Assembly: GCF_013623775.1 (NCBI RefSeq)
Contig: NZ_JABFAM010000007.1
Location: 372,001 to 436,000 of the forward strand
Length of the DNA stretch: 64,000 nt
Source of the DNA: Rufibacter sp. XAAS-G3-1
GTDB taxonomy: Bacteria; Bacteroidota; Bacteroidia; Cytophagales; Hymenobacteraceae
Reading direction: 5' to 3'
The position numbers were made by a program, and so were the translations under genes. Below the pieces are notes generated by a model. It had not been told where the DNA came from. It did not search any database and saw only the letters and a list, made by a program, of their open reading frames with translations. Below are positions 1-64,000 of this stretch, piece by piece (positions within the stretch are counted from its first letter, which is position 1; each line of letters begins with the position of its first letter).

Positions 1-1
1 G

Positions 2-751
2 ACTTCTGCCCAGGTGCAGGAACGGGGCTTGCAATATGACCGTCGCTGGATGCTGATTGATGACAGTGGTATTTTCCTGACCCAACGCAAGCTAGCCGAA
101 ATGGCCCTGCTGCAGGTGGCCCTCACGCCCGAAGGCTTGCAGGTAACGCACAAAACCCGGCAACTAACGCCTTTGCTGGTGCCCTATGAATCCAACAGCA
201 CCCGCTCAACCCTGGTCACCGTCTGGGACGATATCTGCTTTGCCTACCTGGTGAGCCCCGAGGCGAATGCCTGGTTTTCTGAGGCGCTGGGCATCAGTTG
301 CCGCCTGGTGTACATGCCAGAAAACTCCATCCGGCTCATTGACCCCAACTACGCCAAGCACAACGAGAAAGTAAGTTTCGCTGACGGCTACCCGTTCCTC
401 ATCATTGGGCAAGAGTCTTTGAATGATTTGAACAGCCGGTTAGAAGAGCCGGTGCCCATGAACCGTTTCAGGCCTACGTTTGTGTTTACCGGGGGCCAGG
501 CCTACGCCGAGGAGAAATGGAAAACCTTTAAAATTGGCGATGTCCTGTTCTACGGCGCCAAGCCCTGCGGCCGCTGCAACGTGACCACCATTGACCAGAA
601 CACCGCCCAGGCCGGTGCAGAACCCTTGAAAACCCTGGCCACGTATCAGGCGAAAGGAAACAAAGTCATCTTCGGCATGAACCTGATTGGGCTCTCAACG
701 GGCACTGTCTCCGTAGGAGACCGTATCTCTATCATGGAAGCCGGTTCATAA
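2..751 (+). CDS. MOSC domain protein, 5' end outside window
   Basis: The reading frame is open to the first base of the window, so the gene starts upstream. A GTG at 14 is an internal codon: the residues around it (ERGLQYDRRWMLID) are the usual interior of the MOSC N-terminal beta-barrel domain. The C-terminal half carries the MOSC signature PCGRC around residue 185 counted from that GTG. MOSC proteins handle sulfur carried on cysteine or molybdenum cofactor and act in redox or detoxification reactions; the substrate here cannot be told. No ferredoxin domain follows, since the frame stops shortly after the MOSC domain. It is probably cytosolic. A degenerate palindromic repeat (about 785-826) follows the stop. 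Confidence 0.85.
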   Translation, partial: TSAQVQERGLQYDRRWMLIDDSGIFLTQRKLAEMALLQVALTPEGLQVTHKTRQLTPLLVPYESNSTRSTLVTVWDDICFAYLVSPEANAWFSEALGISCRLVYMPENSIRLIDPNYAKHNEKVSFADGYPFLIIGQESLNDLNSRLEEPVPMNRFRPTFVFTGGQAYAEEKWKTFKIGDVLFYGAKPCGRCNVTTIDQNTAQAGAEPLKTLATYQAKGNKVIFGMNLIGLSTGTVSVGDRISIMEAGS

Positions 752-903
752 GCTACTCAGGAAAAGGGGCGGGGCCCTTTCGTGATTTTTTGGCTTGTTT
801 TTAAAAAAACTAGGCTAAAAACGTGCCGCTAGCGGGCAGCTTGCAGAGACTGTACTTCTCATGTAAATTGCCTTCGCTTTTTACAATTTACGCTTCCTGC
901 TGA

Positions 904-1323
904 ATGGTGCACACTGATAATGATTACGCTACTACCGGTTATGACCAGGTGCTGGAAGCGGCTTACCTGGTCTACAAGCGCCAGGGCACCTCGCCTGAAT
1001 TCAGGGAGGCGAATACCAGGTTGGTGAGCACCCTTGCCAGATTCCCCTCGCACCGTTTGTTTGTTGATGTTAGAGGCATGGGGGTGATATCGCCCGAAGA
1101 CCAGAAATGGGTGGGGAATACCATTGTGCTGCAACTGGCTAAAAATGCGCCCGGCAACTACCTGTACATTGCCCTGCTGGTCTCTGAAAAGATCTTCACC
1201 AAACTAGCGGTGACCAGCATTGAGGACATCTCAAACGGGAAAGGAATCTGCCTGAACCGGCACTTCTACTCGGCCCCTGAAGCAAAACATTGGCTGACGC
1301 AGCAAACCAAGCGCAGCGTTTAG
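904..1323 (+). CDS. Small STAS/SpoIIAA-like protein
   Basis: 139 residues, no signal peptide or membrane segment. The order of a beta-rich start, a central RLFVDVRGMGVISPEDQKW stretch and a C-terminal FYSAPEAKHWL helix matches the small SpoIIAA/STAS-like fold proteins common in Cytophagales, whose ends usually read as 'F.d...A..WL'. The gene at 3589-4038 has the same architecture (about 140 residues, a central Asp-containing strand, AAATQWL near the end), so the two look like distant paralogues. The role is unknown; such folds usually bind partner proteins. The family call rests on pattern, not on a clear motif. Confidence 0.6.
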   Translation: MVHTDNDYATTGYDQVLEAAYLVYKRQGTSPEFREANTRLVSTLARFPSHRLFVDVRGMGVISPEDQKWVGNTIVLQLAKNAPGNYLYIALLVSEKIFTKLAVTSIEDISNGKGICLNRHFYSAPEAKHWLTQQTKRSV

Positions 1324-1357
1324 GGCATCAACCCCAACTTTACCTGTAAACCGCAAC

Positions 1358-1615
1358 ATGACGCAACATAGCCGCTACTTAGTAACTGCCGCCACCGGCG
1401 AAGAGATAGACCTCACGTACGCCAAGGAGTTACGCAGCAACAATCTGTTTCCGTTTGGCCTGCACAACTACGCTATTTACCACACCCCCGAAGGTGTATT
1501 TGTGAAAGGAACCAACTCGGGGAACCTGAACCTGATGCTAGACCACTATGAGGTGATTGAAGAAGCGGCGGCGAGAGAATATGCCCATCCGCACCAGCGC
1601 CAGGAAGAAGAATAA
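1358..1615 (+). CDS. Conserved-looking hypothetical protein, 85 aa
   Basis: Short soluble protein that starts 34 bases after the preceding gene on the same strand, so probably co-transcribed with it. It has no signal peptide or membrane helix; the middle (NLFPFGLHNYAIYHTPEGVFVKG) looks like a small beta sheet and the tail is acidic. I do not recognise the family. Codon use matches the neighbours, which supports it being real. A repeat-rich 498-base spacer follows. Confidence 0.5.
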   Translation: MTQHSRYLVTAATGEEIDLTYAKELRSNNLFPFGLHNYAIYHTPEGVFVKGTNSGNLNLMLDHYEVIEEAAAREYAHPHQRQEEE

Positions 1616-1646
1616 AGAATCCGCCCTTCCGCCGGAGATAGCCGCA

Positions 1647-2009
1647 CCCCAGCCCCTCTCCCGCGATGAGGGGCTGGGGCGTTTCGGGGCTGTTCTGCGG
1701 AAAACAGGCCCGAAACGCTTGAACCTTACACACCTCCCCGGCCTGTCCCCCGACAGGCCGGAAGAATAAGCGTCTCAGCCTGCCATTCCTCTTTTTGGCT
1801 TACCAGGGAACAAGCCAAGAAAAGCATTTCCTTTTCCCTATAAGAAGCCTCGCTGCTGCGTTTTAGACCTGTTTTCTGGAAAACAAGCCCAAAACGCGGA
1901 AACCTGTGAGGTCTCTGAGCCCTCACAGGTTTAAAATCAGCTGGCGCGCGACTCCAGTTTCGTGACAAAGGATGAAGCGAGTCTCCAGACTCGGCGGGAG
2001 CCACCAGCA
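1647..2009. repeat. Composite repeat cluster in the 1616-2113 spacer
   Basis: This 498-base gap holds no convincing gene. It contains, in order: a G+C-rich hairpin (1647-1679, CCCCAGCCCCTC pairing with its complement); a copy of the dispersed palindrome family P1 (1679-1718); a second P1 copy (1858-1897); module M2, a hairpin with arms AACCTGTGAGG and CCTCACAGGTTT (1901-1932); and module M3 (1941-2009), which contains CTGGCGCG and GAGTCTCCAGACTCG and ends in CCACCAGCA. The order P1-M2-M3 recurs at 15488-15645 and, inverted, at 47231-47350. Confidence 0.8.
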
Positions 2010-2113
2010 CGAATAGGACACTTTGCAGAACTTCCTGCGTAGTATAAGCCGATCCTGTTCCCTTAGAACCTTCGGGGGCATGGGCGGGTTATTTCTTTAA
2101 AGAGGTTTGAAAG

Positions 2114-3481
2114 ATGCATTATCCTGTATTTTCTAGTAGCGTACGAGCACAGGTTTTTCTTTTAGTCTGGGGCCTTCTGCTTTTCACGGCCTGTAGCCCG
2201 CAGAACACGTTACGGGGCGTGTTCAAGAAACAGTCTCCGTATGAGAAGTACCAGGCAGGGTTGAAGGCCGCCAAACTGGACGAGACAGCCCTGGGGCAGC
2301 AATGGATGGCCGCCGGCGAACGGGCCTTGCAGCAATCGGTGCCCGTGACGCTTCCTTTTAGGGAAACCGGCTACTTTCCGGCAGACAAGCCCCTGGCGGC
2401 CAGTTACCGGTTTACGGTCAAACAGGGCCAGAAAGTGGCCGTGAAAGTACAGACCCAGGGGCAAGAAGTGGCGCAGGTGTTTCTTGACTTGTTTGAAACG
2501 GACCCAGACAATCCGGCCCAGCCCAAACAGGTTGCTTACGCAGACACCACTTCCCAAAGCCTGGAGTATGAGATTGACGAAGAGGTGCCGCATCTCCTGC
2601 GCGTGCAGCCCGAGTTGCTGAGAAGCGGACAGTACACCGTCACCATTGAGACCATGCCCTTGCTCGCGTTCCCGGTGCAGGGCAAAGACAGCCGGGCCGT
2701 GCAGAGTTTCTGGGGCCAAGACCGTGATGCCGGTGCCCGAAGACACGAAGGCATTGACATCTTTGCGCCCCGCAACACGCCCGTAGTGGCCGCCGTGGAA
2801 GGGGTGGTGACCCGCGTCAACACCACGCCCATTGGCGGCAAGGTAGTGTGGCTCTCAGACATGAAAAGGCAGCAAAGCCTGTATTACGCCCACCTGGACA
2901 GCCAACTGGTGCAACCCGGCCAACGCGTTTCCATTGGTGATACCTTGGGTTTGCTGGGCAATACCGGTAACGCGAAAACCACTGCGCCGCACCTGCACTT
3001 CGGGATTTACCGGTTTGGCCAGGGGGCGGTTGATCCCTATCCGTACGTGCATCAGGATCGCACCAAACCCGCCCCGCTGCAAGCCGATGAGAAAAAGCTG
3101 GGAAGTTGGGTGCGGGTGGCCAAGTCAAACGCTTCTTTGCGGGAGGCAGCTTCTTCCAAGGCAACTGCTTTGCAAACCCTTCCGCAGCACACTCCCCTGC
3201 AAGTTTTGGCGGGGTCTGCCACCTGGTATAGAGTCATGCTCTCCAATGGCCAGCAAGGGTACTTAGCGGCCTCATTGGTGGAAACGCTGGATACACCCAT
3301 TCAATCGGTTAGGCTGCGCCAGGAAGCGCCGCTGCTGGATGCCTCTTCGGCCCAGGCCGCTCCGCAGAAAAGCCTGAGGGTTGATTCTACCGTGCGGGTT
3401 TTGGCCAAACAGGACGAGTACTGGCTGGTGAGAGATACCAACGGCACCACCGGCTGGATTCCGGCCGAAGTCACGCGGTAA
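2114..3481 (+). CDS. M23 family metallopeptidase lipoprotein with SH3 domains
   Basis: 455 residues. The N-terminus is a lipoprotein signal ending in LLFTAC, so the protein is membrane-anchored in the envelope. Residues about 50-185 form a beta-rich region. The LytM/M23 zinc endopeptidase domain follows, with its metal ligands visible as H211-x3-D215 (HEGID) and H293-L-H295 (APHLHFG). The C-terminus (about 330-455) looks like two SH3b repeats, which usually bind peptidoglycan. All expected ligands are present, so an active peptidoglycan hydrolase is likely (family knowledge). The ATG at 2114 follows AAAGAGGTTTGAAAG, a usable ribosome site. Confidence 0.9.
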   Translation: MHYPVFSSSVRAQVFLLVWGLLLFTACSPQNTLRGVFKKQSPYEKYQAGLKAAKLDETALGQQWMAAGERALQQSVPVTLPFRETGYFPADKPLAASYRFTVKQGQKVAVKVQTQGQEVAQVFLDLFETDPDNPAQPKQVAYADTTSQSLEYEIDEEVPHLLRVQPELLRSGQYTVTIETMPLLAFPVQGKDSRAVQSFWGQDRDAGARRHEGIDIFAPRNTPVVAAVEGVVTRVNTTPIGGKVVWLSDMKRQQSLYYAHLDSQLVQPGQRVSIGDTLGLLGNTGNAKTTAPHLHFGIYRFGQGAVDPYPYVHQDRTKPAPLQADEKKLGSWVRVAKSNASLREAASSKATALQTLPQHTPLQVLAGSATWYRVMLSNGQQGYLAASLVETLDTPIQSVRLRQEAPLLDASSAQAAPQKSLRVDSTVRVLAKQDEYWLVRDTNGTTGWIPAEVTR

Positions 3482-3588
3482 GGCATTGCCTCCCAGACGG
3501 GCTGAACATTCACCTGCCTGGCACGTACTTTTGTAAAGACAAACAACGCTTCTGACCATACCCTTTTCCATCAGTCCCAGGCAAACGA

Positions 3589-4038
3589 ATGTTATGTTAT
3601 ATGGCCGAATTATGGACAGTCAAAAGCGCGCATTCCTGCATCTCCCTTGAATATGTAAAGGAGCAGGATTGGTTTTATTTGAAATGGAGCGGCCACATCA
3701 ACTCAGATGAGGTGGTTGCCGTTGCCCAAACGTATCTGGAACTGCAGCAGGAGAAACGGTGTCCCAAGCTTCTGAACGACAAAAGCGAGGTTACCGGCGA
3801 GTGGGAGGAGGCCAACTACTGGCTGCAGTTTGAATGGATGCCGCAGGTAGAGCAAACCGGCCTGCAGTATCTCGCCCTGGTGCTCTCCCATGACATGCAT
3901 GACCAAACTTCCTCCCAGGAGCTGCAGCGCAGGCTTTCCTCTGTCTGTAGCGTGGCGCTGTTCTGTGATCTGGCTGCCGCTACCCAATGGCTTTCAGGCC
4001 CTAAACCCACAGATATACGGCAGACGCTTACTTGCTAA
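3589..4038 (+). CDS. Small STAS-like protein, paralogue-like of 904-1323
   Basis: 149 residues from the first ATG; an in-frame ATG at 3601 (MAELWTV) is an equally good start. No signal peptide. The layout of an N-terminal beta hairpin (WFYLKWSGHINSDE), a central LLNDKSEV strand with conserved Asp, and a C-terminal LAAATQWLSG helix resembles the SpoIIAA/STAS-like protein 2.6 kb upstream on the same strand. The M23 peptidase gene lies between them. Function unknown; a protein-protein interaction role is only a guess. Confidence 0.6.
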   Translation: MLCYMAELWTVKSAHSCISLEYVKEQDWFYLKWSGHINSDEVVAVAQTYLELQQEKRCPKLLNDKSEVTGEWEEANYWLQFEWMPQVEQTGLQYLALVLSHDMHDQTSSQELQRRLSSVCSVALFCDLAAATQWLSGPKPTDIRQTLTC

Positions 4039-4069
4039 GTAGCAGGATAGGTTTGTAGTACGCTGCCTT

Positions 4070-4112
4070 GTTCTCCTGAGAGGATCTTGTGGGCTGACTA
4101 GAAAAGCGCATA
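4070..4112 (+). repeat. Family P2 repeat, left half only
   Basis: The sequence TCCTGAGAGGATCTTGTGGG followed by CTGACTAGAAAAGCG is the left arm of the roughly 90-base inverted-repeat family P2 (complete copies at 13776-13865 and 4471-4562). The right arm is missing and the sequence runs into the 4144-4434 repeat. Confidence 0.65.
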
Positions 4113-4143
4113 TATTGGTATTGGTTTAGTATCCGGCTGGAGC

Positions 4144-4434
4144 TGGGTTCTTTGGAGAGATTGGTAGGTGCACGCCTTCTGTGTTTCCTTGGCTTGTCCG
4201 CTTTAGTGTGGGTATCAGCAGGTGCACGCAGTTTGCTATTCCCTTGGCTTGTCTGCTTTTTGCGTGGGTGCAAGTGCTGTGTTGTTTCATCTTTGGCGGT
4301 ATGCGCTCACGGCCGCGGGGCCGCGTCTTCCCCTCTCGCACTGCCCTTTCGGCCTGAGAGGTCTATCTCTCTTAGCTCATGTCTGTCCAGGGCCAAAAGC
4401 GAGGCGCGCTCGGGAAAGACTGGAACTGGGGAAA
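4144..4434. repeat. ~290-bp dispersed repeat, copy 1
   Basis: A second copy lies at 8788-9075 in the same orientation. The two match well over the 3' 140 bases (from GCGCTCACGGCCGCGGGGCC to GACTGGAACTGGGGAA) and more loosely over the 5' half. The 5' half contains an internal duplication of about 50-55 bases, beginning near 4166 and 4219 with AGGTGCACGC and containing TTGGCTTGTC. Reading frames across it are short and not conserved between copies, so it is treated as non-coding. The G+C-rich part could fold strongly and could belong to a structured RNA or a mobile element remnant. Confidence 0.7.
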
Positions 4435-4470
4435 GTAAGTATGCGGACAAAATAGTTTGTCCTACTCTTT

Positions 4471-4562
4471 GGTTGTCCTCTTGGAAGGATCTTGGTGGCG
4501 AACAGCAATAGCGCTCCATCAAAGCTATTCTAGTTCGTCCTCAAGATCCTTTCAGATGACAA
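4471..4562. repeat. Family P2 inverted repeat (~90 bp)
   Basis: Arms are GGTTGTCCTCTTGGAAGGAT (4471-4490) and ATCCTTTCAGATGAC (4546-4560), continuing inwards through CTTGGTGGCGAAC and GTTCGTCC. It shares the GTCATCCTNNAAGGATCTNG core with copies at 12031-12120 and 13776-13865. It probably folds into a long imperfect hairpin when transcribed. Confidence 0.75.
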
Positions 4563-5141
4563 ATAGTATAACGTAATGCTGTCTCCGTACTTAGATAAAG
4601 TAATAGCAGGCAGTTAGTATACCCAATCTTATTATACCCAATCCCGCTTTTCCGGAGTTTTACTCCCCTTCTTTTGCCCGTGGTTCCCGGCGGAGTGGAA
4701 CTCCGCAGCAGGTAGGTTCGGGAGTAGAACTCCCGAACAGCAAGGAACTCCCGAGCAGCAAGGGTAGTGATTTAGGGTTGTACTAGCTGTATAGCCCCTC
4801 TTCTCCTGCAAAAGCGTATTCCCCTCCTCAGCTCATCTTATAGGAAAACTTTTGCTGATGTCGCTGCTGCGGAGTGGAACTCCAAAAGAGTGGGGATGTG
4901 TTTTGCGCGTTCTGGGCCTGTTTTGCGGAAAATGAACCTAAAACGCACCAACCCGCTTCCCCCTACAGGACGGCAGAAAAGCGCCCTAGGCTACAATCCA
5001 TGGATTTTGGCTTGCCAGGGGACAAGCCAAGGACTTCCTTTTCCCCTACAGGATTAGTTCCCGGGAGGGGTGGGTTCTGGTTCTCCACCATCTCCTTCAA
5101 ACGGATGTTGTCTGCATGCTTAGGTTGGTTGAAAGCAGCCA
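4563..5141. other. Gene-free spacer with hairpins and a P1 copy
   Basis: No credible gene. It contains small hairpins at 4690-4706 (CGGAGT/ACTCCG) and 4716-4738 (GTTCGGGAGT/ACTCCCGAAC) with repeated ACTCCCGA units after them, then a degenerate P1 palindrome at 4907-4946. Blocks such as GCGTATTCCCCTCCTC near 4815 recur near 9200, so the two spacers (4.0-5.1 kb and 8.5-9.3 kb) share several repeat segments. Confidence 0.6.
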
Positions 5142-5807
5142 TTACTGGTTTATTTCCCTGTAGAGGTCTTTGGCGTCTTTTTGGGCTTCCAGCGCGAGGA
5201 ATTCTGCTTGCAGGGCTTTGATTCTGAGTTTGTCTTTGGCTGAGATCTGGTCTTCTACCAGATTTTTCTTCTGGTTAAGGCGGCTGTAGAGTTCATCTAC
5301 GTAATCCCAGTCGGCGGCGGTCCAGGTAGTGCGGCGGGCGCGTACGTTCTGCAGGAACTGGGTGTAGGCTTCGCGCATCTGCGGGGCGGTGAAAGTAGCG
5401 TCCAAGGCGTTGGCAGACCCAAAAAGTTCTTCTTCAAAGCGCTGCAAGGTCTCTGGGCTCAGCGGCATTTCTACTCTTTGCTGGTTGCGGGCTTCCCAGT
5501 TCAGGTATTCCCTTCTAAGCTCTTTGTATTCTTCTTTGGATTTGGCCGAGAGGCTGTCCATCCTGGAATCTAGTTGGGCGGTTTTCTCCTTGAACTCCTC
5601 TTTGACCTGCGGCCATCTGGTATCTGGGTTTTTGGTGCTGTCGGTTTTGTCTTTCATCCATTCCCGTAGTTCGGCCAGGTCTTGTTCTGCCCGGGTGCGG
5701 GGTTGGTCATTGGTCTCATTGGAGGAAGTGCGCTCGCAAGAGGTGCCACCCAACAGCGTGAGCAGGAGGGCACCGGTGGCCAGAAACTTTGTAGGGGTAG
5801 GAATCAT
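5142..5807 (-). CDS. Helical envelope lipoprotein, paralogue of 14132-14785
   Basis: 221 residues. The signal peptide ends in LLGGTSC (Cys24), a lipobox. The mature part is charged and almost all helical. It aligns with the 217-residue product at 14132-14785 through AEQDL-x2-(L/F)-(R/K)-EWMK near the start and through MREAY-x2-F-x-QNVRA-(R/K)-R-x2-WT-x2-DWDY in the middle, then a run of Lys/Glu heptads. That paralogue has an ordinary signal peptide, so one form is tethered and the other is probably soluble in the periplasm. I recognise no named domain. It is separated from the kinase gene by a strong hairpin, so it is probably its own transcription unit. Confidence 0.75.
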   Translation of the reverse strand: MIPTPTKFLATGALLLTLLGGTSCERTSSNETNDQPRTRAEQDLAELREWMKDKTDSTKNPDTRWPQVKEEFKEKTAQLDSRMDSLSAKSKEEYKELRREYLNWEARNQQRVEMPLSPETLQRFEEELFGSANALDATFTAPQMREAYTQFLQNVRARRTTWTAADWDYVDELYSRLNQKKNLVEDQISAKDKLRIKALQAEFLALEAQKDAKDLYREINQ

Positions 5808-5973
5808 ATCGGTTTTTTCCTATGTATACGCAAGATTCAGGGGAACGATGGTTCTCTCAGGGAATGGCCTGTCTTCAAAGAGGGTGTTTTAGGCATAGAA
5901 TTCATAAAATAGCCTGAAAACGGAAGAAAGGAAATGTTCTGGAAACGATACTTCCCGTGGGCTGTGCAAAGCA

Positions 5974-6035
5974 AACCCCCGGTTCTGTTTCGGGGCTGTT
6001 TTCTTTAAAACAGCCCCGAAACAGAACCGGGGGTT
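5974..6035. terminator. 29-bp perfect hairpin (P1 family) after the kinase gene
   Basis: Left arm 5974-6002 and right arm 6007-6035 pair perfectly over 29 bases around a CTTT loop. The core GTTTCGGGGCTGTTTT is the P1 palindrome, here extended outwards by AACCCCCGGTTCT. It lies 28 bases beyond the stop of the minus-strand kinase gene and upstream of the start of the 5142-5807 gene, so it can end the kinase transcript. Confidence 0.75.
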
Positions 6036-6062
6036 GAAATAGGAGGCTCTAGTGGCGGAAGT

Positions 6063-6677
6063 TTAAAACAACCCGAACAGTTCAATGTTAATGCGGTCAA
6101 TGATCAGGCCCAAATCCTCGGGGTTCTGCACGAAATCCATGTGGTTGACATCAATGACCAGCAGTTTGCCTTGCTTGTAGTTGGCGATCCATTGGTCGTA
6201 GTGCTCGTTCAGGTTCTTCAGGTAAGCCAGCGAGATGTTGTCTTCGTAATCGCGTCCGCGTTTCTGGATCTGCCCTATCAGTTTAGGAAGATCGGCCTTC
6301 AGGTAAACGAGCAGATCGGGGGCTTTCACCATCTTGGTCATTGACTCAAACAGGCTGAAATAGTTCTGGAAATCGCGGTCGCTCATCATGCCTGAATGGT
6401 GCAGGTTCTTGGCGAAGATGTAGGCGTCTTCGTAAATGGTGCGGTCTTGCACAACTCCCGTGGTGCGCTCATTGATCTTCAGGACCTGGTTGAAACGGCT
6501 GTTCAGGAAGAAAACCTGCAGGTGAAACGCCCACCGGGGCATGTCTTCATAGAAGTCTTTCAGGTACGGGTTGTTGTCTACGGCTTCCAGAAAAACCTCC
6601 CATTTGTAATGTTGGGCCAGCTTAGTGGCCAGGGTGGTTTTGCCGGCCCCAATGTTGCCTACTATTGCAATATGCAT
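6063..6677 (-). CDS. Deoxynucleoside kinase
   Basis: 204 residues, the usual size for the dNK (dAK/dGK) family. It phosphorylates deoxynucleosides with ATP for the salvage pathway in the cytosol. Visible features: P-loop G7-N-I-G-A-G-K13-T-T; the FLEAVDNNPYL substrate segment with Glu31; DRT at 78-80, the DRS-type motif with the catalytic-region Asp-Arg; and the lid QKRGRDYE with several arginines. All key residues are present. Base preference (dA, dG or dC) cannot be read from sequence. A perfect -7 element TACTTTTG lies 32-39 bases upstream of the start. Confidence 0.92.
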   Translation of the reverse strand: MHIAIVGNIGAGKTTLATKLAQHYKWEVFLEAVDNNPYLKDFYEDMPRWAFHLQVFFLNSRFNQVLKINERTTGVVQDRTIYEDAYIFAKNLHHSGMMSDRDFQNYFSLFESMTKMVKAPDLLVYLKADLPKLIGQIQKRGRDYEDNISLAYLKNLNEHYDQWIANYKQGKLLVIDVNHMDFVQNPEDLGLIIDRINIELFGLF

Positions 6678-6708
6678 GTGCTCTTTTACTGTTGTTAAAC
6701 GCGGAGGG

Positions 6709-6716
6709 CAAAAGTA
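6709..6716 (-). promoter_or_regulatory. Bacteroidota -7 element before the kinase gene
   Basis: On the minus strand this reads TACTTTTG, a full match to TAnnTTTG. No clear TTTG is found 19 bases further upstream, so only the -7 half is supported. Confidence 0.4.
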
Positions 6717-6783
6717 CGCGTTTCACCCCAGATTTCAGGCAGTGTATTCAGACCGGGGGAAAAAACAGGAAGTGGCAGACGGC

Positions 6784-7842
6784 CTAGACAAAGGGACTGC
6801 TCACCCACTCCACCACGTTCATGAGCGAAATCCTGATTTTGGTGAGGAGCAGGTCTTTTTCCTGCAAGGTGCCTTTTTTCCAGGCTTTCTGCTCTTGCTG
6901 CAATTGCTTGCTTTCGGCCTTGGTGCGCGGAGTGGCGAGCAAGCGGTCTAGTTTGGGTTTGCCGCCGTCTACCCAGCAGGTATACCAGAACGAGGCTGTT
7001 TGCTCGGCAGCGGCCCGCATACGGTCTTCCACCATAGTGCCCAGCGCCTGGTTGTAGGCCGTGGCAAAGGCGTCGGTGTAGGTTTTGCGGCTGCGTCCGT
7101 TCCGTTCGGTCACGGTGTACTTGGTGTCCTGGGTGAAATTCTGGCTCACCTGTTTCTCTATGGCCAGCAGCTGCGGCACCAATACGTGTGAGGCCCGCAC
7201 AACTTCCCAAATCTCCTGCTCGGGGTTTTTGAGGTATTGTGCTTTGCGGTGCTTCAGGTTGTACGCAGACAGGTTCTGCTCGGGCAGTTTAGATTCCCAG
7301 AGACTGTGGAGCCCGGTTTGGCCGGTGAGGTGGCCGTCATGGTTCAGGCTGGTGTGTAACGGTACGTGGGCATCCTGAATGTAGTGTGCCAGGTCGGCCG
7401 AGTAATACAGAATGCTGTCCAGGTCTTTCCGGAAGAAGGCTTGGGTGAGGCGTTCTTTCAGTTTTATGACCTGCCACGGCACCACCCCGTATTTCTGCAG
7501 GGTGTCTGCGCTGTATTTGGCGGCCGCCGCGTCCCAGGCATGCGGCATGTTCTCCAGCGGGTGCTCCCCAAAGGCCTCTAAATCTATGAAGTGGCGCGGG
7601 GCCTCTTTGGGGTCTGCGTTGCGGCGCTCATCGGGCCGCACAGCTGTTTCCACCAGCAGCGCCATGTGCCGGTGGTACAACACCTGCATGTCTTTGGGCA
7701 GCCCGTAAATAGCCAATTGCTGAATCACTTTATGGCCGAAGAATCCCCAGGAAAATCCAGAAATGGGTGCAGTAAAAATAAATGCCAGTAGTAATAGAAT
7801 TTTCCTGATGCGGTGGCAAAACATAGATTTAGATAATATCAC
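6784..7842 (-). CDS. Zinc-dependent phospholipase C/S1-P1 nuclease-like protein
   Basis: 352 residues with an N-terminal signal peptide (hydrophobic 15-28). The mature protein probably begins near Trp32 in FSWGFFGHK; in the PLC/S1-P1 fold the mature N-terminal Trp and the nearby His (His37 here) bind zinc. Further expected ligands follow: RHFIDLE, AHYIQDAHVPLH and, after a gap, GLHSLWE. The trinuclear zinc site therefore looks intact. The protein should be a secreted or periplasmic phosphodiesterase or nuclease; the real substrate is unknown. Members of this group are widespread in Cytophagales. Confidence 0.85.
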   Translation of the reverse strand: MILSKSMFCHRIRKILLLLAFIFTAPISGFSWGFFGHKVIQQLAIYGLPKDMQVLYHRHMALLVETAVRPDERRNADPKEAPRHFIDLEAFGEHPLENMPHAWDAAAAKYSADTLQKYGVVPWQVIKLKERLTQAFFRKDLDSILYYSADLAHYIQDAHVPLHTSLNHDGHLTGQTGLHSLWESKLPEQNLSAYNLKHRKAQYLKNPEQEIWEVVRASHVLVPQLLAIEKQVSQNFTQDTKYTVTERNGRSRKTYTDAFATAYNQALGTMVEDRMRAAAEQTASFWYTCWVDGGKPKLDRLLATPRTKAESKQLQQEQKAWKKGTLQEKDLLLTKIRISLMNVVEWVSSPFV

Positions 7843-7894
7843 TATTTTACAAAATGGATATAACAGCTTTTGCTAAATCTAGTTCTATCGCCAA

Positions 7895-8419
7895 TCAGGG
7901 GCTTTGGGCCAGATTTAGAACCAAAATGTAGTCATTAAGCGTGAATTGCGCAAAAGGGATGTTGGTAATTTTAGAAATTTTAAAGCCGTGCTTGAAGTAA
8001 AAGTGTTGGGCGGGGTTCTGGCGGTGCACGTTTAATTCCAATTTTTTACCTCCTAGTGCTTTTGTGGTTTGTATCACTTCTTGCAGGAGTTTTTTGCCTA
8101 AACCCAAGCCCTGGCAGGCAGGGTGGATGTACAGTTTGTTTAATTTGAAATGCTGGTGCTCGGCATTTAGAAGTGAATACGCGGCAAAAGCGGCCGGGGT
8201 ACCGCCGTAGCGCAGCAGCAGAAACGTTTGGCCACTTTCCATCTGCCGCTGCAAGGAATCCGGAGAGTAGATTTCCGTGAGCATAAAGTCTATCTGTTCG
8301 GGAGAGAGAATGTTGGCGTACGTAGGATACCACGTGGCGTGCGCTAGCGCATGGATGATAGCAGTGTCTGTGGTGGTTTCAATGGTACTGGGTTGGGTGG
8401 GGGAGGTAAGCGGAGTCAT
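7895..8419 (-). CDS. GNAT family N-acetyltransferase
   Basis: 174 residues from the ATG at 8419. An upstream in-frame ATG at 8473 adds 18 residues that do not fit the family, so the shorter form is preferred. The acetyl-CoA loop is visible in HPACQGLGLGKKLL (R/Q-x2-G-x-G/A motif), with the preceding strand LNKLYIHP and the C-terminal HFYFKHGF that closes many GNAT domains. It should move an acetyl group from acetyl-CoA to an amine in the cytosol. The substrate is unknown. It ends 52 bases from the start of the phospholipase C-like gene, so the two may share a transcript. Confidence 0.87.
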   Translation of the reverse strand: MTPLTSPTQPSTIETTTDTAIIHALAHATWYPTYANILSPEQIDFMLTEIYSPDSLQRQMESGQTFLLLRYGGTPAAFAAYSLLNAEHQHFKLNKLYIHPACQGLGLGKKLLQEVIQTTKALGGKKLELNVHRQNPAQHFYFKHGFKISKITNIPFAQFTLNDYILVLNLAQSP

Positions 8420-8473
8420 AGGTGCGTAAAGGAAATTAGCTGGGCAGATTTCACAGGTGAGAAACCGTTCCAA

Positions 8474-8787
8474 TAGGTATTGTGTTGATGGACAGCCTTT
8501 TGAGTTATAGGGTTATAGAATAGACAGAGACAATTTGGTAAACCCCTGGCTCCAGGAAAATCTTTTCCTTCGGTTTTCTGTAAGGGGCCGGTTTGAGTGA
8601 AGGACGAAGGAAGTGGGAAATGGTTTTACTTATTTTTGGCAGAACCACCTCAAAAACGCTGGTCAATACATGAAAAGGCTCCTGCCGCCTTCCGAGTGAA
8701 TGGAGCAGGAGCCTTGCTGCATAGGAAGCGTTTTTGCCAAATTATACCGGTGTTGGTTGGTTTCTGCGCTTGGTCTCTGCTTAGAGT
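8474..8787. other. Spacer with a small hairpin, no gene seen
   Basis: No coding signal. One hairpin with 11-base arms AAGGCTCCTGC (8675-8685) and GCAGGAGCCTT (8705-8715) stands alone between the acetyltransferase start and the 290-bp repeat. Confidence 0.5.
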
Positions 8788-9075
8788 TGGCTTCTTTGGA
8801 ACAGTTAGCAGGTGTATGCCCTGCGGTGTCCTTGGGTTTAGCCGATTATTCTGGTATTAGTAAGTGCACGCCTATTGCTGTTCCCTCGGATTGTCCGCTT
8901 TTTGCGTGGGTGCAGGTGCGGTATTGTTTCATAGTTTCCGCTAAGCGCTCACGGCCGCGGGGCCCCGTCTTCCCCTCTCGCACTGCCCTTTCGGCCTGGG
9001 AAGTCCTTTGCTCTTAGCTGAGGTCTGTCCAGGGCCAAAAGCGAGGCGCGCTCGGGGAAGACTGGAACTGGGGAA
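8788..9075. repeat. ~290-bp dispersed repeat, copy 2
   Basis: Second copy of the 4144-4434 element in the same orientation. The 3' half, from GCGCTCACGGCCGCGGGGCC through CTCTCGCACTGCCCTTTCGG to GACTGGAACTGGGGAA, is nearly identical. The 5' half diverges, and the internal duplication units begin near 8808 (CAGGTGTATGCC) and 8861 (AAGTGCACGCC). Reading frames differ between the copies. Confidence 0.7.
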
Positions 9076-9262
9076 GGAGCAGAAGTTTGTTCGAGAACTC
9101 ACATTTACTATGGCGCGGATTTACTTCCGTGACTTACTGAAGCTTTATAAAAAGTCACGAAAGGAACTTCCCTGCCACGCATTCCTTTCCCCTGCAAAGG
9201 CGTATTCCCCTCCTCGGAGGGGGTGGGTTCTTGCGCTCCAATATCCCCTTCCAAGGCGAATA

Positions 9263-9290
9263 TCAATCAATCAATCAATCAATCAATCAA
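9263..9290. repeat. (TCAA)7 microsatellite
   Basis: Seven perfect tandem TCAA units, followed by TGTTG. It lies 28 bases downstream of the stop of the minus-strand outer-membrane protein gene, so it is outside any reading frame I can support. Confidence 0.95.
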
Positions 9291-9317
9291 TGTTGTAACG
9301 GGGGAACGGCACTCTGC

Positions 9318-9875
9318 TTATCTGAATTTGTAGCCCAGCGATAATTGGAAGACGTTGTTGGCGAAATTGATTCCGCTGTCGCTGTCATCCCGGGTGTCTG
9401 ACAGGCCCAGGTTGTACCGCGCAGAAATCTGCCACCCAGATACATCATAGCCTAAGCCCAGGCCTATGGCTCCATCATACCGGTTCTTAGATTCAGTGAC
9501 ATCAACGGTAACGTTGCCTTTTCTTTCATTGGCGGCGAGCAAAATGCCAAATTGGGGCCCTACCTGCACGTGCAGTCCGCCCGAAATGGTGCCTTTGAAG
9601 ATAAGCGGAACGTTCAGGTAATGGTAAGTGTGCTTGGTTTCACCGGTTTCTACGCCCTGTTGCGAGTACACCACTTCGGGCTGGATGGCAAATCTACTGG
9701 AGATAGGCGTGGAGGCGAACCCGCCCACGTGCACCCCAAGCCGGGGATCAATGTCGGTGTTAGGAAACCGGATGGTGGCAACATTCAGCCCACCTTTAAT
9801 GCCCAGCCTGGTTTGCGCCTCGGCCGCCGCCACAAAAGACAGCACCACGGCTACCAACAACAAAATCTTTTTCAT
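9318..9875 (-). CDS. PorT-like outer-membrane beta-barrel protein
   Basis: 185 residues. The signal peptide (1-20) ends in AEAQ. The mature part is a series of amphipathic strands rich in Gly and aromatic residues and ends in FQLSLGYKFR, a typical terminal barrel strand with Phe near the end. LGIKGGLNVAT at the start of the mature protein is the usual opening of the PorT/outer_membrane_beta-barrel family. It is predicted to be an eight-stranded barrel. The role is unknown; true PorT (type IX secretion) is longer, so this is only PorT-like. Confidence 0.85.
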   Translation of the reverse strand: MKKILLLVAVVLSFVAAAEAQTRLGIKGGLNVATIRFPNTDIDPRLGVHVGGFASTPISSRFAIQPEVVYSQQGVETGETKHTYHYLNVPLIFKGTISGGLHVQVGPQFGILLAANERKGNVTVDVTESKNRYDGAIGLGLGYDVSGWQISARYNLGLSDTRDDSDSGINFANNVFQLSLGYKFR

Positions 9876-10025
9876 GCAAATAAACGACTATGAAGAATTA
9901 GGTGAGAAAGATACGCGAAAGACACGGGAAGGATAAAGCCTTGGGCCCTGGAAGCATCTGATTCTTTGTATATTCTAAGATCTTCCTTAAAGGCGACTAT
10001 TGAGGACAACGTATTTGCCCTAGTG

Positions 10026-10056
10026 TGATCCTGAAAGGGACTGGTGAACGAACTAG
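10026..10056 (+). repeat. Diverged P2 left arm
   Basis: GATCCTGAAAGGGACTGGTG followed by AACGAACTAG resembles the P2 left arm GTCATCCTGAAAGGATCTGGTGGGCGAACTAG. No right arm follows. The 9876-10483 spacer has no gene; it holds this remnant, two hairpins and a P1 copy. Confidence 0.5.
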
Positions 10057-10337
10057 CCAAGGCAGACTTTATTACCCTGCCGTGAGAAACAACCACCGTA
10101 AATGTACGATAAACCTGAAACCTTTCATTTTTGCAGTCGTTAAAGAAGGCATATAAGTTGGTTAAATAATGTCACGAAAAAAGATGCCGTAGACACGAAG
10201 CGGAAACGCTGGCGTTGAAACTTAAACAATAGAAGCCGAACTGGTTTTAGTTTTAAGGGATACGGGAGCAGTACGCAACGTAAGACAAAGGCGAAAGCCG
10301 CATCAGGAGTAGTGGCTAGAATTTATTTAATCAATAT

Positions 10338-10370
10338 AGAAAAGCCTTCCCAGACGGGGAAGGCTTTTCT
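10338..10370. terminator. Hairpin terminator
   Basis: Arms AGAAAAGCCTTCCC (10338-10351) and GGGGAAGGCTTTTCT (10356-10370), followed on the plus strand by CGTTTTT. It is immediately followed by a P1 copy (10372-10407, GTTTTTAGCC/GGCTAAAAAC). No gene is seen that would be ended on the plus strand, so it may be a second stop for the minus-strand permease. Confidence 0.55.
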
Positions 10371-10410
10371 CGTTTTTAGCCTTTTCCCTGTAAAACAGGC
10401 TAAAAACAAA

Positions 10411-10447
10411 GTCGTGCTGCCTGGTTCAAGCAACCAGGCAGCACGAC
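10411..10447 (-). terminator. 16-bp hairpin terminator of the permease gene
   Basis: Perfect 16-base arms (10411-10426 and 10432-10447) around a five-base loop. On the minus strand it follows the permease stop by 36 bases and is followed by TTTGTTTTTAG, a T-rich tail. Confidence 0.7.
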
Positions 10448-10483
10448 AAAGAATCAGGTTAAGACTCCAATTCAAACAAGCAC

Positions 10484-11950
10484 TCAGTCCTTTATTTTCT
10501 TGAAGCGCTTGCCAACCAGGTAGTACACCGGTATGCCCACACCCACCAGAATCAATCCCGGCCACGAGTATTTAGGCTTGTAAACAAGCAGGATGGTGCA
10601 GATAAACGATGCCATTGCTATGTACAGTGCCGGCAAAACCGGATACCCGACGGCTTTGTACGGCCGGGGCGCATCTGGCATGGTGCGGCGCAGGATGAAA
10701 ATACCGGCAATGGTGAGAATGTAAAACAGCAAGACCGCAAAAATCACGTAATCCAGCAAATCTGAGTAACGCCCCGAAAGGCACAGCAAACTGGCCCACA
10801 GGCATTGGATGGCCAGAGCCGCGCCCGGTACGCCGTTCTTGTTCAGTTTGGCCATGCTGGGGAAAAACAAGCCATCTTTCGCCATGGCGTAATACACCCG
10901 CGGGGCCGAAAGAATCACGCCGTTATTGCAGCCAAACGTGGAAACCATGATCAAAATACCAATCCCAATAGTGGCCGGGGCGCCGCCAATGACTTCGGCC
11001 ACGGCCGTGCCTACGCGGTCATTGCTGGCAAACTGAAGTCCCCGGCTCAAGGCGTCTGTTCCCGCCGGGTCTCCCTGCAAAGGAAGAATGGTGAGGTAGA
11101 CCACATTGATCAAGACGTACAAAACAGTGACAATGGCCGTGCCAATAGCCATGCTCAGCACAATGGTGCGTTTGGGGTTGACAATCTCATCGCCCGAAAA
11201 CCCGATGTTGTTCCAGGCATCAGAAGAGAAGAGAGAGCCAATCATGGCGGTGCCGATGCCTACCATCAAAGCCCAGCCAGACAGAGTGGTGCGGGCAACC
11301 GCGCCGGTTTCCTTGTCCACCACCACCGATTGCGCCTCCCAGAAGTTGGAGAAGTTAAGGTCAATCACCTCGGGATTGGTGCCCAGCAGCAACCCGAAGC
11401 CCAGCAGCGCAAACAAGGCAATGATCTTGGTGCTCCCGAAGATGTTCTGGATAATGGTTCCGTTTTTCACCCCCTGCTGGTTCACCAACGTGAGCAGCAC
11501 AATAGAAGAAATGGCCAGCAATTGCACCGAGGTGAATTGGAAGAAGCCCAGATCCAGCAGCACGTTGTCTTCTGAGAACCAGGGCACCAAAACACCGGTA
11601 AACCGGGCAAAAGCCACGCCTACCGCCGCAATGGTGCCGCTCTGGATGACCAGAAAAAGCGTCCAGCCATACAGAAAAGCCACCAAGGGGCCGTAAGACT
11701 CCCGCAGATACACGTACTGGCCACCGGCCCGGGGCATCAAACTGGTTAGCTCACCGTAGCTCAAGGCACCGGCCAGGGTCATCAATCCGGTCAAGGCCCA
11801 CACCAGCAGCAAATAGCCCGAGCTGCCCACGGATCGGCCAATATCGGCACTCACAATAAAGATACCAGACCCAATCATGGATCCGGCCACCAACATGACG
11901 GCATCAAATAATTTGATCTCGCGCTTAAATCCCGTAGAGGTATCAGACAT
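10484..11950 (-). CDS. APC superfamily amino acid permease
   Basis: 488 residues with about 12 hydrophobic segments. Inner-membrane transporter of the amino acid-polyamine-organocation type. The first helix has the substrate-binding glycine motif GSMIGSGIF, and the stretch LSYGELTSLMPRAGGQYVYLRE in helices 2-3 is typical of the LAT/cationic amino acid transporter branch. The C-terminus is short and cytosolic. Substrate specificity cannot be assigned. It stands alone between hairpins and is probably monocistronic. Confidence 0.92.
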   Translation of the reverse strand: MSDTSTGFKREIKLFDAVMLVAGSMIGSGIFIVSADIGRSVGSSGYLLLVWALTGLMTLAGALSYGELTSLMPRAGGQYVYLRESYGPLVAFLYGWTLFLVIQSGTIAAVGVAFARFTGVLVPWFSEDNVLLDLGFFQFTSVQLLAISSIVLLTLVNQQGVKNGTIIQNIFGSTKIIALFALLGFGLLLGTNPEVIDLNFSNFWEAQSVVVDKETGAVARTTLSGWALMVGIGTAMIGSLFSSDAWNNIGFSGDEIVNPKRTIVLSMAIGTAIVTVLYVLINVVYLTILPLQGDPAGTDALSRGLQFASNDRVGTAVAEVIGGAPATIGIGILIMVSTFGCNNGVILSAPRVYYAMAKDGLFFPSMAKLNKNGVPGAALAIQCLWASLLCLSGRYSDLLDYVIFAVLLFYILTIAGIFILRRTMPDAPRPYKAVGYPVLPALYIAMASFICTILLVYKPKYSWPGLILVGVGIPVYYLVGKRFKKIKD

Positions 11951-12030
11951 AGAAACGGATGAAAGTGGACGTAATAGGGAAGGAAGATGAAAAAAGGATT
12001 GGGGTAAGGAATAGGGCAGAACTTCTCTCT

Positions 12031-12120
12031 TTGTTTTCCTGAAAGGATCTTAGCGCCGAATGGCAATACGGTTTATTCACCGCTTGTACAGTCCGCCCGC
12101 CAGATCCTTCCAGGAAAAAA
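12031..12120. repeat. Family P2 inverted repeat
   Basis: Left arm TTGTTTTCCTGAAAGGATCT (12031-12050) and right arm AGATCCTTCCAGGAAAAA (12102-12119). The core CCTGAAAGGATCT is shared with 13776-13865 and 18355-18390. It lies upstream of the permease start and downstream of the CDGSH gene in their shared (minus) direction. Confidence 0.75.
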
Positions 12121-12213
12121 ATAGATATTTTAAGTAGCCCTGTTACTTAAAAGAAAGCGAAGACCAATCCTCCGCTCAATTCTTTATTCTAGCCTTGACT
12201 CAAGACTGTATAG

Positions 12214-12435
12214 CTAAACCTTGCGCGGTGGTAAGTCAAACGCCACGGCATTGTGCTCAAAGTGACCTTTGTGTGAGCCGTCGCAGAAAGGCTTGTTCTG
12301 GGATAGGCCGCAGCGGCAGATAGAGACCACTTCACGGCCCTGCAGATTGTACTCGTTGCCTTGCGGATCTACGATGATAAACTCACCTTCAAGCTTCAGG
12401 GAGCCGTTATTGTTCACGGTTACTTTGGTTTTCAT
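12214..12435 (-). CDS. CDGSH iron-sulfur domain protein
   Basis: 73 residues, the whole protein being one CDGSH domain. It binds a [2Fe-2S] cluster through C40, C42, C51 and H55, all present in CRCGLSQNKPFCDGSH. The N-terminal third is a small beta sheet. Such stand-alone proteins carry electrons or clusters; the partner here is unknown. No signal peptide, so cytosolic. A MITE-like element sits 40 bases upstream of the start. Confidence 0.95.
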   Translation of the reverse strand: MKTKVTVNNNGSLKLEGEFIIVDPQGNEYNLQGREVVSICRCGLSQNKPFCDGSHKGHFEHNAVAFDLPPRKV

Positions 12436-12474
12436 GCTGTTTTTAAAAAAATAGAGGTAAAACGGTAAATAGAT

Positions 12475-12584
12475 GAGAGCATGTTTACATTTGAGGTTCG
12501 CAAGCGAAAATGACCAGAGAAAGGTTCTGCGGAAGCGTTTTTATGGTCATTTGCAGCGCAAAGATGAAATTTAAATATGCTCTC
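12475..12584. repeat. MITE-like element, short form (family P4)
   Basis: About 110 bases with imperfect terminal inverted repeats: GAGAGCATGTTTACATTT at the left and, reversed, GAGAGCATATTTAAATTT at the right (16 of 18 match). The interior GAGAAAGGTTCTGCGGAAGC and TTTGCAGCGCAAAGATGAA recur in the longer copy at 24502-24663. No reading frame. Confidence 0.75.
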
Positions 12585-12900
12585 AGGAGACAAAGAACGC
12601 GGTCAGTCCTGGCTCAATAGCAGGAAAGCAGGTTTGCCTCGATTCAAAGATAGTATTTTTGCCCAAAGCTTTTCATCCATGGGCAGGTTCTTGCCTTAGA
12701 ACTTGCCCTTCTTTCCCGCCCCAAAACCAGAGATGGGGTCGGTGTCACGGGATGGGAAGTTCTGGAAAGTAGGGGAGGAACAATCAATTAGATTTGCAAG
12801 TAGCCTATTTTTTTCGGTGTTTTAACCTGGGTAGCCGCCGCTACGTACGTATAAATACTAGGCTTGTGTTTTAAATCACTGCTTAAAATCTAAGAAGACT
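12585..12900. other. Spacer upstream of the OmpA gene
   Basis: No gene seen. One imperfect hairpin lies at 12681-12708 (GGGCAGGTTCT/AGAACTTGCCC). A weak -7 match (TAGGCTTG, 12859-12866) lies 35-42 bases before the OmpA start without a matching -33. Confidence 0.4.
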
Positions 12901-13749
12901 ATGAAAAAAAGCTTTTTGACCCCTGTGTTGTTACCCGCCATGCTGGCAATGGGTTTGCTAGGATCTTGTGTGTCATCCAAAAAATACGAGGCGGCCCTGG
13001 CCGAAAACCGCTCATTGGTGGTGTTGCAGGATGAACTTACCCGCCAGAAAGCCGAACTGGAAAGCGAACGGGCCCGCCTGCAGCAAGACAAAGAACGCCT
13101 GAACCAGGAGAAAGCAGATTTGGCCACTGAAAAAGCCTCTACCGAAGCCTCGCTCCGTACCAACCTCAACACCAAAAACCAGCAGGTAGACAAACTCAGC
13201 GCCGATTTGCAGGCCCGCGAAGCCCGCCTGGCCGAGATGCAGCGCATTTTGGATGAAAAAGACAAAGCGGTGAATAACCTTCGGCAAGTGGTGAGCAATG
13301 CGCTTCTGGGCTTCAAAGCCTCAGATCTATCTGTGGAAGTGCGCAACGGAAAAGTGTATGTGTCCTTGTCTAACCAGTTGCTCTTCAAGTCTGGTTCTAC
13401 AAAAGTAGACGCCCAGGGGCAGGAAGCCCTCAAGAAACTGGCCGCCGCGTTGCAAAACCAGCAAGAGGTGAATGTAGTAGTGGAAGGCCACACAGATGAC
13501 GTGCCGGTTTCCCGTGGTACGGCCGGTATGCAGGACAACTGGGACTTGAGCGTGCTAAGGGCTACTGAGATCACGCGCATCCTCACGCAGGCAGGCCTGG
13601 CCCCGCAGCGCGTAACCCCTTCCGGACGGTCAAAGTACGTGCCCGTTGACCCAGCCACCACCGCCGATGCCCGCCAGAAAAACCGCCGCACAGAGATCAT
13701 CCTCACGCCTAAACTAGATGAGCTCTTCCAGATTCTGGAGCAGAACTAA
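12901..13749 (+). CDS. OmpA family lipoprotein with coiled coil
   Basis: 282 residues. Lipobox GLLGSC with Cys23. Residues about 30-135 are a long coiled coil rich in Glu, Lys, Leu and Gln. The C-terminal OmpA domain (about 150-270) binds peptidoglycan: VEGHTDDVPV, NWDLSVLRA and the closing NRRTEIIL are the family signatures, with the Asp and Arg residues that hold diaminopimelate present. The expected role is a tether between outer membrane and cell wall. The coiled coil makes it longer than Pal (about 170 residues) and similar to the MotB/YiaD-like group, but it has no transmembrane helix. Confidence 0.9.
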   Translation: MKKSFLTPVLLPAMLAMGLLGSCVSSKKYEAALAENRSLVVLQDELTRQKAELESERARLQQDKERLNQEKADLATEKASTEASLRTNLNTKNQQVDKLSADLQAREARLAEMQRILDEKDKAVNNLRQVVSNALLGFKASDLSVEVRNGKVYVSLSNQLLFKSGSTKVDAQGQEALKKLAAALQNQQEVNVVVEGHTDDVPVSRGTAGMQDNWDLSVLRATEITRILTQAGLAPQRVTPSGRSKYVPVDPATTADARQKNRRTEIILTPKLDELFQILEQN

Positions 13750-13775
13750 GTAGCAGGGCAAACTAAACTATTCCT

Positions 13776-13865
13776 TTTGTCATCCTGAAAGGATCTGGTG
13801 GGCGAACTAGAAAAGCGGTAAATAAACGCCATTACCACCCGCCACCAAGATCCTTCCAAGATGAC
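13776..13865. repeat. Family P2 inverted repeat, best copy
   Basis: Left arm begins TTGTCATCCTGAAAGGATCT (13777-13796) and continues GGTGGGCG. The right arm is CGCCACCAAGATCCTTCC then AAGATGACA. The arms total about 28 bases each around about 33 bases of interior. It follows the OmpA stop by 27 bases, so it could also end or protect that transcript. Confidence 0.8.
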
Positions 13866-14131
13866 AGGGAGGGAAGAAGCTAAATTACTTCTGTCTAATT
13901 ACTTACTACCCTGTATCGTTCTTGATTCATTGATGGGCTCTGCTGGAAATATCTGGGCAGGGCTTTTGTTTTTGGCCTGTTTTTAGTAATATAGGGTAAA
14001 AAGGATATTGCCCGCTAGAAGGTATAATGCACCGCCGGTTTTGGCGTTGTTCTTGCAGTAGGCAGGATAGTTGTCCCTTCAGGAAAGTTTTTACCTTTGA
14101 AGAGACATGCTCTAAATTGAAAAAACAAACC

Positions 14132-14785
14132 ATGCAAAAAGGAAAGATCATAGGATTGGTTCTGGGGATAATAACCTCATTTTCATCTGTTTCCTGGGCC
14201 CAGGAGCAGGAGAAAACCAAGGCAACCCAGGAATCTCCGGCAGAACAGGACTTGCGGAACTTCAAGGAGTGGATGAAGACCCAGTCTGACAAAATTGCCA
14301 CCACCACCCGCGCAGAATGGCCCACCATCAAAAGTGACTTCGCGCGGCAAGCCAATAAAATTGAAAACAGTTTCCAGAGTTTGTCTGAGACTTCTCAACG
14401 CGATTTCCTGGAGCTGAAAACCCGTTTCCAGGAACTGGAAGCCAAGCCAATGGCCGACGAGGTGCCTTTGCAGGCCGAGGAAGTGCGTTTGCGAGAGAAA
14501 GAATTATTGGGCTCCTTCGGGAATGTGCAGAACATCAGCGCCATTCACATGCGCGAAGCCTACATCAGGTTCATGCAGAACGTACGGGCCAAACGCCAGG
14601 CCTGGACTTCCCGCGACTGGGACTACGCCGACTATATCTTGCAGAACCTGGGCAAACGCAAAGCCGCGGTAGAAGAAAAACTCACTACCTTGGACGAAAT
14701 CAAAATCAGAACCTTGATTGGGGAATTCCACACCCTGCGGTCGGGGCAGGAGTTCAAGGAGCAGCAAAAAGCCAGGAAACAGTAG
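14132..14785 (+). CDS. Secreted helical protein, paralogue of 5142-5807
   Basis: 217 residues from the ATG at 14132; the frame extends upstream to 14027 but only 14132 gives a proper signal peptide (MQKGKIIGLVLG to VSWAQEQ). The mature part is charged and helical, with AEQDLRNFKEWMK near the start, MREAYIRFMQNVRAKRQAWT and SRDWDYAD in the middle and a Lys/Gln-rich tail. It matches the lipoprotein at 5142-5807 along its length. No named domain is recognised. Such proteins could be periplasmic adaptors or chaperones, but this is only a guess. A 23-bp hairpin 61 bases downstream ends the transcript. Confidence 0.75.
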   Translation: MQKGKIIGLVLGIITSFSSVSWAQEQEKTKATQESPAEQDLRNFKEWMKTQSDKIATTTRAEWPTIKSDFARQANKIENSFQSLSETSQRDFLELKTRFQELEAKPMADEVPLQAEEVRLREKELLGSFGNVQNISAIHMREAYIRFMQNVRAKRQAWTSRDWDYADYILQNLGKRKAAVEEKLTTLDEIKIRTLIGEFHTLRSGQEFKEQQKARKQ

Positions 14786-14845
14786 GAATTAGTAGCCCAA
14801 GCGGAGGAGGGCTTTGGACAATTCCCAATAATATTGAATAAGTAA

Positions 14846-14896
14846 GAGGGGCGTTTTCTGGCTAGTTTCACAAAAACTAGCCAGAAAACGCCCCTC
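14846..14896. terminator. 23-bp perfect bidirectional terminator (P1 family)
   Basis: Left arm 14846-14868 and right arm 14874-14896 pair perfectly around CACAA. The core GCGTTTTCTGGCTAGTTT is a P1-type palindrome. It lies between the convergent genes 14132-14785 (+) and 14904-15191 (-), seven bases past the second stop, so it can serve both. Confidence 0.8.
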
Positions 14897-14903
14897 TGTT
14901 CTA

Positions 14904-15191
14904 CTAGTCTACGCTGTCTCTCAACGTGACGTTTTCAGTTGTTCTGGACTTAGAGTTGTTCTCCTCACCACGAGATTGGGAATTCCCTACCCGGCTTTGG
15001 GTGATCTCTGTGGCGGTTGCTCCGGTAGTGTCATTCGGGTTCGGATTAACCACACTGCTGTTATTGTTGGGGTTATCAGAATTCTGTTCTGCCTCGGTGG
15101 TACCCGCGTTCGTGTTTCCTCCGCTTTGCGAATTGCAGGCAACAAAACTGGTCATGCCAGCCATCGCCAATATCATGAGTAGCTTTTTCAT
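14904..15191 (-). CDS. Short Asn/Thr-rich lipoprotein
   Basis: 95 residues from the ATG at 15191, chosen because it directly precedes a lipoprotein signal (MKKLLMILAMAG to FVAC, Cys19). An upstream ATG at 15236 would put 15 charged residues before the signal. The mature part is low-complexity, rich in Asn, Thr, Ser and Glu (SGGNTNAGTTEAEQNSDNPN), and probably disordered. Function unknown. Short, disordered lipoproteins of this kind are common in the group and may be surface exposed. Confidence 0.65.
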   Translation of the reverse strand: MKKLLMILAMAGMTSFVACNSQSGGNTNAGTTEAEQNSDNPNNNSSVVNPNPNDTTGATATEITQSRVGNSQSRGEENNSKSRTTENVTLRDSVD

Positions 15192-15454
15192 CGTCTTTCG
15201 GTTTTTGAGCGCTTTAATAGATTCTCTAACTGCCAAAACCCCAAAAAAGTTATAAACAGCCAGACATAGACCGCTCTCTTATGTTAGATTTAATCCATCC
15301 TTATAAAAGAGGGGTGTTGTCAATTTATAATAGCTAGGGTACGGCTTCGGTTTCCGCTCTTTTTTTCTGAAAACGACTGAAAACTGACCTTCCGCAGGAG
15401 ACGCACTTCCAGCCTCTTTCCTCCGGTGGTGGAAGCCTTGCGGAGAAACCTCAC

Positions 15455-15645
15455 CCCCAGCCCCTCTCCCACGGAGAGGGGAGTTCCGTTTCTTCGTTTT
15501 GGGGCTGTTTTGCGGAAAACAGCCCCAAAACGAAGAAACCTGTGCGGTCTCCAAGACCTCATCGGTTTAGAATGAACTGGCGCGAGACGCCAGTCTCGTG
15601 CCTAAGGAGGAAGCGCGTCTCCAGACTCGCCGGGAACCACCAGCA
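15455..15645. repeat. Composite repeat P1-M2-M3
   Basis: The region 15192-15788 has no gene I can support. It holds a CCCCAGCCCCTCTCCC segment (also at 1647), a P1 palindrome with 24-base perfect arms (15488-15511 and 15516-15539, loop GCGG), module M2 (15537-15569, AACCTGTGCGGTCTCC) and module M3 (15577-15645, with CGTCTCCAGACTCGCCGGGA and ending CCACCAGCA). Same order and orientation as 1858-2009. Confidence 0.8.
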
Positions 15646-15788
15646 AGATTGGCACCGTCTGGCGTTGAGTTAAACAAGCTCTTAATCTTTCCGCACTTGC
15701 AGTAAAATTCCATAGCTTTACCGTGGGATGCCTGGGGTAAATATTGCTTCCGGAATCCTCTGGTTAATTTGAACTTCTATTGATTGAC

Positions 15789-18281
15789 ATGACCCCTGTA
15801 CGTGTGTTAGTGGCCTTCTTTCTCCTGGTCTGGGGATTGGGAACTTCCACCTCAATGGCCCAGGCTCCCAAGAAACCCAATGCCGCTGATATCAGGCTGG
15901 CGCTGGAAAAGCTGAATGTGCTGGGCAGCGTTCTCTATTTTGCCGCCCACCCAGATGACGAGAACACCCGCCTCATTGCCTACCTGGCCAACGAACGGAA
16001 AATGCGCACCGGTTACCTGTCCCTCACGCGCGGCGACGGCGGCCAAAACCTGATTGGCCCCGAAATACGCGAAGAACTGGGCATTATTAGGACGCAGGAA
16101 CTGCTGCAGGCCCGCCGCATAGACGGTGGCGAGCAGTTCTTCAGCCGGGCCAATGACTTCGGGTTCTCCAAGCACCCCGCCGAGACGTTTACCATCTGGA
16201 ACAAAGAACAGGTACTGGCCGATGCCGTCTGGATCATCCGTAAGTTCCGCCCTGATGTCATCATTACCCGTTTCTCGCCGCAGCCCAGCGGCACGCACGG
16301 GCACCACACCGCCTCGGCCATGATTGCCCTGGAAGCCTTTGATGCCGCCGCTGACCCCAAACGCTTTCCCGAGCAACTGAAAGCGGTGGAGCCGTGGCAA
16401 GCCAAACGCCTGCTCTGGAATACGTCTTCTTTTTTCTACGGACAGGGGCAGCAATTTGACGCTTCAGATAAGATCATGCTAGACGCCGGAGGCTACAACC
16501 CGTTGCTGGGCAGATCCTATAATGAGATTTCGGCCCAGAGCCGAAGCATGCACAAAAGCCAGGGATTTGGGAGCAGCGGCACCAGGGGTGAGGCCGTAGA
16601 ATATTTTGAATTCCTGAAAGGCGCTCCCGCCAAAAAAGATGTGCTGGAAGGCGTAAACACTACCTGGAGCCGCGTGCCGGGCAGCAAAGACGTAGACAAA
16701 CTCTTGCAGGAGGCGCTGAAAAATTATAATTCGGCTAATCCGGCTGCTTCGGTGCCCACCTTATTAAAGGCGAATTCGGCCTTGGCCAAACTGCCGGCTT
16801 CTTACTGGAAAAACCTGAAAGAGCAGGAATTGCAGGAAGTCATCAAGAACTGCCTGGGTCTGTACCTGGAGGCGACATCGGTGAGGGAGTATTCGGTGTC
16901 GCCGGGCGAACCGGTGGCGGTATCGCTGGAAGCAACCAACCGTTCTGCCGTTCCGGTGACGCTCACCAAAGTAGAATACCTGTTCGTTCATCAGGACACC
17001 ACCCTGCAGCAGAAACTGGAACTGAACCAACCGCTGTTTATCAGAACCTCCAGAACTATCCCGTTGGCTACTCCTTATTCCCAGCCGTATTGGTTACGTG
17101 TGCCAGGCTCCACTGGGATGTTCCGGGTAGATGATCCCGCTTTGATTGGTTTGCCTGAAAACCCGGCGGCCGCCCAGTTGAGGGTACATCTTACCGTGCA
17201 GGGGCAGCCCATTTCTTACACGTTGCCGGTGGTCTACAAACGCACCGACCCCGTGGAGGGGGAGCAGTACCGCCCGTTCGAGATTGCCCCGCCCGTTTTC
17301 GTGAACATCACGGAGAAAGTGTACGTCTTCGCCGATGCCCAGCCCAAGCCCGTCACGGTGCGCGTTCGCGCCGGGAAAGACCAGATGGAAGGAACGGTGG
17401 CACTGCGTCTGCCCGAAGGCTGGCGTTCTGAACCTGCTACCGGAACTTTCAAGCTAACCCAGAAAGGCGAGGAACAGAGTTTCACGTTTATGGTACATCC
17501 GGGCACCGCCCAAACCGAAAGTGCCATCAGCGCCGTGGTGACTACCCGGGGCAGGACTTATTCCCAAAGCTTTAGCGCCATCACCTATCCGCATATTCCT
17601 ACCCAAACCTTGTTCCCCGAGGCCGTGGCCAAAGCGGTGAAACTGGACTTGGAACGCAAAGGGCAGCACATTGGCTATTTGATGGGGGCCGGTGATGAAA
17701 TTCCTGCCAGTTTGCAACAGATTGGGTATGCCGTAGACCAACTGCACGTAGAGGCTTTATCGGCGGAGACGCTGCAGAAATACGATGCCGTGGTGGTGGG
17801 GGTGCGGGCGTACAACACCCTGGATCGTCTTAAATTCCAGCAGCCGCAGCTCCTGCAGTACGTGCAGAACGGTGGTACCCTGGTGGTGCAGTACAATGTG
17901 AGCAACGGTCTGGTGACCCCCAACGTAGGGCCGTACCCCATAAAGCTGTCCAATGACCGGGTAACGGTGGAAGACGCTGCCGTACGTTTCCTGAAACCCA
18001 ACCATCCGGTACTCAATACGCCCAACAAGATCACCCAGCAGGATTTCAGAGGTTGGGTGCAGGAGCGCGGCCTGTATTTCCCCGGCCAGTGGGCCCCGGA
18101 ATATGAGGCAATTCTTTCGTCTAACGATCCCGGCGAAACGCCCAAAGACAGCGGGTTGCTGGTGGCCAAATACGGGAAAGGGTATTACGTGTACACCGGC
18201 TATTCCTTCTTCCGGGAACTACCTGCGGGTGTGCCGGGCGCGTACCGCTTGTTCGTGAACCTGCTCTCTTTAGGGAAGTAG
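15789..18281 (+). CDS. PIG-L family deacetylase, large secreted form
   Basis: 830 residues from the ATG at 15789 (a TTG at 15780 is also in frame). Signal peptide ends near SMAQA. The N-terminal 250 residues are a PIG-L/LmbE zinc deacetylase domain with H54-P-D-D-E58 and the second metal motif THGHH (His170-173). These enzymes remove N-acetyl from sugars or related conjugates. The middle (about 370-590) looks like two Ig-like beta domains, and the last 200 residues (LMGAGDEIPASLQQIGYAVD, YDAVVVGVRAYN, NGGTLVVQYN) resemble a glutamine amidotransferase-like Rossmann domain. The small family members are about 250 residues, so most of this protein is added domains. Likely periplasmic; substrate unknown. 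Confidence 0.88.
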   Translation: MTPVRVLVAFFLLVWGLGTSTSMAQAPKKPNAADIRLALEKLNVLGSVLYFAAHPDDENTRLIAYLANERKMRTGYLSLTRGDGGQNLIGPEIREELGIIRTQELLQARRIDGGEQFFSRANDFGFSKHPAETFTIWNKEQVLADAVWIIRKFRPDVIITRFSPQPSGTHGHHTASAMIALEAFDAAADPKRFPEQLKAVEPWQAKRLLWNTSSFFYGQGQQFDASDKIMLDAGGYNPLLGRSYNEISAQSRSMHKSQGFGSSGTRGEAVEYFEFLKGAPAKKDVLEGVNTTWSRVPGSKDVDKLLQEALKNYNSANPAASVPTLLKANSALAKLPASYWKNLKEQELQEVIKNCLGLYLEATSVREYSVSPGEPVAVSLEATNRSAVPVTLTKVEYLFVHQDTTLQQKLELNQPLFIRTSRTIPLATPYSQPYWLRVPGSTGMFRVDDPALIGLPENPAAAQLRVHLTVQGQPISYTLPVVYKRTDPVEGEQYRPFEIAPPVFVNITEKVYVFADAQPKPVTVRVRAGKDQMEGTVALRLPEGWRSEPATGTFKLTQKGEEQSFTFMVHPGTAQTESAISAVVTTRGRTYSQSFSAITYPHIPTQTLFPEAVAKAVKLDLERKGQHIGYLMGAGDEIPASLQQIGYAVDQLHVEALSAETLQKYDAVVVGVRAYNTLDRLKFQQPQLLQYVQNGGTLVVQYNVSNGLVTPNVGPYPIKLSNDRVTVEDAAVRFLKPNHPVLNTPNKITQQDFRGWVQERGLYFPGQWAPEYEAILSSNDPGETPKDSGLLVAKYGKGYYVYTGYSFFRELPAGVPGAYRLFVNLLSLGK

Positions 18282-18319
18282 TGTTTTGGGGCTGTTTTTG
18301 TAAAAATAGCCTTGAAACA
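18282..18319 (+). repeat. P1 palindrome directly after the PIG-L stop
   Basis: TGTTTTGGGGCTGTTTTTG pairs imperfectly with TAAAAATAGCCTTGAAACA. It begins at the base after the stop codon. Probable terminator or 3' end stabiliser. Confidence 0.65.
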
Positions 18320-18354
18320 GTTTGTAAGCGTAAAGACAAAGAAATTCATAAACT

Positions 18355-18390
18355 CTTTTGTCATCCTGAAAGGATCTTGTGGGCGAACTG
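18355..18390 (+). repeat. P2 left arm, single-sided
   Basis: TTTTGTCATCCTGAAAGGATCT followed by TGTGGGCGAACTGGAA is the P2 left arm; no right arm follows. The rest of the 18282-18560 gap shows no gene. Confidence 0.6.
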
Positions 18391-18560
18391 GAAGGACGAA
18401 AATCTGCACTATAGCAGGGCAGTAAAAGAAAACCTGATTGAAGTAAAGGAATCACGAATATCAGTTTTTCAAACCTGATTATCGCCTCGTTTTTCAAAAT
18501 TATACCAAAAGTAAATTGTAGCGTTGTAGAAGTAGACCTACCGTATTCAACTCATTCTGT

Positions 18561-18686
18561 ATGACCAAAGGAGATATTGACCCGCCCCCCTTCTTCAAAA
18601 GCTGGACTTCTATGTACTGGCTGGTGTTGGGCGTGCTGGCGGGGTTCATCTTGTTGTTTTATCTCATTACCCGGGCATATACATGA
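18561..18686 (+). CDS. 41-residue single-pass membrane protein coupled to the symporter
   Basis: ATG at 18561 and TGA at 18684-18686. The protein starts MTKGDIDPPPFFKSW, has one hydrophobic helix (YWLVLGVLAGFILLFYLI, residues about 19-36) and ends TRAYT. The stop overlaps the symporter start in an ATGA arrangement (symporter ATG at 18683), which implies translational coupling. Some SLC5-type symporters in bacteria are encoded with a small membrane partner (for example the DUF4212 or DUF997 proteins), but this one is much shorter and I do not recognise it. It may be a subunit or stability factor for the transporter (inference). Basic residues after the helix suggest a cytosolic C-terminus. Confidence 0.7.
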   Translation: MTKGDIDPPPFFKSWTSMYWLVLGVLAGFILLFYLITRAYT

Positions 18687-20371
18687 GCGGTTTGGATTGG
18701 GGAGTGCTGATTGGCACCATAGCGTTCATTGTGCTGTACGGCGTCTGGAAAACGCGCAAGACCCAGCAGATGTCCGCCTACCTGCGGGCCGATAACACCG
18801 AACGTTGGTGGATGATGGGCTTGTCCATCATGGCTACCCAGGCCAGCGCCATTACCTTTCTCTCCACGCCGGGGCAGGCCTTTGATGACGGCATGCGCTT
18901 CATCCAATTCTATTTCGGGTTGCCTCTGGCGATGGTGGTTTTGTCCATTACGGCTATTCCTATCTACTACCGCCTGAAGGTATTCACCGCCTATGAATAC
19001 CTGGAAAGCCGCTTCGACCTGAAAACCCGCTCCTTGGCCGCGCTTCTGTTTTTGCTCCAGCGCGGGCTCTCCACCGGCATCACCATTTACGCCCCGGCTA
19101 TCATTCTCACCGCCATTCTGGGCTGGAATCTCACGGCTACCATTCTCTTTATTGGCGTGGTAGTAACTTTTTACACCGTGGTAGGAGGCACCAAAGCCGT
19201 AAGCCAGACCCAACGGCTACAGATGGCCGTGATGCTGGGCGGCATGCTGGCAGCGGCCATTGTGGTGGTGCGTTTGTTGCCCGCCAACGTGGGTTTTCCT
19301 GAGGCGATGGCCGTGGCCGGAACCTCCGGGAAACTGAACCTCGTAGACCTTAGCTTTGACCCCAATGACCGCTATAACCTTTGGTCTGGCTTGATTGGCG
19401 GCTTCTTTCTGGCCTTGTCGTATTTCGGGACAGATCAGTCTCAGGTGGGACGCTACTTAGGGGGCGAGACCATTGCCCAAAGCCGGTTGGGTTTGCTCAT
19501 GAACGGGCTGGTGAAAGTGCCCATGCAGTTCCTGATTCTATTGGTAGGCGTGCTGGTGTTTGTGTTCTACCAGTTCTACGCGCCGCCGCTTTACTTCAAC
19601 CAACAGCAAGCCAGTAACGTGTTAGCCTCTGAGGCAGCCCCCGCCTGGCGCGATTTGGAAATCAGCAGCCAGCAAATTTTCCAGGAGAAAAAAGCAGCGA
19701 CCTTGGCGTTGGTAGAGGCCTACCAAACCGAAAACAAGCCCGGAGAGGAACAGGCGGCCCACCGGATGCAGCAAGCCGAAGCAAAACGCAAAGAAATTAG
19801 GCAGGAAGCCCAGCTTCTGGTGAAAACCTACAACCAAGGCACCGACCTGAAAGACACCGATTACGTGTTCCTGACCTTTGTGACCCAGCAATTACCCCGT
19901 GGTTTGGTGGGCTTGCTGCTGGCCGTGGTGCTTTGCGCCGCCATGGGAAGCACCGCCTCGGCGTTCAATTCCTTGGCTTCCACTACGGTGGTAGACGTCT
20001 ACAAACGCTCGTTGCGGCCCAACGCGTCAGACGGGCATTATGTGCGGGCCTCGCGCTGGTTTACGGTGGGCTGGGGAGCCGTTTCTATTTTCTTCGCCCT
20101 TTTCGCCTCGCAGCTCGAAAACCTCATTCAGGCGGTCAACATCCTGGGCTCTTTGTTTTACGGCACCATTCTGGGGATTTTCATCGCCGCTTTCTATTTC
20201 AAGCGGCTGAGGGGGAATGCCGTGTTCTGGGCCGCCGTGCTTACGCAGATCATCATTTTTCTCTTATATCAGTACACCAGTATCGCCTATCTCTGGTATA
20301 ATCTCATTGGGACTATTCTGGTGGTGAGTTTGGGATTCCTGCTACAGCCCCTGTTGCGTAAACCGGCATAA
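18683..20371 (+). CDS. Sodium:solute symporter (SLC5 family)
   Basis: 562 residues with about 13 membrane segments. It should bring a solute into the cell with Na+. Family marks include QMSAYLRADNTERWWMMG near the start, the sodium-site region YTVVGGTKAV and, late in the protein, AAMGSTASAFNSLASTTVVD, where the Ser/Thr residues line the Na2 site. Between two late helices there is an extra hydrophilic helical segment of roughly 90 residues (about 305-395), rich in Glu, Gln and Lys, predicted as a coiled coil outside the membrane. The substrate (sugar, sialic acid, proline or other) cannot be assigned. It is coupled to the 41-residue protein upstream. Confidence 0.92.
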   Translation: MSGLDWGVLIGTIAFIVLYGVWKTRKTQQMSAYLRADNTERWWMMGLSIMATQASAITFLSTPGQAFDDGMRFIQFYFGLPLAMVVLSITAIPIYYRLKVFTAYEYLESRFDLKTRSLAALLFLLQRGLSTGITIYAPAIILTAILGWNLTATILFIGVVVTFYTVVGGTKAVSQTQRLQMAVMLGGMLAAAIVVVRLLPANVGFPEAMAVAGTSGKLNLVDLSFDPNDRYNLWSGLIGGFFLALSYFGTDQSQVGRYLGGETIAQSRLGLLMNGLVKVPMQFLILLVGVLVFVFYQFYAPPLYFNQQQASNVLASEAAPAWRDLEISSQQIFQEKKAATLALVEAYQTENKPGEEQAAHRMQQAEAKRKEIRQEAQLLVKTYNQGTDLKDTDYVFLTFVTQQLPRGLVGLLLAVVLCAAMGSTASAFNSLASTTVVDVYKRSLRPNASDGHYVRASRWFTVGWGAVSIFFALFASQLENLIQAVNILGSLFYGTILGIFIAAFYFKRLRGNAVFWAAVLTQIIIFLLYQYTSIAYLWYNLIGTILVVSLGFLLQPLLRKPA

Positions 20372-20408
20372 GCTTTATTCTTTTTGTGTCACCTGTATCT
20401 ACTTTTAC

Positions 20409-20993
20409 ATGAACCAGCCATTTTTGGACTTACAGCATATTATTCAAAGCAGGAGAACCGTAAAGCCGCCCAAAATGAACGGCGGCCTTATTCCCGATGG
20501 GCAAATAAAGGAGATGCTGGCCTTGGCAGATTGGGCCCCCACCCACGGCCACACCGAGCCTTGGCGGTTTGTGGTGTATGCCCGCGAGAAGGTGAAAGAC
20601 TTTTGCCTTGCCCACGCTGAACTCTACCGGGCACATACTGCCCCAGAGAAGTTTATGGAGGTAAACTATGAAAAGCTGCTGCACATGGGCGACCAGGCCT
20701 CGCACGTGATTGTGGCCTATATGCAGCGCGGCGATTTGCCTAAGATTCCGGCACTGGAGGAGATTGCCGCTACCTCATGCGCCATCCAAAACCTGTTGCT
20801 GGGAGCCACCGCCCTGGGAATTGCTTCTTACTGGGGCTCCGGCGGCATGGCCTACAAACCAGCCATGAAAGAAATGCTGCAACTACGGGAAGAAGATACC
20901 GTGTTAGGCGTTCTGTATCTAGGCTACTCAGACCACCCTGAAACAGCCGGTAAAAGATTGACGCCCCTCCCCGAGAAAGTGCGGTGGATGTAA
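20409..20993 (+). CDS. Nitroreductase family protein
   Basis: 194 residues, typical for this FMN-dependent fold (about 170-220). The FMN-binding QSRRTVKPP near the start, the LADWAPTHGHTEPWRF helix with the usual Trp-Ala-Pro-(S/T) and the later GIASYWGSGG and LGVLYLGY segments fit the family. Uses NAD(P)H to reduce nitro or other electrophilic compounds in the cytosol. It starts 37 bases after the symporter and may be co-transcribed with it. The natural substrate is unknown. Confidence 0.9.
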   Translation: MNQPFLDLQHIIQSRRTVKPPKMNGGLIPDGQIKEMLALADWAPTHGHTEPWRFVVYAREKVKDFCLAHAELYRAHTAPEKFMEVNYEKLLHMGDQASHVIVAYMQRGDLPKIPALEEIAATSCAIQNLLLGATALGIASYWGSGGMAYKPAMKEMLQLREEDTVLGVLYLGYSDHPETAGKRLTPLPEKVRWM

Positions 20994-21105
20994 CTTGCGG
21001 GAATCGGGCCGTAAACGGCATGGGCGCAGACGCTCGTAGGAGCTGTGCCCACTACGAGGTCTTTGGAACGAGCGGTACTACGGAGGCGGGCTTTGGAAAA
21101 AAGTA

Positions 21106-21174
21106 CTGGCGCGAGACGCCAGTCTCGTGACACAGGATGAAACGAGTCTCCAGACTCGCCGGGAACCACCGGCA
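21106..21174 (+). repeat. M3 module, stand-alone copy
   Basis: Matches the M3 modules at 1941-2009 and 15577-15645: CTGGCGCGAGACGCCAGTCT, then GAAACGAGTCTCCAGACTCG and CCGGGAACCACCGGCA. It contains two internal hairpins (CTGGCG/CGCCAG and CGAGTCT/AGACTCG). No P1 or M2 module precedes it here; the 110 bases before it hold an unmatched G+C-rich sequence. Confidence 0.75.
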
Positions 21175-21189
21175 CAGCAATTATAATAT

Positions 21190-21237
21190 AAAATCGACTC
21201 CCCGCGGAAGGAGCTTCTTCCGCGGGGAGTCGATTTT
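21190..21237. terminator. 21-bp hairpin between convergent genes
   Basis: Arms 21190-21210 and 21217-21237 (AAAATCGACTCCCCGCGGAAG and its complement) around GAGCTT, with A- and T-rich flanks. Serves the nitroreductase (+) and DUF2911 (-) genes. A degenerate P1 copy (21236-21270) runs up to the DUF2911 stop codon. Confidence 0.8.
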
Positions 21238-21269
21238 TAGGGTGTTTTCCTGAAACTAGGCCGAAAACG

Positions 21270-22145
21270 TTATTTCTTGTTTTTGATCTCTGCCAGAAGC
21301 TTCTCGTTCAAGGCCACGTAGTCTGCGTTGCTTTCTTTTTTGGCCAGTTCAATGGATTTCTGAGCGGTGGCAGCAGCTCCTTTGTAATCTTTCAACTGTG
21401 CCTGGATTTTGGCTTGTTGGTGCAGCGTGTAGAACTTAGGGTCTTTCTCGTTGGCTTGTTTAATCCAGGTCAACGCCTGCTTCATGTCTTTGTTGTTTTC
21501 AGCGTAATAATTGGCCGCCGCCGCATACAAAGCGGGGGTTACATTGGTTCCGTTTACAACTTTCTCCTGAATCTGGCTCATTACTTTGGCATCTACCTCA
21601 GTGGTGATTTTTACCGGTACCAGGGTGTTCTCCCACATAATCTGGAGGGTGGCGCCGTTGTTGGTCAGATCGGCGAAGCCGATGGTGAATGTTTCAACTT
21701 TAGCGCTCAGTTTTTTAGGGGTCACCTTGAAACGCACCAAGTCTTCTTCGGCTTTGTAGTTGTTTCCGCCCTCGCCCCAGTGCTTGGTGTTTTTGTGGAT
21801 GACTACAGTCCACTCTTTCTCCCCCGGAATGGTGTACAACGCGTACTGACCGGCCGCAACCTTATTTCCTTCCAGCATCACCTCATCTGAGAAGGTCAGT
21901 TTGGTAGAGGCATTGGCCCCGGTGCGCCACAGTTTTCCGTAGGGAGCCAGATCTCCGAAGATCTTGCGGCCTTTGGTGCTGGGGCGCGAGTACTCAACGG
22001 TTACATCAGTTAAGCCAACGGTCTGTTTCACCGTGGCGGCGGGGCTGGCAGCGGGCATCTTGATTTGAGCAGATGCTGCAGGGCCCATCAGGAACATGGC
22101 AAACGCAAGCGCCCATACCAAATTCAGGGTTAAAATCTTTTTCAT
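21270..22145 (-). CDS. DUF2911 domain protein with TPR-like tail
   Basis: 291 residues. Signal peptide 1-26 (to ASAQ). Residues about 35-165 are a DUF2911 domain, with VEYSRPSTKGRKIFG, LWRTGANASTKLTF and YTIPGEKEWTVVIHKN, all typical. The C-terminal 110 residues are helical and read as three TPR-like repeats (ALYAAAANYYAENN, ALTWIKQANEKD, KIQAQLKDYKGAA). The protein should be periplasmic or outer-membrane associated. DUF2911 has no settled function; it is common and often highly expressed in Bacteroidota. Confidence 0.92.
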   Translation of the reverse strand: MKKILTLNLVWALAFAMFLMGPAASAQIKMPAASPAATVKQTVGLTDVTVEYSRPSTKGRKIFGDLAPYGKLWRTGANASTKLTFSDEVMLEGNKVAAGQYALYTIPGEKEWTVVIHKNTKHWGEGGNNYKAEEDLVRFKVTPKKLSAKVETFTIGFADLTNNGATLQIMWENTLVPVKITTEVDAKVMSQIQEKVVNGTNVTPALYAAAANYYAENNKDMKQALTWIKQANEKDPKFYTLHQQAKIQAQLKDYKGAAATAQKSIELAKKESNADYVALNEKLLAEIKNKK

Positions 22146-22215
22146 GTCTTACAGTTTTAAGGCAAAATTTTCCAGGTGTAATATTAAGGAAAAGCAGCAG
22201 CATCGCCTAACAACG

Positions 22216-22377
22216 GAGAGTTTGTTTAACTTTTGAATTCGTAAGCTCAACAGGCAGGAGTAAGGTTCTGCAGATTGGTTTATAGCCCTGTAGCAGCGTT
22301 GATAAGGCGGTAAAAGCGCGGGCGCAGGTTCTCACTTGGGCCGTTTGCAACACAGAAGACAAAGTTTAAACAGGCTC
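22216..22377. repeat. MITE-like element, diverged copy (family P4)
   Basis: About 162 bases. Left end GAGAGTTTGTTTAACTTTTG, right end AGTTTAAACAGGCTC, imperfect inverted repeats. Interior AAGGTTCTGCAGA and GGCCGTTTGCAACACAGAAG match the 24502-24663 copy. No reading frame. Located upstream of the DUF2911 gene. Confidence 0.65.
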
Positions 22378-22392
22378 ACTTCCCCCTAAAAT

Positions 22393-22427
22393 AAAAGGAG
22401 CGCCTTGACTTTCAAGGCGCTCCTTTT
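22393..22427. terminator. 16-bp hairpin terminator after queA
   Basis: Arms AAAAGGAGCGCCTTGA (22393-22408) and TCAAGGCGCTCCTTTT (22412-22427). It lies beyond the queA stop in the minus direction. A degenerate P1 copy (22440-22480) stands between it and the stop. Confidence 0.7.
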
Positions 22428-22485
22428 AGAGAGCTATTTTCCGTTTCAAGCCTGTTTTCTTAAAAGCAGCCCCAAAACGACCTGC

Positions 22486-23718
22486 TTACGGCAGCAGGAG
22501 CGAACTGTCTCCGTAGCTCAGGAAACGGTAGCCATTGGCCAGGGCGTGCTTATACACTTTCTGCCAGGAGGGGCCAATCAAGGCCGAGACCAGCAACAGC
22601 AACGTGCTTTGCGGCTGGTGGAAGTTAGTCACCAAACCGGTGCAGATTTTAAACTGGTAGCCGGGCGCAATCAGGATGTGGGTGGTGGCGTGCAGGTGGG
22701 TGAGTTTGTGGCAGTCCAGGTAGTACAGGAGAGCCTCCAGCGCTTCCTGCACTGAGAGGTTGGTGCGTACGTCATACGGAAACCATTGCGGCACGTAGAG
22801 GTCGTCTCCTTCACCGGGCAGAATGCCCAGAGAAATGCCGGTGCCCAGCCAATACAGGCTTTCCAGGGTGCGCATGGAAGTGGTGCCTACGGCGATTACC
22901 GGATGTGGGCCATGGTATAATAATTTCTCCACAAACGCACGGCTCACCGAGAGTTGCTCCCCGTGCATGTAGTGGTACTCCATCAACTCCGCTTTCACGG
23001 GTTTAAACGTGCCGGCGCCCACGTGCAGGGTTACAAAGCCGTGTTGGTGCCCTTTGGCCGCAATGTTATCCAGAACCTGGGGCGTAAAGTGTAATCCGGC
23101 GGTGGGCGCCGCTACGGCACCGGCCTCAGCGGCGTACACGGTCTGGTAACGCTCCTGGTCGCTTTCCTGGGCATCACGGTTCATGTACGGGGGCAGCGGA
23201 AGCAAACCCGCCAGCTCCAGGATCTCGGCGAAGGTTTTATGGCCGGGAGACCAGGTAAAGTGAATGGCAAATCCTTCTTCGGCGGGGGCAAGCCGTTCGG
23301 CCCAAAGCGAACCGTCGGCGGGGAAAGGGCCCAGGGGCATTTCCAGGCGGCCATCGCGCCAGCGTTTGTTGTTGCCCACCAGACACTTCCAGATAACGGA
23401 GTAGGTTTGCTGCATGGCTTGCTGCACTTCGCGCACCGGTTCCAGAGGCTCCAGACAGAATAATTCAATTGTGCCGCCCGTGGGTTTTTGAAACCGTAAA
23501 CGGCCCTGTACTACTTTGGTGTCATTGAAGACCAACAGCGTGTTAGGGGGCAAGGCCGAAGGAAAATCTTTGAATTGTGCATCTGAGATGCGCCCTTTCT
23601 TATACAACAGAAGCTTAGACTGATCGCGCTGCTCTAACGGAAACTGAGCAATTCTTTCTTCCGGAAGGAGATACGAATAGTCTGAAATGGACAGTTGTCT
23701 TGGATGATTAGTAGGCAT
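22486..23718 (-). CDS. queA: S-adenosylmethionine:tRNA ribosyltransferase-isomerase
   Basis: 410 residues from the ATG at 23718; a TTG nine bases upstream is in frame but less likely. QueA moves the ribosyl part of SAM to 7-aminomethyl-7-deazaguanine in tRNA to make epoxyqueuosine. Signature segments: SYLLPEERIAQFPLEQRDQS, NDTKVVQGRL, APTAGLHFT, LHVGAGTFKPV and TNFHQPQSTLLLLVSAL. It is longer than the E. coli enzyme (356) because of insertions in the middle, as is usual in Bacteroidota. Other queuosine genes are not in the window. A perfect -7 element (TATCTTTG) lies 23-30 bases upstream. Confidence 0.97.
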   Translation of the reverse strand: MPTNHPRQLSISDYSYLLPEERIAQFPLEQRDQSKLLLYKKGRISDAQFKDFPSALPPNTLLVFNDTKVVQGRLRFQKPTGGTIELFCLEPLEPVREVQQAMQQTYSVIWKCLVGNNKRWRDGRLEMPLGPFPADGSLWAERLAPAEEGFAIHFTWSPGHKTFAEILELAGLLPLPPYMNRDAQESDQERYQTVYAAEAGAVAAPTAGLHFTPQVLDNIAAKGHQHGFVTLHVGAGTFKPVKAELMEYHYMHGEQLSVSRAFVEKLLYHGPHPVIAVGTTSMRTLESLYWLGTGISLGILPGEGDDLYVPQWFPYDVRTNLSVQEALEALLYYLDCHKLTHLHATTHILIAPGYQFKICTGLVTNFHQPQSTLLLLVSALIGPSWQKVYKHALANGYRFLSYGDSSLLLP

Positions 23719-23740
23719 GAACGTCAAGCACTATGGAAAA

Positions 23741-23748
23741 CAAAGATA
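23741..23748 (-). promoter_or_regulatory. -7 element before queA
   Basis: Reads TATCTTTG on the minus strand, a full TAnnTTTG match. The -33 position has no good TTTG, so the full promoter is not certain. The rest of the 23749-24042 spacer is AT-rich and shows nothing else. Confidence 0.45.
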
Positions 23749-24042
23749 AAGGAGCGTACCCCGGCATCACTAAATAGAAAGCAGGAAAATAGTGGTTTCC
23801 ATGAAAACCAGAACTGAAACACAGATGGAAATGCGGGGGTATTTCCTATGAATGCCATTGCCCTCAAGAACATGAATAACCATACTTTGTTTAAGCTTCT
23901 TTGGTAAGGATAACTGCTGTTATTTAACCTAAGCAAAGAATGGCAATGCCTTCAAAGACAATTCTAATGGCAGAAAGGTACTCCTTTTTACTACTGTTTT
24001 CTAAAATTTGTGCTAAAAACACGGTTAAGAACAAGTTTTTCC

Positions 24043-24462
24043 TCAAGAAGGACTAACCGGGGCTATTTCTTCGTCATGCTCCAGGTCGCTAAGCTCCAGT
24101 TCCAGGGCTTTCACCGAGATCTGGATTTCCCATAAAGACAGCGCCATGGACACCATCAGCAAAAGCAAACCCGCCCCAAAGATGACCTCGGCCGCCGTTT
24201 GCCAGCCTGCATAGATCATGAACATGCACAGCACGCAGGAGAACATACTGGCGATCCCGAAGGCCTGCATGTTGCGGATGAGGACGAGCCTGGTTCTGAG
24301 ATTCTGGATTTGCCCGTACACCAGATGGCTGTGGCTGGCCTTGTACACGTGCTTTAGATCCCTGATCAGTTTGGCCAAAGACAGAAACCGGTTGGTGAAG
24401 GCCAGCAGGAGCAGTGAAAGCGCCGGAAACAGCAGGGCAGGAGTGGTAAGCGTGATTTCCAT
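24043..24462 (-). CDS. DUF2721 family membrane protein
   Basis: 139 residues. The opening PALLFPALSLLLLAFTNRFL and LAKLIRDL are the DUF2721 signature. Three hydrophobic segments (about 8-26, 70-88, 92-112) place it in the inner membrane with an acidic cytosolic tail (SDLEHDEEIAP). Function unknown for the family. Not obviously linked to neighbours. Confidence 0.88.
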   Translation of the reverse strand: MEITLTTPALLFPALSLLLLAFTNRFLSLAKLIRDLKHVYKASHSHLVYGQIQNLRTRLVLIRNMQAFGIASMFSCVLCMFMIYAGWQTAAEVIFGAGLLLLMVSMALSLWEIQISVKALELELSDLEHDEEIAPVSPS

Positions 24463-24501
24463 GGCAGTGAATTAAAGCGGGGCTGAATAGGTGGTGGGCT
24501 T

Positions 24502-24663
24502 AGAGCCTGTTTACACTTCATCTCTGCGCTGCAAACGGCCAAAAAAAGAACCTGCGTTCATGGTTGCGTTGCCCCGTAGCGCTGCTACGCGGCTCAAAAA
24601 ACGCTTCCGCAGAACCTTTCTCTGACTAGTTGAGCCAGCAAACCTCAAAAGTAAACATGCTCT
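24502..24663. repeat. MITE-like element, long form (family P4)
   Basis: About 162 bases with terminal inverted repeats AGAGCCTGTTTACACTT and, from the other side, AGAGCATGTTTACTTTT. Interior blocks AGAAAGGTTCTGCGGAAGCG and TTTGCAGCGCAGAGATGAA (read on the minus strand) match 12475-12584. The middle holds a small hairpin (GTAGCGCTGCTAC). The right end touches the stop codon of the gene at 24663-25160, so the insertion may have set that stop. Confidence 0.75.
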
Positions 24664-25160
24664 TACTCTTCGGGCGAGGTGTCATCTTCGGGCTGAAACT
24701 CCAGGTCTTCGGCAATGTCCAGGGATCGGTCAATCAAATCGTCCATTTCGTCTTTGGTGGAGGCGTTGAGGGTTTCCTCAAACAAAGCCAGCACGTGTTC
24801 AGCGTCGGCGTTCACGTACAGGTCGGTGTAGAGTTCCTCAAACAGGTGGCTTTTCTTCTGGATGACCCCATCTATGCCCTGCACGGTGGTTGCCTCCAGG
24901 GCATCCTGGAGCAGGTCACGCACCTGGGCACTTTCTTCGTCGCCTCCCAGATCTGTGAGCAACTGTAACAGGGTAATCCCTACGCCTAACCGGAGGCGCT
25001 CAAACCTGAAACTCACTTCTTCCTGGCTTTTCCGGCCCGGGCGGGCCTCTTTCAACGCATCTTCCAACTCCTGGTATAACGGAGAGAGCCTCTGGTGCCA
25101 CGCCGCTTCGGCGGGCGGAAAGGTGTGCGAGAGAAGCTGTTGGTAAAGAGAGGTATTCAT
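24663..25160 (-). CDS. Hypothetical acidic helical protein
   Basis: 165 residues from the ATG at 25160 (MNTSLYQQLL); an earlier ATG at 25178 adds six residues. No signal peptide or membrane segment. It is strongly acidic and helical, with a run of Glu/Asp to the end (EDLEFQPEDDTSPEE). I do not recognise it. The stop codon lies at the edge of the MITE-like element 24502-24663, so the natural C-terminus may have been changed by that insertion. Confidence 0.65.
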   Translation of the reverse strand: MNTSLYQQLLSHTFPPAEAAWHQRLSPLYQELEDALKEARPGRKSQEEVSFRFERLRLGVGITLLQLLTDLGGDEESAQVRDLLQDALEATTVQGIDGVIQKKSHLFEELYTDLYVNADAEHVLALFEETLNASTKDEMDDLIDRSLDIAEDLEFQPEDDTSPEE

Positions 25161-25212
25161 AACACTGGCACAAAACAAATGAAACTACGGCAAGTTAGGA
25201 AAAGAAAGCGTG

Positions 25213-25252
25213 CGTTTTATGCCTGTTTTCGCGAAAACAGGCATAAAACGCC
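25213..25252. repeat. P1 palindrome, perfect copy
   Basis: A 40-base perfect palindrome: arm GCGTTTTATGCCTGTTTTC (25213-25231) and its complement (25234-25252). This is the cleanest copy of the family, and it stands 53 bases upstream of the 24663-25160 gene. Confidence 0.85.
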
Positions 25253-25330
25253 ATTTGGGTGATAGGGAAAGTGCTGGAAAGCGGAAGCTTTGTCAAAAAA
25301 GCAGATTTCATACCTGACGTTACGCCACCT

Positions 25331-25523
25331 GCCGGTGGTTCCCGGGGGCCTGGAGACTCGCTCCAGAAGACCTCGCAGCGTCTTTAGACCTGCGGGTGTC
25401 TGCGCCGATAGCTCGCCAATCAGGAGATTGGCTGTCCAAGGGTGCGTAGAGCGCTCGCGCTAACTCTACGCACAACTATCAAATGGTTTTAAGCCTATTT
25501 TCTGCAAAACAGGCTTAAAACGC
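25331..25523. repeat. Repeat cluster: diverged M3/M2, hairpin and P1
   Basis: In the 25161-25694 spacer: an inverted and diverged M3 segment (25331-25362, CCGGTGGTTCCCGGG then CCTGGAGACTCGCTCCAG); AGACCTCGCAGCGTC/AGACCTGCGGGTGTC, which resembles M2; a hairpin TGCGTAGAG/CTCTACGCA (25443-25472); and a P1 copy (25485-25523, GTTTTAAGCCTATTTTCTGC). The order M3-M2-P1 is the inverted form of 1858-2009. Confidence 0.65.
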
Positions 25524-25694
25524 ATCATCGGGGTTCGCCCTCTCTACGCCCATTTACAAAAATGCACGGGTCACTTATTATTTTTAATAAGAGCATGGGA
25601 GTAAGAAGGGCATTTTCCTCAGAAAAAACAAAAAAACCGATGCCTTGTCCTACGCATTATTTTGCCTAACTTACTAAGACTGAATAAGCCAGGT

Positions 25695-26975
25695 ATGGGT
25701 ATGTCTCTGCAGAACCATTCTTTCCCAGGATTTTGGATCCTTGTTTTCTGCTGCGCTATGTTTTTGTTTCCGATGCTGCTTTGGGGACAGGAACTACCGG
25801 CGGACGAGGATGGTATGAAATTTCAGTTGGGCCGGAACAGGACTAGAATACCCTTTAAACTGGTTCATAACTTGGTCATCATCCCTATTCAGATCAATAA
25901 TTCCAATCCGCTCAATTTTGTGGTAGATACGGGGGTAGACAGAACCCTGCTCATGCAAATAGGGCAGTTTGACACCATCACGCTCAACAACGTAGAAAAG
26001 CTTTTCCTGCGCGGACTGGGGAGGGGAGCCGGTATTCAGGCCATGCTGTCTTCGGGCAACAGCGTCAATTTCTCTGGGGTAGAAGCCAAAAACCAGAAAG
26101 TGCTCATGCTGGAGGAAAACATCTTCAACCTATCCTCCCGGCTAGGAATGGAGGTGCACGGCATCATCGGGTACCCGCTTTTCAAAGATTTTGTGGTGGA
26201 GATTGATTACGAGCACAAAATCATGACCTTGTATAAACCCGGCACTTACCCCGAGCGGAAAGCCAGGAAAAGCTCTGTGGTGCCGCTGGAAATTGAGGCC
26301 TCCAAGCCGTACGTAAGGGCGCAGGCAAGTTTCCCAGATGGTACCAAGCATGCCTTACGGCTGATTGTGGACAGCGGCATGAGTACGTCTATGCTGCTGT
26401 ACCCGCCTACCTTGCCAGACGCCAGAATACCCGAGAAAAAGATTGAGGCCTACCTGGGCCGGGGGCTGAACGGAGACATTCACGGTGAGATTGCCCGTAT
26501 AGAGGCCTTGCAGCTAGGGGAATTCACGTTGCAGAAGCCACCGGCCAGCTTCCCAGATACTATGTCCATCAGGCACGCGCTGGGGCTCAACAACCGCAAC
26601 GGAAACCTAGGGGCCGATGTGCTGCAGCGGTTCAAGGTGGTGTTTGACTACGCCAACTCCAGAATGCTTCTTCGGCCTAACCACAAGTTCAAGAAACCAT
26701 TTTATTACAACTTAAGCGGCTTAGAGATCCTTAGCCCCATTCCAGGGTTTAATTTTTACACCATTGCCGTGGTAATGCCTAACTCTCCGGCTGAACGCGC
26801 CGGACTGGAGCCCGGCGATGCCATTCTCAGTATCAACGGCGTACAATGCATTGACCAAAGCTTGGGCGAACTACTGGAGATGTTCCAGAAATACCCTCGT
26901 AGGCGGCTACAGCTGAAAGTGAGCAGGCAGTACAAGTCTTTTGAAACCATCCTGCACCTACAGGATCTGATTTAA
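25695..26975 (+). CDS. Retropepsin-like aspartic protease with PDZ domain
   Basis: 426 residues from the ATG at 25695; another ATG follows at 25701 and a TTG at 25662. A signal peptide or single anchor helix (WILVFCCAMFLFPMLLWGQ) opens the protein. Two retropepsin-type halves follow, each with its Asp motif: VVDTG at Asp78 and IVDSG at Asp226. That gives both catalytic Asp in one chain. A C-terminal PDZ domain (about 345-420; SPAERAGLEPGDAILSING) probably binds substrates. Expected to act in the periplasm. No clear operon partner. Confidence 0.9.
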   Translation: MGMSLQNHSFPGFWILVFCCAMFLFPMLLWGQELPADEDGMKFQLGRNRTRIPFKLVHNLVIIPIQINNSNPLNFVVDTGVDRTLLMQIGQFDTITLNNVEKLFLRGLGRGAGIQAMLSSGNSVNFSGVEAKNQKVLMLEENIFNLSSRLGMEVHGIIGYPLFKDFVVEIDYEHKIMTLYKPGTYPERKARKSSVVPLEIEASKPYVRAQASFPDGTKHALRLIVDSGMSTSMLLYPPTLPDARIPEKKIEAYLGRGLNGDIHGEIARIEALQLGEFTLQKPPASFPDTMSIRHALGLNNRNGNLGADVLQRFKVVFDYANSRMLLRPNHKFKKPFYYNLSGLEILSPIPGFNFYTIAVVMPNSPAERAGLEPGDAILSINGVQCIDQSLGELLEMFQKYPRRRLQLKVSRQYKSFETILHLQDLI

Positions 26976-27022
26976 CTTCTGTTTGGGGCCTGTTTTCCTG
27001 AAAGCAGGCCCCAAACAGGAAG
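26976..27022. terminator. Hairpin between convergent genes (P1 family)
   Basis: Arms CTTCTGTTTGGGGCCTGTTT (26976-26995) and its near-complement (27003-27022). It begins the base after the protease stop and ends four bases before the stop of the oppositely oriented dehydrogenase. Confidence 0.8.
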
Positions 27023-27025
27023 CGC

Positions 27026-27889
27026 CTATGTAGGATTCACGAACTGATAAACAGCCGAGAAATCTTCCTGCCCATGTCCGGCTTGTTTGGCCTGCGCGAA
27101 GAGTTCTTTCACCGTGGCCAGCGTGGGCAGCGCGATGCCTTGCTCGTATGCCGTGACTGCGGCCAAGTGCAGGTCTTTGTGCAGCCATTCCAGCGGGAAC
27201 TCCGGGGAGAAGTCGCGGGTGAGAAGTTTGTTTTCCTTCAGCTTCAGGAAAGGTGCGCCGCCGGGGCCGTTCAGCAAGGTCTGGCACAGCACCTCTTCGG
27301 TAATGCCCAGTGACGTGCCCAACCGCAAAGCCTCGGCGAACGCCGCCATGATCTGCCCGAAGAGCATGTTGTTGACCATTTTCATGCTGGCCCCCTGGCC
27401 GTGCGCCCCAATGTGCAGCACCGCTTTGCCCATGGTATCCAGCAACGGGCGAACTTCTTCCACATCTTTTTCCTCGCCGCCCACCAGAAATATCAATTGA
27501 CCGGTCTCAGCGGGTTTAAGCGAGCCGGAAACCGGAGCATCCAAAAACCGGTGCCCCATTTTAAGGGCCGCATGTGCCATCCGTTGGCTGAACGACGGGT
27601 TTACGGTGCTGGAATCAATCCAGAGGGAGTGGCCGGGAAGTTCTTTCAGGAAGCCGTGTTGGCCTAATGCGGCTTCTTCCACCGCCTCGGGAGTGGCCAG
27701 CATGGTGAACACTACGCGGCACTGCCTTCCCACTTCTTCGGGAGTATCGGCTAAGGTAGCGCCGTTGGAAACCAATGCTTCGGCCTTCCCGGGGGTGCGG
27801 TTGTAGACCACCAACGTATGTCCTGCTTTCTGCAGATTGGCGGCCATGCGGCTGCCCATAATGCCTAATCCTATAAATCCTACGTTCAT
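27026..27889 (-). CDS. Beta-hydroxyacid dehydrogenase family oxidoreductase
   Basis: 287 residues, the usual length for the 3-hydroxyisobutyrate/tartronate semialdehyde reductase family. N-terminal Rossmann fold with GFIGLGIMGSRMAANL and NRTPGKAE, suggesting NADP (Asn-Arg-Thr after the second strand). DAPVSGSLKPAETG is the substrate-binding motif, and GASMKMVNNML holds the catalytic Lys. All key residues are present. It likely reduces or oxidises a short beta-hydroxyacid or a succinic semialdehyde-like compound. Cytosolic. Probably its own transcription unit. Confidence 0.93.
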   Translation of the reverse strand: MNVGFIGLGIMGSRMAANLQKAGHTLVVYNRTPGKAEALVSNGATLADTPEEVGRQCRVVFTMLATPEAVEEAALGQHGFLKELPGHSLWIDSSTVNPSFSQRMAHAALKMGHRFLDAPVSGSLKPAETGQLIFLVGGEEKDVEEVRPLLDTMGKAVLHIGAHGQGASMKMVNNMLFGQIMAAFAEALRLGTSLGITEEVLCQTLLNGPGGAPFLKLKENKLLTRDFSPEFPLEWLHKDLHLAAVTAYEQGIALPTLATVKELFAQAKQAGHGQEDFSAVYQFVNPT

Positions 27890-27997
27890 GTTTTCTGATT
27901 TTGGTGCGCACGAAAGTAGGAATTTACGGATGCAGGACGCAAGTGGTACACGCCAAGCTTCGTTTCAGGCACATTTCTTGGGAAACGGCTTTGAAAC

Positions 27998-28032
27998 AGA
28001 AAGGCCGCTGTTTATACAAGAGCGGCCTTTCT
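27998..28032 (-). terminator. Hairpin terminator of the CocE/NonD hydrolase gene
   Basis: Arms AGAAAGGCCGCT (27998-28009) and AGCGGCCTTTCT (28021-28032), 20 bases past the hydrolase stop on the minus strand. A diverged P1-like pair (GTTTCAGGC/TTTGAAAC) lies just beyond. Confidence 0.65.
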
Positions 28033-28051
28033 GGTTTAAAGTAAATTCTAC

Positions 28052-29929
28052 TTACAGCACTTTCACCTTCAAATAAGAAGGTTGCTGGGCGTTATGGTAC
28101 ACGCGGTGGGTGGCTTTCTGGAAATCCTCGGCTTTGGCTTCATAGATGTTGGGCACATACTTCTGCGGATTGCGGTCTACCAGCGGGAACCACGTGCTCT
28201 GCACCTGCACCATGATGCGGTGGCCTTTCTTGAAAGTATGCAGCACGTCTTGCAGCGGCACGTTCACGGGCGTCACTTGGTTTGGCGTGAACGGCTCTGG
28301 TTTCTCGTAGCTGTTTCTAAAGCGGCCGCGCATCACCTCGCTGCGCACCATCTGCTGGTACCCGCCCATTTTCACGCTGGCCGGATTATGCGCATTCTGG
28401 CGGGCGGTGTCAGGGTAGACGTCAATCAGCTTCACTACCCAGTCGGCGTCTGAGCCGGTGGTGGAGATGTTGAGCGCTGATAAAATCTCTCCCGCTAACG
28501 TAATATCTTCCGTCAGGACATCGGTTTGGTAGACTAGTACATCTGGGCGACGGCTGGCGAAACGCTGGTCATCGGTCATGTACTCGCGGGTCATGCCCAC
28601 GGTGGTTTCCTCCGAGAAGGGCACGGGTTTGTTTGGGTCGCTGATGAACTCGTCAAAGCCGGTGCCACTGGTTGCGGCTGGTTGCTCGAAACTGAGTTTC
28701 CCGTTCGGCCCGAAATACAGGTTCCGTTCCTGCGTGTTTTTAGGCGGCCAGGCGGCAAACTCGCGCCAATGGTTCGCACCCGTGTTGAACATGTACGCCT
28801 CGGGCAAAGCTGGGGTACCTTTGCCGTTTTCCTTCAGGTAGTGCCGGAAGAACTTGGCCTCGATGTTGGGCCGGTAAAACTCAGACGTGTTCTGCCGAAA
28901 CGAGACCTTGCCCAGGTTTTCGCCGGTAGAACGCGACCAGCCACCGTGGAACCACGGCCCCATCACGATGGTGTTGTACGTCTTCGGGTTGTTTTTCTCG
29001 ATGGTTTTATACGTTTCCAAGGCCCCGAACAGGTTCTCGGCATCAAACCAGCCGCCCACGGTCATCACGGCGGGCTTGATGTTTCTCAGGTGCGGCCGGA
29101 TGTTCATGGCTTGCCAGAAGGAGTCATAGTTGGGGTGCTGAATGATATCGTTCCAGAAAGAGACGTTGTTCTTTAAATACAGCGTGTTGGCGTTGCTCAG
29201 CGGCCCCATGCGCAGGAAGAAGTCATAGCCATCGGGGGTGCCGTGGTTGAAGCGTGGGGCGCCGGTAGGAGAGGGTTGCGGACGTGGTTGCCCGAACGAG
29301 GCCAGAAAGTTGAAGGCGTGGGGCAGAAAGAACGCGCCGTGGTGGTGGAAATCGTCCCAGAACCAGTCGGTGACCGGGGCTTGCGGGGAGGAGGCTTTCA
29401 GGGCAGGGTGGCTGTTTACCAGACCCACGGACGTGTAATATCCGGGGTACGAGATGCCCCACTGGCCCACACGGCCGTTGTTGTTGGGGATGTTCTTCAC
29501 TAGCCAGGCGATGGCGTCATAGGTATCAGTGCTTTCGTCCCAGTCATTTTTGCCTTTTTTGGTTTTGAGAGGGGCCATGTTCACAAACGCACCTTCGCTC
29601 ATGAACTTGCCGCGTACATCCTGGTAGGCGAAAATGTAGCCTTCGCGCAGCATGTCTGAAGACGGCCCGATGCTGGTTTTGTATTTGCCTTCGCCGTACG
29701 GCCCGATGGCGTAAGGCGTGCGGTTGAGCATGATGGGGTATTTCTGGTTACTGGCTTTGGGCGCGTACACGATGGTGTAGAGTTTGGTGCCGTCGCGCAT
29801 GGCCACCTGGTGCTCGGTCTTGGTGTAGTTCTCCCGAATGTAGGCTGAATCTGAAAGGGTTTGGGCAGAGGCAGTAAGCGAAGGCCACAAAATGACCAAC
29901 AAGAGCCATTGCCAGAGGTTTGGTTTCAT
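28052..29929 (-). CDS. CocE/NonD family alpha/beta hydrolase, secreted
   Basis: 625 residues. Signal peptide 1-23 (to SAQ). The Ser nucleophile lies in QWGISYPGYYT (Ser160), the G-x-S-Y-x-G form of X-Pro dipeptidyl peptidase/cocaine esterase. AYQDVRGKFMSEG before it is also typical, and the C-terminal third is the jelly-roll domain (PASVKMGGYQQMVRSEVMRG). Likely an acyl or peptide hydrolase in the periplasm or outside the cell; substrate unknown. Related proteins in Cytophagales are often annotated as glutaryl-7-ACA acylase, without proof. Confidence 0.92.
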   Translation of the reverse strand: MKPNLWQWLLLVILWPSLTASAQTLSDSAYIRENYTKTEHQVAMRDGTKLYTIVYAPKASNQKYPIMLNRTPYAIGPYGEGKYKTSIGPSSDMLREGYIFAYQDVRGKFMSEGAFVNMAPLKTKKGKNDWDESTDTYDAIAWLVKNIPNNNGRVGQWGISYPGYYTSVGLVNSHPALKASSPQAPVTDWFWDDFHHHGAFFLPHAFNFLASFGQPRPQPSPTGAPRFNHGTPDGYDFFLRMGPLSNANTLYLKNNVSFWNDIIQHPNYDSFWQAMNIRPHLRNIKPAVMTVGGWFDAENLFGALETYKTIEKNNPKTYNTIVMGPWFHGGWSRSTGENLGKVSFRQNTSEFYRPNIEAKFFRHYLKENGKGTPALPEAYMFNTGANHWREFAAWPPKNTQERNLYFGPNGKLSFEQPAATSGTGFDEFISDPNKPVPFSEETTVGMTREYMTDDQRFASRRPDVLVYQTDVLTEDITLAGEILSALNISTTGSDADWVVKLIDVYPDTARQNAHNPASVKMGGYQQMVRSEVMRGRFRNSYEKPEPFTPNQVTPVNVPLQDVLHTFKKGHRIMVQVQSTWFPLVDRNPQKYVPNIYEAKAEDFQKATHRVYHNAQQPSYLKVKVL

Positions 29930-30037
29930 ACGTGTTTGTTTGGTGTGATTTGGTACGGGAAATTAGAGAATCTACCGGCGGGAGACAACATCTATTTGGG
30001 GGCTGTTTTCAGAAAAACAACCTCAAAACGGAGAACC

Positions 30038-30088
30038 AGCTATAAAACAGAAAAGCCCGGCATACCCGGGCTTTTCTGTTTTATAGCT
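30038..30088. terminator. 23-bp perfect hairpin after the 30099-30923 lipoprotein
   Basis: Arms 30038-30060 and 30066-30088 pair perfectly around CATAC; the inner stem is AAAAGCCCGG/CCGGGCTTTT. On the minus strand it starts 11 bases after the lipoprotein stop. A P1 copy (29992-30030) adjoins it, upstream of the hydrolase gene. Confidence 0.8.
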
Positions 30089-30098
30089 TAGTACAGGC

Positions 30099-30923
30099 CT
30101 ATTTACAGCTGTATTCAATGTTGATGACGGAAACGTCACCGTTCTGAGATGTTCTGGTGGTCTTGGTGGGGTACCCGTTTTCGTTGAAAACATACACATT
30201 GGAGAAAGAAAGATCTTTGTCAACGGTGTTCCCTTCTCTGCGAATCTCGGTCAGCACATTGTTCTCCCCGGCAGGGTTCATGCTGGGAATACCCACAAAG
30301 AGGTTTTGAAAAGCGGAGGTAGGGCTGTTTTTTGTATCATAGGTGTAGTCTGTGGTGCTTTGGACAACCGTAGACTCATCTTCTTCCGTAGCAGGATTGT
30401 CGTAGTATACTTTTGCTTTCAGCACATTTCCTTTGGAATCATACTCATAGGTGGTGAATCCCGTGGAAATAAAGGTGGGGTCTTCCCCTTCCTCTTCAGA
30501 CGGGAATGCCAGGAAGTAGGAGGTTTTAGAGATGCGGTTATTGGTATATTCAAATTCAGATATCTGGGCGGCTCCCCCAAGATCTGAAGACGACAAAAGA
30601 GTGCCAATCAATCTGCCTTGCTCGTCATACAAATACTCTAAGCCTCCTTCTTCACCGTCTCCAAAGATCATCTTGGAGGGCTTTCCGGCTTTGTTGCCAT
30701 TGGAGTGGTACTGAACCGTTACGGTGCCGTACTCTTCGTTTGTGAAATTGGCAATCTTATCATTAGTGTAGGTGATAGTGGCAAAACCCTCATCATCAGT
30801 TAGTTTAACCGGTTGGCAAGATTTGATGCCGGTGATGGGGTCTGTGTCTTCATCTTCAGAACAGGAGCCTAAAACAAACAGAGAAAGAGCAAAGAAGATG
30901 GAAAGTAATTTGGGGAATTTCAT
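30099..30923 (-). CDS. Lipoprotein with YD-like repeats
   Basis: 274 residues. Lipoprotein signal ends FVLGSC (Cys21), followed by acidic SEDEDTD, a typical +2 to +6 surface-export region in Bacteroidota. The rest is beta-rich with repeats of the YD/RHS kind: YDEQGRLIG, YEYDSKGNVLKA, YVFNENGYPTK. Similar short proteins are common in the phylum and have no known function. Probably on the outside of the outer membrane (inference from the acidic export signal). Confidence 0.8.
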   Translation of the reverse strand: MKFPKLLSIFFALSLFVLGSCSEDEDTDPITGIKSCQPVKLTDDEGFATITYTNDKIANFTNEEYGTVTVQYHSNGNKAGKPSKMIFGDGEEGGLEYLYDEQGRLIGTLLSSSDLGGAAQISEFEYTNNRISKTSYFLAFPSEEEGEDPTFISTGFTTYEYDSKGNVLKAKVYYDNPATEEDESTVVQSTTDYTYDTKNSPTSAFQNLFVGIPSMNPAGENNVLTEIRREGNTVDKDLSFSNVYVFNENGYPTKTTRTSQNGDVSVINIEYSCK

Positions 30924-31324
30924 GGTAGTGTAAAATTGAGTAAGAAGTGAATTGTCTTTTTTTGAATGAGATGCAAAGCGCTTTTATGCATTTTCAAGAG
31001 TATAGACACAGTGACTTCTCTTTACCCCTAATGCTATCCCAACTTTTTTTAGTTATATTTATCTGTAGCAACATCTGTATAATCTAAAGGCGACAGAAGC
31101 AGGAGAGGTGGAATGAAATCCTCTTCGCCATCCAACCATGATCTGCCCTGAAATAAAAAGCAGATTCTTTTACCAGCCGTAGGAGGGTTTAGGGGAAAGC
31201 GTTTTTAGGGTATTTTTTAAAAAACAGCCCCAAAACGCACCTGCCGCACCTTATTCTTTCGCCTATTTTTTTAAACTTTGGAGATTGCGTAACACCCGGG
31301 TTCCGCGTACACAAGCCAATCATT
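30924..31324. other. Spacer with one P1 copy
   Basis: About 400 bases between divergent genes. A P1 palindrome lies at 31199-31238 (GCGTTTTTAGGGTATTTT/CAGCCCCAAAACGC, imperfect). Otherwise AT-rich with no gene seen. Promoters of both divergent genes must lie here, but no full TTTG-N19-TAnnTTTG was found. Confidence 0.5.
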
Positions 31325-33871
31325 ATGTTGAAATCATTCGTAAAGCATGCCCTTTGTCTGGGGGGGCTTTTCTATGGGATGTCGGTGGGCCACGCCCAGA
31401 CAATCCCCTTGCAGACGCCAGAGCAATTCCTGGGCTACCGTCTGGGCGACCAGTTTACCTACCACGCCCGCATTGTAGACTACGTGCGGTATCTGGCCAG
31501 CCAGAACCCGGGCAAGATGCAGGTGCAGACCTACGGCCAGACCTATGAGAAACGGCCGCTGCTGCTCGCCACCATCTCCTCCCCGGCCAACATGCAGCGC
31601 CTGGAGGAAATCAGAACCAATAACCTGAAGAATACCGGCCTCCTGAGCGGTCAGCCTACCGGAGGGAAGCAACCGGCCATTGTGTGGCTCAGCTACAACA
31701 TTCACGGAAATGAATCTGTCTCCTCTGAGGCCGTGCTGCAGGTGTTGTATGACTTGCTGGACCCCAACAACGCCCAAACCCAGAAGTGGCTGGAGAATAC
31801 GGTGGTGATGCTTGACCCATGTGTGAATCCCGATGGCCGCGAACGCTACACCCAGTGGTACAACCGGGTTCGCAACCAGACCCCCAATGCCTCGCCGTAC
31901 GCCTGGGAGCACCAGGAGCCCTGGCCGGGTGGGCGGCCCAACCATTATTACTTTGACCTAAACCGCGACTGGGCCTGGCAAACGCAGATTGAGTCCAAGC
32001 AGCGCGCCGTAGTCTACAACCAGTGGATGCCGCAACTGCACGCCGATTTCCACGAGCAGGGCGTAGATAACCCGTATTATTTTGCGCCCTCGGCGAAGCC
32101 CTACCACGATGCCATCACGCCGTGGCAGCGCGAGTTCCAGGGCATCATCGGTGATTACAACCGCAAGTACTTTGACAAAAACAACTGGCTGTACTTCACG
32201 CGCGAGAGCTTTGATTTGTTTTATCCCAGCTACGGCGATACCTGGCCCACCTACCAGGGCGCCATTGCGATGACCTACGAACAAGGCGGGTCGGGCCGGG
32301 CCGGAGTGGTCATCCAGAAATCCGACGGCGACAGCCTGACCTTGCGCCAGCGCATCGCTCACCACCACGCCGCCAGCCTGGCCACGGTAGAAGCCATCTC
32401 TGACAAAACCGACCAGGTGGTAACCGAATTCAAGAAGTTTTACGCTGATGCCCAAGCCAAACCCTTCGGGCAGTACCGCAGCTACGTGTTCAAGGTGAAA
32501 GGCGAGGAAGGCCGCATCAAAGACCTGACCGATTATCTGGAGCGGCAGCAAATCCGGTACGGGTATGCCAAAGCCGCCGGAAGCAGCAAGGGCTTTAATT
32601 ACCAGACCGGCAAAACCGAATCGGTGAAGTACGAGAGTGGGGATTTGGTCATCAGTGCGTATCAACCCAAATCTACCTTGCTGAACGTGCTGTTTGAGCC
32701 CTCGGCCCGCCTGGAAGACTCCGTGACGTATGACATTACCGCGTGGTCGTTGCCCTACGCCTATGGCTTAAAAGGAGCCGCGTTTACGGGCCGAATTTCC
32801 CTAAACGAGGCCAAACCAGCCACCGCAGCCATCACCAACACAGCGGCCCCGGCGGCGTACGCGTACCTGGCGAAATGGAACGGCGTGCAAGACCTGAAGT
32901 TTCTGGCCGCCTTGCTGAGATCAAAAGTGCGCGTGCGCTACTCTGAGGTGCCTTTTGAGCAGAACAAGGTGAAATACGCGCCAGGAACGCTCATCATCAC
33001 ACGCACCGGCAACGAAGGCTTAGGCGCTAAATTTGACCAACTGGTGACCCGCGCCGCCGATTCACTGGGCATCCAGCTGGCATCTACCACCACCGGCTTT
33101 GTGACCAACGGCGCCGATTTCGGGTCGCGCAGCATCCGGTACGTGAAGGCACCCCGTGTGGCCTTGCTCACCGGCGAAGGCGTGTCGGCGTACGGTTTCG
33201 GGGAAATCTGGCACTACTTTGAGCAGCAGATTGGCTATCCAGTCACGGTGCTGGGCGGCGACTATTTCGCCAACGTGCCGCTCACGGAGTTTGACGTGCT
33301 CATTCTGCCCACCGGCAACTACGGCCGCATTCTGGAAGAGAAAACCCTGACCAAAGTGAAAGACTGGGTACGCGCCGGCGGCAAACTGATCGCCCTGGAA
33401 AGCGCCGTCACCTTTCTAGCTGACAAACCAGACTTCGCGGTCAAGAAGAAAACCGTTGATACCACTAACGCCAAAAAAGGCCCTTCGGCCGATGACCTGA
33501 AAAAGTATGGCAACCGCGAGCGCGAATCCATTTCTGAGGAAGTGCAGGGCAGTGTGTTCAGAATCAACCTGGACAACACCCATCCGCTGGCCTTCGGTTA
33601 CGGCACCACCTATCCGGCCTTAATCAGAACCAGTACCTTGCCGCAGTTCCTGCAAGACGGCTGGAACGTGGGCGTGGTGAAAAATGAAGCGCCCGCCACC
33701 GGCTTTGTGGGCTCCAAAGTGCAGCGCAACCTGCAGAACGGCCTGGTGCTGGGCGTGCAGGAATTGGGCCGCGGACAAGTGGTGTACCTGGTGGACAATC
33801 CGTTGTTCAGAGCGTTCTGGCAAGGCGGTAAGCTGATGTTCGGGAATGCCGTGTTCCTGGTGGGGCAGTAA
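31325..33871 (+). CDS. M14 family zinc carboxypeptidase, secreted
   Basis: 848 residues. Signal peptide to GHAQ (about 1-24). The M14 domain spans about 40-370: zinc ligands His127 and Glu130 in NIHGNES, a later His in LHADFHEQ, the substrate-binding NPDGRERYTQWYN and DLNRDW, and the catalytic Glu in MTYEQGG. All expected residues are visible. The C-terminal half contains a glutamine amidotransferase-like Rossmann region (YPVTVLGGDYF, EFDVLILPTGNYG). Single-domain M14 enzymes are about 300-400 residues. Likely digests peptides in the periplasm or outside. No partner genes. Confidence 0.92.
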   Translation: MLKSFVKHALCLGGLFYGMSVGHAQTIPLQTPEQFLGYRLGDQFTYHARIVDYVRYLASQNPGKMQVQTYGQTYEKRPLLLATISSPANMQRLEEIRTNNLKNTGLLSGQPTGGKQPAIVWLSYNIHGNESVSSEAVLQVLYDLLDPNNAQTQKWLENTVVMLDPCVNPDGRERYTQWYNRVRNQTPNASPYAWEHQEPWPGGRPNHYYFDLNRDWAWQTQIESKQRAVVYNQWMPQLHADFHEQGVDNPYYFAPSAKPYHDAITPWQREFQGIIGDYNRKYFDKNNWLYFTRESFDLFYPSYGDTWPTYQGAIAMTYEQGGSGRAGVVIQKSDGDSLTLRQRIAHHHAASLATVEAISDKTDQVVTEFKKFYADAQAKPFGQYRSYVFKVKGEEGRIKDLTDYLERQQIRYGYAKAAGSSKGFNYQTGKTESVKYESGDLVISAYQPKSTLLNVLFEPSARLEDSVTYDITAWSLPYAYGLKGAAFTGRISLNEAKPATAAITNTAAPAAYAYLAKWNGVQDLKFLAALLRSKVRVRYSEVPFEQNKVKYAPGTLIITRTGNEGLGAKFDQLVTRAADSLGIQLASTTTGFVTNGADFGSRSIRYVKAPRVALLTGEGVSAYGFGEIWHYFEQQIGYPVTVLGGDYFANVPLTEFDVLILPTGNYGRILEEKTLTKVKDWVRAGGKLIALESAVTFLADKPDFAVKKKTVDTTNAKKGPSADDLKKYGNRERESISEEVQGSVFRINLDNTHPLAFGYGTTYPALIRTSTLPQFLQDGWNVGVVKNEAPATGFVGSKVQRNLQNGLVLGVQELGRGQVVYLVDNPLFRAFWQGGKLMFGNAVFLVGQ

Positions 33872-33902
33872 GCAAGCGTAAAAAGAACTTTCAGTTGCTT
33901 TT

Positions 33903-33934
33903 ATACGTATTAAATTATATAATTTTACACGTAT
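33903..33934. promoter_or_regulatory. Near-perfect 32-bp palindrome over the antitoxin start
   Basis: Outer arms ATACGT (33903-33908) and ACGTAT (33929-33934) and an inner perfect palindrome AAATTATATAATTT (33912-33925) share one centre, so 14 of 16 base pairs are symmetric. It covers the likely -7 region and the first two bases of the antitoxin ATG. Its position and symmetry suggest an operator bound by the antitoxin or toxin-antitoxin complex (inference). Confidence 0.65.
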
Positions 33935-34184
33935 GGATACTAAGCTAACGTTGCTACTAGACAAGGATATTATTGAAAGAGCTAAGTTGTATGCCTCTAC
34001 CAAAAAGACCAGTTTATCAAAGTTGATAGAGTCTTACCTGGACAGAATTACGGCAGAAGAAAAATCGAAGGAAGAAATTTCCCCTTTGGTAAAAAGCCTT
34101 TCAGGCGTTATCTCTATTCCTGAAAATTCTAGTCATAAAGATGCGTATGCTAGCCATTTAGCAAAAAAATATCTGAATGACTAA
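33933..34184 (+). CDS. DUF6364-like antitoxin
   Basis: 83 residues. The N-terminus TKLTLLLDKDIIERAKLYAS then KKTSLSKLIESYLD is a ribbon-helix-helix DNA-binding pattern, as in DUF6364 antitoxins; the charged C-terminal part (SSHKDAYASHLAKKYLND) should bind the toxin. Its last eight bases overlap the toxin start, the usual arrangement for coupled toxin-antitoxin genes. The pair is more AT-rich than its neighbours, which suggests horizontal arrival. It probably represses its own promoter through the palindrome at 33903-33934. Confidence 0.85.
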   Translation: MDTKLTLLLDKDIIERAKLYASTKKTSLSKLIESYLDRITAEEKSKEEISPLVKSLSGVISIPENSSHKDAYASHLAKKYLND

Positions 34185-34593
34185 GGTATTCATTGACACC
34201 GATGTCTGTCTGGATTTATTAGCCCAAAGGGAGCCTCATTATGCCTACGCGGCTACTTTGTTCACGTTGGCAGATAAAGGCGAACTTACCTTATTTGTCT
34301 CTTCCCTTTCTTTCTCAAATCTAAACTACCTGCTTTCCAGACAGTTTTCTATGCCGGAGGCGAGAAGGGTTTTAAGCAAGTTCAAAGTATTGGTGCAAGT
34401 TCTACCTGTTGATGATAAAGTGATTGAGTTAGCGTTACATTCTGATTTTAAAGATTTTGAAGATGCCATTCAGTACTTCACAGCTATAGAAGCAGGCTTG
34501 ACCACGTTACTGACTAGAAATATAAAAGATTATAAGAAAGCTGAAATAACGGTACAAACGCCAGAGCTTTACGTGCAGACAAGGGGTAATTAG
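34177..34593 (+). CDS. vapC: PIN domain toxin (VapC-like)
   Basis: 138 residues, normal for VapC. The PIN nuclease acidic residues are visible: Asp7 and Asp9 in VFIDTDVCLDLL, Glu in REPHYAYA, and Asp in DFKDFEDAIQYF; TRNIKDY near the end is also typical. PIN toxins cut RNA, often tRNA or rRNA, when the antitoxin is lost. The overlap with the antitoxin gene and the terminator at 34624-34660 make the pair a closed unit. The RNA target is unknown. Confidence 0.9.
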   Translation: MTKVFIDTDVCLDLLAQREPHYAYAATLFTLADKGELTLFVSSLSFSNLNYLLSRQFSMPEARRVLSKFKVLVQVLPVDDKVIELALHSDFKDFEDAIQYFTAIEAGLTTLLTRNIKDYKKAEITVQTPELYVQTRGN

Positions 34594-34623
34594 AATAGCC
34601 TAGTTACTACGGCGTAATCAATC

Positions 34624-34660
34624 AAACAGGAACGCCCGCCACTTGCGGGCGTTCCTGTTT
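34624..34660 (+). terminator. 16-bp hairpin terminator after vapC
   Basis: Arms AAACAGGAACGCCCGC (34624-34639) and GCGGGCGTTCCTGTTT (34645-34660) around CACTT, 31 bases after the toxin stop and ending in TTT. Confidence 0.75.
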
Positions 34661-34770
34661 ATGAGCCATTTTTTAGGAAACAGCCTCAAAAGACGTTTGT
34701 GCGTATGAAACTTCAATGGTTTCCTTCTAAATTTAGAAGCGAAATCCATGAACCGCTAACCCGATACCCT

Positions 34771-36231
34771 ATGCACTCTGCGTTCAAACTTGCGTCCGTT
34801 CTTCTGGTGGGCCTTGTCAGCCTGACCAATTGTACCAAAACGGCTTCCTCCACGGCTAATCAAGCCGGGAGTGCTCCTTTAGCGACGGAACAGCAGTTAA
34901 CCAGTGCGCAGGTAGCCGATGCCCGCAGCAACTACGTCAATTATTGCGGCGGGTGTCACGGGCGGGAATTGGAGACGTTCGTGAACCGCAAGTGGCAGCA
35001 CGGGAATTCGCCCGAGGCGATGTTCAAAAGCATCAAGCACGGCTACCCCGACCAAGGCATGCCCGCTTACGCCAGCACCTTCTCTGATGCGCAAATCACC
35101 CAATTGGTCAGCTTCATCCAGCAGGGAGTGGTGGCCCAGAAAGACAAGCCCAAGGACAAAACCAACGCCACGGTGCACCGCTCAGAGAAACTCAACTTCC
35201 AATTGGAAACCGTCTTGACCGGCATAGATGTGCCCTGGGCGATGGCGTTCCTGCCCAACGGCGACATGCTGGTCACCGAGCGGTCCGGCACCTTGTACCG
35301 CCTCACCCAGAACCGAGATTTAGTTAAGATTGAAGGCTCACCCGAGGTGCTGGCGCAAGGCCAGGGCGGTTTGCTGGATGTCAAGCTGCACCCGGATTTT
35401 GCCAAGAACAACACGATTTTCCTTTCTTATTCGGCGGTCAAAAAAGATGGGGGGCAGACGCTTTCTACCACCGCCATCATGCGCGCCCGCCTGGACGGCA
35501 ACAGCCTGAAAGACCAGAAGGTGATTTTCGAGGCGCAGCCGTACGCCAGAACCCGCCACCACTACGGCAGCCGCATCGAGTTCGGGAAAGATGGCTTGCT
35601 GTATTTCACCATGGGCGACAGGGGCGGCACCAAAGTGAATCCGCAGAACCTGACCGTACACGCCGGTAAAACCCACCGCATCAAAGAAGACGGCTCCATC
35701 CCCGCCGATAATCCCTTCGTGAACCAGGCAGGCGCCATGCCGTCCATCTTCACCTTCGGGAACCGAAATGCCCAGGGCATGGCCCGCCACCCCGCTACCA
35801 AAGAACTATGGCTGCACGAGCACGGCCCCAGAGGCGGCGACGAGGTGAACATCATCAAAAAAGGCGCTAACTACGGCTGGGCCGATGTCACGCACGGCAT
35901 TGACTATAACGGCACCAAAATCTCTGACCTGAAACAGAAAGCCGGCATCACCGACCCTATCAAAATCTGGGTGCCGTCCATCGCCCCCTCGGGGATGGCG
36001 TTTGTGACCGGAAACCGCTACAAAGGGTGGGAGGGCAGCCTGCTGGTAGGTTCGCTCAGCTTCAAGTTTTTGAGCCGCTTAGACGTGAAAGGAAACACCA
36101 TTGTCAAGGAAGAGCGCCTGCTCCAGGACATCGGTCGGGTGCGCGATGTGCGCGTGAGTCCCGATGGGTACGTGTACATTGCGGTAGAGAACCCAGGCGT
36201 CATCTACCGGTTGGTGCCGGTCAAGGAATAG
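34771..36231 (+). CDS. Cytochrome c-PQQ sugar dehydrogenase lipoprotein
   Basis: 486 residues from the ATG at 34771; the frame extends to 34699 but only this start directly precedes a lipoprotein signal (LVSLTNC, Cys21). A monoheme cytochrome c domain follows, with C59-G-G-C62-H63 and a later Met in QGMPAYAS. Residues about 130-486 are the six-bladed propeller of soluble glucose/aldose sugar dehydrogenase (PWAMAFLPNGDMLVTERSG, YGSRIEFGKDGLLYFTMGD, LHEHGPRGGDEVN), which binds PQQ. The expected reaction is oxidation of an aldose in the periplasm, with electrons passed by the fused heme. No PQQ synthesis genes are present here. Substrate is unknown. Confidence 0.9.
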   Translation: MHSAFKLASVLLVGLVSLTNCTKTASSTANQAGSAPLATEQQLTSAQVADARSNYVNYCGGCHGRELETFVNRKWQHGNSPEAMFKSIKHGYPDQGMPAYASTFSDAQITQLVSFIQQGVVAQKDKPKDKTNATVHRSEKLNFQLETVLTGIDVPWAMAFLPNGDMLVTERSGTLYRLTQNRDLVKIEGSPEVLAQGQGGLLDVKLHPDFAKNNTIFLSYSAVKKDGGQTLSTTAIMRARLDGNSLKDQKVIFEAQPYARTRHHYGSRIEFGKDGLLYFTMGDRGGTKVNPQNLTVHAGKTHRIKEDGSIPADNPFVNQAGAMPSIFTFGNRNAQGMARHPATKELWLHEHGPRGGDEVNIIKKGANYGWADVTHGIDYNGTKISDLKQKAGITDPIKIWVPSIAPSGMAFVTGNRYKGWEGSLLVGSLSFKFLSRLDVKGNTIVKEERLLQDIGRVRDVRVSPDGYVYIAVENPGVIYRLVPVKE

Positions 36232-36360
36232 GGCACAATAAGAGTTCTAGTACCTAATGGTCTGCGTTTTTGGCCTGTTTTCAGGAAAAGGGAAGCAAAC
36301 TGCCTTTGCGTAAGGGAGCCCCTGATTTCCGTTTCTGAAGTGTTTTGATGGAAACGTGCC

Positions 36361-36687
36361 TTAATCGGGTAGCTGCACGTAGACCCCGTCTGCCCTGGTT
36401 TCCAGCGGGAACCGTTTCAAAGGTCGCGTCCGGCCCTTGCATTCTTCGCCCGTGACCAGATGGAACCGGTAGCTGTGCCAGGGGCAGATAATCTCGTTCA
36501 GGTAATTGATGGTTCCCCGGCTAAGCGCATCGCCCAGGTGGGGGCACACGTTCTCCACGGCGTACAGTCCGGCAGGCGTATGCGCGAGGCAGATTTCCTT
36601 TCCGGCCACTACCACGGCCTTGGAACGGGTTACCGGAATCTGGCTTTTGGCCTCGGCCTCACTGTCAAAGAGTTTAATCCATTGCAT
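36361..36687 (-). CDS. Rieske [2Fe-2S] ferredoxin-like protein
   Basis: 108 residues from the ATG at 36687. A longer frame reaches 36825 but its start lies in repeat DNA (the P1 copy at 36714-36755), so the short form is right. Cluster ligands C48-P-H50 and C68-P-W-H71 fit C-x-H...C-x2-H. This size matches NirD-like or dioxygenase-ferredoxin proteins. No membrane anchor, so a soluble electron carrier. The partner enzyme is not next to it. Confidence 0.92.
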   Translation of the reverse strand: MQWIKLFDSEAEAKSQIPVTRSKAVVVAGKEICLAHTPAGLYAVENVCPHLGDALSRGTINYLNEIICPWHSYRFHLVTGEECKGRTRPLKRFPLETRADGVYVQLPD

Positions 36688-36713
36688 AGGAGTGCGTACG
36701 CGGAAAGAGCGAA

Positions 36714-36755
36714 GCTGTTTTAGACCCAGTTTATAGAAAACAGCCTGAAAACGGC
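36714..36755. repeat. P1 palindrome upstream of the Rieske gene
   Basis: GCTGTTTTAGACCCAGTTT pairs imperfectly with GAAAACAGCCTGAAAACGG. It stands between the Rieske start and the terminator of the first putative small RNA. Confidence 0.55.
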
Positions 36756-36781
36756 TAGAGCGGTTTGAAAAAGCTGTAAAA

Positions 36782-36911
36782 TGAAAAAGCCCGGAAAAAC
36801 CGGGCCCCTTACACCAAACTAACAAACAAAACTTTAAACAAACCTAAATACCAAACAAGAACCTGGAAAAGCAGCGGGCTGAGAGGGATTCAGGGGCTGT
36901 GGTCTCGTTTA
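36782..36911 (-). ncRNA. Putative small RNA 1 (paired with 37362-37507)
   Basis: Minus-strand unit of about 130 bases with no reading frame. The 3' end is a terminator: GGCCCGG, T-loop, CCGGGCT, TTTT. Before it is a T-rich stretch (TTTTGTTTGTTAGTTTGGTG) that is nearly identical in copy 2. The upstream side carries a promoter-like TTGG-N19-CATCTTTG. The 5' half of the transcript differs between the copies except for a GCCCGCTGC block. No known RNA family was recognised. The transcript and its ends are inference. Confidence 0.5.
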
Positions 36912-36917
36912 GTGATA

Positions 36918-36948
36918 CAAAGATGCAGCGGGTTTCCTCCATGACCAA
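36918..36948 (-). promoter_or_regulatory. Promoter of small RNA 1
   Basis: On the minus strand, TTGG (36945-36948), 19 bases, then CATCTTTG (36918-36925). This differs from TTTG-N19-TAnnTTTG at one base in each box. About 65 further upstream bases are similar to those upstream of small RNA 2. Confidence 0.5.
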
Positions 36949-37200
36949 CCCAAAGATGAGGAAGCGGCCTTTTTCCTGTCTGAACCTAGACAAAGCCGGA
37001 GTGAAGTGGAAAGCACAGGAGTGAGACCGCTTACGGCCTACCTGGAATGAGGACGACCGCTCTATTTCTTACCACCGTGTCACGTTCAATCATCTAAAAA
37101 ATCCCAAGTCCGTTTCTGTGCTGTTTTTTTGAAAAGAGCCTATAAACGGGCAGCAATGAAACGGGAGGTAGTCCTGGAAAAGTAATGATAACCTAAAACA

Positions 37201-37320
37201 GAACACTCGCTCGCGTCCCGCGAGGGTGGGATACGCACGGACGCTGGCCGCTACTTAGGTAATCATAAAGCGGCGGGACGCCGCAGGTAGCTCACCCTCG
37301 CGGGACGCGAGCGAGTGTTC
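37201..37320. repeat. 120-bp element with 28-bp perfect inverted repeats
   Basis: Left arm 37201-37228 begins GAACACTCGCTCGCGTCCCG; right arm 37293-37320 is its exact complement. The 64-base interior contains a hairpin GCGGCG/CGCCGC with loop GGA. No reading frame. It could be a small mobile element or a very stable RNA hairpin. A P1 copy (37110-37150) is just upstream, and the element lies between the two putative small RNAs. Confidence 0.85.
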
Positions 37321-37361
37321 TTATTACTTTCTAAGGTTCCCAAACGGGAAAGTGCCGGGCA

Positions 37362-37507
37362 TGAAAAAGCCCGGAAAGACCGGGCCCCTTACACCAAACT
37401 AACAAACAAAACCTAAATTCTACAGAACTGCTGCTCTAGGCAGCGGGCAACCAGTCTAATGGGGAATCTGCCTTTTGTAGGCGACTCAACCGCTTTCGTG
37501 CTGATTG
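37362..37507 (-). ncRNA. Putative small RNA 2 (paired with 36782-36911)
   Basis: Minus-strand unit of about 146 bases, 580 bases from copy 1. It shares the terminator (GGGGCCCGG, short loop, CCGGGCTTTTTC), the T-rich segment TTTTGTTTGTTAGTTTGGTG before it, the GCCCGCTGC block and the promoter region. The 5' half (ATCAGCACGAAAGCGG...) is unrelated to copy 1. No reading frame of useful length. Two copies with constant ends and a variable front suggest RNAs with different targets but a common 3' handle (inference). Confidence 0.5.
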
Positions 37508-37513
37508 ATGATA

Positions 37514-37544
37514 CAAATATGCAGTGACTTAACGCCTACCACAA
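37514..37544 (-). promoter_or_regulatory. Promoter of small RNA 2
   Basis: On the minus strand, TTGT (37541-37544), 19 bases, then CATATTTG (37514-37521). Spacing is the same as in small RNA 1, in rpsF and in the act operon. Confidence 0.5.
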
Positions 37545-37669
37545 CCTAAATAAGAAGAAGCGCGCCTTTTCCTAACTGAAGCCTGATAAAGAAGGAGTGA
37601 ACCGGGAAAAGCCTGACCGAACCGGAACATCTTCTCCCTTCAGAAAATTGGCCGTGGGGCAAAAAAAAA

Positions 37670-37769
37670 GCCATTCTGGGAAGAATGGCTATAAAAAAGT
37701 AAGAGTAAAAATACTTAAAAGTAGTCTAGAACCAGAGCGCAAGCGGATAGACGCAGACTACTTTTAAGC
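37670..37769 (-). terminator. Two hairpins after the cupin gene
   Basis: The first in the minus direction is an inverted repeat with 14-base arms (CTTAAAAGTAGTCT at 37715-37728 and its complement at 37756-37769). The second (37670-37677 and 37684-37691, AGCCATTC/GAATGGCT) is followed on the minus strand by eight or more T, a classic terminator. Together they end the cupin transcript before the small RNA 2 promoter. Confidence 0.75.
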
Positions 37770-37812
37770 TGAAATAGAGTGTGAATGTATCAGTTTTTAC
37801 GGGGCTAAAACC

Positions 37813-38238
37813 TTAAGGTTTAAGTGAGTAGAAAGAAAAATTAGATTTTTTTTCAAGAACCTCTGTAGGGCGCTCCAGGAGCATTATTTTCAGCGTATTT
37901 TCTCCGGTGTTCCAGTTTTGGAATTGAGTCAGATCCATCCACAGACGGTCGCCGGCTTTCACGTGTAGGGTTTTCTCCTGACCATCTGCGGTCACAGTAC
38001 GCAAGGTTCCGTCAGAGGCGGCGTAAGCTTCCTGCTCAGGGGAGGCATGGAAATCCAGGAACTCACCGGGCTTCAGTTCCAGAGACATGATGCGCAGGTT
38101 GTTCGTTTTCAGTACGTGAGAGAAAACTTTGGGGGAGCGGGGAGCCGATCCGTTGGAAGGCGTGTTTCCGGCGAAGGCAGGAGCCATGTTCAACAAAAGG
38201 CAAACCGAAAAGAAGGCGGTGGTGAATTGAGTTTTCAT
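37813..38238 (-). CDS. Secreted small cupin-fold protein
   Basis: 141 residues. Signal peptide to AFAG (about 1-24). The mature part is a single cupin-like beta barrel: MSLELKPGEFLDFHASPEQEAYAASDG and LHVKAGDRLWMDLTQFQNWNTGEN. Only one of the usual metal His is clearly placed (FHASP), so a metal-free or weakly bound site is possible. The function is unknown; the signal peptide places it in the periplasm. Independent transcription, given the terminators. Confidence 0.7.
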   Translation of the reverse strand: MKTQFTTAFFSVCLLLNMAPAFAGNTPSNGSAPRSPKVFSHVLKTNNLRIMSLELKPGEFLDFHASPEQEAYAASDGTLRTVTADGQEKTLHVKAGDRLWMDLTQFQNWNTGENTLKIMLLERPTEVLEKKSNFSFYSLKP

Positions 38239-38515
38239 GATTTTTTATGGTTATATTTTTTTAACGTTAGAGCAAGAGTGCGTCCATTCTGGAGTAGCCC
38301 TTTTGATTATATAGATGCAAAGTTGGGCAAAACGTTGCTTGGTTGTATGTTACTGTTTTCTTAAAAGGCTTAATATGAGGATGAAGCCGATGATACGGAA
38401 ACTGAGCCCGAAGTTTTTGAGGATGAAAAGGACTTCGGTTTTTACCTGTTTTATGGGAGTGAAAACAGGTACTGTTCAGGTGCAAGTAAGCACCTATACT
38501 AGTGATATTAAAAGA
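38239..38515. other. AT-rich spacer upstream of the cupin gene
   Basis: No gene seen between the cupin start and the priA terminator. The AACTTTGCATC at about 38320 (minus strand) resembles a -7 element but matches TAnnTTTG only in TTTG. Confidence 0.35.
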
Positions 38516-38564
38516 GAACCCTTGCTTGTGGAAGAGAAAGTCTCTTTTTCACAAGCAAGGGTTC
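38516..38564 (-). terminator. Hairpin terminator of priA
   Basis: Arms GAACCCTTGCTTGTG (38516-38530) and CACAAGCAAGGGTTC (38550-38564) with a second inner stem AAGAGA/TCTCTT. It is 22 bases past the priA stop on the minus strand. Confidence 0.75.
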
Positions 38565-38586
38565 ACAGATGGGTAAACGTGAGCGA

Positions 38587-41121
38587 TCAGGAAGGGTCTA
38601 CATCTATGACTACCCTAATCTGTTTGAGTTCTTTGTTTTGCAGCAAGGCCTGCACTGCCTCCAGTACCTGGACTTTAGACGCACGCAAGTGACCACTGTC
38701 GCGGTCTAGTTTCACGTGAATTTCCTGCAGGAACTGATTCCTGATCTTGAAGATGTGCGGGGCCTCGGGGCCTAAAACGCCGGTTCTGCCTAAGCGGTCT
38801 ACCAGTTCTTTGGCCAGTAAAATAGCGGCACCCTCACAGGGCTTGGCCTCGGGGTGCTTGACCGTTAACCTTATCATGCGCACAAAAGGCGGATACCTGA
38901 ATTTCTGCCGCTCCGCGATTTCCTGCTCGTACAAGCCCTGGTAATCGTTTTCTATCACCCGCTGGAAGATGGGTTGGTTTGGGTTGGCCGTCTGGATCAG
39001 TACCTTTCCTTTGTTGCCTTTCCGGCCGGCCCGGCCGCTCACCTGCACAAACAACTGGTAGGCCCGTTCATGCGCCCTGAAATCTGGGAAGTGGATGATG
39101 CTGTCGGCGCTCAGGATTCCTACCAGGCTTACGTGCTCAAAGTCCAGCCCTTTGGTTACCATTTGGGTGCCTACCAGTACATTGGTGCGCTGCTGTTCAA
39201 AGTCCTCAATGATCTGCTGGTGGCTGTTCTTCTTTTTGGTGGTGTCCAAGTCCATGCGCTGGATGCGGGCATCCGGTAGAATCAGCTTCAGCTCGTCCTC
39301 AATTTTCTCCGTCCCAAAACCCACCGTTTTCAGCATGGTAGAACCGCAGGCGGGGCAATCGTTGGGTTTGCGCTCGGTGTAGCCGCAGTAATGGCAGCGG
39401 AGCTCGTTGGAGAACTTGTGGTAGGAGAGACTTACGGCGCAGTTCCGGCATTTGGGAATCCAGGCGCAGTCATTGCAGTCTATGAAAGGCGCGTAACCCC
39501 GGCGGTTCTGGAACAAGATGACCTGCTCGTGCCGGAACAACGTGTCTTCAATGTCATGTACCAGCCTATTGGAAAAGTGACTGAGCATGTTCTTGCGCAG
39601 GCTTTCCTGCCGCGTGTCCACCAATTCTACCTGCGGCAAGGTAGCCTCGCCGTAACGTTCGTGCAGGTTCACCAATCCCCAGCGGCCGCTCTGGCAGTGG
39701 TAATATGATTCTATGGAAGGCGTGGCCGATCCCAGCAAGGTTTTCGCGCCCTGGAACTGCGCCATCATAAACGCCACCTCGCGGGCATTGTAGCGCGGCG
39801 CGGGTTCGTGCTGCTTGTAAGACGGTTCGTGCTCCTCATCCACAATAATGAGCGAAAGCGAATGGAACGGCAGAAACACCGATGACCGTACGCCCACCAC
39901 TACCTGGAACCGGCCCGAAAGAATCCCGTTCCAGACTTCCACCCGCTCATTGTCTGAGAATTTGGAATGGTACACGCCCAAACGGTCACCAAAAACGCGT
40001 TTCAGGCGGGTTACAATCTGGGCCGTGAGCGCAATTTCGGGAAGGAGATAGAGTACCTGTCCGCCCGCTTCCACGGCTTTCTGTATGAGGTCAATGTAAA
40101 TCTCAGTTTTACCGCTGCCCGTGATGCCGTGCAGCAGCACCGTGCTTTTTTCGTTGAAGATCTCCAGCACCTCATCGCGGGCCGCAGCTTGGGCCGGTGA
40201 TAAGTCAGAACTTAAATATGGCCCCCGGCCTTCCGCCATTGGGAAGCGGCTCACCACCACGTCAAACTGCTCCAGAACGCCATTCTTGAGCAAGGTGTTG
40301 ATGGCCGAAAGAGACAAATGCGGATTGGAGGTAAGTACGTTTTTCTCCAGGCCTTCGTCGTTCATGCGCAGATTTTGCAGAATGGGCGTGAGCTGCACGT
40401 ATTTGAGCAATACATCCAGTTGCTTCGGCTTGGCCGCGAGCTGATTGAATAGCTCTTCCAGCGTAGCCTCATCGGTCACGAAAGAAGGGGCGAGACGCAC
40501 CTTTTTCACTACTTTGGGGGCGTATTTCTCCGCTATTTCCTCGTAGATGATGATGACATCTTTGAGTAACAGCGATTTGATGATTTTATGGAAACTGGTC
40601 AGTTGCAGCAGCTGGCCTACCTCGGTAAAAGTGAGGTGCTGTCTCTGACGAAGCGCGAAAATGATTTTTTCTTCGTGGCCGGTAAGGGGCCATTCATTGG
40701 TTTCCGGCTGAAACTGCGGGTGCAATTGAATTTTAGATTCGCTGCTGAGTTTGAGGGCCGAGGGAAGGGCCGCATTAATGACTTCGCCCAGGGTGCAGAG
40801 GTAATACTCGGCCATCCAGAGGAAGAGGCGCAACTGCGGGCCGGTCACTACCGGTTTCTCGTCAATGACCTCCAGAATGTATTTGGCCTGGTACTCTTTG
40901 GGGGGTTGCTCATGCACGCGCGCCACCACACAACTCAGTACTTTCTTGGAGCCGAACTGCACCAGTACGCGGGCACCCACCAACACCTCGTCACTCATCT
41001 GGTAAGGAACCCGGTACGTGTAAAGCTTGGGAAGCGGTAACGGTAAAATGACGTCCGCGAACAAGGTGATTCGTTCAGGGACGTCATCAGCTGGAATATG
41101 AAATTCTAATTCTGGTGTCAA
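38587..41121 (-). CDS. priA: Primosomal protein N', replication restart helicase
   Basis: 844 residues, longer than E. coli PriA (732). It loads the replisome at stalled forks and unwinds DNA from 3' to 5'. The N-terminal 3'-end-binding domain is followed by a helicase core: Walker A GITGSGKTE near residue 332, DEEH near 427, and the motif VSGRAGRKG. The zinc domain (about 545-595) has the expected paired Cys: CNDC, PKCRNC, RCHYC and CPAC. All motifs are intact. It is not in an obvious operon with other replication genes. Confidence 0.97.
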   Translation of the reverse strand: MTPELEFHIPADDVPERITLFADVILPLPLPKLYTYRVPYQMSDEVLVGARVLVQFGSKKVLSCVVARVHEQPPKEYQAKYILEVIDEKPVVTGPQLRLFLWMAEYYLCTLGEVINAALPSALKLSSESKIQLHPQFQPETNEWPLTGHEEKIIFALRQRQHLTFTEVGQLLQLTSFHKIIKSLLLKDVIIIYEEIAEKYAPKVVKKVRLAPSFVTDEATLEELFNQLAAKPKQLDVLLKYVQLTPILQNLRMNDEGLEKNVLTSNPHLSLSAINTLLKNGVLEQFDVVVSRFPMAEGRGPYLSSDLSPAQAAARDEVLEIFNEKSTVLLHGITGSGKTEIYIDLIQKAVEAGGQVLYLLPEIALTAQIVTRLKRVFGDRLGVYHSKFSDNERVEVWNGILSGRFQVVVGVRSSVFLPFHSLSLIIVDEEHEPSYKQHEPAPRYNAREVAFMMAQFQGAKTLLGSATPSIESYYHCQSGRWGLVNLHERYGEATLPQVELVDTRQESLRKNMLSHFSNRLVHDIEDTLFRHEQVILFQNRRGYAPFIDCNDCAWIPKCRNCAVSLSYHKFSNELRCHYCGYTERKPNDCPACGSTMLKTVGFGTEKIEDELKLILPDARIQRMDLDTTKKKNSHQQIIEDFEQQRTNVLVGTQMVTKGLDFEHVSLVGILSADSIIHFPDFRAHERAYQLFVQVSGRAGRKGNKGKVLIQTANPNQPIFQRVIENDYQGLYEQEIAERQKFRYPPFVRMIRLTVKHPEAKPCEGAAILLAKELVDRLGRTGVLGPEAPHIFKIRNQFLQEIHVKLDRDSGHLRASKVQVLEAVQALLQNKELKQIRVVIDVDPS

Positions 41122-41126
41122 AAGCG

Positions 41127-41168
41127 TCCGGTTTGGGCCAAAGTTCGGAAAAACAGGCCGTAAACGGA
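41127..41168. repeat. P1 palindrome between priA and 41177-41653
   Basis: CCGGTTTGGGCCAAAGTTC and AAAACAGGCCGTAAACGG pair in part. It fills most of the 55-base gap between the priA start and the next gene's stop. Confidence 0.55.
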
Positions 41169-41176
41169 AACTTTCC

Positions 41177-41653
41177 TTATTTCACTTGGTAGTCTTCTAC
41201 CAATAAGGTGATATGATTGTGCTGAGGGTCTGGGTTCTGTAACACCGTGGTGTACAGCAACACGGGTTCGTCTGCGCCAACCTCTATCTCAATCTGATCT
41301 ACCAGCGTTTCTTTTACCGGCAGCCAAACTTCCTTCTCCGCCGAGGTGAAAAGCATCTCTTTCCGGAATTGCCGGATAATGGCTGCCTTCAAACCCTTTT
41401 TCTTCATCACCTGAATATTCTCCTCTGAAATATTGCGGGTCTTGCCACCGTACACCAGCGATAAACGGCAGGCTGGAAGCTCCGGCTGGCCCGAGGGAAC
41501 CTGGGAAACCGCCGGGGTAACGTTCTGTAAGGCTTCTAAGGTGGTTTCAGGATGGGTTTTCTGTAACCGCTTCCAATAACCGTCTCCGTTCTGGGAAAAG
41601 GCCGAAGCCGAGCAGGCAAGCCAAAGGCCGCCTAGTATCAATAATTTCTTCAC
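41177..41653 (-). CDS. Secreted hypothetical protein, 158 aa
   Basis: Signal peptide ends SAFSQ (about 1-21). The mature part is mixed helix and strand; KTRNISEENIQVMKKKGLKAAIIRQFRKEM looks amphipathic and the end (NHITLLVEDYQVK) beta. No recognised motif. It may be envelope-associated. It sits between priA and a thioredoxin-domain gene and shares their strand; a P1 palindrome separates it from priA. Confidence 0.7.
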   Translation of the reverse strand: MKKLLILGGLWLACSASAFSQNGDGYWKRLQKTHPETTLEALQNVTPAVSQVPSGQPELPACRLSLVYGGKTRNISEENIQVMKKKGLKAAIIRQFRKEMLFTSAEKEVWLPVKETLVDQIEIEVGADEPVLLYTTVLQNPDPQHNHITLLVEDYQVK

Positions 41654-41759
41654 GTACGTAATTTGGGTTTAGGTTCTCGGCTAGCAACAACAGCAGTCTA
41701 TTGCCAGTTCTGTATGTTGAGGAAAAATTTACTTTGGGTGTTGATTGTCAAATGTTGTT

Positions 41760-43793
41760 TCAAATACGACGGACTTGTTCCAGGGCATCGGCCACGGATT
41801 GTACCGGCAGTTGGCAGGCACGGTTGTAACAGACATAGATGGTGGTTTGTCCGCCCTGCGCGGTGCGGTCTTCCAATAAAGGCAGGGTGGAGGAATCTTC
41901 CTCTTTGGTGCCGGCCAGAAGGGCGTTGGGTAGAAAGTGCTGCTGCAAGAGGCTCCTGAAAGAATGGGCTTCCGGGCCCACAATGGCAATCTCGGCGGTA
42001 GGTTTCAGTTTAAGGAAGTAGAGCGAGGCCCAGTTGGCTAGGTGGGAGGGTTCTTGCACTACCAGGTCGCGCACTTTGGAGAGCATTCTGTCTGACAGGC
42101 TGGAATAACGCTCTTTTTCTAAAAACAAGCCTAAAACGTGCAGGTTCATGGCCATCACTGAGTTGGAGGCGGGTACCACGTTGTCAAAAATCTCTTTTTT
42201 GCGGGCAATCAGTTGCTCCCCTGCGTTGCTGGTAAAGAAGAAAAGCTCTTCGGTTTCATCAAAGAAATGGGTGAGCGTATAATCCGTGAGGTTTCTGGCC
42301 TCTTTTAGCCAAATCTCGTCAAAAGTGACCTGGTACATGCCCAGCAACGCTTGAATCAGGAGGGCGTAGTCTTCCAGGAAACCGTCAATGGTGGCTTTGC
42401 CTTCTTTGTAGTTGTGGAAGAGTCGGTCTCCTTTTTTTAAGTTATTCAGGAGGAAATGGGCGTTGGTGCAGGCAAGTTCCAATATTTTAGCTTCACCGAA
42501 GGCACGGTACGCATCGGTGAGGCCGAGGAGCAGGAGGGCGTTCCAGGAGGTGAGAATCTTGTCATCCAGGCCCGGTCTGGGGCGCTGGGCTCTCGCTTGC
42601 AGAAGCGTGTCTTTCCAGTTCTGGACGTGCTCCTGCAGTTCTTCCAGAGAAAGTCCCTGGTCGGCGGCGAAGGCTTCATCGGTTTGGCGGCGGTGCAGAA
42701 TGTTGATGCCGTTTTCCCAGTTTCCTTCTTCAGAGGTGTGGTAGTATTTGCTCGCTACTTCAACTTCTGCGCCTAGTATTTCATTTAGTTCGGCTTGGGT
42801 GAACACGTAGAACTTGCCCTCCTCGCCTTCACTATCGGCATCCAGCGACGAGTAAAAGCCACCCTCGGGGCTGGTGAGTTCCCGTTCCACAAACCCGATG
42901 GTCTCCATGCCTACTTGCCGGTATAGTTCATTGCGGGTCACCTGGTAGGCTTCGGCGTAAAGACTAAGGAGTTGTCCGTTATCGTAGAGCATCTTCTCAA
43001 AATGCGGCACCAGCCATTCCTCATCGGTGGAATAACGGGCGAACCCGCCGCCAATCTGGTCATAGATTCCGCCGAAGGCCATTTCTTCCAACGTGAGGTT
43101 TACTTGCTCCAGCGCCGCCGGGTCTTGGCTGTAATGGTAATAGCGTAGCAGAAAGCGCCAGATACTGGGCATGGGGAATTTGGGGGCTTGGCTGGTGCCA
43201 CCGCGTTTGAAGTCAAAGCGGCGCTTCAAGTTGGTGAACATCTGCTCAAAAGCCTCTGAATTGAAGTCAGGATTGCCCTGCCGGAGGCCGTATTTTGCCA
43301 GTTCACTCTGCTGTAAATGCTGCACGAACTGTTCGGCAGATGTATCTAACTCTCGGCGGCTTTTGGTGTAGGCTTCCGCTATGTTTTGGAGCAACTGTTT
43401 CCAGTGCTGGGGCGGGAAATACGTGCCCCCGTAGAAAGGCTTCGCGTCTGAGTTCAGGAACACGTTGAGGGGCCAGCCGCCTTGTACCCCCATGGCCTGA
43501 AGGGCATCCATGTACACCTGGTCAACATCGGGCCGTTCCTCGCGGTCTACCTTGATGCAGACAAAGTGCTGGTTCATGACCTGGGCAATCTCTTCTTTTT
43601 CAAAGGATTGATGCTCCATCACGTGGCACCAGTGGCAGGCCGCGTACCCAATGCTCACCAGAATAGGTTTCTGCTCATCTTTGGCTTTCTGCAGGGCTTC
43701 AGTTCCCCAAGGGTACCAATCTACCGGGTTATAGGCATGTTGCAACAGATACGGGCTAGACTCCTGAGCAAGGCGGTTGGACTTTCTTTCCAT
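41760..43793 (-). CDS. Thioredoxin-domain protein, YyaL/DUF255 family
   Basis: 677 residues, the usual length for YyaL-like proteins (related to human SPATA20). The N-terminal thioredoxin-like domain has the active-site motif [14 protein letters not shown] and [14 protein letters not shown]; the rest is an alpha/alpha toroid like six-hairpin glycosidases ([34 protein letters not shown]). No signal peptide, so cytosolic. The reaction is not known. Inside it, at 42120-42140, lies a half P1 arm (AAAACAAGCCTAAAACG) read in frame as part of [10 protein letters not shown]. Confidence 0.93.
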
Positions 43794-43817
43794 TTTTCTA
43801 AATGTGAGATGATGAGT

Positions 43818-43853
43818 GTTTCAGACCTCTTTTTAAGAAATAAGGCCTGAAAC
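43818..43853 (-). repeat. P1 palindrome after the GSCFA gene
   Basis: GTTTCAGACCTCTTTTTAAG pairs with its near-complement (TAAGGCCTGAAAC). It lies four bases past the GSCFA stop on the minus strand and just upstream of the YyaL-like gene. Confidence 0.65.
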
Positions 43854-43857
43854 GGCG

Positions 43858-44841
43858 TTAGTTCATACGCAGCTGCCGCTGAACCGTGTCAATTTCGGCC
43901 TGTACATCGGCTTCCGGGGTCATGCTTTTTAATTTCTGTAAGAGTTTCTGAAGGAACTGCTGGTGCGCGGGACTATCTGGGTGGAAGGATTTATGGGCTA
44001 ATTCGCGCTGTACTTCTGCCCAACGACCTATGAAGTTGGTAAAGGCTTGGTCGGCGTACGCCTGGACGAATTTCTCCCAGATGTAGTTCTCGGCCATTTC
44101 TGAGGGATGGAGCAAATCTGCCGCGTAAAACCGGTAATCGCGTAAATCGTCCAGCAATAATTCATAGGCGGGGAAATACGTGATGCGGGGGTGCTGCTCC
44201 ATGGCTAAGTGCGCCGCCACCCGCAGCAGACTTTTGCTGACGCTGTTCAGGGGAAGGGTGTCTTTGAGGTGGCGCACCGGGCTTACCGTCAGGAGTACCT
44301 GTAAACTTGGGCAATGGGTTTGCAGTAGTTTTAGCGTCTGCTGGGTATCATGGGTTATTTGGGCTAGGGTGAGAAGCCGTTTGGTGAACTGTTTTTGGGG
44401 TACTTTATGGCAATTGGCTACTAAACCGCCGGTGTCTTGGCGTTCATAGATGTACGCAGTTCCCCAGGTAAGCATCACTACCTGGGCCTGTTTCAAGAAG
44501 GTGTGTGCCTCTTGTATCTGCGCGCGCAGCATCTGTAACAACGCTTCTGGCTGAGAATGGGAGAAGGACGAGTGGAAGTCATAGTGGTACCAAATCCCGT
44601 TTTGCTCTACCAATCCGGCTTCTAACTTGCTTTCGTCCTGGGTAAGCGCGGCCCGCAACAGTTTATGGATGGACAAAGGGTTGAAAATAGTCCCGAACGG
44701 ATTCACCAGCGTATTGGCTTTTACTTCCTGAAGCTTTCGGCCCATGACTTCGGCGAAGCAAGACCCGATGGTGAAGATTCCTTTGGTGCGGGAGAACCGG
44801 GAAGGAGCGGTAGGGACGTTTAATTCGGTACGGAACTGCAT
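43858..44841 (-). CDS. GSCFA family protein
   Basis: 327 residues. The name-giving motif GSCFAEVMGRKL is at about residue 27-38 and is followed by NPFGTIFNPLSIHKLL. GSCFA proteins have an SGNH/GDSL-like hydrolase fold; HPSEMAENYIWEKF near residue 245 probably holds the catalytic His. No signal peptide. They are predicted to act on esters or acyl groups; the substrate is not known. The gene shares the minus strand with the HAD phosphatase, whose stop lies 45 bases upstream of its start. Confidence 0.93.
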   Translation of the reverse strand: MQFRTELNVPTAPSRFSRTKGIFTIGSCFAEVMGRKLQEVKANTLVNPFGTIFNPLSIHKLLRAALTQDESKLEAGLVEQNGIWYHYDFHSSFSHSQPEALLQMLRAQIQEAHTFLKQAQVVMLTWGTAYIYERQDTGGLVANCHKVPQKQFTKRLLTLAQITHDTQQTLKLLQTHCPSLQVLLTVSPVRHLKDTLPLNSVSKSLLRVAAHLAMEQHPRITYFPAYELLLDDLRDYRFYAADLLHPSEMAENYIWEKFVQAYADQAFTNFIGRWAEVQRELAHKSFHPDSPAHQQFLQKLLQKLKSMTPEADVQAEIDTVQRQLRMN

Positions 44842-44886
44842 AGGCAGGAGGGGCGAAGTGGCCCGCGAAGATAGTTATTTCTGTTG

Positions 44887-45570
44887 TTACGCTTTGGCTG
44901 CCACCAGCGGGTACAGTTCTTCTAAAGAATGAATGGTATACGTGGGCTGGGCGGCTAAACAGATTTCTTCTGCTCCGTACCCGTACGCGGCCCAACAAGA
45001 GGCAAGCCCGGCGTTTTTCGCGAAAAGCAAATCAGGTTCGGTGTCGCCCACCATCAGCATCTGGGAAGCAGAACATTGGGAATAATGCGGCTTTATCACC
45101 TGCTCGTACGCCATTGGGTCTGGTTTCTTTTTGAGCGGCTTTTTAGGATTATCGCCCACAATCATGTCAAAGTACTGCCGAAGATGGAAGCGCTCCAGGG
45201 AGTCTTCTATGGCGCGCTGGCCTTTGTTGCTGATGACCACGCAGGCAATTCCCTCTTTCTTCAGACGAGGCAACAGTTCCTCCACCCCCGGGAACAAGGT
45301 GGTAAGCCGGCCCCCATCGGTGTCATAGATATGACGGTAATGAAGTACCCAATCTTCCAGTTCCTCGGGGTTGCCTTGCAGCGGCGGATGCAACAAGGGC
45401 AATAGTTCTGAAAGGTTTCCGCCGGTACCAATGGCTTGTCTAATGGCATCTGGTGATGGCGGCGTGATTCCTTTCTGGTCAAACGCCTGCTTGAAAGAAT
45501 AAAGAATGGCGTTCTCTGTGGCACACAAAGTACCGTCAAAATCAAAGATGACTACAGGGTAGGGAAGCAT
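44887..45570 (-). CDS. HAD family phosphatase, phosphoglycolate phosphatase-like
   Basis: 227 residues from the ATG at 45570 (a start at 45612 would add 14 residues with no fit). HAD motif I is D10-F-D12-G-T (VVIFDFDGTLC), motif II is VVISNKGQ, and motif III/IV are seen as KKKPDP and VGDTEPDLLFAKNAGL. The cap is the small helical type of Gph. It should remove phosphate from 2-phosphoglycolate or a similar small molecule in the cytosol. Substrate not proven. Confidence 0.92.
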   Translation of the reverse strand: MLPYPVVIFDFDGTLCATENAILYSFKQAFDQKGITPPSPDAIRQAIGTGGNLSELLPLLHPPLQGNPEELEDWVLHYRHIYDTDGGRLTTLFPGVEELLPRLKKEGIACVVISNKGQRAIEDSLERFHLRQYFDMIVGDNPKKPLKKKPDPMAYEQVIKPHYSQCSASQMLMVGDTEPDLLFAKNAGLASCWAAYGYGAEEICLAAQPTYTIHSLEELYPLVAAKA

Positions 45571-45677
45571 AGAAAAGAAGAAAGGAGTAAACAACCCAAT
45601 ACTCCAGCGCACTCGCTTTTGTTGTTGAGCTGTTTGCTGGGCTTTATAATGCGGCCAGTAAATCTTTCAGATACAGC

Positions 45678-45716
45678 GGTTTTAAGCTGTTTTCCTGAAA
45701 ATAGATAAAAAACGGG
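45678..45716. repeat. P1-like palindrome upstream of the HAD gene
   Basis: CGGTTTTAAGCTGTTTTCCT pairs loosely with GAAAATAGATAAAAAACGG. Part of the 45571-45791 spacer, which has no gene. Confidence 0.45.
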
Positions 45717-45791
45717 GCGACTGGCTTTAGGAGATCCGTTTCTGGGGTGTTTTCTGTAAATCTTTGGCAAACTGGAGAAGGCATAAAACAA

Positions 45792-45820
45792 GACATCCTG
45801 CCGGAGTGCGGCAGGATGTC
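45792..45820 (-). terminator. Hairpin terminator of the rplI operon
   Basis: Arms GACATCCTGCCG (45792-45803) and CGGCAGGATGTC (45809-45820), 27 bases past the rplI stop, followed on the minus strand by TTGTTTTATG. Confidence 0.7.
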
Positions 45821-45846
45821 TGTAATGGATAAGAAGTTGCGTGAAC

Positions 45847-46290
45847 CTAGGCGGCTACCACATTGAAACGTACTTGGTGTTTCACTTCTTTGTGCAGGTT
45901 CAAGGTAGCGGTGTACTCGCCTAATGATTTCACCTCTTGGTCAAAATCAACGCGCTTACGGTCTACATCGTAGCCAAGGGCTTTCAGGGCCTCAGAAACT
46001 TGCAAGGTGGTCACCGCACCGAAGATTTTGCCAGACTCACCTGCTTTGGCAGGGATTTCCAACACAGTGTCACCAATACGGTTGGCTAAGTCTTGCGCGT
46101 CTTTCTGGAATTTCTCTGCTTTGTGCGCCGCCTGGCGGGTGTTCTCAGCCGCCACTTTGCGGGCAGAAGGGGTAGCCATTTCGGCTAAGCCTTGTGGGAT
46201 CAAATAATTACGGCCGAAACCTGGCTTTACTTTGACAATGTCGTTTTTGTAGCCAACGCCTTTCACGTCATCTTTAAGAATAACTTCCAT
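45847..46290 (-). CDS. rplI: 50S ribosomal protein L9
   Basis: 147 residues. The opening MEVILKDDVKGVGYKNDIVKV then GFGRNYLIPQGLA is the L9 N-terminal domain that binds 23S rRNA; a connecting helix (AAENTRQAAHKAEKF) and the C-terminal domain follow. It is the last gene of the rpsF-rpsR-rplI operon, 14 bases after rpsR. Full length and intact. Confidence 0.98.
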   Translation of the reverse strand: MEVILKDDVKGVGYKNDIVKVKPGFGRNYLIPQGLAEMATPSARKVAAENTRQAAHKAEKFQKDAQDLANRIGDTVLEIPAKAGESGKIFGAVTTLQVSEALKALGYDVDRKRVDFDQEVKSLGEYTATLNLHKEVKHQVRFNVVAA

Positions 46291-46304
46291 CTCTTTTTAC
46301 CTCC

Positions 46305-46556
46305 TTATTTTAAAGAATCTGTTACGTAAGGCAAAATAGCCAAGTGGCGTGCTCTGGCAACCGCCTGAGATACACGACGCTGGAACTTTAAGCTGGTTCC
46401 GGTTAAACGGCGCGGTAATAATTTACCTTGCTCGTTCACGAACTTCAATAAGAAGTTACCGTCTTTGTAGTCAATGTACTGGATTCCGTTTTTCTTGAAA
46501 CGGCAGTATTTCTTGCGCGTGTCTTGCTTGTGGATTTTTTCGTTTACTAAACTCAT
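46305..46556 (-). CDS. rpsR: 30S ribosomal protein S18
   Basis: 83 residues, normal length. KKYCRFKKNGIQYIDYKD and the conserved RLTGTSLKFQRRVSQAVARARHLAILPY are the S18 signature; S18 binds S6 on the small-subunit platform. Its start overlaps the rpsF stop by four bases (ATGA). Confidence 0.98.
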   Translation of the reverse strand: MSLVNEKIHKQDTRKKYCRFKKNGIQYIDYKDGNFLLKFVNEQGKLLPRRLTGTSLKFQRRVSQAVARARHLAILPYVTDSLK

Positions 46557-46924
46557 GACGCTTGGGCCTCCTTCTCTTTTTTAGATGATTTGAATTCACC
46601 GTTTCTGCGGCGCGCATTGTAAGCAACAGCGTGCTTATCCAGGGCGGTGGTCAAGAAGCGGATGATTTTTTCATCACGACGGAAAGCAAGTTCCAATGCA
46701 TCTACAATAGTAGAAGGGCCTTGGAACTCAACGAGGTGATAGAAGCCTGTGTTCTTCTTCTGAATTGGGTACGCCAGTTTTTTTAGGCCCCAGTTCTCCT
46801 CGTGAATAATGTCGGCGCCATTTTCCTTAAGCACCTGTCTGAACTTCTCGACCGTCTCTGTCATCTGCGCCTCGTTCAGCAACGGGGTCATGATGTAGAG
46901 TACTTCGTAATTTTTTAAAGTCAT
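46553..46924 (-). CDS. rpsF: 30S ribosomal protein S6
   Basis: 123 residues from the ATG at 46924 (MTLKNYEVLYIMTPLL); the frame continues upstream to 46966 but across the promoter. NYEVLYIMTP, WGLKKLAYPIQKKNTGFYH and FRRDEKIIRFLTT are typical S6. As in other Bacteroidota, no ssb gene separates rpsF from rpsR. The operon is read from the promoter at 46953-46983. Confidence 0.98.
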   Translation of the reverse strand: MTLKNYEVLYIMTPLLNEAQMTETVEKFRQVLKENGADIIHEENWGLKKLAYPIQKKNTGFYHLVEFQGPSTIVDALELAFRRDEKIIRFLTTALDKHAVAYNARRRNGEFKSSKKEKEAQAS

Positions 46925-46952
46925 TTGAAAAAATGATTTTGGTTCGAAGGGG

Positions 46953-46983
46953 CAAAGGTAAGGCAATATCCAACAGAAACCAA
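46953..46983 (-). promoter_or_regulatory. Promoter of the rpsF-rpsR-rplI operon
   Basis: On the minus strand, TTGG (46980-46983), 19 bases, then TACCTTTG (46953-46960), a full -7 match and three of four at -33. The rpsF ATG is 29 bases downstream of the -7 box. Confidence 0.65.
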
Positions 46984-47230
46984 GAAAGGGGTAAGATAAA
47001 GTGCGTCAGAGAAGATGGGCTTACTCCAAGACTGTTTTAACGCTGTTTTTTAGAAATTAAGGGAAAACTGCAAACCAATTAAAAGGGGAGAGCCACTGAT
47101 AAAAATTGCTCTGTCTTTAATGGAATAAGAGACAGGTGGTATCCAGAAAACTAGGGGCACCGCTCTAAAAGTTTATATATGTAGCCTGCCAACTTTGTGC
47201 TGTCTTGGCTCTACAACTGACCACGCAATC

Positions 47231-47350
47231 CTGCCGGAGGCTCCGACGAGTCTGGAGACTCGCGCCAGTTTACTTTACACCCGTGAGGTCTTGGATGCCT
47301 CACAGGTGATGTGTTTTGAGCCCGTTTTCCGCAAAAAAGCCCCCAAACGC
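47231..47350. repeat. Composite repeat M3-M2-P1, inverted
   Basis: Read left to right: diverged M3 (47231-47269, CTGCCGGAGGCTCCGACGAG then TCTGGAGACTCGCGCCAG), M2 (47280-47306, CCGTGAGGTCTTGGATGCCT then CACAGG) and P1 (47311-47350, TGTTTTGAGCCCGTTTTCC / AAAAGCCCCCAAACGC). This is the reverse order and strand of the composites at 1858-2009 and 15488-15645. Another loose P1 pair is near 47030-47062. Confidence 0.75.
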
Positions 47351-47951
47351 ATCATCTCCTGTACAAGATCAATTACTAATATAGAGTCTACACAACTCTA
47401 CCTAGTAATCCTATTATAGACCATAGTTGTAAAGGGGCATAGACTGCCGAAAAGGATGATGCCTAATCGTAAAACTAAAAATGATCTTGGAGGCAAGAAA
47501 CGGGATGAAAGCGACGGAACCTCCTTACAAACGATTGATAGAACTATTTAGAGTGAGTAGTGCCGGGGCAGGAAGAAGTATTCAAAGGGATAGGGGAAGA
47601 AAGAAGAGAACCGCACAGAAGTGAAAATGAATCAATCCTCCGCAAGGAAGAAGAAAGAGGGCGCGGGTATATACTATGGTAGAGTTTATATACCTATAGG
47701 AGGGTACGTAGTTATACGCTAAAATATAGCAAGAAAATAATATGATTTAAACCATAAAACTTAACCAATAATTAAGAGTAGAAGAGTTTGGCCCACCACC
47801 GCATGATCACTGTCTTCTTGGTTGCTGCTGAATAGTAGTAGTAATTTATAAAGTTTCTAAATAGGGCTTAAATAGGCTGTAACAAAGGTTTATGCTAGAA
47901 AAACAGCTTTTTGCCAGAGGGTTTTAATACCCTAAAATAAGGAATATTGTG
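47351..47951. other. 600-base AT-rich spacer before the act operon
   Basis: No gene, strong hairpin or repeat was seen. It is more AT-rich than the rest of the window and ends at the act promoter. It could hold binding sites for a regulator of respiration, but nothing specific is recognisable. Confidence 0.4.
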
Positions 47952-47982
47952 TTTGATTAATGGTGTGCGGATAGTAAGTTTG
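47952..47982 (+). promoter_or_regulatory. Promoter of the act-cox respiratory operon
   Basis: TTTG (47952-47955), 19 bases, TAAGTTTG (47975-47982): an exact match to the Bacteroidota -33/-7 consensus. The start of transcription should fall near 47989, giving a leader of about 40 bases before actA. Confidence 0.75.
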
Positions 47983-48027
47983 TGGCCGTAATGTACTTTC
48001 ACTATTCTTAAACACTACAATTTAGCT

Positions 48028-49350
48028 ATGATTAGCTGTAAAAAGAGAGCAAAATATACTTTCCTACTCCCTTTTCTCTTTATCTTCTTTGTCCTTTCAT
48101 CTGCCTTCGCGCAAGGGACGCAAGAGATGGGGGTTGAAGGGACGGCTGGTGTGACTCCGGCTCCGGCAGCGCCGGCGGCTGGCGCAGGAGGCGGTGCAGA
48201 CGCCGGTGTTATTGACAACGGCATGACTCTTTTCAAAAACAACTGTGTCCAGTGTCACTCAGTGGGAACAGATGTGGTGGTGGGGCCCGGTTTGCATGAT
48301 GTGCACAAAAGGAGATCAGAGGCCTGGCTCATAAAATGGATCAAGAATCCTAGCGCGCTCATCCAAAGCGGAGACAAAGATGCGGTTGCCATTTTCAACG
48401 AGTACAGCAAGCAGCAGATGCCTGCGTTCGCGTTCTCTGATGAGGAGCTTAAGTCTATTATCGCCTACATAGCCAGCGAAAGTGCCACCCCGGCAGAGGT
48501 GTCCGCTGCGCCATCTGGCGGGCCAGACACAGAGGCAGGTCAAAATGTGGGTACTGACGCGGTAGGCAATGTGGGGGGTACCGTAGACCTTCTGCTAATA
48601 GTGTTGGTAGTAGTGTTGATCGTGCTGGTGATTACCCTATTGATTATTGCCTCCGTTCTTAAGAATTACCTCAAAAGCAAAGGTGATTTAACCGGGGCTG
48701 AGCAAGAGATGCTGGAGCGTAGAACTAACTTTGCCAATATCTATAAGTCTAAAGCGGTAAGAATTATTGTAGGGCTTATTTTTGTAGTAGTGTTGGTAGA
48801 TATTTCCATTGATAAAGTAATGGGGGTTGGTATTCAGCAAGGCTATGCGCCAAGACAGCCCATCGCTTTCTCCCATAAACTGCACGCTGGTGACCACCAG
48901 ATCAACTGTAACTATTGCCACACCTCTGTCTATAAGAGTGCCAGTGCCAATATTCCTTCGGCGAACATCTGTATGAACTGCCATAGCCAGATCAAAAAAG
49001 AATCGCCCGAAATCCAGAAAATCTATCGTGCAATTGAGAACAACAAGCCAATTGAGTGGGTGCGGGTACACAACCTTCCAGATTTGGCATACTTCAACCA
49101 CTCCCAGCACACAAAAGTGGGTGGCGTAGAATGCCAGACTTGCCATGGCCCTATTGAAACCATGGAAGTGGTAGCCCAATACTCGCCATTGACCATGGGC
49201 TGGTGTATTGACTGTCACCGGAATACCCCTCTTAATACCGAAGGTAACGCTTACTATGACAACTTAGTGAAGTTGCATGAGAAGCAATCTAAAGGCGCAT
49301 TCGTGGTTGCGTCACAGGGTGGTACAGAATGTTCTAAGTGCCACTACTAA
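48028..49350 (+). CDS. actA: Alternative complex III subunit A, hexaheme with fused monoheme domain
   Basis: 440 residues. Signal peptide (1-29), an Ala/Pro/Gly-rich linker (about 35-60), then a monoheme cytochrome c domain with C73-V-Q-C-H77 and Met in QQMPAF. Two membrane helices follow (about 187-212 and 245-266). The C-terminal c7-like domain has five more CxxCH: CNYCH (294-298), CMNCH, CQTCH, CIDCH and CSKCH (435-439). ActA passes electrons from the iron-sulfur subunit ActB towards the oxidase. The five C-terminal hemes are the family norm; the N-terminal sixth one is an addition to the classic pentaheme form. First gene of the operon. Confidence 0.95.
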   Translation: MISCKKRAKYTFLLPFLFIFFVLSSAFAQGTQEMGVEGTAGVTPAPAAPAAGAGGGADAGVIDNGMTLFKNNCVQCHSVGTDVVVGPGLHDVHKRRSEAWLIKWIKNPSALIQSGDKDAVAIFNEYSKQQMPAFAFSDEELKSIIAYIASESATPAEVSAAPSGGPDTEAGQNVGTDAVGNVGGTVDLLLIVLVVVLIVLVITLLIIASVLKNYLKSKGDLTGAEQEMLERRTNFANIYKSKAVRIIVGLIFVVVLVDISIDKVMGVGIQQGYAPRQPIAFSHKLHAGDHQINCNYCHTSVYKSASANIPSANICMNCHSQIKKESPEIQKIYRAIENNKPIEWVRVHNLPDLAYFNHSQHTKVGGVECQTCHGPIETMEVVAQYSPLTMGWCIDCHRNTPLNTEGNAYYDNLVKLHEKQSKGAFVVASQGGTECSKCHY

Positions 49351-49386
49351 TTAATTCCATATCCTGAATTTGAGTTTTTGAGATAT

Positions 49387-52300
49387 ATGCAAGAAACAAT
49401 TAAATACTGGAGAGGGGTAGAGGAGTTAAACAATACTCCGGAATTCCAGAAGCATGCTCATAACGAGTTTCCTGAGTTCCTGCCAGTAAGTGAGACCAGT
49501 GAAGGGGATACCTCTTCCCCAGTGGCTCCAAGACGAGATTTCTTAAAACTACTAGGCTTTGGTGTGGCAGCAGCTACGCTGGCTTCCTGCGAGGCACCGG
49601 TGCGTAAAGCTATCCCGTACCTGAACAAGCCAGAAGAAGTAGAGCCAGGTATTCCTAATTGGTATGCCTCTACTTATTTCATGGGGGATATCTACAACCC
49701 GGTGTTGGTGAAAACCCGGGAAGGCCGTCCTATCAAAATAGAGGGGAACACCCTTTCCCCAATTACCGGGGGCGGTACACACGCGCGTTCACAGGCATCT
49801 TTGTTGAGCCTGTATGATAATAACCGCTTGAAAGGGCCACTTGCCAAAGGGAAGGAAACTTCGTGGAAAACCATTGACCAGGAGATCCGCACCCGCTTAA
49901 CCGGGGTACAAGGAAGAGTGGTTCTGGTGTCCAACACCATCATCAGCCCAAGTACAAAAGCGGTGATTCGTGATTTCGGCGCTCAGTTCCCGGCTTTTGA
50001 GCACGTTACGTATGATGCTAATTCTGCTTCTGCATTACTTAGAGCAAACGGCGGACTTGTGCCAGGCTATGATTTCAGCAAGGCCAGAGTAATTGTATCA
50101 ATTGGCGCTGATTTCCTGGGAACCTGGATTTCTCCCGTAGAGTATTCAAGACAATACATCACTAACCGTAAAGTAACCGCTGACAAGCCAACTATGTCCC
50201 GTCATTACCAGTTTGAGACGTTTTTGTCTATGACTGGTGCTAACGCTGATGTTAGAGTGCCTGTTAAGCCCTCTGAATACGGGGCGGTCATAGCTGCCTT
50301 ATATAACAGAGTAGCCGGTGGAACCGGTGGAGCCGCTATTCAGGCGCCATCTATCAGAGTAGCCAAACAAATTGATGCCGCCGCCAATGAATTGCTGGCT
50401 AACCGGGGGGGTGCCTTGGTGGTTTCTGACTCTAACGACCCAGCTGTTCAAACCTTGGTAACCGCTATCAATGGTGCTTTAGGGGCAAACGGAACTACCA
50501 TCAATACCGCTGCCCCTTCCTATGTTCGTCAGGGAGATGATGCCCGCATGTTGCGCCTCATCAATGACATGAACAATGGTGGCGTTGGTGCAGTGATCTT
50601 CTACGGTGCTAACCCGGTATATGATCACCCACTTAGCCAACAAGTAGTAAATGGTCTTAAGAAAGTAGGTGTAAAAATCTCTTTTGCAGACAGAGTAGAT
50701 GAGACAGCTAGTCTGGTGGATTATGTTTGCCCAGACAGCCACTTCTTAGAGTCATGGAATGACTATGAACCCAAGAGAGGTTTCTTAAGCTTGGCTCAGC
50801 CAACTATTACCACTATTTTCAATACAAGACAGGCTCAGGATTCATTGTTGAAGTGGACTGGCTCTACTTCTGATTTCTACACTGTTATTCAGCGTACCTG
50901 GTCTGGTATTGTAGGCGGAGGTGCCGCCTGGGATAGAGCGGCACATGATGGTGTAGCCACTGGCACTACCGGGGCCAACGAGCCAACGGCGCCTGCTGCC
51001 CCTATGACCTTAGCCGCTGCTGCGGTAAGCCTTAACAGGGCAGGTAGAACCGGAGGCAATGCCATTGAACTGGAAATCTATGAGAAAGTAGCTATAGGAG
51101 CAGGCCAACATTCCAACAACCCATGGTTGCAGGAGATGTCTGATCCAACTACTAAAGCTACCTGGGACAACTATGTTGCCATTTCACCTGCCACGGCTAA
51201 GAGATTAGAGATTGAGCAGAATGATGTTGTAAGAGTAACAGCGAAAGGCAAATCAATTGAGTTGCCAGCTCTTGTTCAGCCGGGTCAAGCCCCTGACACC
51301 ATCGCTATTGCTATTGGGTATGGTCGTACGCATGCCGGACAGGCCGCCAACAATGTAGGAGCAAACGTGTATCCGTTGGCAGCTGTAGCTGGAGACAGCT
51401 TGCTGTTCTCCAACACGGTAGAACTGACCAAGGTAGGTGCTGATAAGCCAATTGCCCAGACGCAGACGCACCACACGGTAATGGGTCGTATTGTGGTGCA
51501 GGAAAACACCCTTGCAAACTACAAGAAAGATCCTAAGAGTGTCACTGAATACATCCGCATCGCTACTCCAGACGGGCCGCAAAAGCCTCAGAAGATATCG
51601 CTCTGGCAAGACTACGAGTACAAGAACCACCATTGGGGGATGGTCATCGACCTTAACTCTTGTATTGGTTGCGGTACTTGTACCATCAGCTGTCAGGTAG
51701 AAAATAACGTACCGGTAGTAGGAAAGCAAGAGGTACTGAACCGTCGCGAGATGCACTGGTTGCGTATTGACCGTTACTACAGCAGTGATGCAACCCGTGA
51801 AGACGGCGGCTTCGAGAAGATGGAGAATCCTTCTGAGAACCCATCGGTTATTTTCCAACCCATGCTTTGCCAGCACTGTAACCACGCGCCATGTGAAACG
51901 GTATGCCCGGTAGCTGCAACCATGCACAGCACAGAAGGTATCAACCAAATGGTGTATAACCGTTGCGTAGGAACCCGCTATTGCGCAAACAACTGCCCGT
52001 ATAAAGTACGTCGTTTCAACTGGTTCAACTACGCCAACAACGAGAAGTTCGATTACCAAATGAACAACGACCTCGGCAAAATGGTGTTGAATCCAGACGT
52101 AACCGTACGTTCACGCGGGGTGATGGAGAAATGTTCTTTCTGCGTTCAGCGTATTCAATATGGTAAATTAGAGGCGAAGAAAGAAAGCCGCCGTCCGGTT
52201 GATGGTGAAATCGTGACCGCATGTGCGCAGGCTTGTCCAACCAACGCCATCATCTTTGGAGATATGCTGGATCCAAACAGCCAGGTATCACAAATTTTGA

Positions 52301-52395
52301 AACGCGAGCAAGGTGAGCGTGCTTTCCACGTACTGGAAGAGTTGAACACTCAACCCAACGTGACTTACTTAACCAAAATCAGAAACCAAGCTTAA
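49387..52395 (+). CDS. actB: Alternative complex III subunit B, iron-sulfur protein
   Basis: 1002 residues from the ATG at 49387. ARRDFLKLLG (Arg49-Arg50) is a twin-arginine motif and LASC (Cys68) a lipobox, so it is exported folded and lipid-anchored. The first 740 residues are a molybdopterin-oxidoreductase-like fold that in ActB carries no cofactor. The last 250 hold four Cys clusters: CIGCGTCTISC (759-), CQHCNHAPCETVC (828-), CVGTRYCANNC (860-) and CSFC/CAQACP (916-, 946-), fitting three [4Fe-4S] and one [3Fe-4S] clusters known in the family. Takes electrons from quinol at ActC and gives them to ActA. Confidence 0.97.
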   Translation: MQETIKYWRGVEELNNTPEFQKHAHNEFPEFLPVSETSEGDTSSPVAPRRDFLKLLGFGVAAATLASCEAPVRKAIPYLNKPEEVEPGIPNWYASTYFMGDIYNPVLVKTREGRPIKIEGNTLSPITGGGTHARSQASLLSLYDNNRLKGPLAKGKETSWKTIDQEIRTRLTGVQGRVVLVSNTIISPSTKAVIRDFGAQFPAFEHVTYDANSASALLRANGGLVPGYDFSKARVIVSIGADFLGTWISPVEYSRQYITNRKVTADKPTMSRHYQFETFLSMTGANADVRVPVKPSEYGAVIAALYNRVAGGTGGAAIQAPSIRVAKQIDAAANELLANRGGALVVSDSNDPAVQTLVTAINGALGANGTTINTAAPSYVRQGDDARMLRLINDMNNGGVGAVIFYGANPVYDHPLSQQVVNGLKKVGVKISFADRVDETASLVDYVCPDSHFLESWNDYEPKRGFLSLAQPTITTIFNTRQAQDSLLKWTGSTSDFYTVIQRTWSGIVGGGAAWDRAAHDGVATGTTGANEPTAPAAPMTLAAAAVSLNRAGRTGGNAIELEIYEKVAIGAGQHSNNPWLQEMSDPTTKATWDNYVAISPATAKRLEIEQNDVVRVTAKGKSIELPALVQPGQAPDTIAIAIGYGRTHAGQAANNVGANVYPLAAVAGDSLLFSNTVELTKVGADKPIAQTQTHHTVMGRIVVQENTLANYKKDPKSVTEYIRIATPDGPQKPQKISLWQDYEYKNHHWGMVIDLNSCIGCGTCTISCQVENNVPVVGKQEVLNRREMHWLRIDRYYSSDATREDGGFEKMENPSENPSVIFQPMLCQHCNHAPCETVCPVAATMHSTEGINQMVYNRCVGTRYCANNCPYKVRRFNWFNYANNEKFDYQMNNDLGKMVLNPDVTVRSRGVMEKCSFCVQRIQYGKLEAKKESRRPVDGEIVTACAQACPTNAIIFGDMLDPNSQVSQILKREQGERAFHVLEELNTQPNVTYLTKIRNQA

Positions 52396-52413
52396 TTTAA
52401 CTCAAAAAGATAT

Positions 52414-53835
52414 ATGCAGCACGTATCTCCGATAAGAGAGCCCTTAGTAACTGGGGGTAAAACTTATGCAGACATCACGGAAGACGTATGCCGGCAGGTG
52501 GAAGCCAAGCCGAATGTGCGCTGGATGATGGCCCTGGGGGTTTCTCTGGTTTTTCTAGGTGTCTTTCTCTACTCCGTATACCGTACCCTGTGGTTTGGTA
52601 TAGGGGAGTGGGGCTTGAATAAAACGGTAGGTTGGGCATGGGACATCACCAACTTCGTATGGTGGGTGGGTATTGGCCACGCCGGTACTCTCATCTCCGC
52701 TATCTTGCTGTTGTTCCGTCAGAAATGGAGAACCTCCATCAACCGCGCCGCTGAGGCGATGACCATTTTTGCGGTAATCTGCGCGGCCATGTTCCCGGTA
52801 CTGCACATGGGCCGTCCTTGGCTGGCGTACTGGGTATTGCCGCTTCCTAACACGTTTGGTTCCCTGTGGGTGAACTTCAACTCCCCGCTTCTTTGGGACG
52901 TGTTCGCGATCAGTACCTATTTCTCTGTGTCTCTTGTTTTCTGGTACATTGGTTTGATCCCGGACTTTGCTACCATTCGTGACAGAGCTACCGGGCCCAT
53001 CGCGCGCAGAGCCTATGCTTTGTTAAGCATGAATTGGACAGGCTCTGCCAAACACTGGTCACGCTATGAGACCGTTTCCCTGATCCTGGCTGGTCTGGCT
53101 ACCCCACTGGTACTTTCGGTACACACCATTGTATCTATGGACTTTGCCACCTCCGTGATTCCAGGTTGGCACACCACTATTTTCCCCCCTTACTTCGTGG
53201 CAGGTGCGATCTTCTCCGGTTTCGCGATGGTATTGACGTTGATGATCATTACCCGCAAAGTGTTCAAACTGGAAGATTACATCACGTTAGAGCACGTAGA
53301 GTCCATGAACAAGGTAATCACCTTAACGGGTTCTATTGTAGGGGTGGCATATATCACAGAGTTTTTCATCGCCTGGTATTCAGGGGTAGAGTATGAGCAG
53401 TACGCGTTCATCAACCGGGCAACCGGCCCATACTGGTGGGCTTACTGGTCTATGATGACCTGTAACGTAATCACACCGCAGCTTTTCTGGTTCAGATCAA
53501 TCCGCCGGAGCTTAACCGCTACGTTCATCATTTCCATCTTCGTAAACATAGGGATGTGGTTTGAACGCTTCGTGATCATCGTGACATCTCTGCACCGTGA
53601 CTTCTTACCATCTAGCTGGGTAATGTTCTCCCCAACCAGCATTGATGTGGGAGTATATGTAGGAACCATAGGCTTGTTCTTCACCTTGTTCCTTCTTTTC
53701 GCCAAGTTCTTCCCGGTGGTGAACATGGCCGAAGTGAAATCTATTTTGAAGTCATCTTCTGGGGTGAGCCACACGCATAACCCTGGCGCATCCTTGCATG
53801 GCACAGCACCTAATAACTCTCACAAACATGACTAG
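52414..53835 (+). CDS. actC: Alternative complex III subunit C, quinol-binding membrane protein
   Basis: 473 residues with about ten membrane helices, NrfD/PsrC type. It holds the quinol site and is thought to help move protons. Family marks: [36 protein letters not shown] with the conserved His, and [31 protein letters not shown]. The C-terminal end is His- and Asn-rich ([18 protein letters not shown]). It overlaps actD by eight bases, so the two are translationally coupled. Confidence 0.97.
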
Positions 53836-54352
53836 TAAGAAATATATACTCGGTGTATTTGAAGACGAGGATGTGCTGCTGGACGCCATTGAAAAAACGC
53901 GCGCGGCAGGCACTAAGATCTACGATGTATTCTCACCCTACCCTATTCACGGAATTGATGATGTGTTAGGAATCCAGCGCTCCAGACTACCCATCGTAGC
54001 CTTCTTCTGTGGGCTTTGCGGGACGTCATTCGCCCTCTGGATGCAAATTTACATGCTGGGGTTTGACTGGCCAATGATTATTGGTGGAAAGCCACACATT
54101 GCATTGCCAAGCTTTATTCCGGTAACCTTTGAGTTAACGGTACTTTTTGCGGCTTTTGGGATGGTAATTACGTTCTTCATCATAAGTGGCTTACGTCCTA
54201 CCTTGAAAGTACCGGTAATGGATGTGCGGTCTACAGATGACAAATACGTGATGGCAATTGAGTTGAAAGAAGGGACTGATATCAGTAAATTGAATGATCT
54301 TCTCCGTTCAAACGGGGCTATTGAAGTTAACGAGAAGGAGGTAGTTAAATAA
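53828..54352 (+). CDS. actD: Alternative complex III subunit D (DUF3341)
   Basis: 174 residues from the ATG at 53828 ([20 protein letters not shown]); an earlier in-frame start at 53798 lies deep inside actC. The DUF3341 marks are [19 protein letters not shown] and [28 protein letters not shown]. Two membrane helices, soluble N- and C-terminal parts. Structural subunit without cofactors. It shares one base with the actE start (TAATG). Confidence 0.96.
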
Positions 54353-55062
54353 TGGACAATTTCTTTAGAACAGGGGCAAAGGCCTCCTTGATTCTTTTCT
54401 CTTCTGCTCTTCTTGCTTCTTGTGGCAATAACGATCAGGACCCTGGGCTTGAGTACGCACCGGATATGTATTATCCCGTCTCATATGAGCCACTGAAGCA
54501 GTTAGCGGACAATAAAAACGCCATCAATCCAGGTGGGTTGAACATGCGGGTTCCAGCGGCTAATACTATCGCAAGAGGGAAACTTGGGTATTACATCCAT
54601 ATTTCCAAAGATAGTGCTGAAGCAGCAGGCCGTGAACTGGTGAACCCTATAGCCAGAAGCACACAAAACATTGAAGAAGGCAAGACACTTTACCTCCGCT
54701 TCTGTTCGCCGTGCCACGGGGAAACAGGTCAGGGCGATGGACTAGTAGGAGCCAAGTTCAAAGGGGTGCCAAACTTTGCCCAAGGACGTTACGTGACCTT
54801 ACCTGCAGGCCATATCTTTCACGTGATCACAAATGGCCGTGGACGTATGATGCCCCACGGAACCCAGGTGAATCCACAGGAACGTTGGAAGATTGCCATG
54901 TATGTGCAGCAGTTGCAAAAGGGCATCACAGATGCCAGCGGAGCTGATGCGACAGATACAGGCTCTCAATCTACCGATGCTCCAGCTGGCGCAAGTACGA
55001 CCGAGAATACAAATCCAGTAACAGGTACTACGGCAGACCCAACCAAGGACACGCGTAACTAA
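54352..55062 (+). CDS. actE: Alternative complex III subunit E, monoheme cytochrome c lipoprotein
   Basis: 236 residues. Lipobox LLASC (Cys24). Heme motif C118-S-P-C121-H122 with the axial Met in GRMMPHG. The C-terminus (after about 200) is a Thr/Gly/Asp-rich tail, probably flexible (TDTGSQSTDAPAGASTTEN). ActE takes electrons from ActA and is the likely donor to the CuA site of subunit II or to a soluble cytochrome. The Thr-rich tail is not needed for the fold and may serve as a linker. Confidence 0.96.
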   Translation: MDNFFRTGAKASLILFSSALLASCGNNDQDPGLEYAPDMYYPVSYEPLKQLADNKNAINPGGLNMRVPAANTIARGKLGYYIHISKDSAEAAGRELVNPIARSTQNIEEGKTLYLRFCSPCHGETGQGDGLVGAKFKGVPNFAQGRYVTLPAGHIFHVITNGRGRMMPHGTQVNPQERWKIAMYVQQLQKGITDASGADATDTGSQSTDAPAGASTTENTNPVTGTTADPTKDTRN

Positions 55063-55082
55063 CCTAAAAAGGTATTTTAGAA

Positions 55083-56360
55083 ATGATAACTGAAGAAAGA
55101 CTAAGTATCCCTGCAGGAGCCACCAAGCGGTTCTTCTACATGATAGCTATTGGGTTGGTACTCTTAGTAGCCGGTCTTATCATCGCTGCAAATTTCAGCG
55201 GAGGACATGGAGAAGCACACGGGGCAGCGGCAGGACATCATGCCGCTGGCTGGGGACAGCGCTTACTAGCTAACCTCTGGCTGAACAACGTGTACTTTAC
55301 TGGTATTGCCGTTGTAGGAGTGTTATTCGTAGCCATTCAATATGTAGCTTATGCGGGCTGGTCCGTATTGATAAAGCGTGTTCCGGAAGCGTTAGGAAGC
55401 TATTTGTTAGTGGGTGGAGTGATTATGTTATTGGTATTCTTACTACCAATCATTTTCACCGGACATAACACCTTGTTCCACTGGACAGATCATTCTGTTC
55501 ATGAAGTAGGAAACCCGAATTATGATCCAATCATTGTTGGTAAAAGCGGTTACTTGAACATTCCGTTCTATGTGATTAGAATGGTCGCTTATTTCACCTT
55601 ATGGTTCTTGTTCTTCAAGTGGTTGAGAAAAGAATCAATGGCTGAGGATTTGAACGGCGGTTTAGATCACTATAATAAAAGCATTAGATTAGGAGCTACT
55701 TTCCTGGTTGTTTTTGGGGTTACTTCCTCTATGTCTGCCTGGGATTGGGTTTTGTCAATTGACACACACTGGTTCAGTACCATGTTTGGATGGTATGTAT
55801 TTGCAAGCTGGTGGGTTTCTGGCCTGGCTGCTATTACATTGACCATCATTTTCCTAAAGCAAATGGGCTACATGAAGATGGTTACTTCTAACCACTTGCA
55901 TGATTTAGGAAAGTTCCTGTTTGGTTTCAGTATTTTCTGGACGTATATCTGGTTCTCTCAGTTCATGCTTTACTGGTACGCCAACATACCAGAAGAAGTA
56001 ATCTATTTCCAGGAGCGTCTAGGAGGGAACAACAACCATTATACATGGATTTTCTTCTTTAACCTTGTTATAAACTTTGCGTTCCCTTTCCTGGTTTTAA
56101 TGACAAGAGATGCAAAGCGTCAAATGATCATGCTAAAGATCGTGTGTATCGCTATCCTTATTGGTCACTGGTTTGACTTCTATTTGATGATCATGCCTGG
56201 AACGATGCGCGGAGAGAGTGGCTTTGGGCTAATTGAGGTTGGTACGGCATTAACCTTCCTGGGTATCTTCTTGCTGAGATTCACAAAAGAATTAAGCAAG
56301 GCCTCGTTGGTTCCTGTAAACCATCCGTTCCTGGAAGAAAGTATTCACCACCACGTTTAA
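55083..56360 (+). CDS. actF: Alternative complex III subunit F
   Basis: 425 residues, about ten membrane helices; the family describes it as a paralogue of ActC without a quinol site. Recognisable by MAYFTLWFLFFKWLRKES-like helix 4, SMSAWDWVLSIDTHWFSTMFGWYVFASWW and RLGGNNNHYTWIFFFNLV. A His-rich loop (GGHGEAHGAAAGHHAAGW) follows the first helix. Last act gene, 24 bases before coxB, so one transcript with the oxidase genes. Confidence 0.96.
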   Translation: MITEERLSIPAGATKRFFYMIAIGLVLLVAGLIIAANFSGGHGEAHGAAAGHHAAGWGQRLLANLWLNNVYFTGIAVVGVLFVAIQYVAYAGWSVLIKRVPEALGSYLLVGGVIMLLVFLLPIIFTGHNTLFHWTDHSVHEVGNPNYDPIIVGKSGYLNIPFYVIRMVAYFTLWFLFFKWLRKESMAEDLNGGLDHYNKSIRLGATFLVVFGVTSSMSAWDWVLSIDTHWFSTMFGWYVFASWWVSGLAAITLTIIFLKQMGYMKMVTSNHLHDLGKFLFGFSIFWTYIWFSQFMLYWYANIPEEVIYFQERLGGNNNHYTWIFFFNLVINFAFPFLVLMTRDAKRQMIMLKIVCIAILIGHWFDFYLMIMPGTMRGESGFGLIEVGTALTFLGIFLLRFTKELSKASLVPVNHPFLEESIHHHV

Positions 56361-56384
56361 GACTTACATTTAAAGATACGGATA

Positions 56385-57449
56385 ATGATTACAATTGTAG
56401 TAGCACTATCAATCCTCCTTTTACTGGTCGTCCTATACCTTTTATTTAGGATCCAGGTATTGGCTTCTATCTTCAAAGGGAGCTATAGACGTGACATTGG
56501 TAAGAGCAATAAAGTGAATGCCATACTAATGCTGGTTTTTCTCTTCGTTATGGGAGCCCTTTTTGTCTGGTCTTTCATGGATTCATGGGATGATATGGTT
56601 CTTCCAATTGCTTCTGTGCATGGTGTAGACATTGACAGCATGTTCTGGCTGACCATGGCGGTGATTGGATTCGTATTCGCCCTGACTCACATCTTGTTGT
56701 TTATTTACTCTTATAAGTATCAGCACCAAGAAAGTAAGAGAGCATACTACTATCCACATAATAATAAAATAGAGATTATCTGGACGGTTATTCCAGCGGT
56801 CGTGATGGCTCTGTTAGTGTTTTCAGGATGGAAAACCTGGGCCAAAATCACCAGCCCTGCGCCAGAGAACGCCGTAGTGGTGGAAATAATGGGAAAACAG
56901 TTCAACTGGCTGGTTCGCTACCCTGGTGCCGATAACAAGCTAGGTCACGTGAAGCACACCTTGATTGATGCCACTAACGAGTTCGGTCTTGATTTGAATG
57001 ACCAGAACGCAAAAGACGATTTCCCGGGAGAACCAAGTGCGTTCCACGTGCCAAAAGGAACTCCGGTGTTATTGAAAATCAGAGCCAGAGACGTCATTCA
57101 CAGCGTATTCTTGCCTCACTTCCGGGTGAAGATGGATGCTGTACCCGGTATGCCTACTTCATTTTGGTTCATTCCTACAAAAACTACTTCTGAAATGCAG
57201 TCAGAAACTGGAAACGCGAATTTTCAGTATGAGTTAGCGTGTACAGAAGTATGTGGTCGTGGTCACTTCGCCATGAAGATGACGATGATTGTAGATGAGC
57301 CCGAAGAGTATCAGAAATGGGTGGCTAGCCAACAGAAGAAAACTTTCTCGACTCAGTTACAGGCAGCACCTGCTGACAGCACCGCCGCTGTGGCTGTGAA
57401 TTCCACTTCTGGTGCCGCAGGAGCAATTGCATCTGCATCAAAACAATAA
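56385..57449 (+). CDS. coxB: Cytochrome c oxidase subunit II
   Basis: 354 residues. Three hydrophobic segments: an N-terminal one and the usual two-helix hairpin (about 45-65 and 85-108). The periplasmic cupredoxin domain carries the CuA site C286-x3-C290-x3-H294-x2-M297 (CTEVCGRGHFAM); the earlier His is in DVIHSVFLPHFRVKMD. No fused cytochrome c domain, so electrons must come from ActE or another c-type heme. The last 45 residues are Ala/Ser-rich and probably disordered. Confidence 0.97.
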   Translation: MITIVVALSILLLLVVLYLLFRIQVLASIFKGSYRRDIGKSNKVNAILMLVFLFVMGALFVWSFMDSWDDMVLPIASVHGVDIDSMFWLTMAVIGFVFALTHILLFIYSYKYQHQESKRAYYYPHNNKIEIIWTVIPAVVMALLVFSGWKTWAKITSPAPENAVVVEIMGKQFNWLVRYPGADNKLGHVKHTLIDATNEFGLDLNDQNAKDDFPGEPSAFHVPKGTPVLLKIRARDVIHSVFLPHFRVKMDAVPGMPTSFWFIPTKTTSEMQSETGNANFQYELACTEVCGRGHFAMKMTMIVDEPEEYQKWVASQQKKTFSTQLQAAPADSTAAVAVNSTSGAAGAIASASKQ

Positions 57450-57472
57450 TTATAATCTTTTAAAAGTATTGT

Positions 57473-59299
57473 ATGTCTAGTACTGATATTTTACATAAAG
57501 ATGTTCACTTAGAACATGACGATCATCATGATGATCATCATGATCAGAGCTTCCTAGAGAAGTACATCTTTAGCCAGGATCATAAAGTAATTGCGAAGCA
57601 ATTCTTGTTCGCAGGTATTTTCTGGGCAATCATTGGAGGGCTTCTCTCCAGCTTGTTCCGGATGCAGCTTGGTTTTCCAGAGGCTACGTTCACTTTCATG
57701 GAGCCACTTCTGGGTAAGTGGGTAGACGGAGGAAAGCTTAATCCAGAGTTTTATCTGGCCTTGGTCACCATGCACGGAACCATCATGGTATTCTTCGTGC
57801 TTACTGCCGGGTTAAGTGGTACTTTCAGTAACTTCTTAATTCCGTTGCAGATTGGAGCCCGTGACATGGCCTCCGGCTTTATGAACATGCTGTCCTTCTG
57901 GTTTTTCTTTGTGGCCAGTGTGATCATGTTTTACTCTTTGTTCTTAGAAACTGGCCCCGCCGGTGGTGGATGGACGGTATACCCGCCGTTAAGTGCTTTG
58001 CCACAGGCAATAGCAGGCTCAGGAACCGGTATGACCATGTGGTTAATAAGTATGGCGCTTTTCATTGTGTCACAGTTGTTAGGAGGAGTAAACTATATTA
58101 CCACCGTCATCAACATGCGAACGCGTGGTTTATCCATGACTAAGCTGCCTTTAACCATCTGGGCATTTTTCCTGACAGCTGTATTAGGCTTGTTAGCCTT
58201 CCCCGTGCTGTTGTCTGCCGCTTTGCTGTTGATTTTTGACCGCTCTTTTGGTACCAGCTTCTTCTTGTCTGATATCTATGTGGCTGGTGAAGCATTGACG
58301 AATACTGGTGGTAGCCCTGTATTGTTCCAGCACTTATTCTGGTTCTTAGGTCACCCTGAAGTGTACATAGTGATTCTGCCAACGTTTGGTATCGTTTCTG
58401 AGGTGATTGCGACCAACGCCCGTAAGCCTATCTTCGGATACCGCGCCATGATTGGATCAATGCTAGGTATTTCCCTGCTTTCCTTTATTGTATGGGCCCA
58501 CCACATGTTCGTTTCTGGGATGAACCCTTTCTTAGGTTCTGTCTTCATGTTCCTAACGTTGATTATTGCAGTACCGTCAGCGGTGAAAGTATTTAACTGG
58601 CTGGCTACGCTCTGGCGGGGTAATATCAATTTCACCCCAGCCATGCTGTTCTCCGTTGCTTTCGTGTCCCTGTTTATCTCTGGGGGGGTAACAGGTATCA
58701 TCTTAGGTAACTCTGCTCTGGACATTCAGTTACACGATACGTACTTTGTGGTGGCTCACTTCCACTTGGTAATGGGGAGTGCCGCGTTCTTCGGTATGTT
58801 TGCCGGGGTGTACCACTGGTTCCCTAAGATGTTTGGTCGCATGATTGATGAGAAACTAGGCTACGTGCACTTCTGGATTACCTTTGTGGGCGTGTACCTG
58901 ATCTTTATGCCGATGCACTATATTGGGATAGCTGGTTTCCCGAGAAGATATTATTCCTGGACTGGATTTGAGACTTTCAACAAGTTCATGGACATGAACA
59001 CGTTCATTACCGTAGCCGCCATTATAGCGTTTGCTGCCCAGTTCATCTTTTTATTTAATTTCTTCTACAGCATTTTCAGAGGCAGAAGAGCCACCGAAAA
59101 CCCATGGAAATCAAATACATTGGAATGGACAACCCCAGTGAACCCGGGCCACGGTAACTGGCCAGGTCCGCTACCAGTGGTGTACAGATGGCCTTATGAC
59201 TATAGCAAACCAGGTGCGCCTCAAGATTTTATTCCGCAGAACGTACCTTACTCTCAGACGCAGTCATCTAACTTGCCGCATGAGAGAGACACTGAATAG
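57473..59299 (+). CDS. coxA: Cytochrome c oxidase subunit I (aa3 type)
   Basis: 608 residues, 12 or more membrane helices. It reduces O2 and pumps protons. Heme a ligand His101 in VTMHGTIMVF; CuB ligand His294 with cross-linked Tyr298 in GHPEVYI; His343-His344 in WAHHMF; and the heme a3/heme a ligands in DTYFVVAHFHLVMG. HPEVY and the Y residue make it an A-type oxidase. The N-terminus before helix 1 is rich in His and Asp (HKDVHLEHDDHHDDHHD, 8-24), possibly metal-binding or just an oddity. Coupled to coxB by a 23-base gap. Confidence 0.98.
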   Translation: MSSTDILHKDVHLEHDDHHDDHHDQSFLEKYIFSQDHKVIAKQFLFAGIFWAIIGGLLSSLFRMQLGFPEATFTFMEPLLGKWVDGGKLNPEFYLALVTMHGTIMVFFVLTAGLSGTFSNFLIPLQIGARDMASGFMNMLSFWFFFVASVIMFYSLFLETGPAGGGWTVYPPLSALPQAIAGSGTGMTMWLISMALFIVSQLLGGVNYITTVINMRTRGLSMTKLPLTIWAFFLTAVLGLLAFPVLLSAALLLIFDRSFGTSFFLSDIYVAGEALTNTGGSPVLFQHLFWFLGHPEVYIVILPTFGIVSEVIATNARKPIFGYRAMIGSMLGISLLSFIVWAHHMFVSGMNPFLGSVFMFLTLIIAVPSAVKVFNWLATLWRGNINFTPAMLFSVAFVSLFISGGVTGIILGNSALDIQLHDTYFVVAHFHLVMGSAAFFGMFAGVYHWFPKMFGRMIDEKLGYVHFWITFVGVYLIFMPMHYIGIAGFPRRYYSWTGFETFNKFMDMNTFITVAAIIAFAAQFIFLFNFFYSIFRGRRATENPWKSNTLEWTTPVNPGHGNWPGPLPVVYRWPYDYSKPGAPQDFIPQNVPYSQTQSSNLPHERDTE

Positions 59300-59301
59300 T
59301 A

Positions 59302-60378
59302 ATGAGAGATAAATCTTTTATTGATAAAAGGTTTAAGCGTATAGGAGTACTTACTATTGCTTCGGTTTATATTTTAATCTTAGTAGGGGGGATCGTTCGC
59401 AGCACAGGTTCCGGGATGGGGTGCCCAGACTGGCCGAAGTGTTTCGGATCATGGGTCCCCCCCACTAGTTTAGAACAGTTACCTTCTGATTACCTGGAGG
59501 TATACAAAGAAAAGCGGATTCAGAAGAATGAACGAATAGGCAGAGTTCTTCAGGAGATTGGCTTTGCTGAAGTTGCCCAGAAAATTTTTGCTCATCCGTC
59601 TCAGTACATAGAGACGGAATTCAATGCCACTAAAACTTGGATTGAATATGTGAATAGATTGGTAGGAGTGGTAATAGGGCTATTGATTTTTTTGACAGTT
59701 CTTTACTCGTTTCCCTTTCTTAAAACAGACCCAAAGATTTTCTGGGGAGCAGTTGCCTCTTTTGTGCTGGTTCTTTTCCAGGGATGGCTTGGTTCACTTG
59801 TGGTATCAACCAACCTGCTTCCAGAGATGGTAACGTTGCACATGGCGCTGGCTTTGGTACTGTTGGCTTTTCTGATCTACATTGTCGTGAGAGTCCAACG
59901 CGAGAAATTGTATGGTCATTTTGCACTCGCCTCTGGCAGCTTAAAGTTCTTATTGGTAGCCGTGCTTGCCATTACTTTTGTGCAAGTAATCATTGGAACC
60001 CAGGTAAGAGAGGAGGTAGATCTGGTAGCCTTTGATTTGAATAATCAAGCGAGAGAAACCTGGATTGAGCAATTAGGCACCTCGTTTTACGTGCACCGTT
60101 CGCTTTCAATCTTGCTGGTTCTTCTTAATGTGGGGCTGTATTTTTCTGTGAAGAAGCTAGGGAACCCAAGCCTGATGATGATTGTGAAGTCTATACTAGG
60201 GGTAATTGCAGCGGAGATTCTTTTAGGGATCGTGCTCGCTTATCTGGCACTGCCCGCTTTTGCGCAACCGCTTCATTTACTGTTTGGAACCCTTTTGTTT
60301 GGGCTGCAATTTCTGCTGCTCATGATGTATTATTACGCTCAGAAACCTAATCAACCTACACCCGAATTGGTGGCATAA
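59302..60378 (+). CDS. ctaA: Heme A synthase (COX15/CtaA)
   Basis: 358 residues, about eight membrane helices. Oxidises the methyl of heme O to give heme A for CoxA. It begins two bases after coxA. Family marks are GGIVRSTGSGMGCPDWPKCFGSW in the first periplasmic loop with two Cys, WIEYVNRLVGVVIG and TLHMALALVLL, with heme-binding His in VTLHMA, FYVHRSLSI and PLHLLFGTLL. Intact. Confidence 0.96.
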   Translation: MRDKSFIDKRFKRIGVLTIASVYILILVGGIVRSTGSGMGCPDWPKCFGSWVPPTSLEQLPSDYLEVYKEKRIQKNERIGRVLQEIGFAEVAQKIFAHPSQYIETEFNATKTWIEYVNRLVGVVIGLLIFLTVLYSFPFLKTDPKIFWGAVASFVLVLFQGWLGSLVVSTNLLPEMVTLHMALALVLLAFLIYIVVRVQREKLYGHFALASGSLKFLLVAVLAITFVQVIIGTQVREEVDLVAFDLNNQARETWIEQLGTSFYVHRSLSILLVLLNVGLYFSVKKLGNPSLMMIVKSILGVIAAEILLGIVLAYLALPAFAQPLHLLFGTLLFGLQFLLLMMYYYAQKPNQPTPELVA

Positions 60379-60386
60379 ACACGTTT

Positions 60387-61283
60387 ATGTACGTACAAGA
60401 CGTAACTTCCAGTGCCCAGGCATCATCGGCTATGAGTAAAGCAACCGCTTATTTTCAACTTTTGAAGTTCAGGCTTTCCGCCACGGTAGCTTTCTCCAGT
60501 GCAATTGGCTTTCTCTTAGGCAGACCTGATGCTGCCTGGATGGATACTGCTTTTGTGATACTGGGTGGTTTATTAGTAACCGGTTCTGCCAATATCATCA
60601 ACCAGATTTTAGAGAAAGACCTGGATAAGTTGATGAAGAGAACCGCTAAGCGTCCTCTCCCTACCGGCGCGGTTTCTGTGCAGGAAGCAATTATCTATTG
60701 TGTCTTGCTCTGTCTGGCTGGCGTAGGGTTATTGGGATTGTATTTCAACTGGCTAGCGGCCGCCTTGTCCTTTCTATCGCTGCTTCTGTACGGCTTCTTC
60801 TATACACCCTTGAAGCGGCTTTCTCCTATCTGTGTATTTGTAGGAGCAATACCCGGTGGTTTACCGCCCCTTATTGGTTGGGTAGCCGGAACCGGTTATA
60901 TAGGAGTAGAGGCCTGGATACTATTTGGAATTCAGTTTATCTGGCAATTCCCGCATTTCTGGGCCATTGCCTGGGTGCTGGACGATGATTACAAGAAAGC
61001 CGGATTCAGGATGTTACCCATGGCCGGGGGCAAGAACCTGAAAACCGCCATCCAGATCATGATCTACACGTTACTGCTTATTCCGCTGGGCTTGCTGCCC
61101 ATGCAGTTTGGGATGGCAGGGAAAACCTCTGCTTTTATAGCGGTAGTATGTGGTGTTTTATTTTTGATGCAGACGTTCTATCTCATGCATACCTGCTCTA
61201 AAAGGGCAGCCATGAACATCATGTTTGGTTCGTTTTTATACTTGCCTATTGTGCAGATTGCGTTTGTGGTAGACAGCTTATAA
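60387..61283 (+). CDS. ctaB: Protoheme IX farnesyltransferase (heme O synthase)
   Basis: 298 residues from the ATG at 60387; an ATG at 60432 (MSKATAYFQL) gives the more usual length of 283 and is also possible. UbiA-type prenyltransferase with about nine helices. Asp-rich motif NIINQILEKDLDKLMKRTAKRPLP and the second DDDYKKAGFRML. It attaches farnesyl to heme B to give heme O, the CtaA substrate. The gap from ctaA is eight bases. Confidence 0.96.
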   Translation: MYVQDVTSSAQASSAMSKATAYFQLLKFRLSATVAFSSAIGFLLGRPDAAWMDTAFVILGGLLVTGSANIINQILEKDLDKLMKRTAKRPLPTGAVSVQEAIIYCVLLCLAGVGLLGLYFNWLAAALSFLSLLLYGFFYTPLKRLSPICVFVGAIPGGLPPLIGWVAGTGYIGVEAWILFGIQFIWQFPHFWAIAWVLDDDYKKAGFRMLPMAGGKNLKTAIQIMIYTLLLIPLGLLPMQFGMAGKTSAFIAVVCGVLFLMQTFYLMHTCSKRAAMNIMFGSFLYLPIVQIAFVVDSL

Positions 61284-61294
61284 AGGAGTTAGGA

Positions 61295-61876
61295 ATGATA
61301 ATGAATCCCGAAATACAGGCAGAGCAACGACGGGTGAATCCCTTGAAGTTCATGCTGATCTTATTAATAGTAAGCATTGTCATGATGTTTGCAGCTTTCA
61401 CCAGTGCCTACATTGTGCGCCGTGAAGAAGGAAACTGGCTTGAGTTTGACTTGCCATGGATCTTATTGCTCAATACGGTAGTGCTGGTGCTGAGCAGTAT
61501 CTTTATGCAGTGGGCGTACGTCTCTGCCAAGCGCGACAACCTGAAGAACCTGAAGATCGCTTTGGTGCTAACCATTCTGGCCGGTACTGCTTTTCTTATT
61601 GGGCAATGGCAGGGATGGGGAGAACTGGTGCGCAACAATGTCTTTTTTGGAGGAAGCACGGCTAATCCATCTGGTTCTTTTCTTTATGTATTAACCGGTG
61701 TGCACGCATTTCACTTGGTCACGGGGTTAATTTTTCTAATTATTGTAGTAATTTCGGCCCTCAGCTACAAAGTGCATTCCAGGAATTTGACCCGTATTGA
61801 ACTGTGCACCATTTACTGGCACTTCTTAGGGGCCCTTTGGATCTACTTATACGTATTCTTAGTTTTGAACCATTAA
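61295..61876 (+). CDS. coxC: Cytochrome c oxidase subunit III, first copy
   Basis: 193 residues with five membrane helices: heme-copper oxidase subunit III type. LTGVHAFHLVTGLIFLI and CTIYWHFLGALWIYLYVFLVL are conserved. It starts 11 bases after ctaB. A second, larger subunit III follows directly, as in several Bacteroidota. Both should flank subunit I; which one binds in the mature complex is not clear from sequence. Confidence 0.93.
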   Translation: MIMNPEIQAEQRRVNPLKFMLILLIVSIVMMFAAFTSAYIVRREEGNWLEFDLPWILLLNTVVLVLSSIFMQWAYVSAKRDNLKNLKIALVLTILAGTAFLIGQWQGWGELVRNNVFFGGSTANPSGSFLYVLTGVHAFHLVTGLIFLIIVVISALSYKVHSRNLTRIELCTIYWHFLGALWIYLYVFLVLNH

Positions 61877-61892
61877 TAATCCTGTAACACAT

Positions 61893-62639
61893 ATGTCGCA
61901 AACAACAACCTTTGAGCAGCCGAACACCGGCACCTGGGATGGAGGGAACGAGCCTTTCAAGGTAAGTTATGGTAAACTGATGATGTGGTTTTTCCTCTTA
62001 TCAGACACCTTCACCTTTGGGGCTTTTCTTACAACCTATGGTTTGGCCCGTCATCGGCACAGAGCCTATGAAGGAACAGCTGACGCGTTCACTTTTTCCA
62101 CGGAATGGTGGCCAATCCCAGATAAAGTTTTCAATGCCTTCCCTGGGTTCCATGGGGTAGACTGGCCACTGGCGTTTGTTGCCTTAATGACCATGATTCT
62201 CATTCTTTCTTCCGTGACCATGGTCTTGGCGGTGGAAGCAGGACACAGAATGGATAAAAACGATGTGCAGAAATGGTTGTTGTGGACGATCTTGTTTGGG
62301 TCAATGTTCCTTGGCTGCCAGGCATGGGAGTGGTCTCACTTTATTGCTGGTACAGAGGAAGGAATGAAGCTGGCAGACGGCAGTGTAATCCATGGGGCCA
62401 ATCTGATCGTAAACCAATATGGGCCACCCTTGTTTGCAGATCTGTTCTTCTTCATCACGGGTTTCCACGGCACGCACGTATTCAGTGGGGTAGTATTGTT
62501 GATCATGATTTTCATCAATACCGTGAACGGGGTTTACCACAGAAGAGGACACTATGAAATGGTGGAGAAAGTAGGTCTTTACTGGCACTTTGTAGACTTA
62601 GTGTGGGTATTTGTGTTCACCTTCTTCTACTTAGTGTAA
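61893..62639 (+). CDS. coxC: Cytochrome c oxidase subunit III, second copy
   Basis: 248 residues, about seven hydrophobic segments in two groups. FFITGFHGTHVFSGVVLLI and VGLYWHFVDLVWVFVFTFFYLV are the standard subunit III ending. The first helix group (KLMMWFFLLSDTFTFGAFLTTYG) is typical of the longer form. Sixteen bases after the first copy. It has an extra loop between helices (about 60-90, DAFTFSTEWWPIPDKVFNAF). Confidence 0.94.
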   Translation: MSQTTTFEQPNTGTWDGGNEPFKVSYGKLMMWFFLLSDTFTFGAFLTTYGLARHRHRAYEGTADAFTFSTEWWPIPDKVFNAFPGFHGVDWPLAFVALMTMILILSSVTMVLAVEAGHRMDKNDVQKWLLWTILFGSMFLGCQAWEWSHFIAGTEEGMKLADGSVIHGANLIVNQYGPPLFADLFFFITGFHGTHVFSGVVLLIMIFINTVNGVYHRRGHYEMVEKVGLYWHFVDLVWVFVFTFFYLV

Positions 62640-62667
62640 TTGTTGAATTGATTAAAACGGAATAGAC

Positions 62668-63015
62668 ATGGCATCGCATTCACATCATACTGACGAGTTT
62701 GCCCACTCTGGTGAAATACCAAAGCCGCAGACAAGAGTTATCTGGAAGACGTTCTTTATTCTCTGCGGGTTAACCGCCATTGAATTCGCGTTCGCTTTCA
62801 TGATGGAGCCCGGTTCTCTGCGTAACGCAATCTTCATTGGCCTTACCCTTTTCAAGGCATTTTACATAGTAGCTGAATTCATGCACTTGAAGCATGAAAC
62901 CAAAGGCCTCATCTGGGCAGTGTTGGTACCTACGGTGTTATTGATTTGGTTACTGGTAGCCTTATTGGTAGAAGGTACTTTCTACGGAGAGTCTGTTTTC
63001 AATTACTTCGATTAA
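62668..63015 (+). CDS. Cytochrome c oxidase subunit IV
   Basis: 115 residues with three helices, prokaryotic subunit IV family. The opening HSHHTDEFAHSGEIPKPQTRVIWKTFFILCGLTAIEF and FKAFYIVAEFMHLKHETKGL are the family marks. Small stabilising subunit. It shares its last base with the SCO start (TAATG). Confidence 0.92.
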   Translation: MASHSHHTDEFAHSGEIPKPQTRVIWKTFFILCGLTAIEFAFAFMMEPGSLRNAIFIGLTLFKAFYIVAEFMHLKHETKGLIWAVLVPTVLLIWLLVALLVEGTFYGESVFNYFD

Positions 63016-63674
63016 TGAGTCCCAAAAAGGCGCTGGTATTGGGTACACTTTTGTTGTTGCCCGTACTGGCGTTTTTGTTTCTGAAGATGTTCGGAGTGAA
63101 TAGATTTTCACTCCGAACTTATTTTCCGGCTACGGTAGATTCTACTATGGTAGAGGGGCAGTGGCGGTATGATACCACCTACCATCAAGTGCCTGATTTC
63201 CGCCTCATTTCTCAAAACGGGGTTCCTTTCTCGCAGCAAGAGCTGGAAGGGAAAATCTACGTGGCCAACTTCTTTGATACTTCCTGCGGTGTGCCATGTA
63301 AACAGATGAGCACGCAACTCTCCAGAGTGCAGGATGCGTTCAGACTGAGGCCGGACGTAAGAATCTTGTCCTATACCATTCACCCGGAGAAAGATACGCC
63401 CGAGGTGCTCAAACAGTACGCAGAGAGTTTCAGGGCCGAGCCTACTAAGTGGATTTTCCTGACGGGGCCAAAAGAACAGCTCCAGAGGGTAGCCCAAGCA
63501 TTTTATTTACCCTCCCAAGACACATCTTCTGAACAGGATAAGCGTCTTTTTCTGGTAGACAAGGAAAAACAGGTGAGGGGAATCTACAATGGAACCGACC
63601 CTGCCGACGTTGACAGATTGATTACAGAGATTAACGTACTCCTTTCTGAGTACAACATTGACAATGGAAAATAA
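63015..63674 (+). CDS. SCO1/SenC family protein, His ligand replaced
   Basis: 219 residues from the ATG at 63015 (MSPKKALVLGTLL); an earlier frame start at 62946 lies in the subunit IV gene. One N-terminal helix anchors a periplasmic thioredoxin-like domain with C91-G-V-P-C95, the copper site. SCO proteins help load copper into CuA of subunit II. The usual third ligand, a His in the strand before LFLVD, is Gln174 here (SSEQDKRLFLVD). It may therefore act more as a thiol reductase than as a copper carrier. It overlaps the next gene by 11 bases. Confidence 0.88.
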   Translation: MSPKKALVLGTLLLLPVLAFLFLKMFGVNRFSLRTYFPATVDSTMVEGQWRYDTTYHQVPDFRLISQNGVPFSQQELEGKIYVANFFDTSCGVPCKQMSTQLSRVQDAFRLRPDVRILSYTIHPEKDTPEVLKQYAESFRAEPTKWIFLTGPKEQLQRVAQAFYLPSQDTSSEQDKRLFLVDKEKQVRGIYNGTDPADVDRLITEINVLLSEYNIDNGK

Positions 63675-64000
63675 AGCCATAGGCAACCCCAACGATACTC
63701 GTTACCTGATCATTATTGCCGTACTTTCAGTTATAGTGCCACTGCTGGTGGCATTTCTGCTGTTCATGCCGCAAACCGGGAAACTGGGTGACCTGGACGT
63801 TTCTTTCTTACCTAAGCTGCACGCGGTGCTCAACTCGCTTACGGCTCTTGCCCTAATGGTTGGGTATTACCAGATCAAGCGTCAGAACCGGCGGGGGCAC
63901 CGTTTTGCCATGACCACGGCATTTGTGCTTTCGGCCTTTTTCCTGATTTCGTATGTGACGTACCATTATCAGGCCGCGCCAACGTCGTTCGGGGGGGAGG
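63664..64000 (+). CDS. DUF420 membrane protein, 3' end outside window
   Basis: At least 112 residues. Starts MENKAIGNPNDTRYL; three helices are visible before the window ends (IIIAVLSVIVPLLVAFLLF, KLHAVLNSLTALALMVGYY, FVLSAFFLISYVTYH). HAVLNS and HYQ give the His residues typical of DUF420. Related proteins (YozB/CtaM type) are reported to be needed for oxidase assembly. It overlaps the SCO gene by 11 bases, which puts it in the same operon. Confidence 0.88.
   Translation, partial: MENKAIGNPNDTRYLIIIAVLSVIVPLLVAFLLFMPQTGKLGDLDVSFLPKLHAVLNSLTALALMVGYYQIKRQNRRGHRFAMTTAFVLSAFFLISYVTYHYQAAPTSFGGE

Follow-up and report, generated by a model that had tools for sequence, protein, structure and literature searches.

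Bacterial transcription termination is taught as two mechanisms, the RNA hairpin and Rho. Among dispersed palindromes, REP elements are reported to lie between unidirectional or converging genes, near their 3' ends (PMC3733652). The uptake signals of Neisseriaceae combine many copies with species dialects and inverted pairs at gene ends, and intragenic positions are described as common in Neisseria (PMC3630211). The window, by which we mean the whole 64,000-nucleotide stretch of Rufibacter sp. XAAS-G3-1 that was analysed, carries a family, P1, which is like REPs a high-copy intergenic palindrome of 20–40 bp. As originally predicted, it is REP-like in distribution yet unlike E. coli REPs in sequence. 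P1 is a mirror-image palindrome. Its two half-sites (GTTTTnRGSCTGTTTT) span about 18 bp each, and the cores are always separated by 4 bp; its exact dyad form is GTTT-N9-TTT-N4-AAA-N9-AAAC.

The predicted family of more than 20 copies is real. All 22 coordinates given for it coincide with matches to a P1 profile, whose threshold yielded 315 matches in 436 kb and 9 in the reversed 436 kb. A simple consensus scan of 436 kb of the same contig returned 268 sites, and none in the reversed sequence. Genome-wide, the half-site with at most 2 mismatches occurred 1691 times on the forward and 1635 times on the reverse strand, whereas the reversed pattern gave 42 and 49. Enrichment in spacers was also found: predicted genes make up 75% of the 436 kb, yet only 14 of the 268 sites lay more than half inside a gene and 23 overlapped one at all. 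Copies close to stop codons had been noted as well, and an example (18281 to 18320) directly follows one. A search of the window at Rfam gathering scores gave no match to curated RNA families. In the window the profile matched 40 copies, and 30 score at least 26. These 30 are listed with profile score and mismatches out of 18 pairs; none has an assigned strand, and "new" marks copies absent from the original prediction.

784 to 823: P1 copy, score 26.5, 5 mismatches
1679 to 1718: P1 copy, score 39.6, 2 mismatches
1858 to 1897: P1 copy, score 47.3, 3 mismatches
4907 to 4946: P1 copy, score 36.4, 6 mismatches
5884 to 5923: P1 copy, new, score 28.1, 9 mismatches
5985 to 6024: P1 copy within a 29-bp perfect stem (5974–6035), score 44.7, 0 mismatches
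10370 to 10409: P1 copy, score 34.5, 4 mismatches; P1 in the orthologous spacer of 4/4 mapped relatives
12426 to 12465: P1 copy, new, score 35.8, 7 mismatches
13966 to 14005: P1 copy, new, score 35.9; P1 in the same spacer of 4/4 mapped relatives
14851 to 14890: P1 copy in a long stem (14846–14896), register off by one, score 27.9; stem −45.1 kcal/mol
15494 to 15533: P1 copy in a long stem (15488–15539), score 50.2, 0 mismatches
18281 to 18320: P1 copy immediately 3' of a stop codon, score 46.7; same place in 4/4 mapped relatives
21231 to 21270: P1 copy, score 37.0, 9 mismatches
22441 to 22480: P1 copy, score 45.9, 6 mismatches
25212 to 25251: perfect P1 copy, score 45.6, 0 mismatches
25484 to 25523: P1 copy, score 45.3, 3 mismatches
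26979 to 27018: P1 copy that takes up a 50-bp convergent spacer, score 38.9; present in 5/5 mapped relatives
27960 to 27999: P1 copy, new, score 26.4
29992 to 30031: P1 copy, score 41.7
31199 to 31238: P1 copy, score 47.2; 5/5 mapped relatives have a P1 within the orthologous spacer, at any position
34655 to 34694: P1 copy, new, score 34.2
36264 to 36303: P1 copy in a convergent spacer, new, score 32.8
36715 to 36754: P1 copy, score 39.1
37110 to 37149: P1 copy, score 41.9
41128 to 41167: P1-like copy just upstream of priA, score 31.6; 7/7 mapped relatives
42100 to 42139: P1-like match inside a gene, possibly by chance, score 28.6, 10 mismatches
43816 to 43855: P1 copy in a 64-bp tandem spacer, score 37.6; above threshold in 8/9 mapped relatives
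45676 to 45715: P1 copy, score 37.5; 8/8 mapped relatives
47032 to 47071: P1 copy, new, score 30.7
47311 to 47350: P1 copy, score 39.3

At the site of the copy at 36264 to 36303, two relatives have a long stem with a T-run. The P1-like copy near priA is conserved along with its flanks. The 7 tRNAs are too few to judge P1 against tRNA ends.

The geometry of P1 is rigid. In five genomes, 446 exact dyads have a central gap of 4, against 30 with a gap of 3 and 5 with a gap of 5, so that the loop of 2–5 bases first described is corrected to a fixed 4. The inner arm gap is 9 in 446 exact dyads, while all other gaps from 5 to 13 together account for 4. A fixed dyad geometry with half-sites varying independently characterises the site of a dimeric DNA-binding protein, and P1 displays both, although its outer columns correlate somewhat and the arms of R. 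immobilis are internally linked. Lone half-sites near control level and the independent combination of two arm types in R. immobilis fit such a site too. Our preferred reading, whose chances we regard as about even, is that P1 is a double-stranded DNA dyad that serves as a two-way transcription-unit boundary, to which a putative dimeric Rufibacter protein would bind.

Among the genomes searched, P1 is confined to the genus Rufibacter. The exact dyad occurs 186–1561 times per genome in 16 of 16 Rufibacter genomes, 0–3 times per genome in 188 non-Rufibacter genomes of the same family, and at background in 394 other genomes of the phylum sample. Within the genus it stands at gene junctions, and its density is highest between convergent genes. 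In five genomes, 179 of 197 convergent spacers of at least 100 bp contain P1 (44/45, 35/41, 38/39, 37/38 and 25/34). So do 154 of 255 divergent spacers of that size, which counts against a boundary, and 20 of the 22 divergent spacers longer than 400 bp in the genome of this strain. For spacers of 100–400 bp, the fractions with P1 were 121/133 convergent, 347/537 tandem and 86/170 divergent. The place of P1 also agrees between species: when 165 spacers were compared across four species, P1 was present in all four for 85 and in none for 52, an agreement in 137. In the other 28, presence differed between the species. Of 445 positions, 261 agreed to within 12 bp, against 17% under random placement, and P1 is kept at the same junctions in the four species although the spacers have otherwise diverged.

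Arm strength on average follows the direction of transcription. Arms facing a gene end scored higher than arms facing a gene start (pooled p = 2.5e-7 in five genomes, whose orthologous sites are not independent samples). The direction was the same in four of the five, with a paired test below 0.05 in three, and the effect recurred over the same region in seven further species (p = 0.003). It is modest: the genome of this strain alone was not significant (p = 0.12), and in genome G007 the effect was absent (47/97, mean in the opposite direction). On average, arms are stronger on the incoming side. In R. immobilis, 50 of 69 mixed elements in tandem spacers, which join the two arm types, point their new-type arm at the upstream gene.

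As a boundary, P1 would work through half-sites recognised separately, each most likely by one subunit of the dimeric protein, and each arm would either block RNA polymerase that approaches on its side or help it to terminate. Some copies adjoin an ordinary terminator hairpin, which could use the outer GTTT as its U-tract. Adjoining hairpins were found at 101 of 596 convergent, 109 of 1336 tandem and 17 of 384 divergent flanks, against 20 of 1158 shuffled ones. Ordinary terminators coexist with P1 at 44 of 96 convergent ends in the genome of this strain. Within 250 nt of these 96 ends, 41 had P1 with no canonical match, 18 had P1 and a separate canonical match, 18 had a canonical match overlapping P1, 12 had a canonical match only and 7 had neither. 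Rho was found in 35 of 35 genomes searched, this one included. Since ordinary terminators and Rho are present, P1 has not replaced them, which counts against a boundary; both replacement of terminators and loss of Rho were rejected.

An alternative, though unlikely, is that P1 is a REP-like selfish or semi-domesticated palindrome family, which would have spread before the genus radiated through an unknown or lost mobiliser, accumulated at permissive gene ends and been homogenised within species. The distribution is as reported for REPs (PMC3733652). P1 letters differ by species, and such dialects replaced older letters in place: in 49 of 83 arms, the T of this strain at column 6 is matched by an A in R. 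immobilis. P1 is present, too, in three runs of genes of this strain that lack a mapped counterpart, with 11 copies (2.49 per kb of noncoding DNA against 2.89 overall). The linkage within arms of R. immobilis (r up to 0.74) favours this explanation as well and suggests that arms are copied as blocks. Simple evolution of binding sites would not predict such copying, which counts against a protein site. However, the dialect is carried by arms and not by whole elements. The two arm types of R. immobilis combine independently (AA 106, AB 113, BB 20; n = 239; r = 0.08), so whole-element copying alone is insufficient, and whole-element overwriting was rejected. The agreement between species in 137 of 165 spacers and the near saturation of convergent spacers argue against a REP-like family as well. 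P1 flanks have no conserved in-register column of a GTAG or CGTC tag. The original prediction proposed a RAYT search as a check: the sole PF01797 (Y1 transposase) match of this genome lies between palindromes other than P1. Genome G007 has no match to the Pfam Y1 transposase model at E 0.001, yet it has 1202 and 1186 half-sites per strand. With no cognate gene found in either genome, a RAYT-driven REP was rejected.

It is rather unlikely that P1 is a nucleoid-associated protein or topoisomerase site that organises the chromosome, by phased T-tracts and supercoil relief between converging genes, and has no direct role in termination. Such a site would fit the thousands of copies obtained by extrapolation, the high density between convergent genes and the T-tracts spaced 11 bp apart within one arm. 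It would also fit the asymmetric centre. The commonest central 4-mer showed no polarity in tandem spacers (same/opposite 24/26, 17/22, 10/10, 5/2 and 6/2), and EM orientation of the centre gave 78/51 in R. immobilis, 17/37 in R. hautae and near-even counts in three others (35/27, 36/30 and 39/34); because these orientations conflict between species, the centre has no constant polarity. The dependence of arm strength on the side from which transcription comes, and the hairpins that abut P1, speak against such a site.

A quite improbable explanation is the one first proposed, an RNA hairpin whose role would be to end transcription or to shield the 3' end. Matched differences between arms had been read as compensatory change and so as selection on RNA structure, which holds for a minority of copies and fails for most of the 1373 in five genomes. 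The 30 strong copies in the window do covary beyond shuffles (0.217 against 0.151 ± 0.015; 0 of 500 shuffles reach 0.217); the nine outer pairs hold 34 of their 48 two-sided changes, and a single inner pair, columns 11 and 30, holds 7 of the remaining 14. Near-perfect copies, with at most 3 mismatches of 18, number 240 of 1373 against about 149 expected from shuffled arms, and the window covariation arises because of these some 7% extra copies. Their stems extend beyond the motif in 99 of 240, as for RNA or DNA hairpins, which counts against a boundary; 43 of these 99, and 21 of the 141 not extended, have 6 or more T among 9 bases on one or both sides. In the spacer at 26976–27022, the stem is maintained by paired changes in six species. 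But 1133 of the 1373 copies have at least 4 mismatches of 18, and little or no covariation was found at columns 2–10 within each of the five genomes. Excess pairing falls mostly at columns 11–13 and 18–22, counted from the centre, and near-perfect copies show it most strongly. At the 268 sites of this strain, Watson-Crick pairs are as frequent in most core columns as independent arms would give, and more frequent at columns 11–13; the central C/G column reads GG 63, CG 59, GC 57 and CC 45. G-U is not favoured over A-C on the transcribed strand (G-U 197 against 200 expected; A-C 170 against 175), the gap is fixed, and T is little enriched after the copies in tandem spacers (0.295 downstream, 0.279 upstream). 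A stable stem followed by a U-tract, as in intrinsic terminators, occurs in a minority of copies only. RNA-stem selection was rejected as the general cause, given near-independent inner columns and frequent mismatches, and kept for a minority of copies. P1 resembles a transcription boundary mark to which a protein would bind more than it does an RNA hairpin.

That P1 is a DNA uptake signal in inverted pairs is very improbable: copy number, dialects and inverted pairs at gene ends match Neisseriaceae (PMC3630211), but few copies lie in genes, and lone half-sites, whose oriented enrichment, also within genes, marks such signals, have no clear excess over control in the five genomes (12, 59, 46, 0 and 1 outside P1, against 7, 41, 42, 0 and 0).

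For the boundary reading, a possible extension, which we offer tentatively, is that Rufibacter has acquired in its evolution a general boundary system for transcription that is sequence-specific and based on a protein. Thousands of dyads would stand at nearly all convergent junctions; their half-sites would stop RNA polymerase from their own side and would shift together in species dialects as the putative protein changes. If P1 acts through a bound protein, a genus-wide, direction-following DNA mark at most gene ends would constitute a third termination mechanism. If it is a domesticated repeat, it would be a family that keeps its inherited places across deep divergence as its sequence changes one arm at a time. 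Because the place is inherited while the arms shift, concerted change of dispersed sites becomes testable. No description of P1 was found in the literature searched on Rufibacter palindromes, Bacteroidetes extragenic repeats or intrinsic terminators, and Hymenobacter intergenic repeats.

P1 shares with REP, BIME and REPIN elements a short palindrome that recurs hundreds to thousands of times between genes, lies near 3' ends and is most abundant at convergent and unidirectional junctions. Unlike them, it comes without an in-register GTAG or CGTC tag or a cognate RAYT found, its gap and arm geometry are rigid, its inner arm columns are near-independent, its place is shared between species, and it is confined to one genus among the genomes searched. 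With DUS/USS paired as terminators it shares copy number, species dialects and inverted pairs at gene ends; in P1, however, the unit is the pair, single half-sites are not clearly enriched and few lie in genes. Like intrinsic terminators, P1 stands at transcription-unit ends, and a minority of its copies form long stems next to a run of T, whereas most copies are poorly paired, lack a T-run, keep a fixed gap and have canonical terminators alongside. Among the roadblock papers listed, titles and abstract openings named no general transcription-unit-end system, and we know of no sequence-specific roadblock at most transcription-unit ends of any bacterium. P1 resembles DNA-bound protein roadblocks, such as operators and bridged H-NS filaments, in that a dimeric dyad, readable from both sides, could halt RNA polymerase.

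P1 is a dispersed palindrome of Rufibacter spacers in which two half-sites, or arms, mirror each other around a 4-bp gap. The 22 window copies named in the original prediction all coincide with a match to the P1 profile, which has 40 matches in the window, 30 of them scoring at least 26. A consensus scan of 436 kb of the 462-kb contig that holds the window (genome size 5.3 Mb) found 268 sites, and none in the reversed sequence at the same threshold. Predicted genes, called throughout by a simple purpose-written finder with approximate start positions, cover 75% of these 436 kb; 14 of the 268 sites lie more than half inside a gene, and 23 overlap one at all. The window encodes a PriA that shares 96% identity with the Rufibacter sediminis protein and 87–95% with eight other listed Rufibacter records, and on these identities the host is assigned to Rufibacter (Hymenobacteraceae, Bacteroidota).

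Separate profiles for five genomes (our own, R. latericius, R. hautae, R. immobilis and a further Rufibacter, G007) gave 315, 322, 326, 240 and 170 sites, 1373 altogether, and the reversed controls gave 9, 9, 8, 1 and 0. The geometry of P1 is rigid: 446 exact dyads have a centre gap of 4, 30 a gap of 3 and 5 a gap of 5, while 446 have an arm gap of 9 vs 4 at other arm gaps (5 to 13). Half-sites outside P1 (12, 59, 46, 0 and 1 in the five genomes) are near the control counts (7, 41, 42, 0 and 0), and therefore the pair is the unit. The letters within the arms form species dialects: R. immobilis has GTTTAGGGGCTSTTTTT and G007 CGTTTTTGGCCTGTTTTC, and the motif is looser in our own genome, R. latericius and R. 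hautae. Self-complementary central two bases were avoided (observed/expected) in R. immobilis (0.06/0.34), R. latericius (0.14/0.27), R. hautae (0.18/0.25) and G007 (0.18/0.37), and not in our own genome (0.27 for both). The exact dyad GTTT-N9-TTT-N4-AAA-N9-AAAC occurs in 16 out of 16 Rufibacter genomes, with 186–1561 copies each (control 0–2). It occurs 0–3 times per genome in the 188 other genomes of the family that were searched, and 0–4 times (control 0–5) in 394 genomes outside Rufibacter from a phylum-wide sample, three of which are of the same family. Among the genomes searched, P1 is restricted to the genus.

P1 was found in 179 of 197 convergent spacers of at least 100 bp (five genomes summed), 477 of 700 tandem and 154 of 255 divergent ones; for spacers of 100–400 bp the counts were 121/133, 347/537 and 86/170. 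Spacers that could be compared across four species numbered 165: 85 had P1 in every species, 52 in none and 28 in some. If presence were independent between species, about 24 would be expected to have it in every one, by an arithmetic that does not control for spacer length. For convergent spacers, P1 was present in all four species in 25 out of 29. Of 445 position comparisons, 261 matched to within 12 bp; random placement would give 17%. Across all four species, 57 sites could be matched; their flanks were 39–46% identical and the eight central TTT/AAA columns 91–100%, the latter value being partly circular because the sites were picked by profile. One P1-like site, at 41128–41167 just upstream of priA, has conserved flanks as well in 7/7 mapped relatives, differs in this from the other aligned copies, and may have another role.

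The original prediction read the differences between arms as compensatory change and thus as selected RNA structure. If the arms pair in RNA, then they are expected to covary. In our own genome, arm pairing equalled the independent expectation in most core columns (counted outward from the centre), and its P1 sites had no preference for G-U over A-C on the transcribed strand. Genome by genome, columns 2–10 departed from independence by no more than about two standard errors in all five, apart from a single value at +2.3. Pooling the five genomes, which adds dialect differences to the statistic, gave a small pairing excess in columns 7 and 9 (z 3.6 and 3.2) and a clear one in columns 11–13 and 18–22. 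The excess accompanies near-perfect copies: 240 had at most 3 mismatches over 18 pairs, where about 149 were expected. In the other copies, those with over 3 mismatches, column 12 still exceeded its null (0.40 vs 0.33), while columns 5, 6 and 8 fell under theirs. In the window alone, a sample rich in well-formed copies, covariation exceeded that of shuffles; thus the claim of compensatory change is true of a minority of copies and is not supported for P1 in general. The stem continues past the motif in 99 of the 240 near-perfect copies, 43 of which are flanked by a T-run on one or both sides; these extended copies with T-runs may double as ordinary terminators. There is good support for reading P1 as a selected DNA dyad of transcription-unit ends, and we regard its identity as a DNA dyad as highly probable.

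In four of the genomes, columns within an arm were near independent (correlations up to 0.25) and arms were weakly correlated with each other (r = 0.08–0.21), statistics near those of a weight-matrix binding site. R. immobilis has two types of arm. The number of letters of the new type was linked inside each arm, with correlations between columns of up to 0.74, and not between arms (r = 0.08). Both arms were of the new type in 106 of 239 elements, one in 113 and neither in 20, close to the values of about 115, 102 and 22 calculated for independent arms. The block linkage inside arms hints at the copying of arms. Of 83 arms at orthologous sites, 49 had A at column 6 in R. immobilis where our own genome has T, so the dialect was altered in situ.

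The arm facing a gene end scored above the arm facing a start (pooled p = 2.5e-7, five genomes), and the stop-facing arm was the stronger in 378 out of 668 cases from tandem spacers. The paired p was 0.12 in our own genome, 0.046 and 0.034 in two others and 0.00015 in R. immobilis; in G007 the difference ran in the opposite direction (p 0.33). Seven further species showed the effect too (43/68, p = 0.003), in regions that are counterparts of the window's and so share ancestry. Of 69 mixed R. immobilis elements located in tandem spacers, 50 had their new-type arm towards the upstream gene. Hairpins directly adjoined P1 on 101/596 convergent, 109/1336 tandem and 17/384 divergent flanks (shuffled flanks, 20/1158); of those in tandem spacers, 71 were on the upstream side of P1 and 38 on the downstream side. 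Together, arm strength, new-type arm orientation and adjoining hairpins tie each arm to transcription arriving from its own side, and a boundary role at transcription-unit ends is probable. It is also possible, though we put this forward tentatively, that a dimeric protein binds P1 and hinders RNA polymerase. A long gene run on one strand of the window (48028–63674) has no P1 match within it, in keeping with P1 as a mark of operon ends. Two proteins examined in this run match multihaem cytochrome and molybdopterin/iron-sulfur families ('alternative complex III').

Replacement of ordinary terminators by P1 was rejected. At 96 convergent gene ends of our own genome, 41 had P1 without a canonical terminator, 18 had P1 and a separate one, 18 had a canonical terminator overlapping P1, 12 had the terminator only and 7 had neither. 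Since the two coexist, and Rho was found in 35/35 genomes searched, P1 is an addition. With the same detector, canonical terminators were rarer at convergent ends in four Rufibacter samples (44/96, 58/106, 29/76 and 59/98) than in 52 Hymenobacter loci (191/258).

The original prediction also likened P1 to REP elements. A cognate RAYT (REP-associated Y1 transposase, Pfam PF01797) would be flanked by P1. The single match in our own genome is the following:

About 1180–1910 of its locus (G000:C3, match 108149–108373): Y1 (RAYT-like) transposase, enclosed by a pair of inverted palindromes of its own.

The enclosing palindrome pair is different from P1 and rare, with 1 and 2 matches in the 436 kb sampled. 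G007 had no PF01797 match, though it has 1202 and 1186 P1 half-sites, and the columns flanking P1 held no REP tag in register. On these tests, P1 does not qualify as a tagged, RAYT-driven REP. CCTGTGAGGTCTT and TGGCGCGAGACT, two other short repeats with 19 and 22 matches in 436 kb, had 0–4 matches in each of four relatives; in the window they lie at 1903, 1942, 15578, 21107, 47267 and 47280, some adjoining P1. If a binding protein and its effect on RNA polymerase were shown, the reading of P1 would be categorically new. In kind, P1 belongs with the known high-copy intergenic palindromes, and it resembles REPs in lying near 3' ends, where PMC3733652 places REPs likewise.
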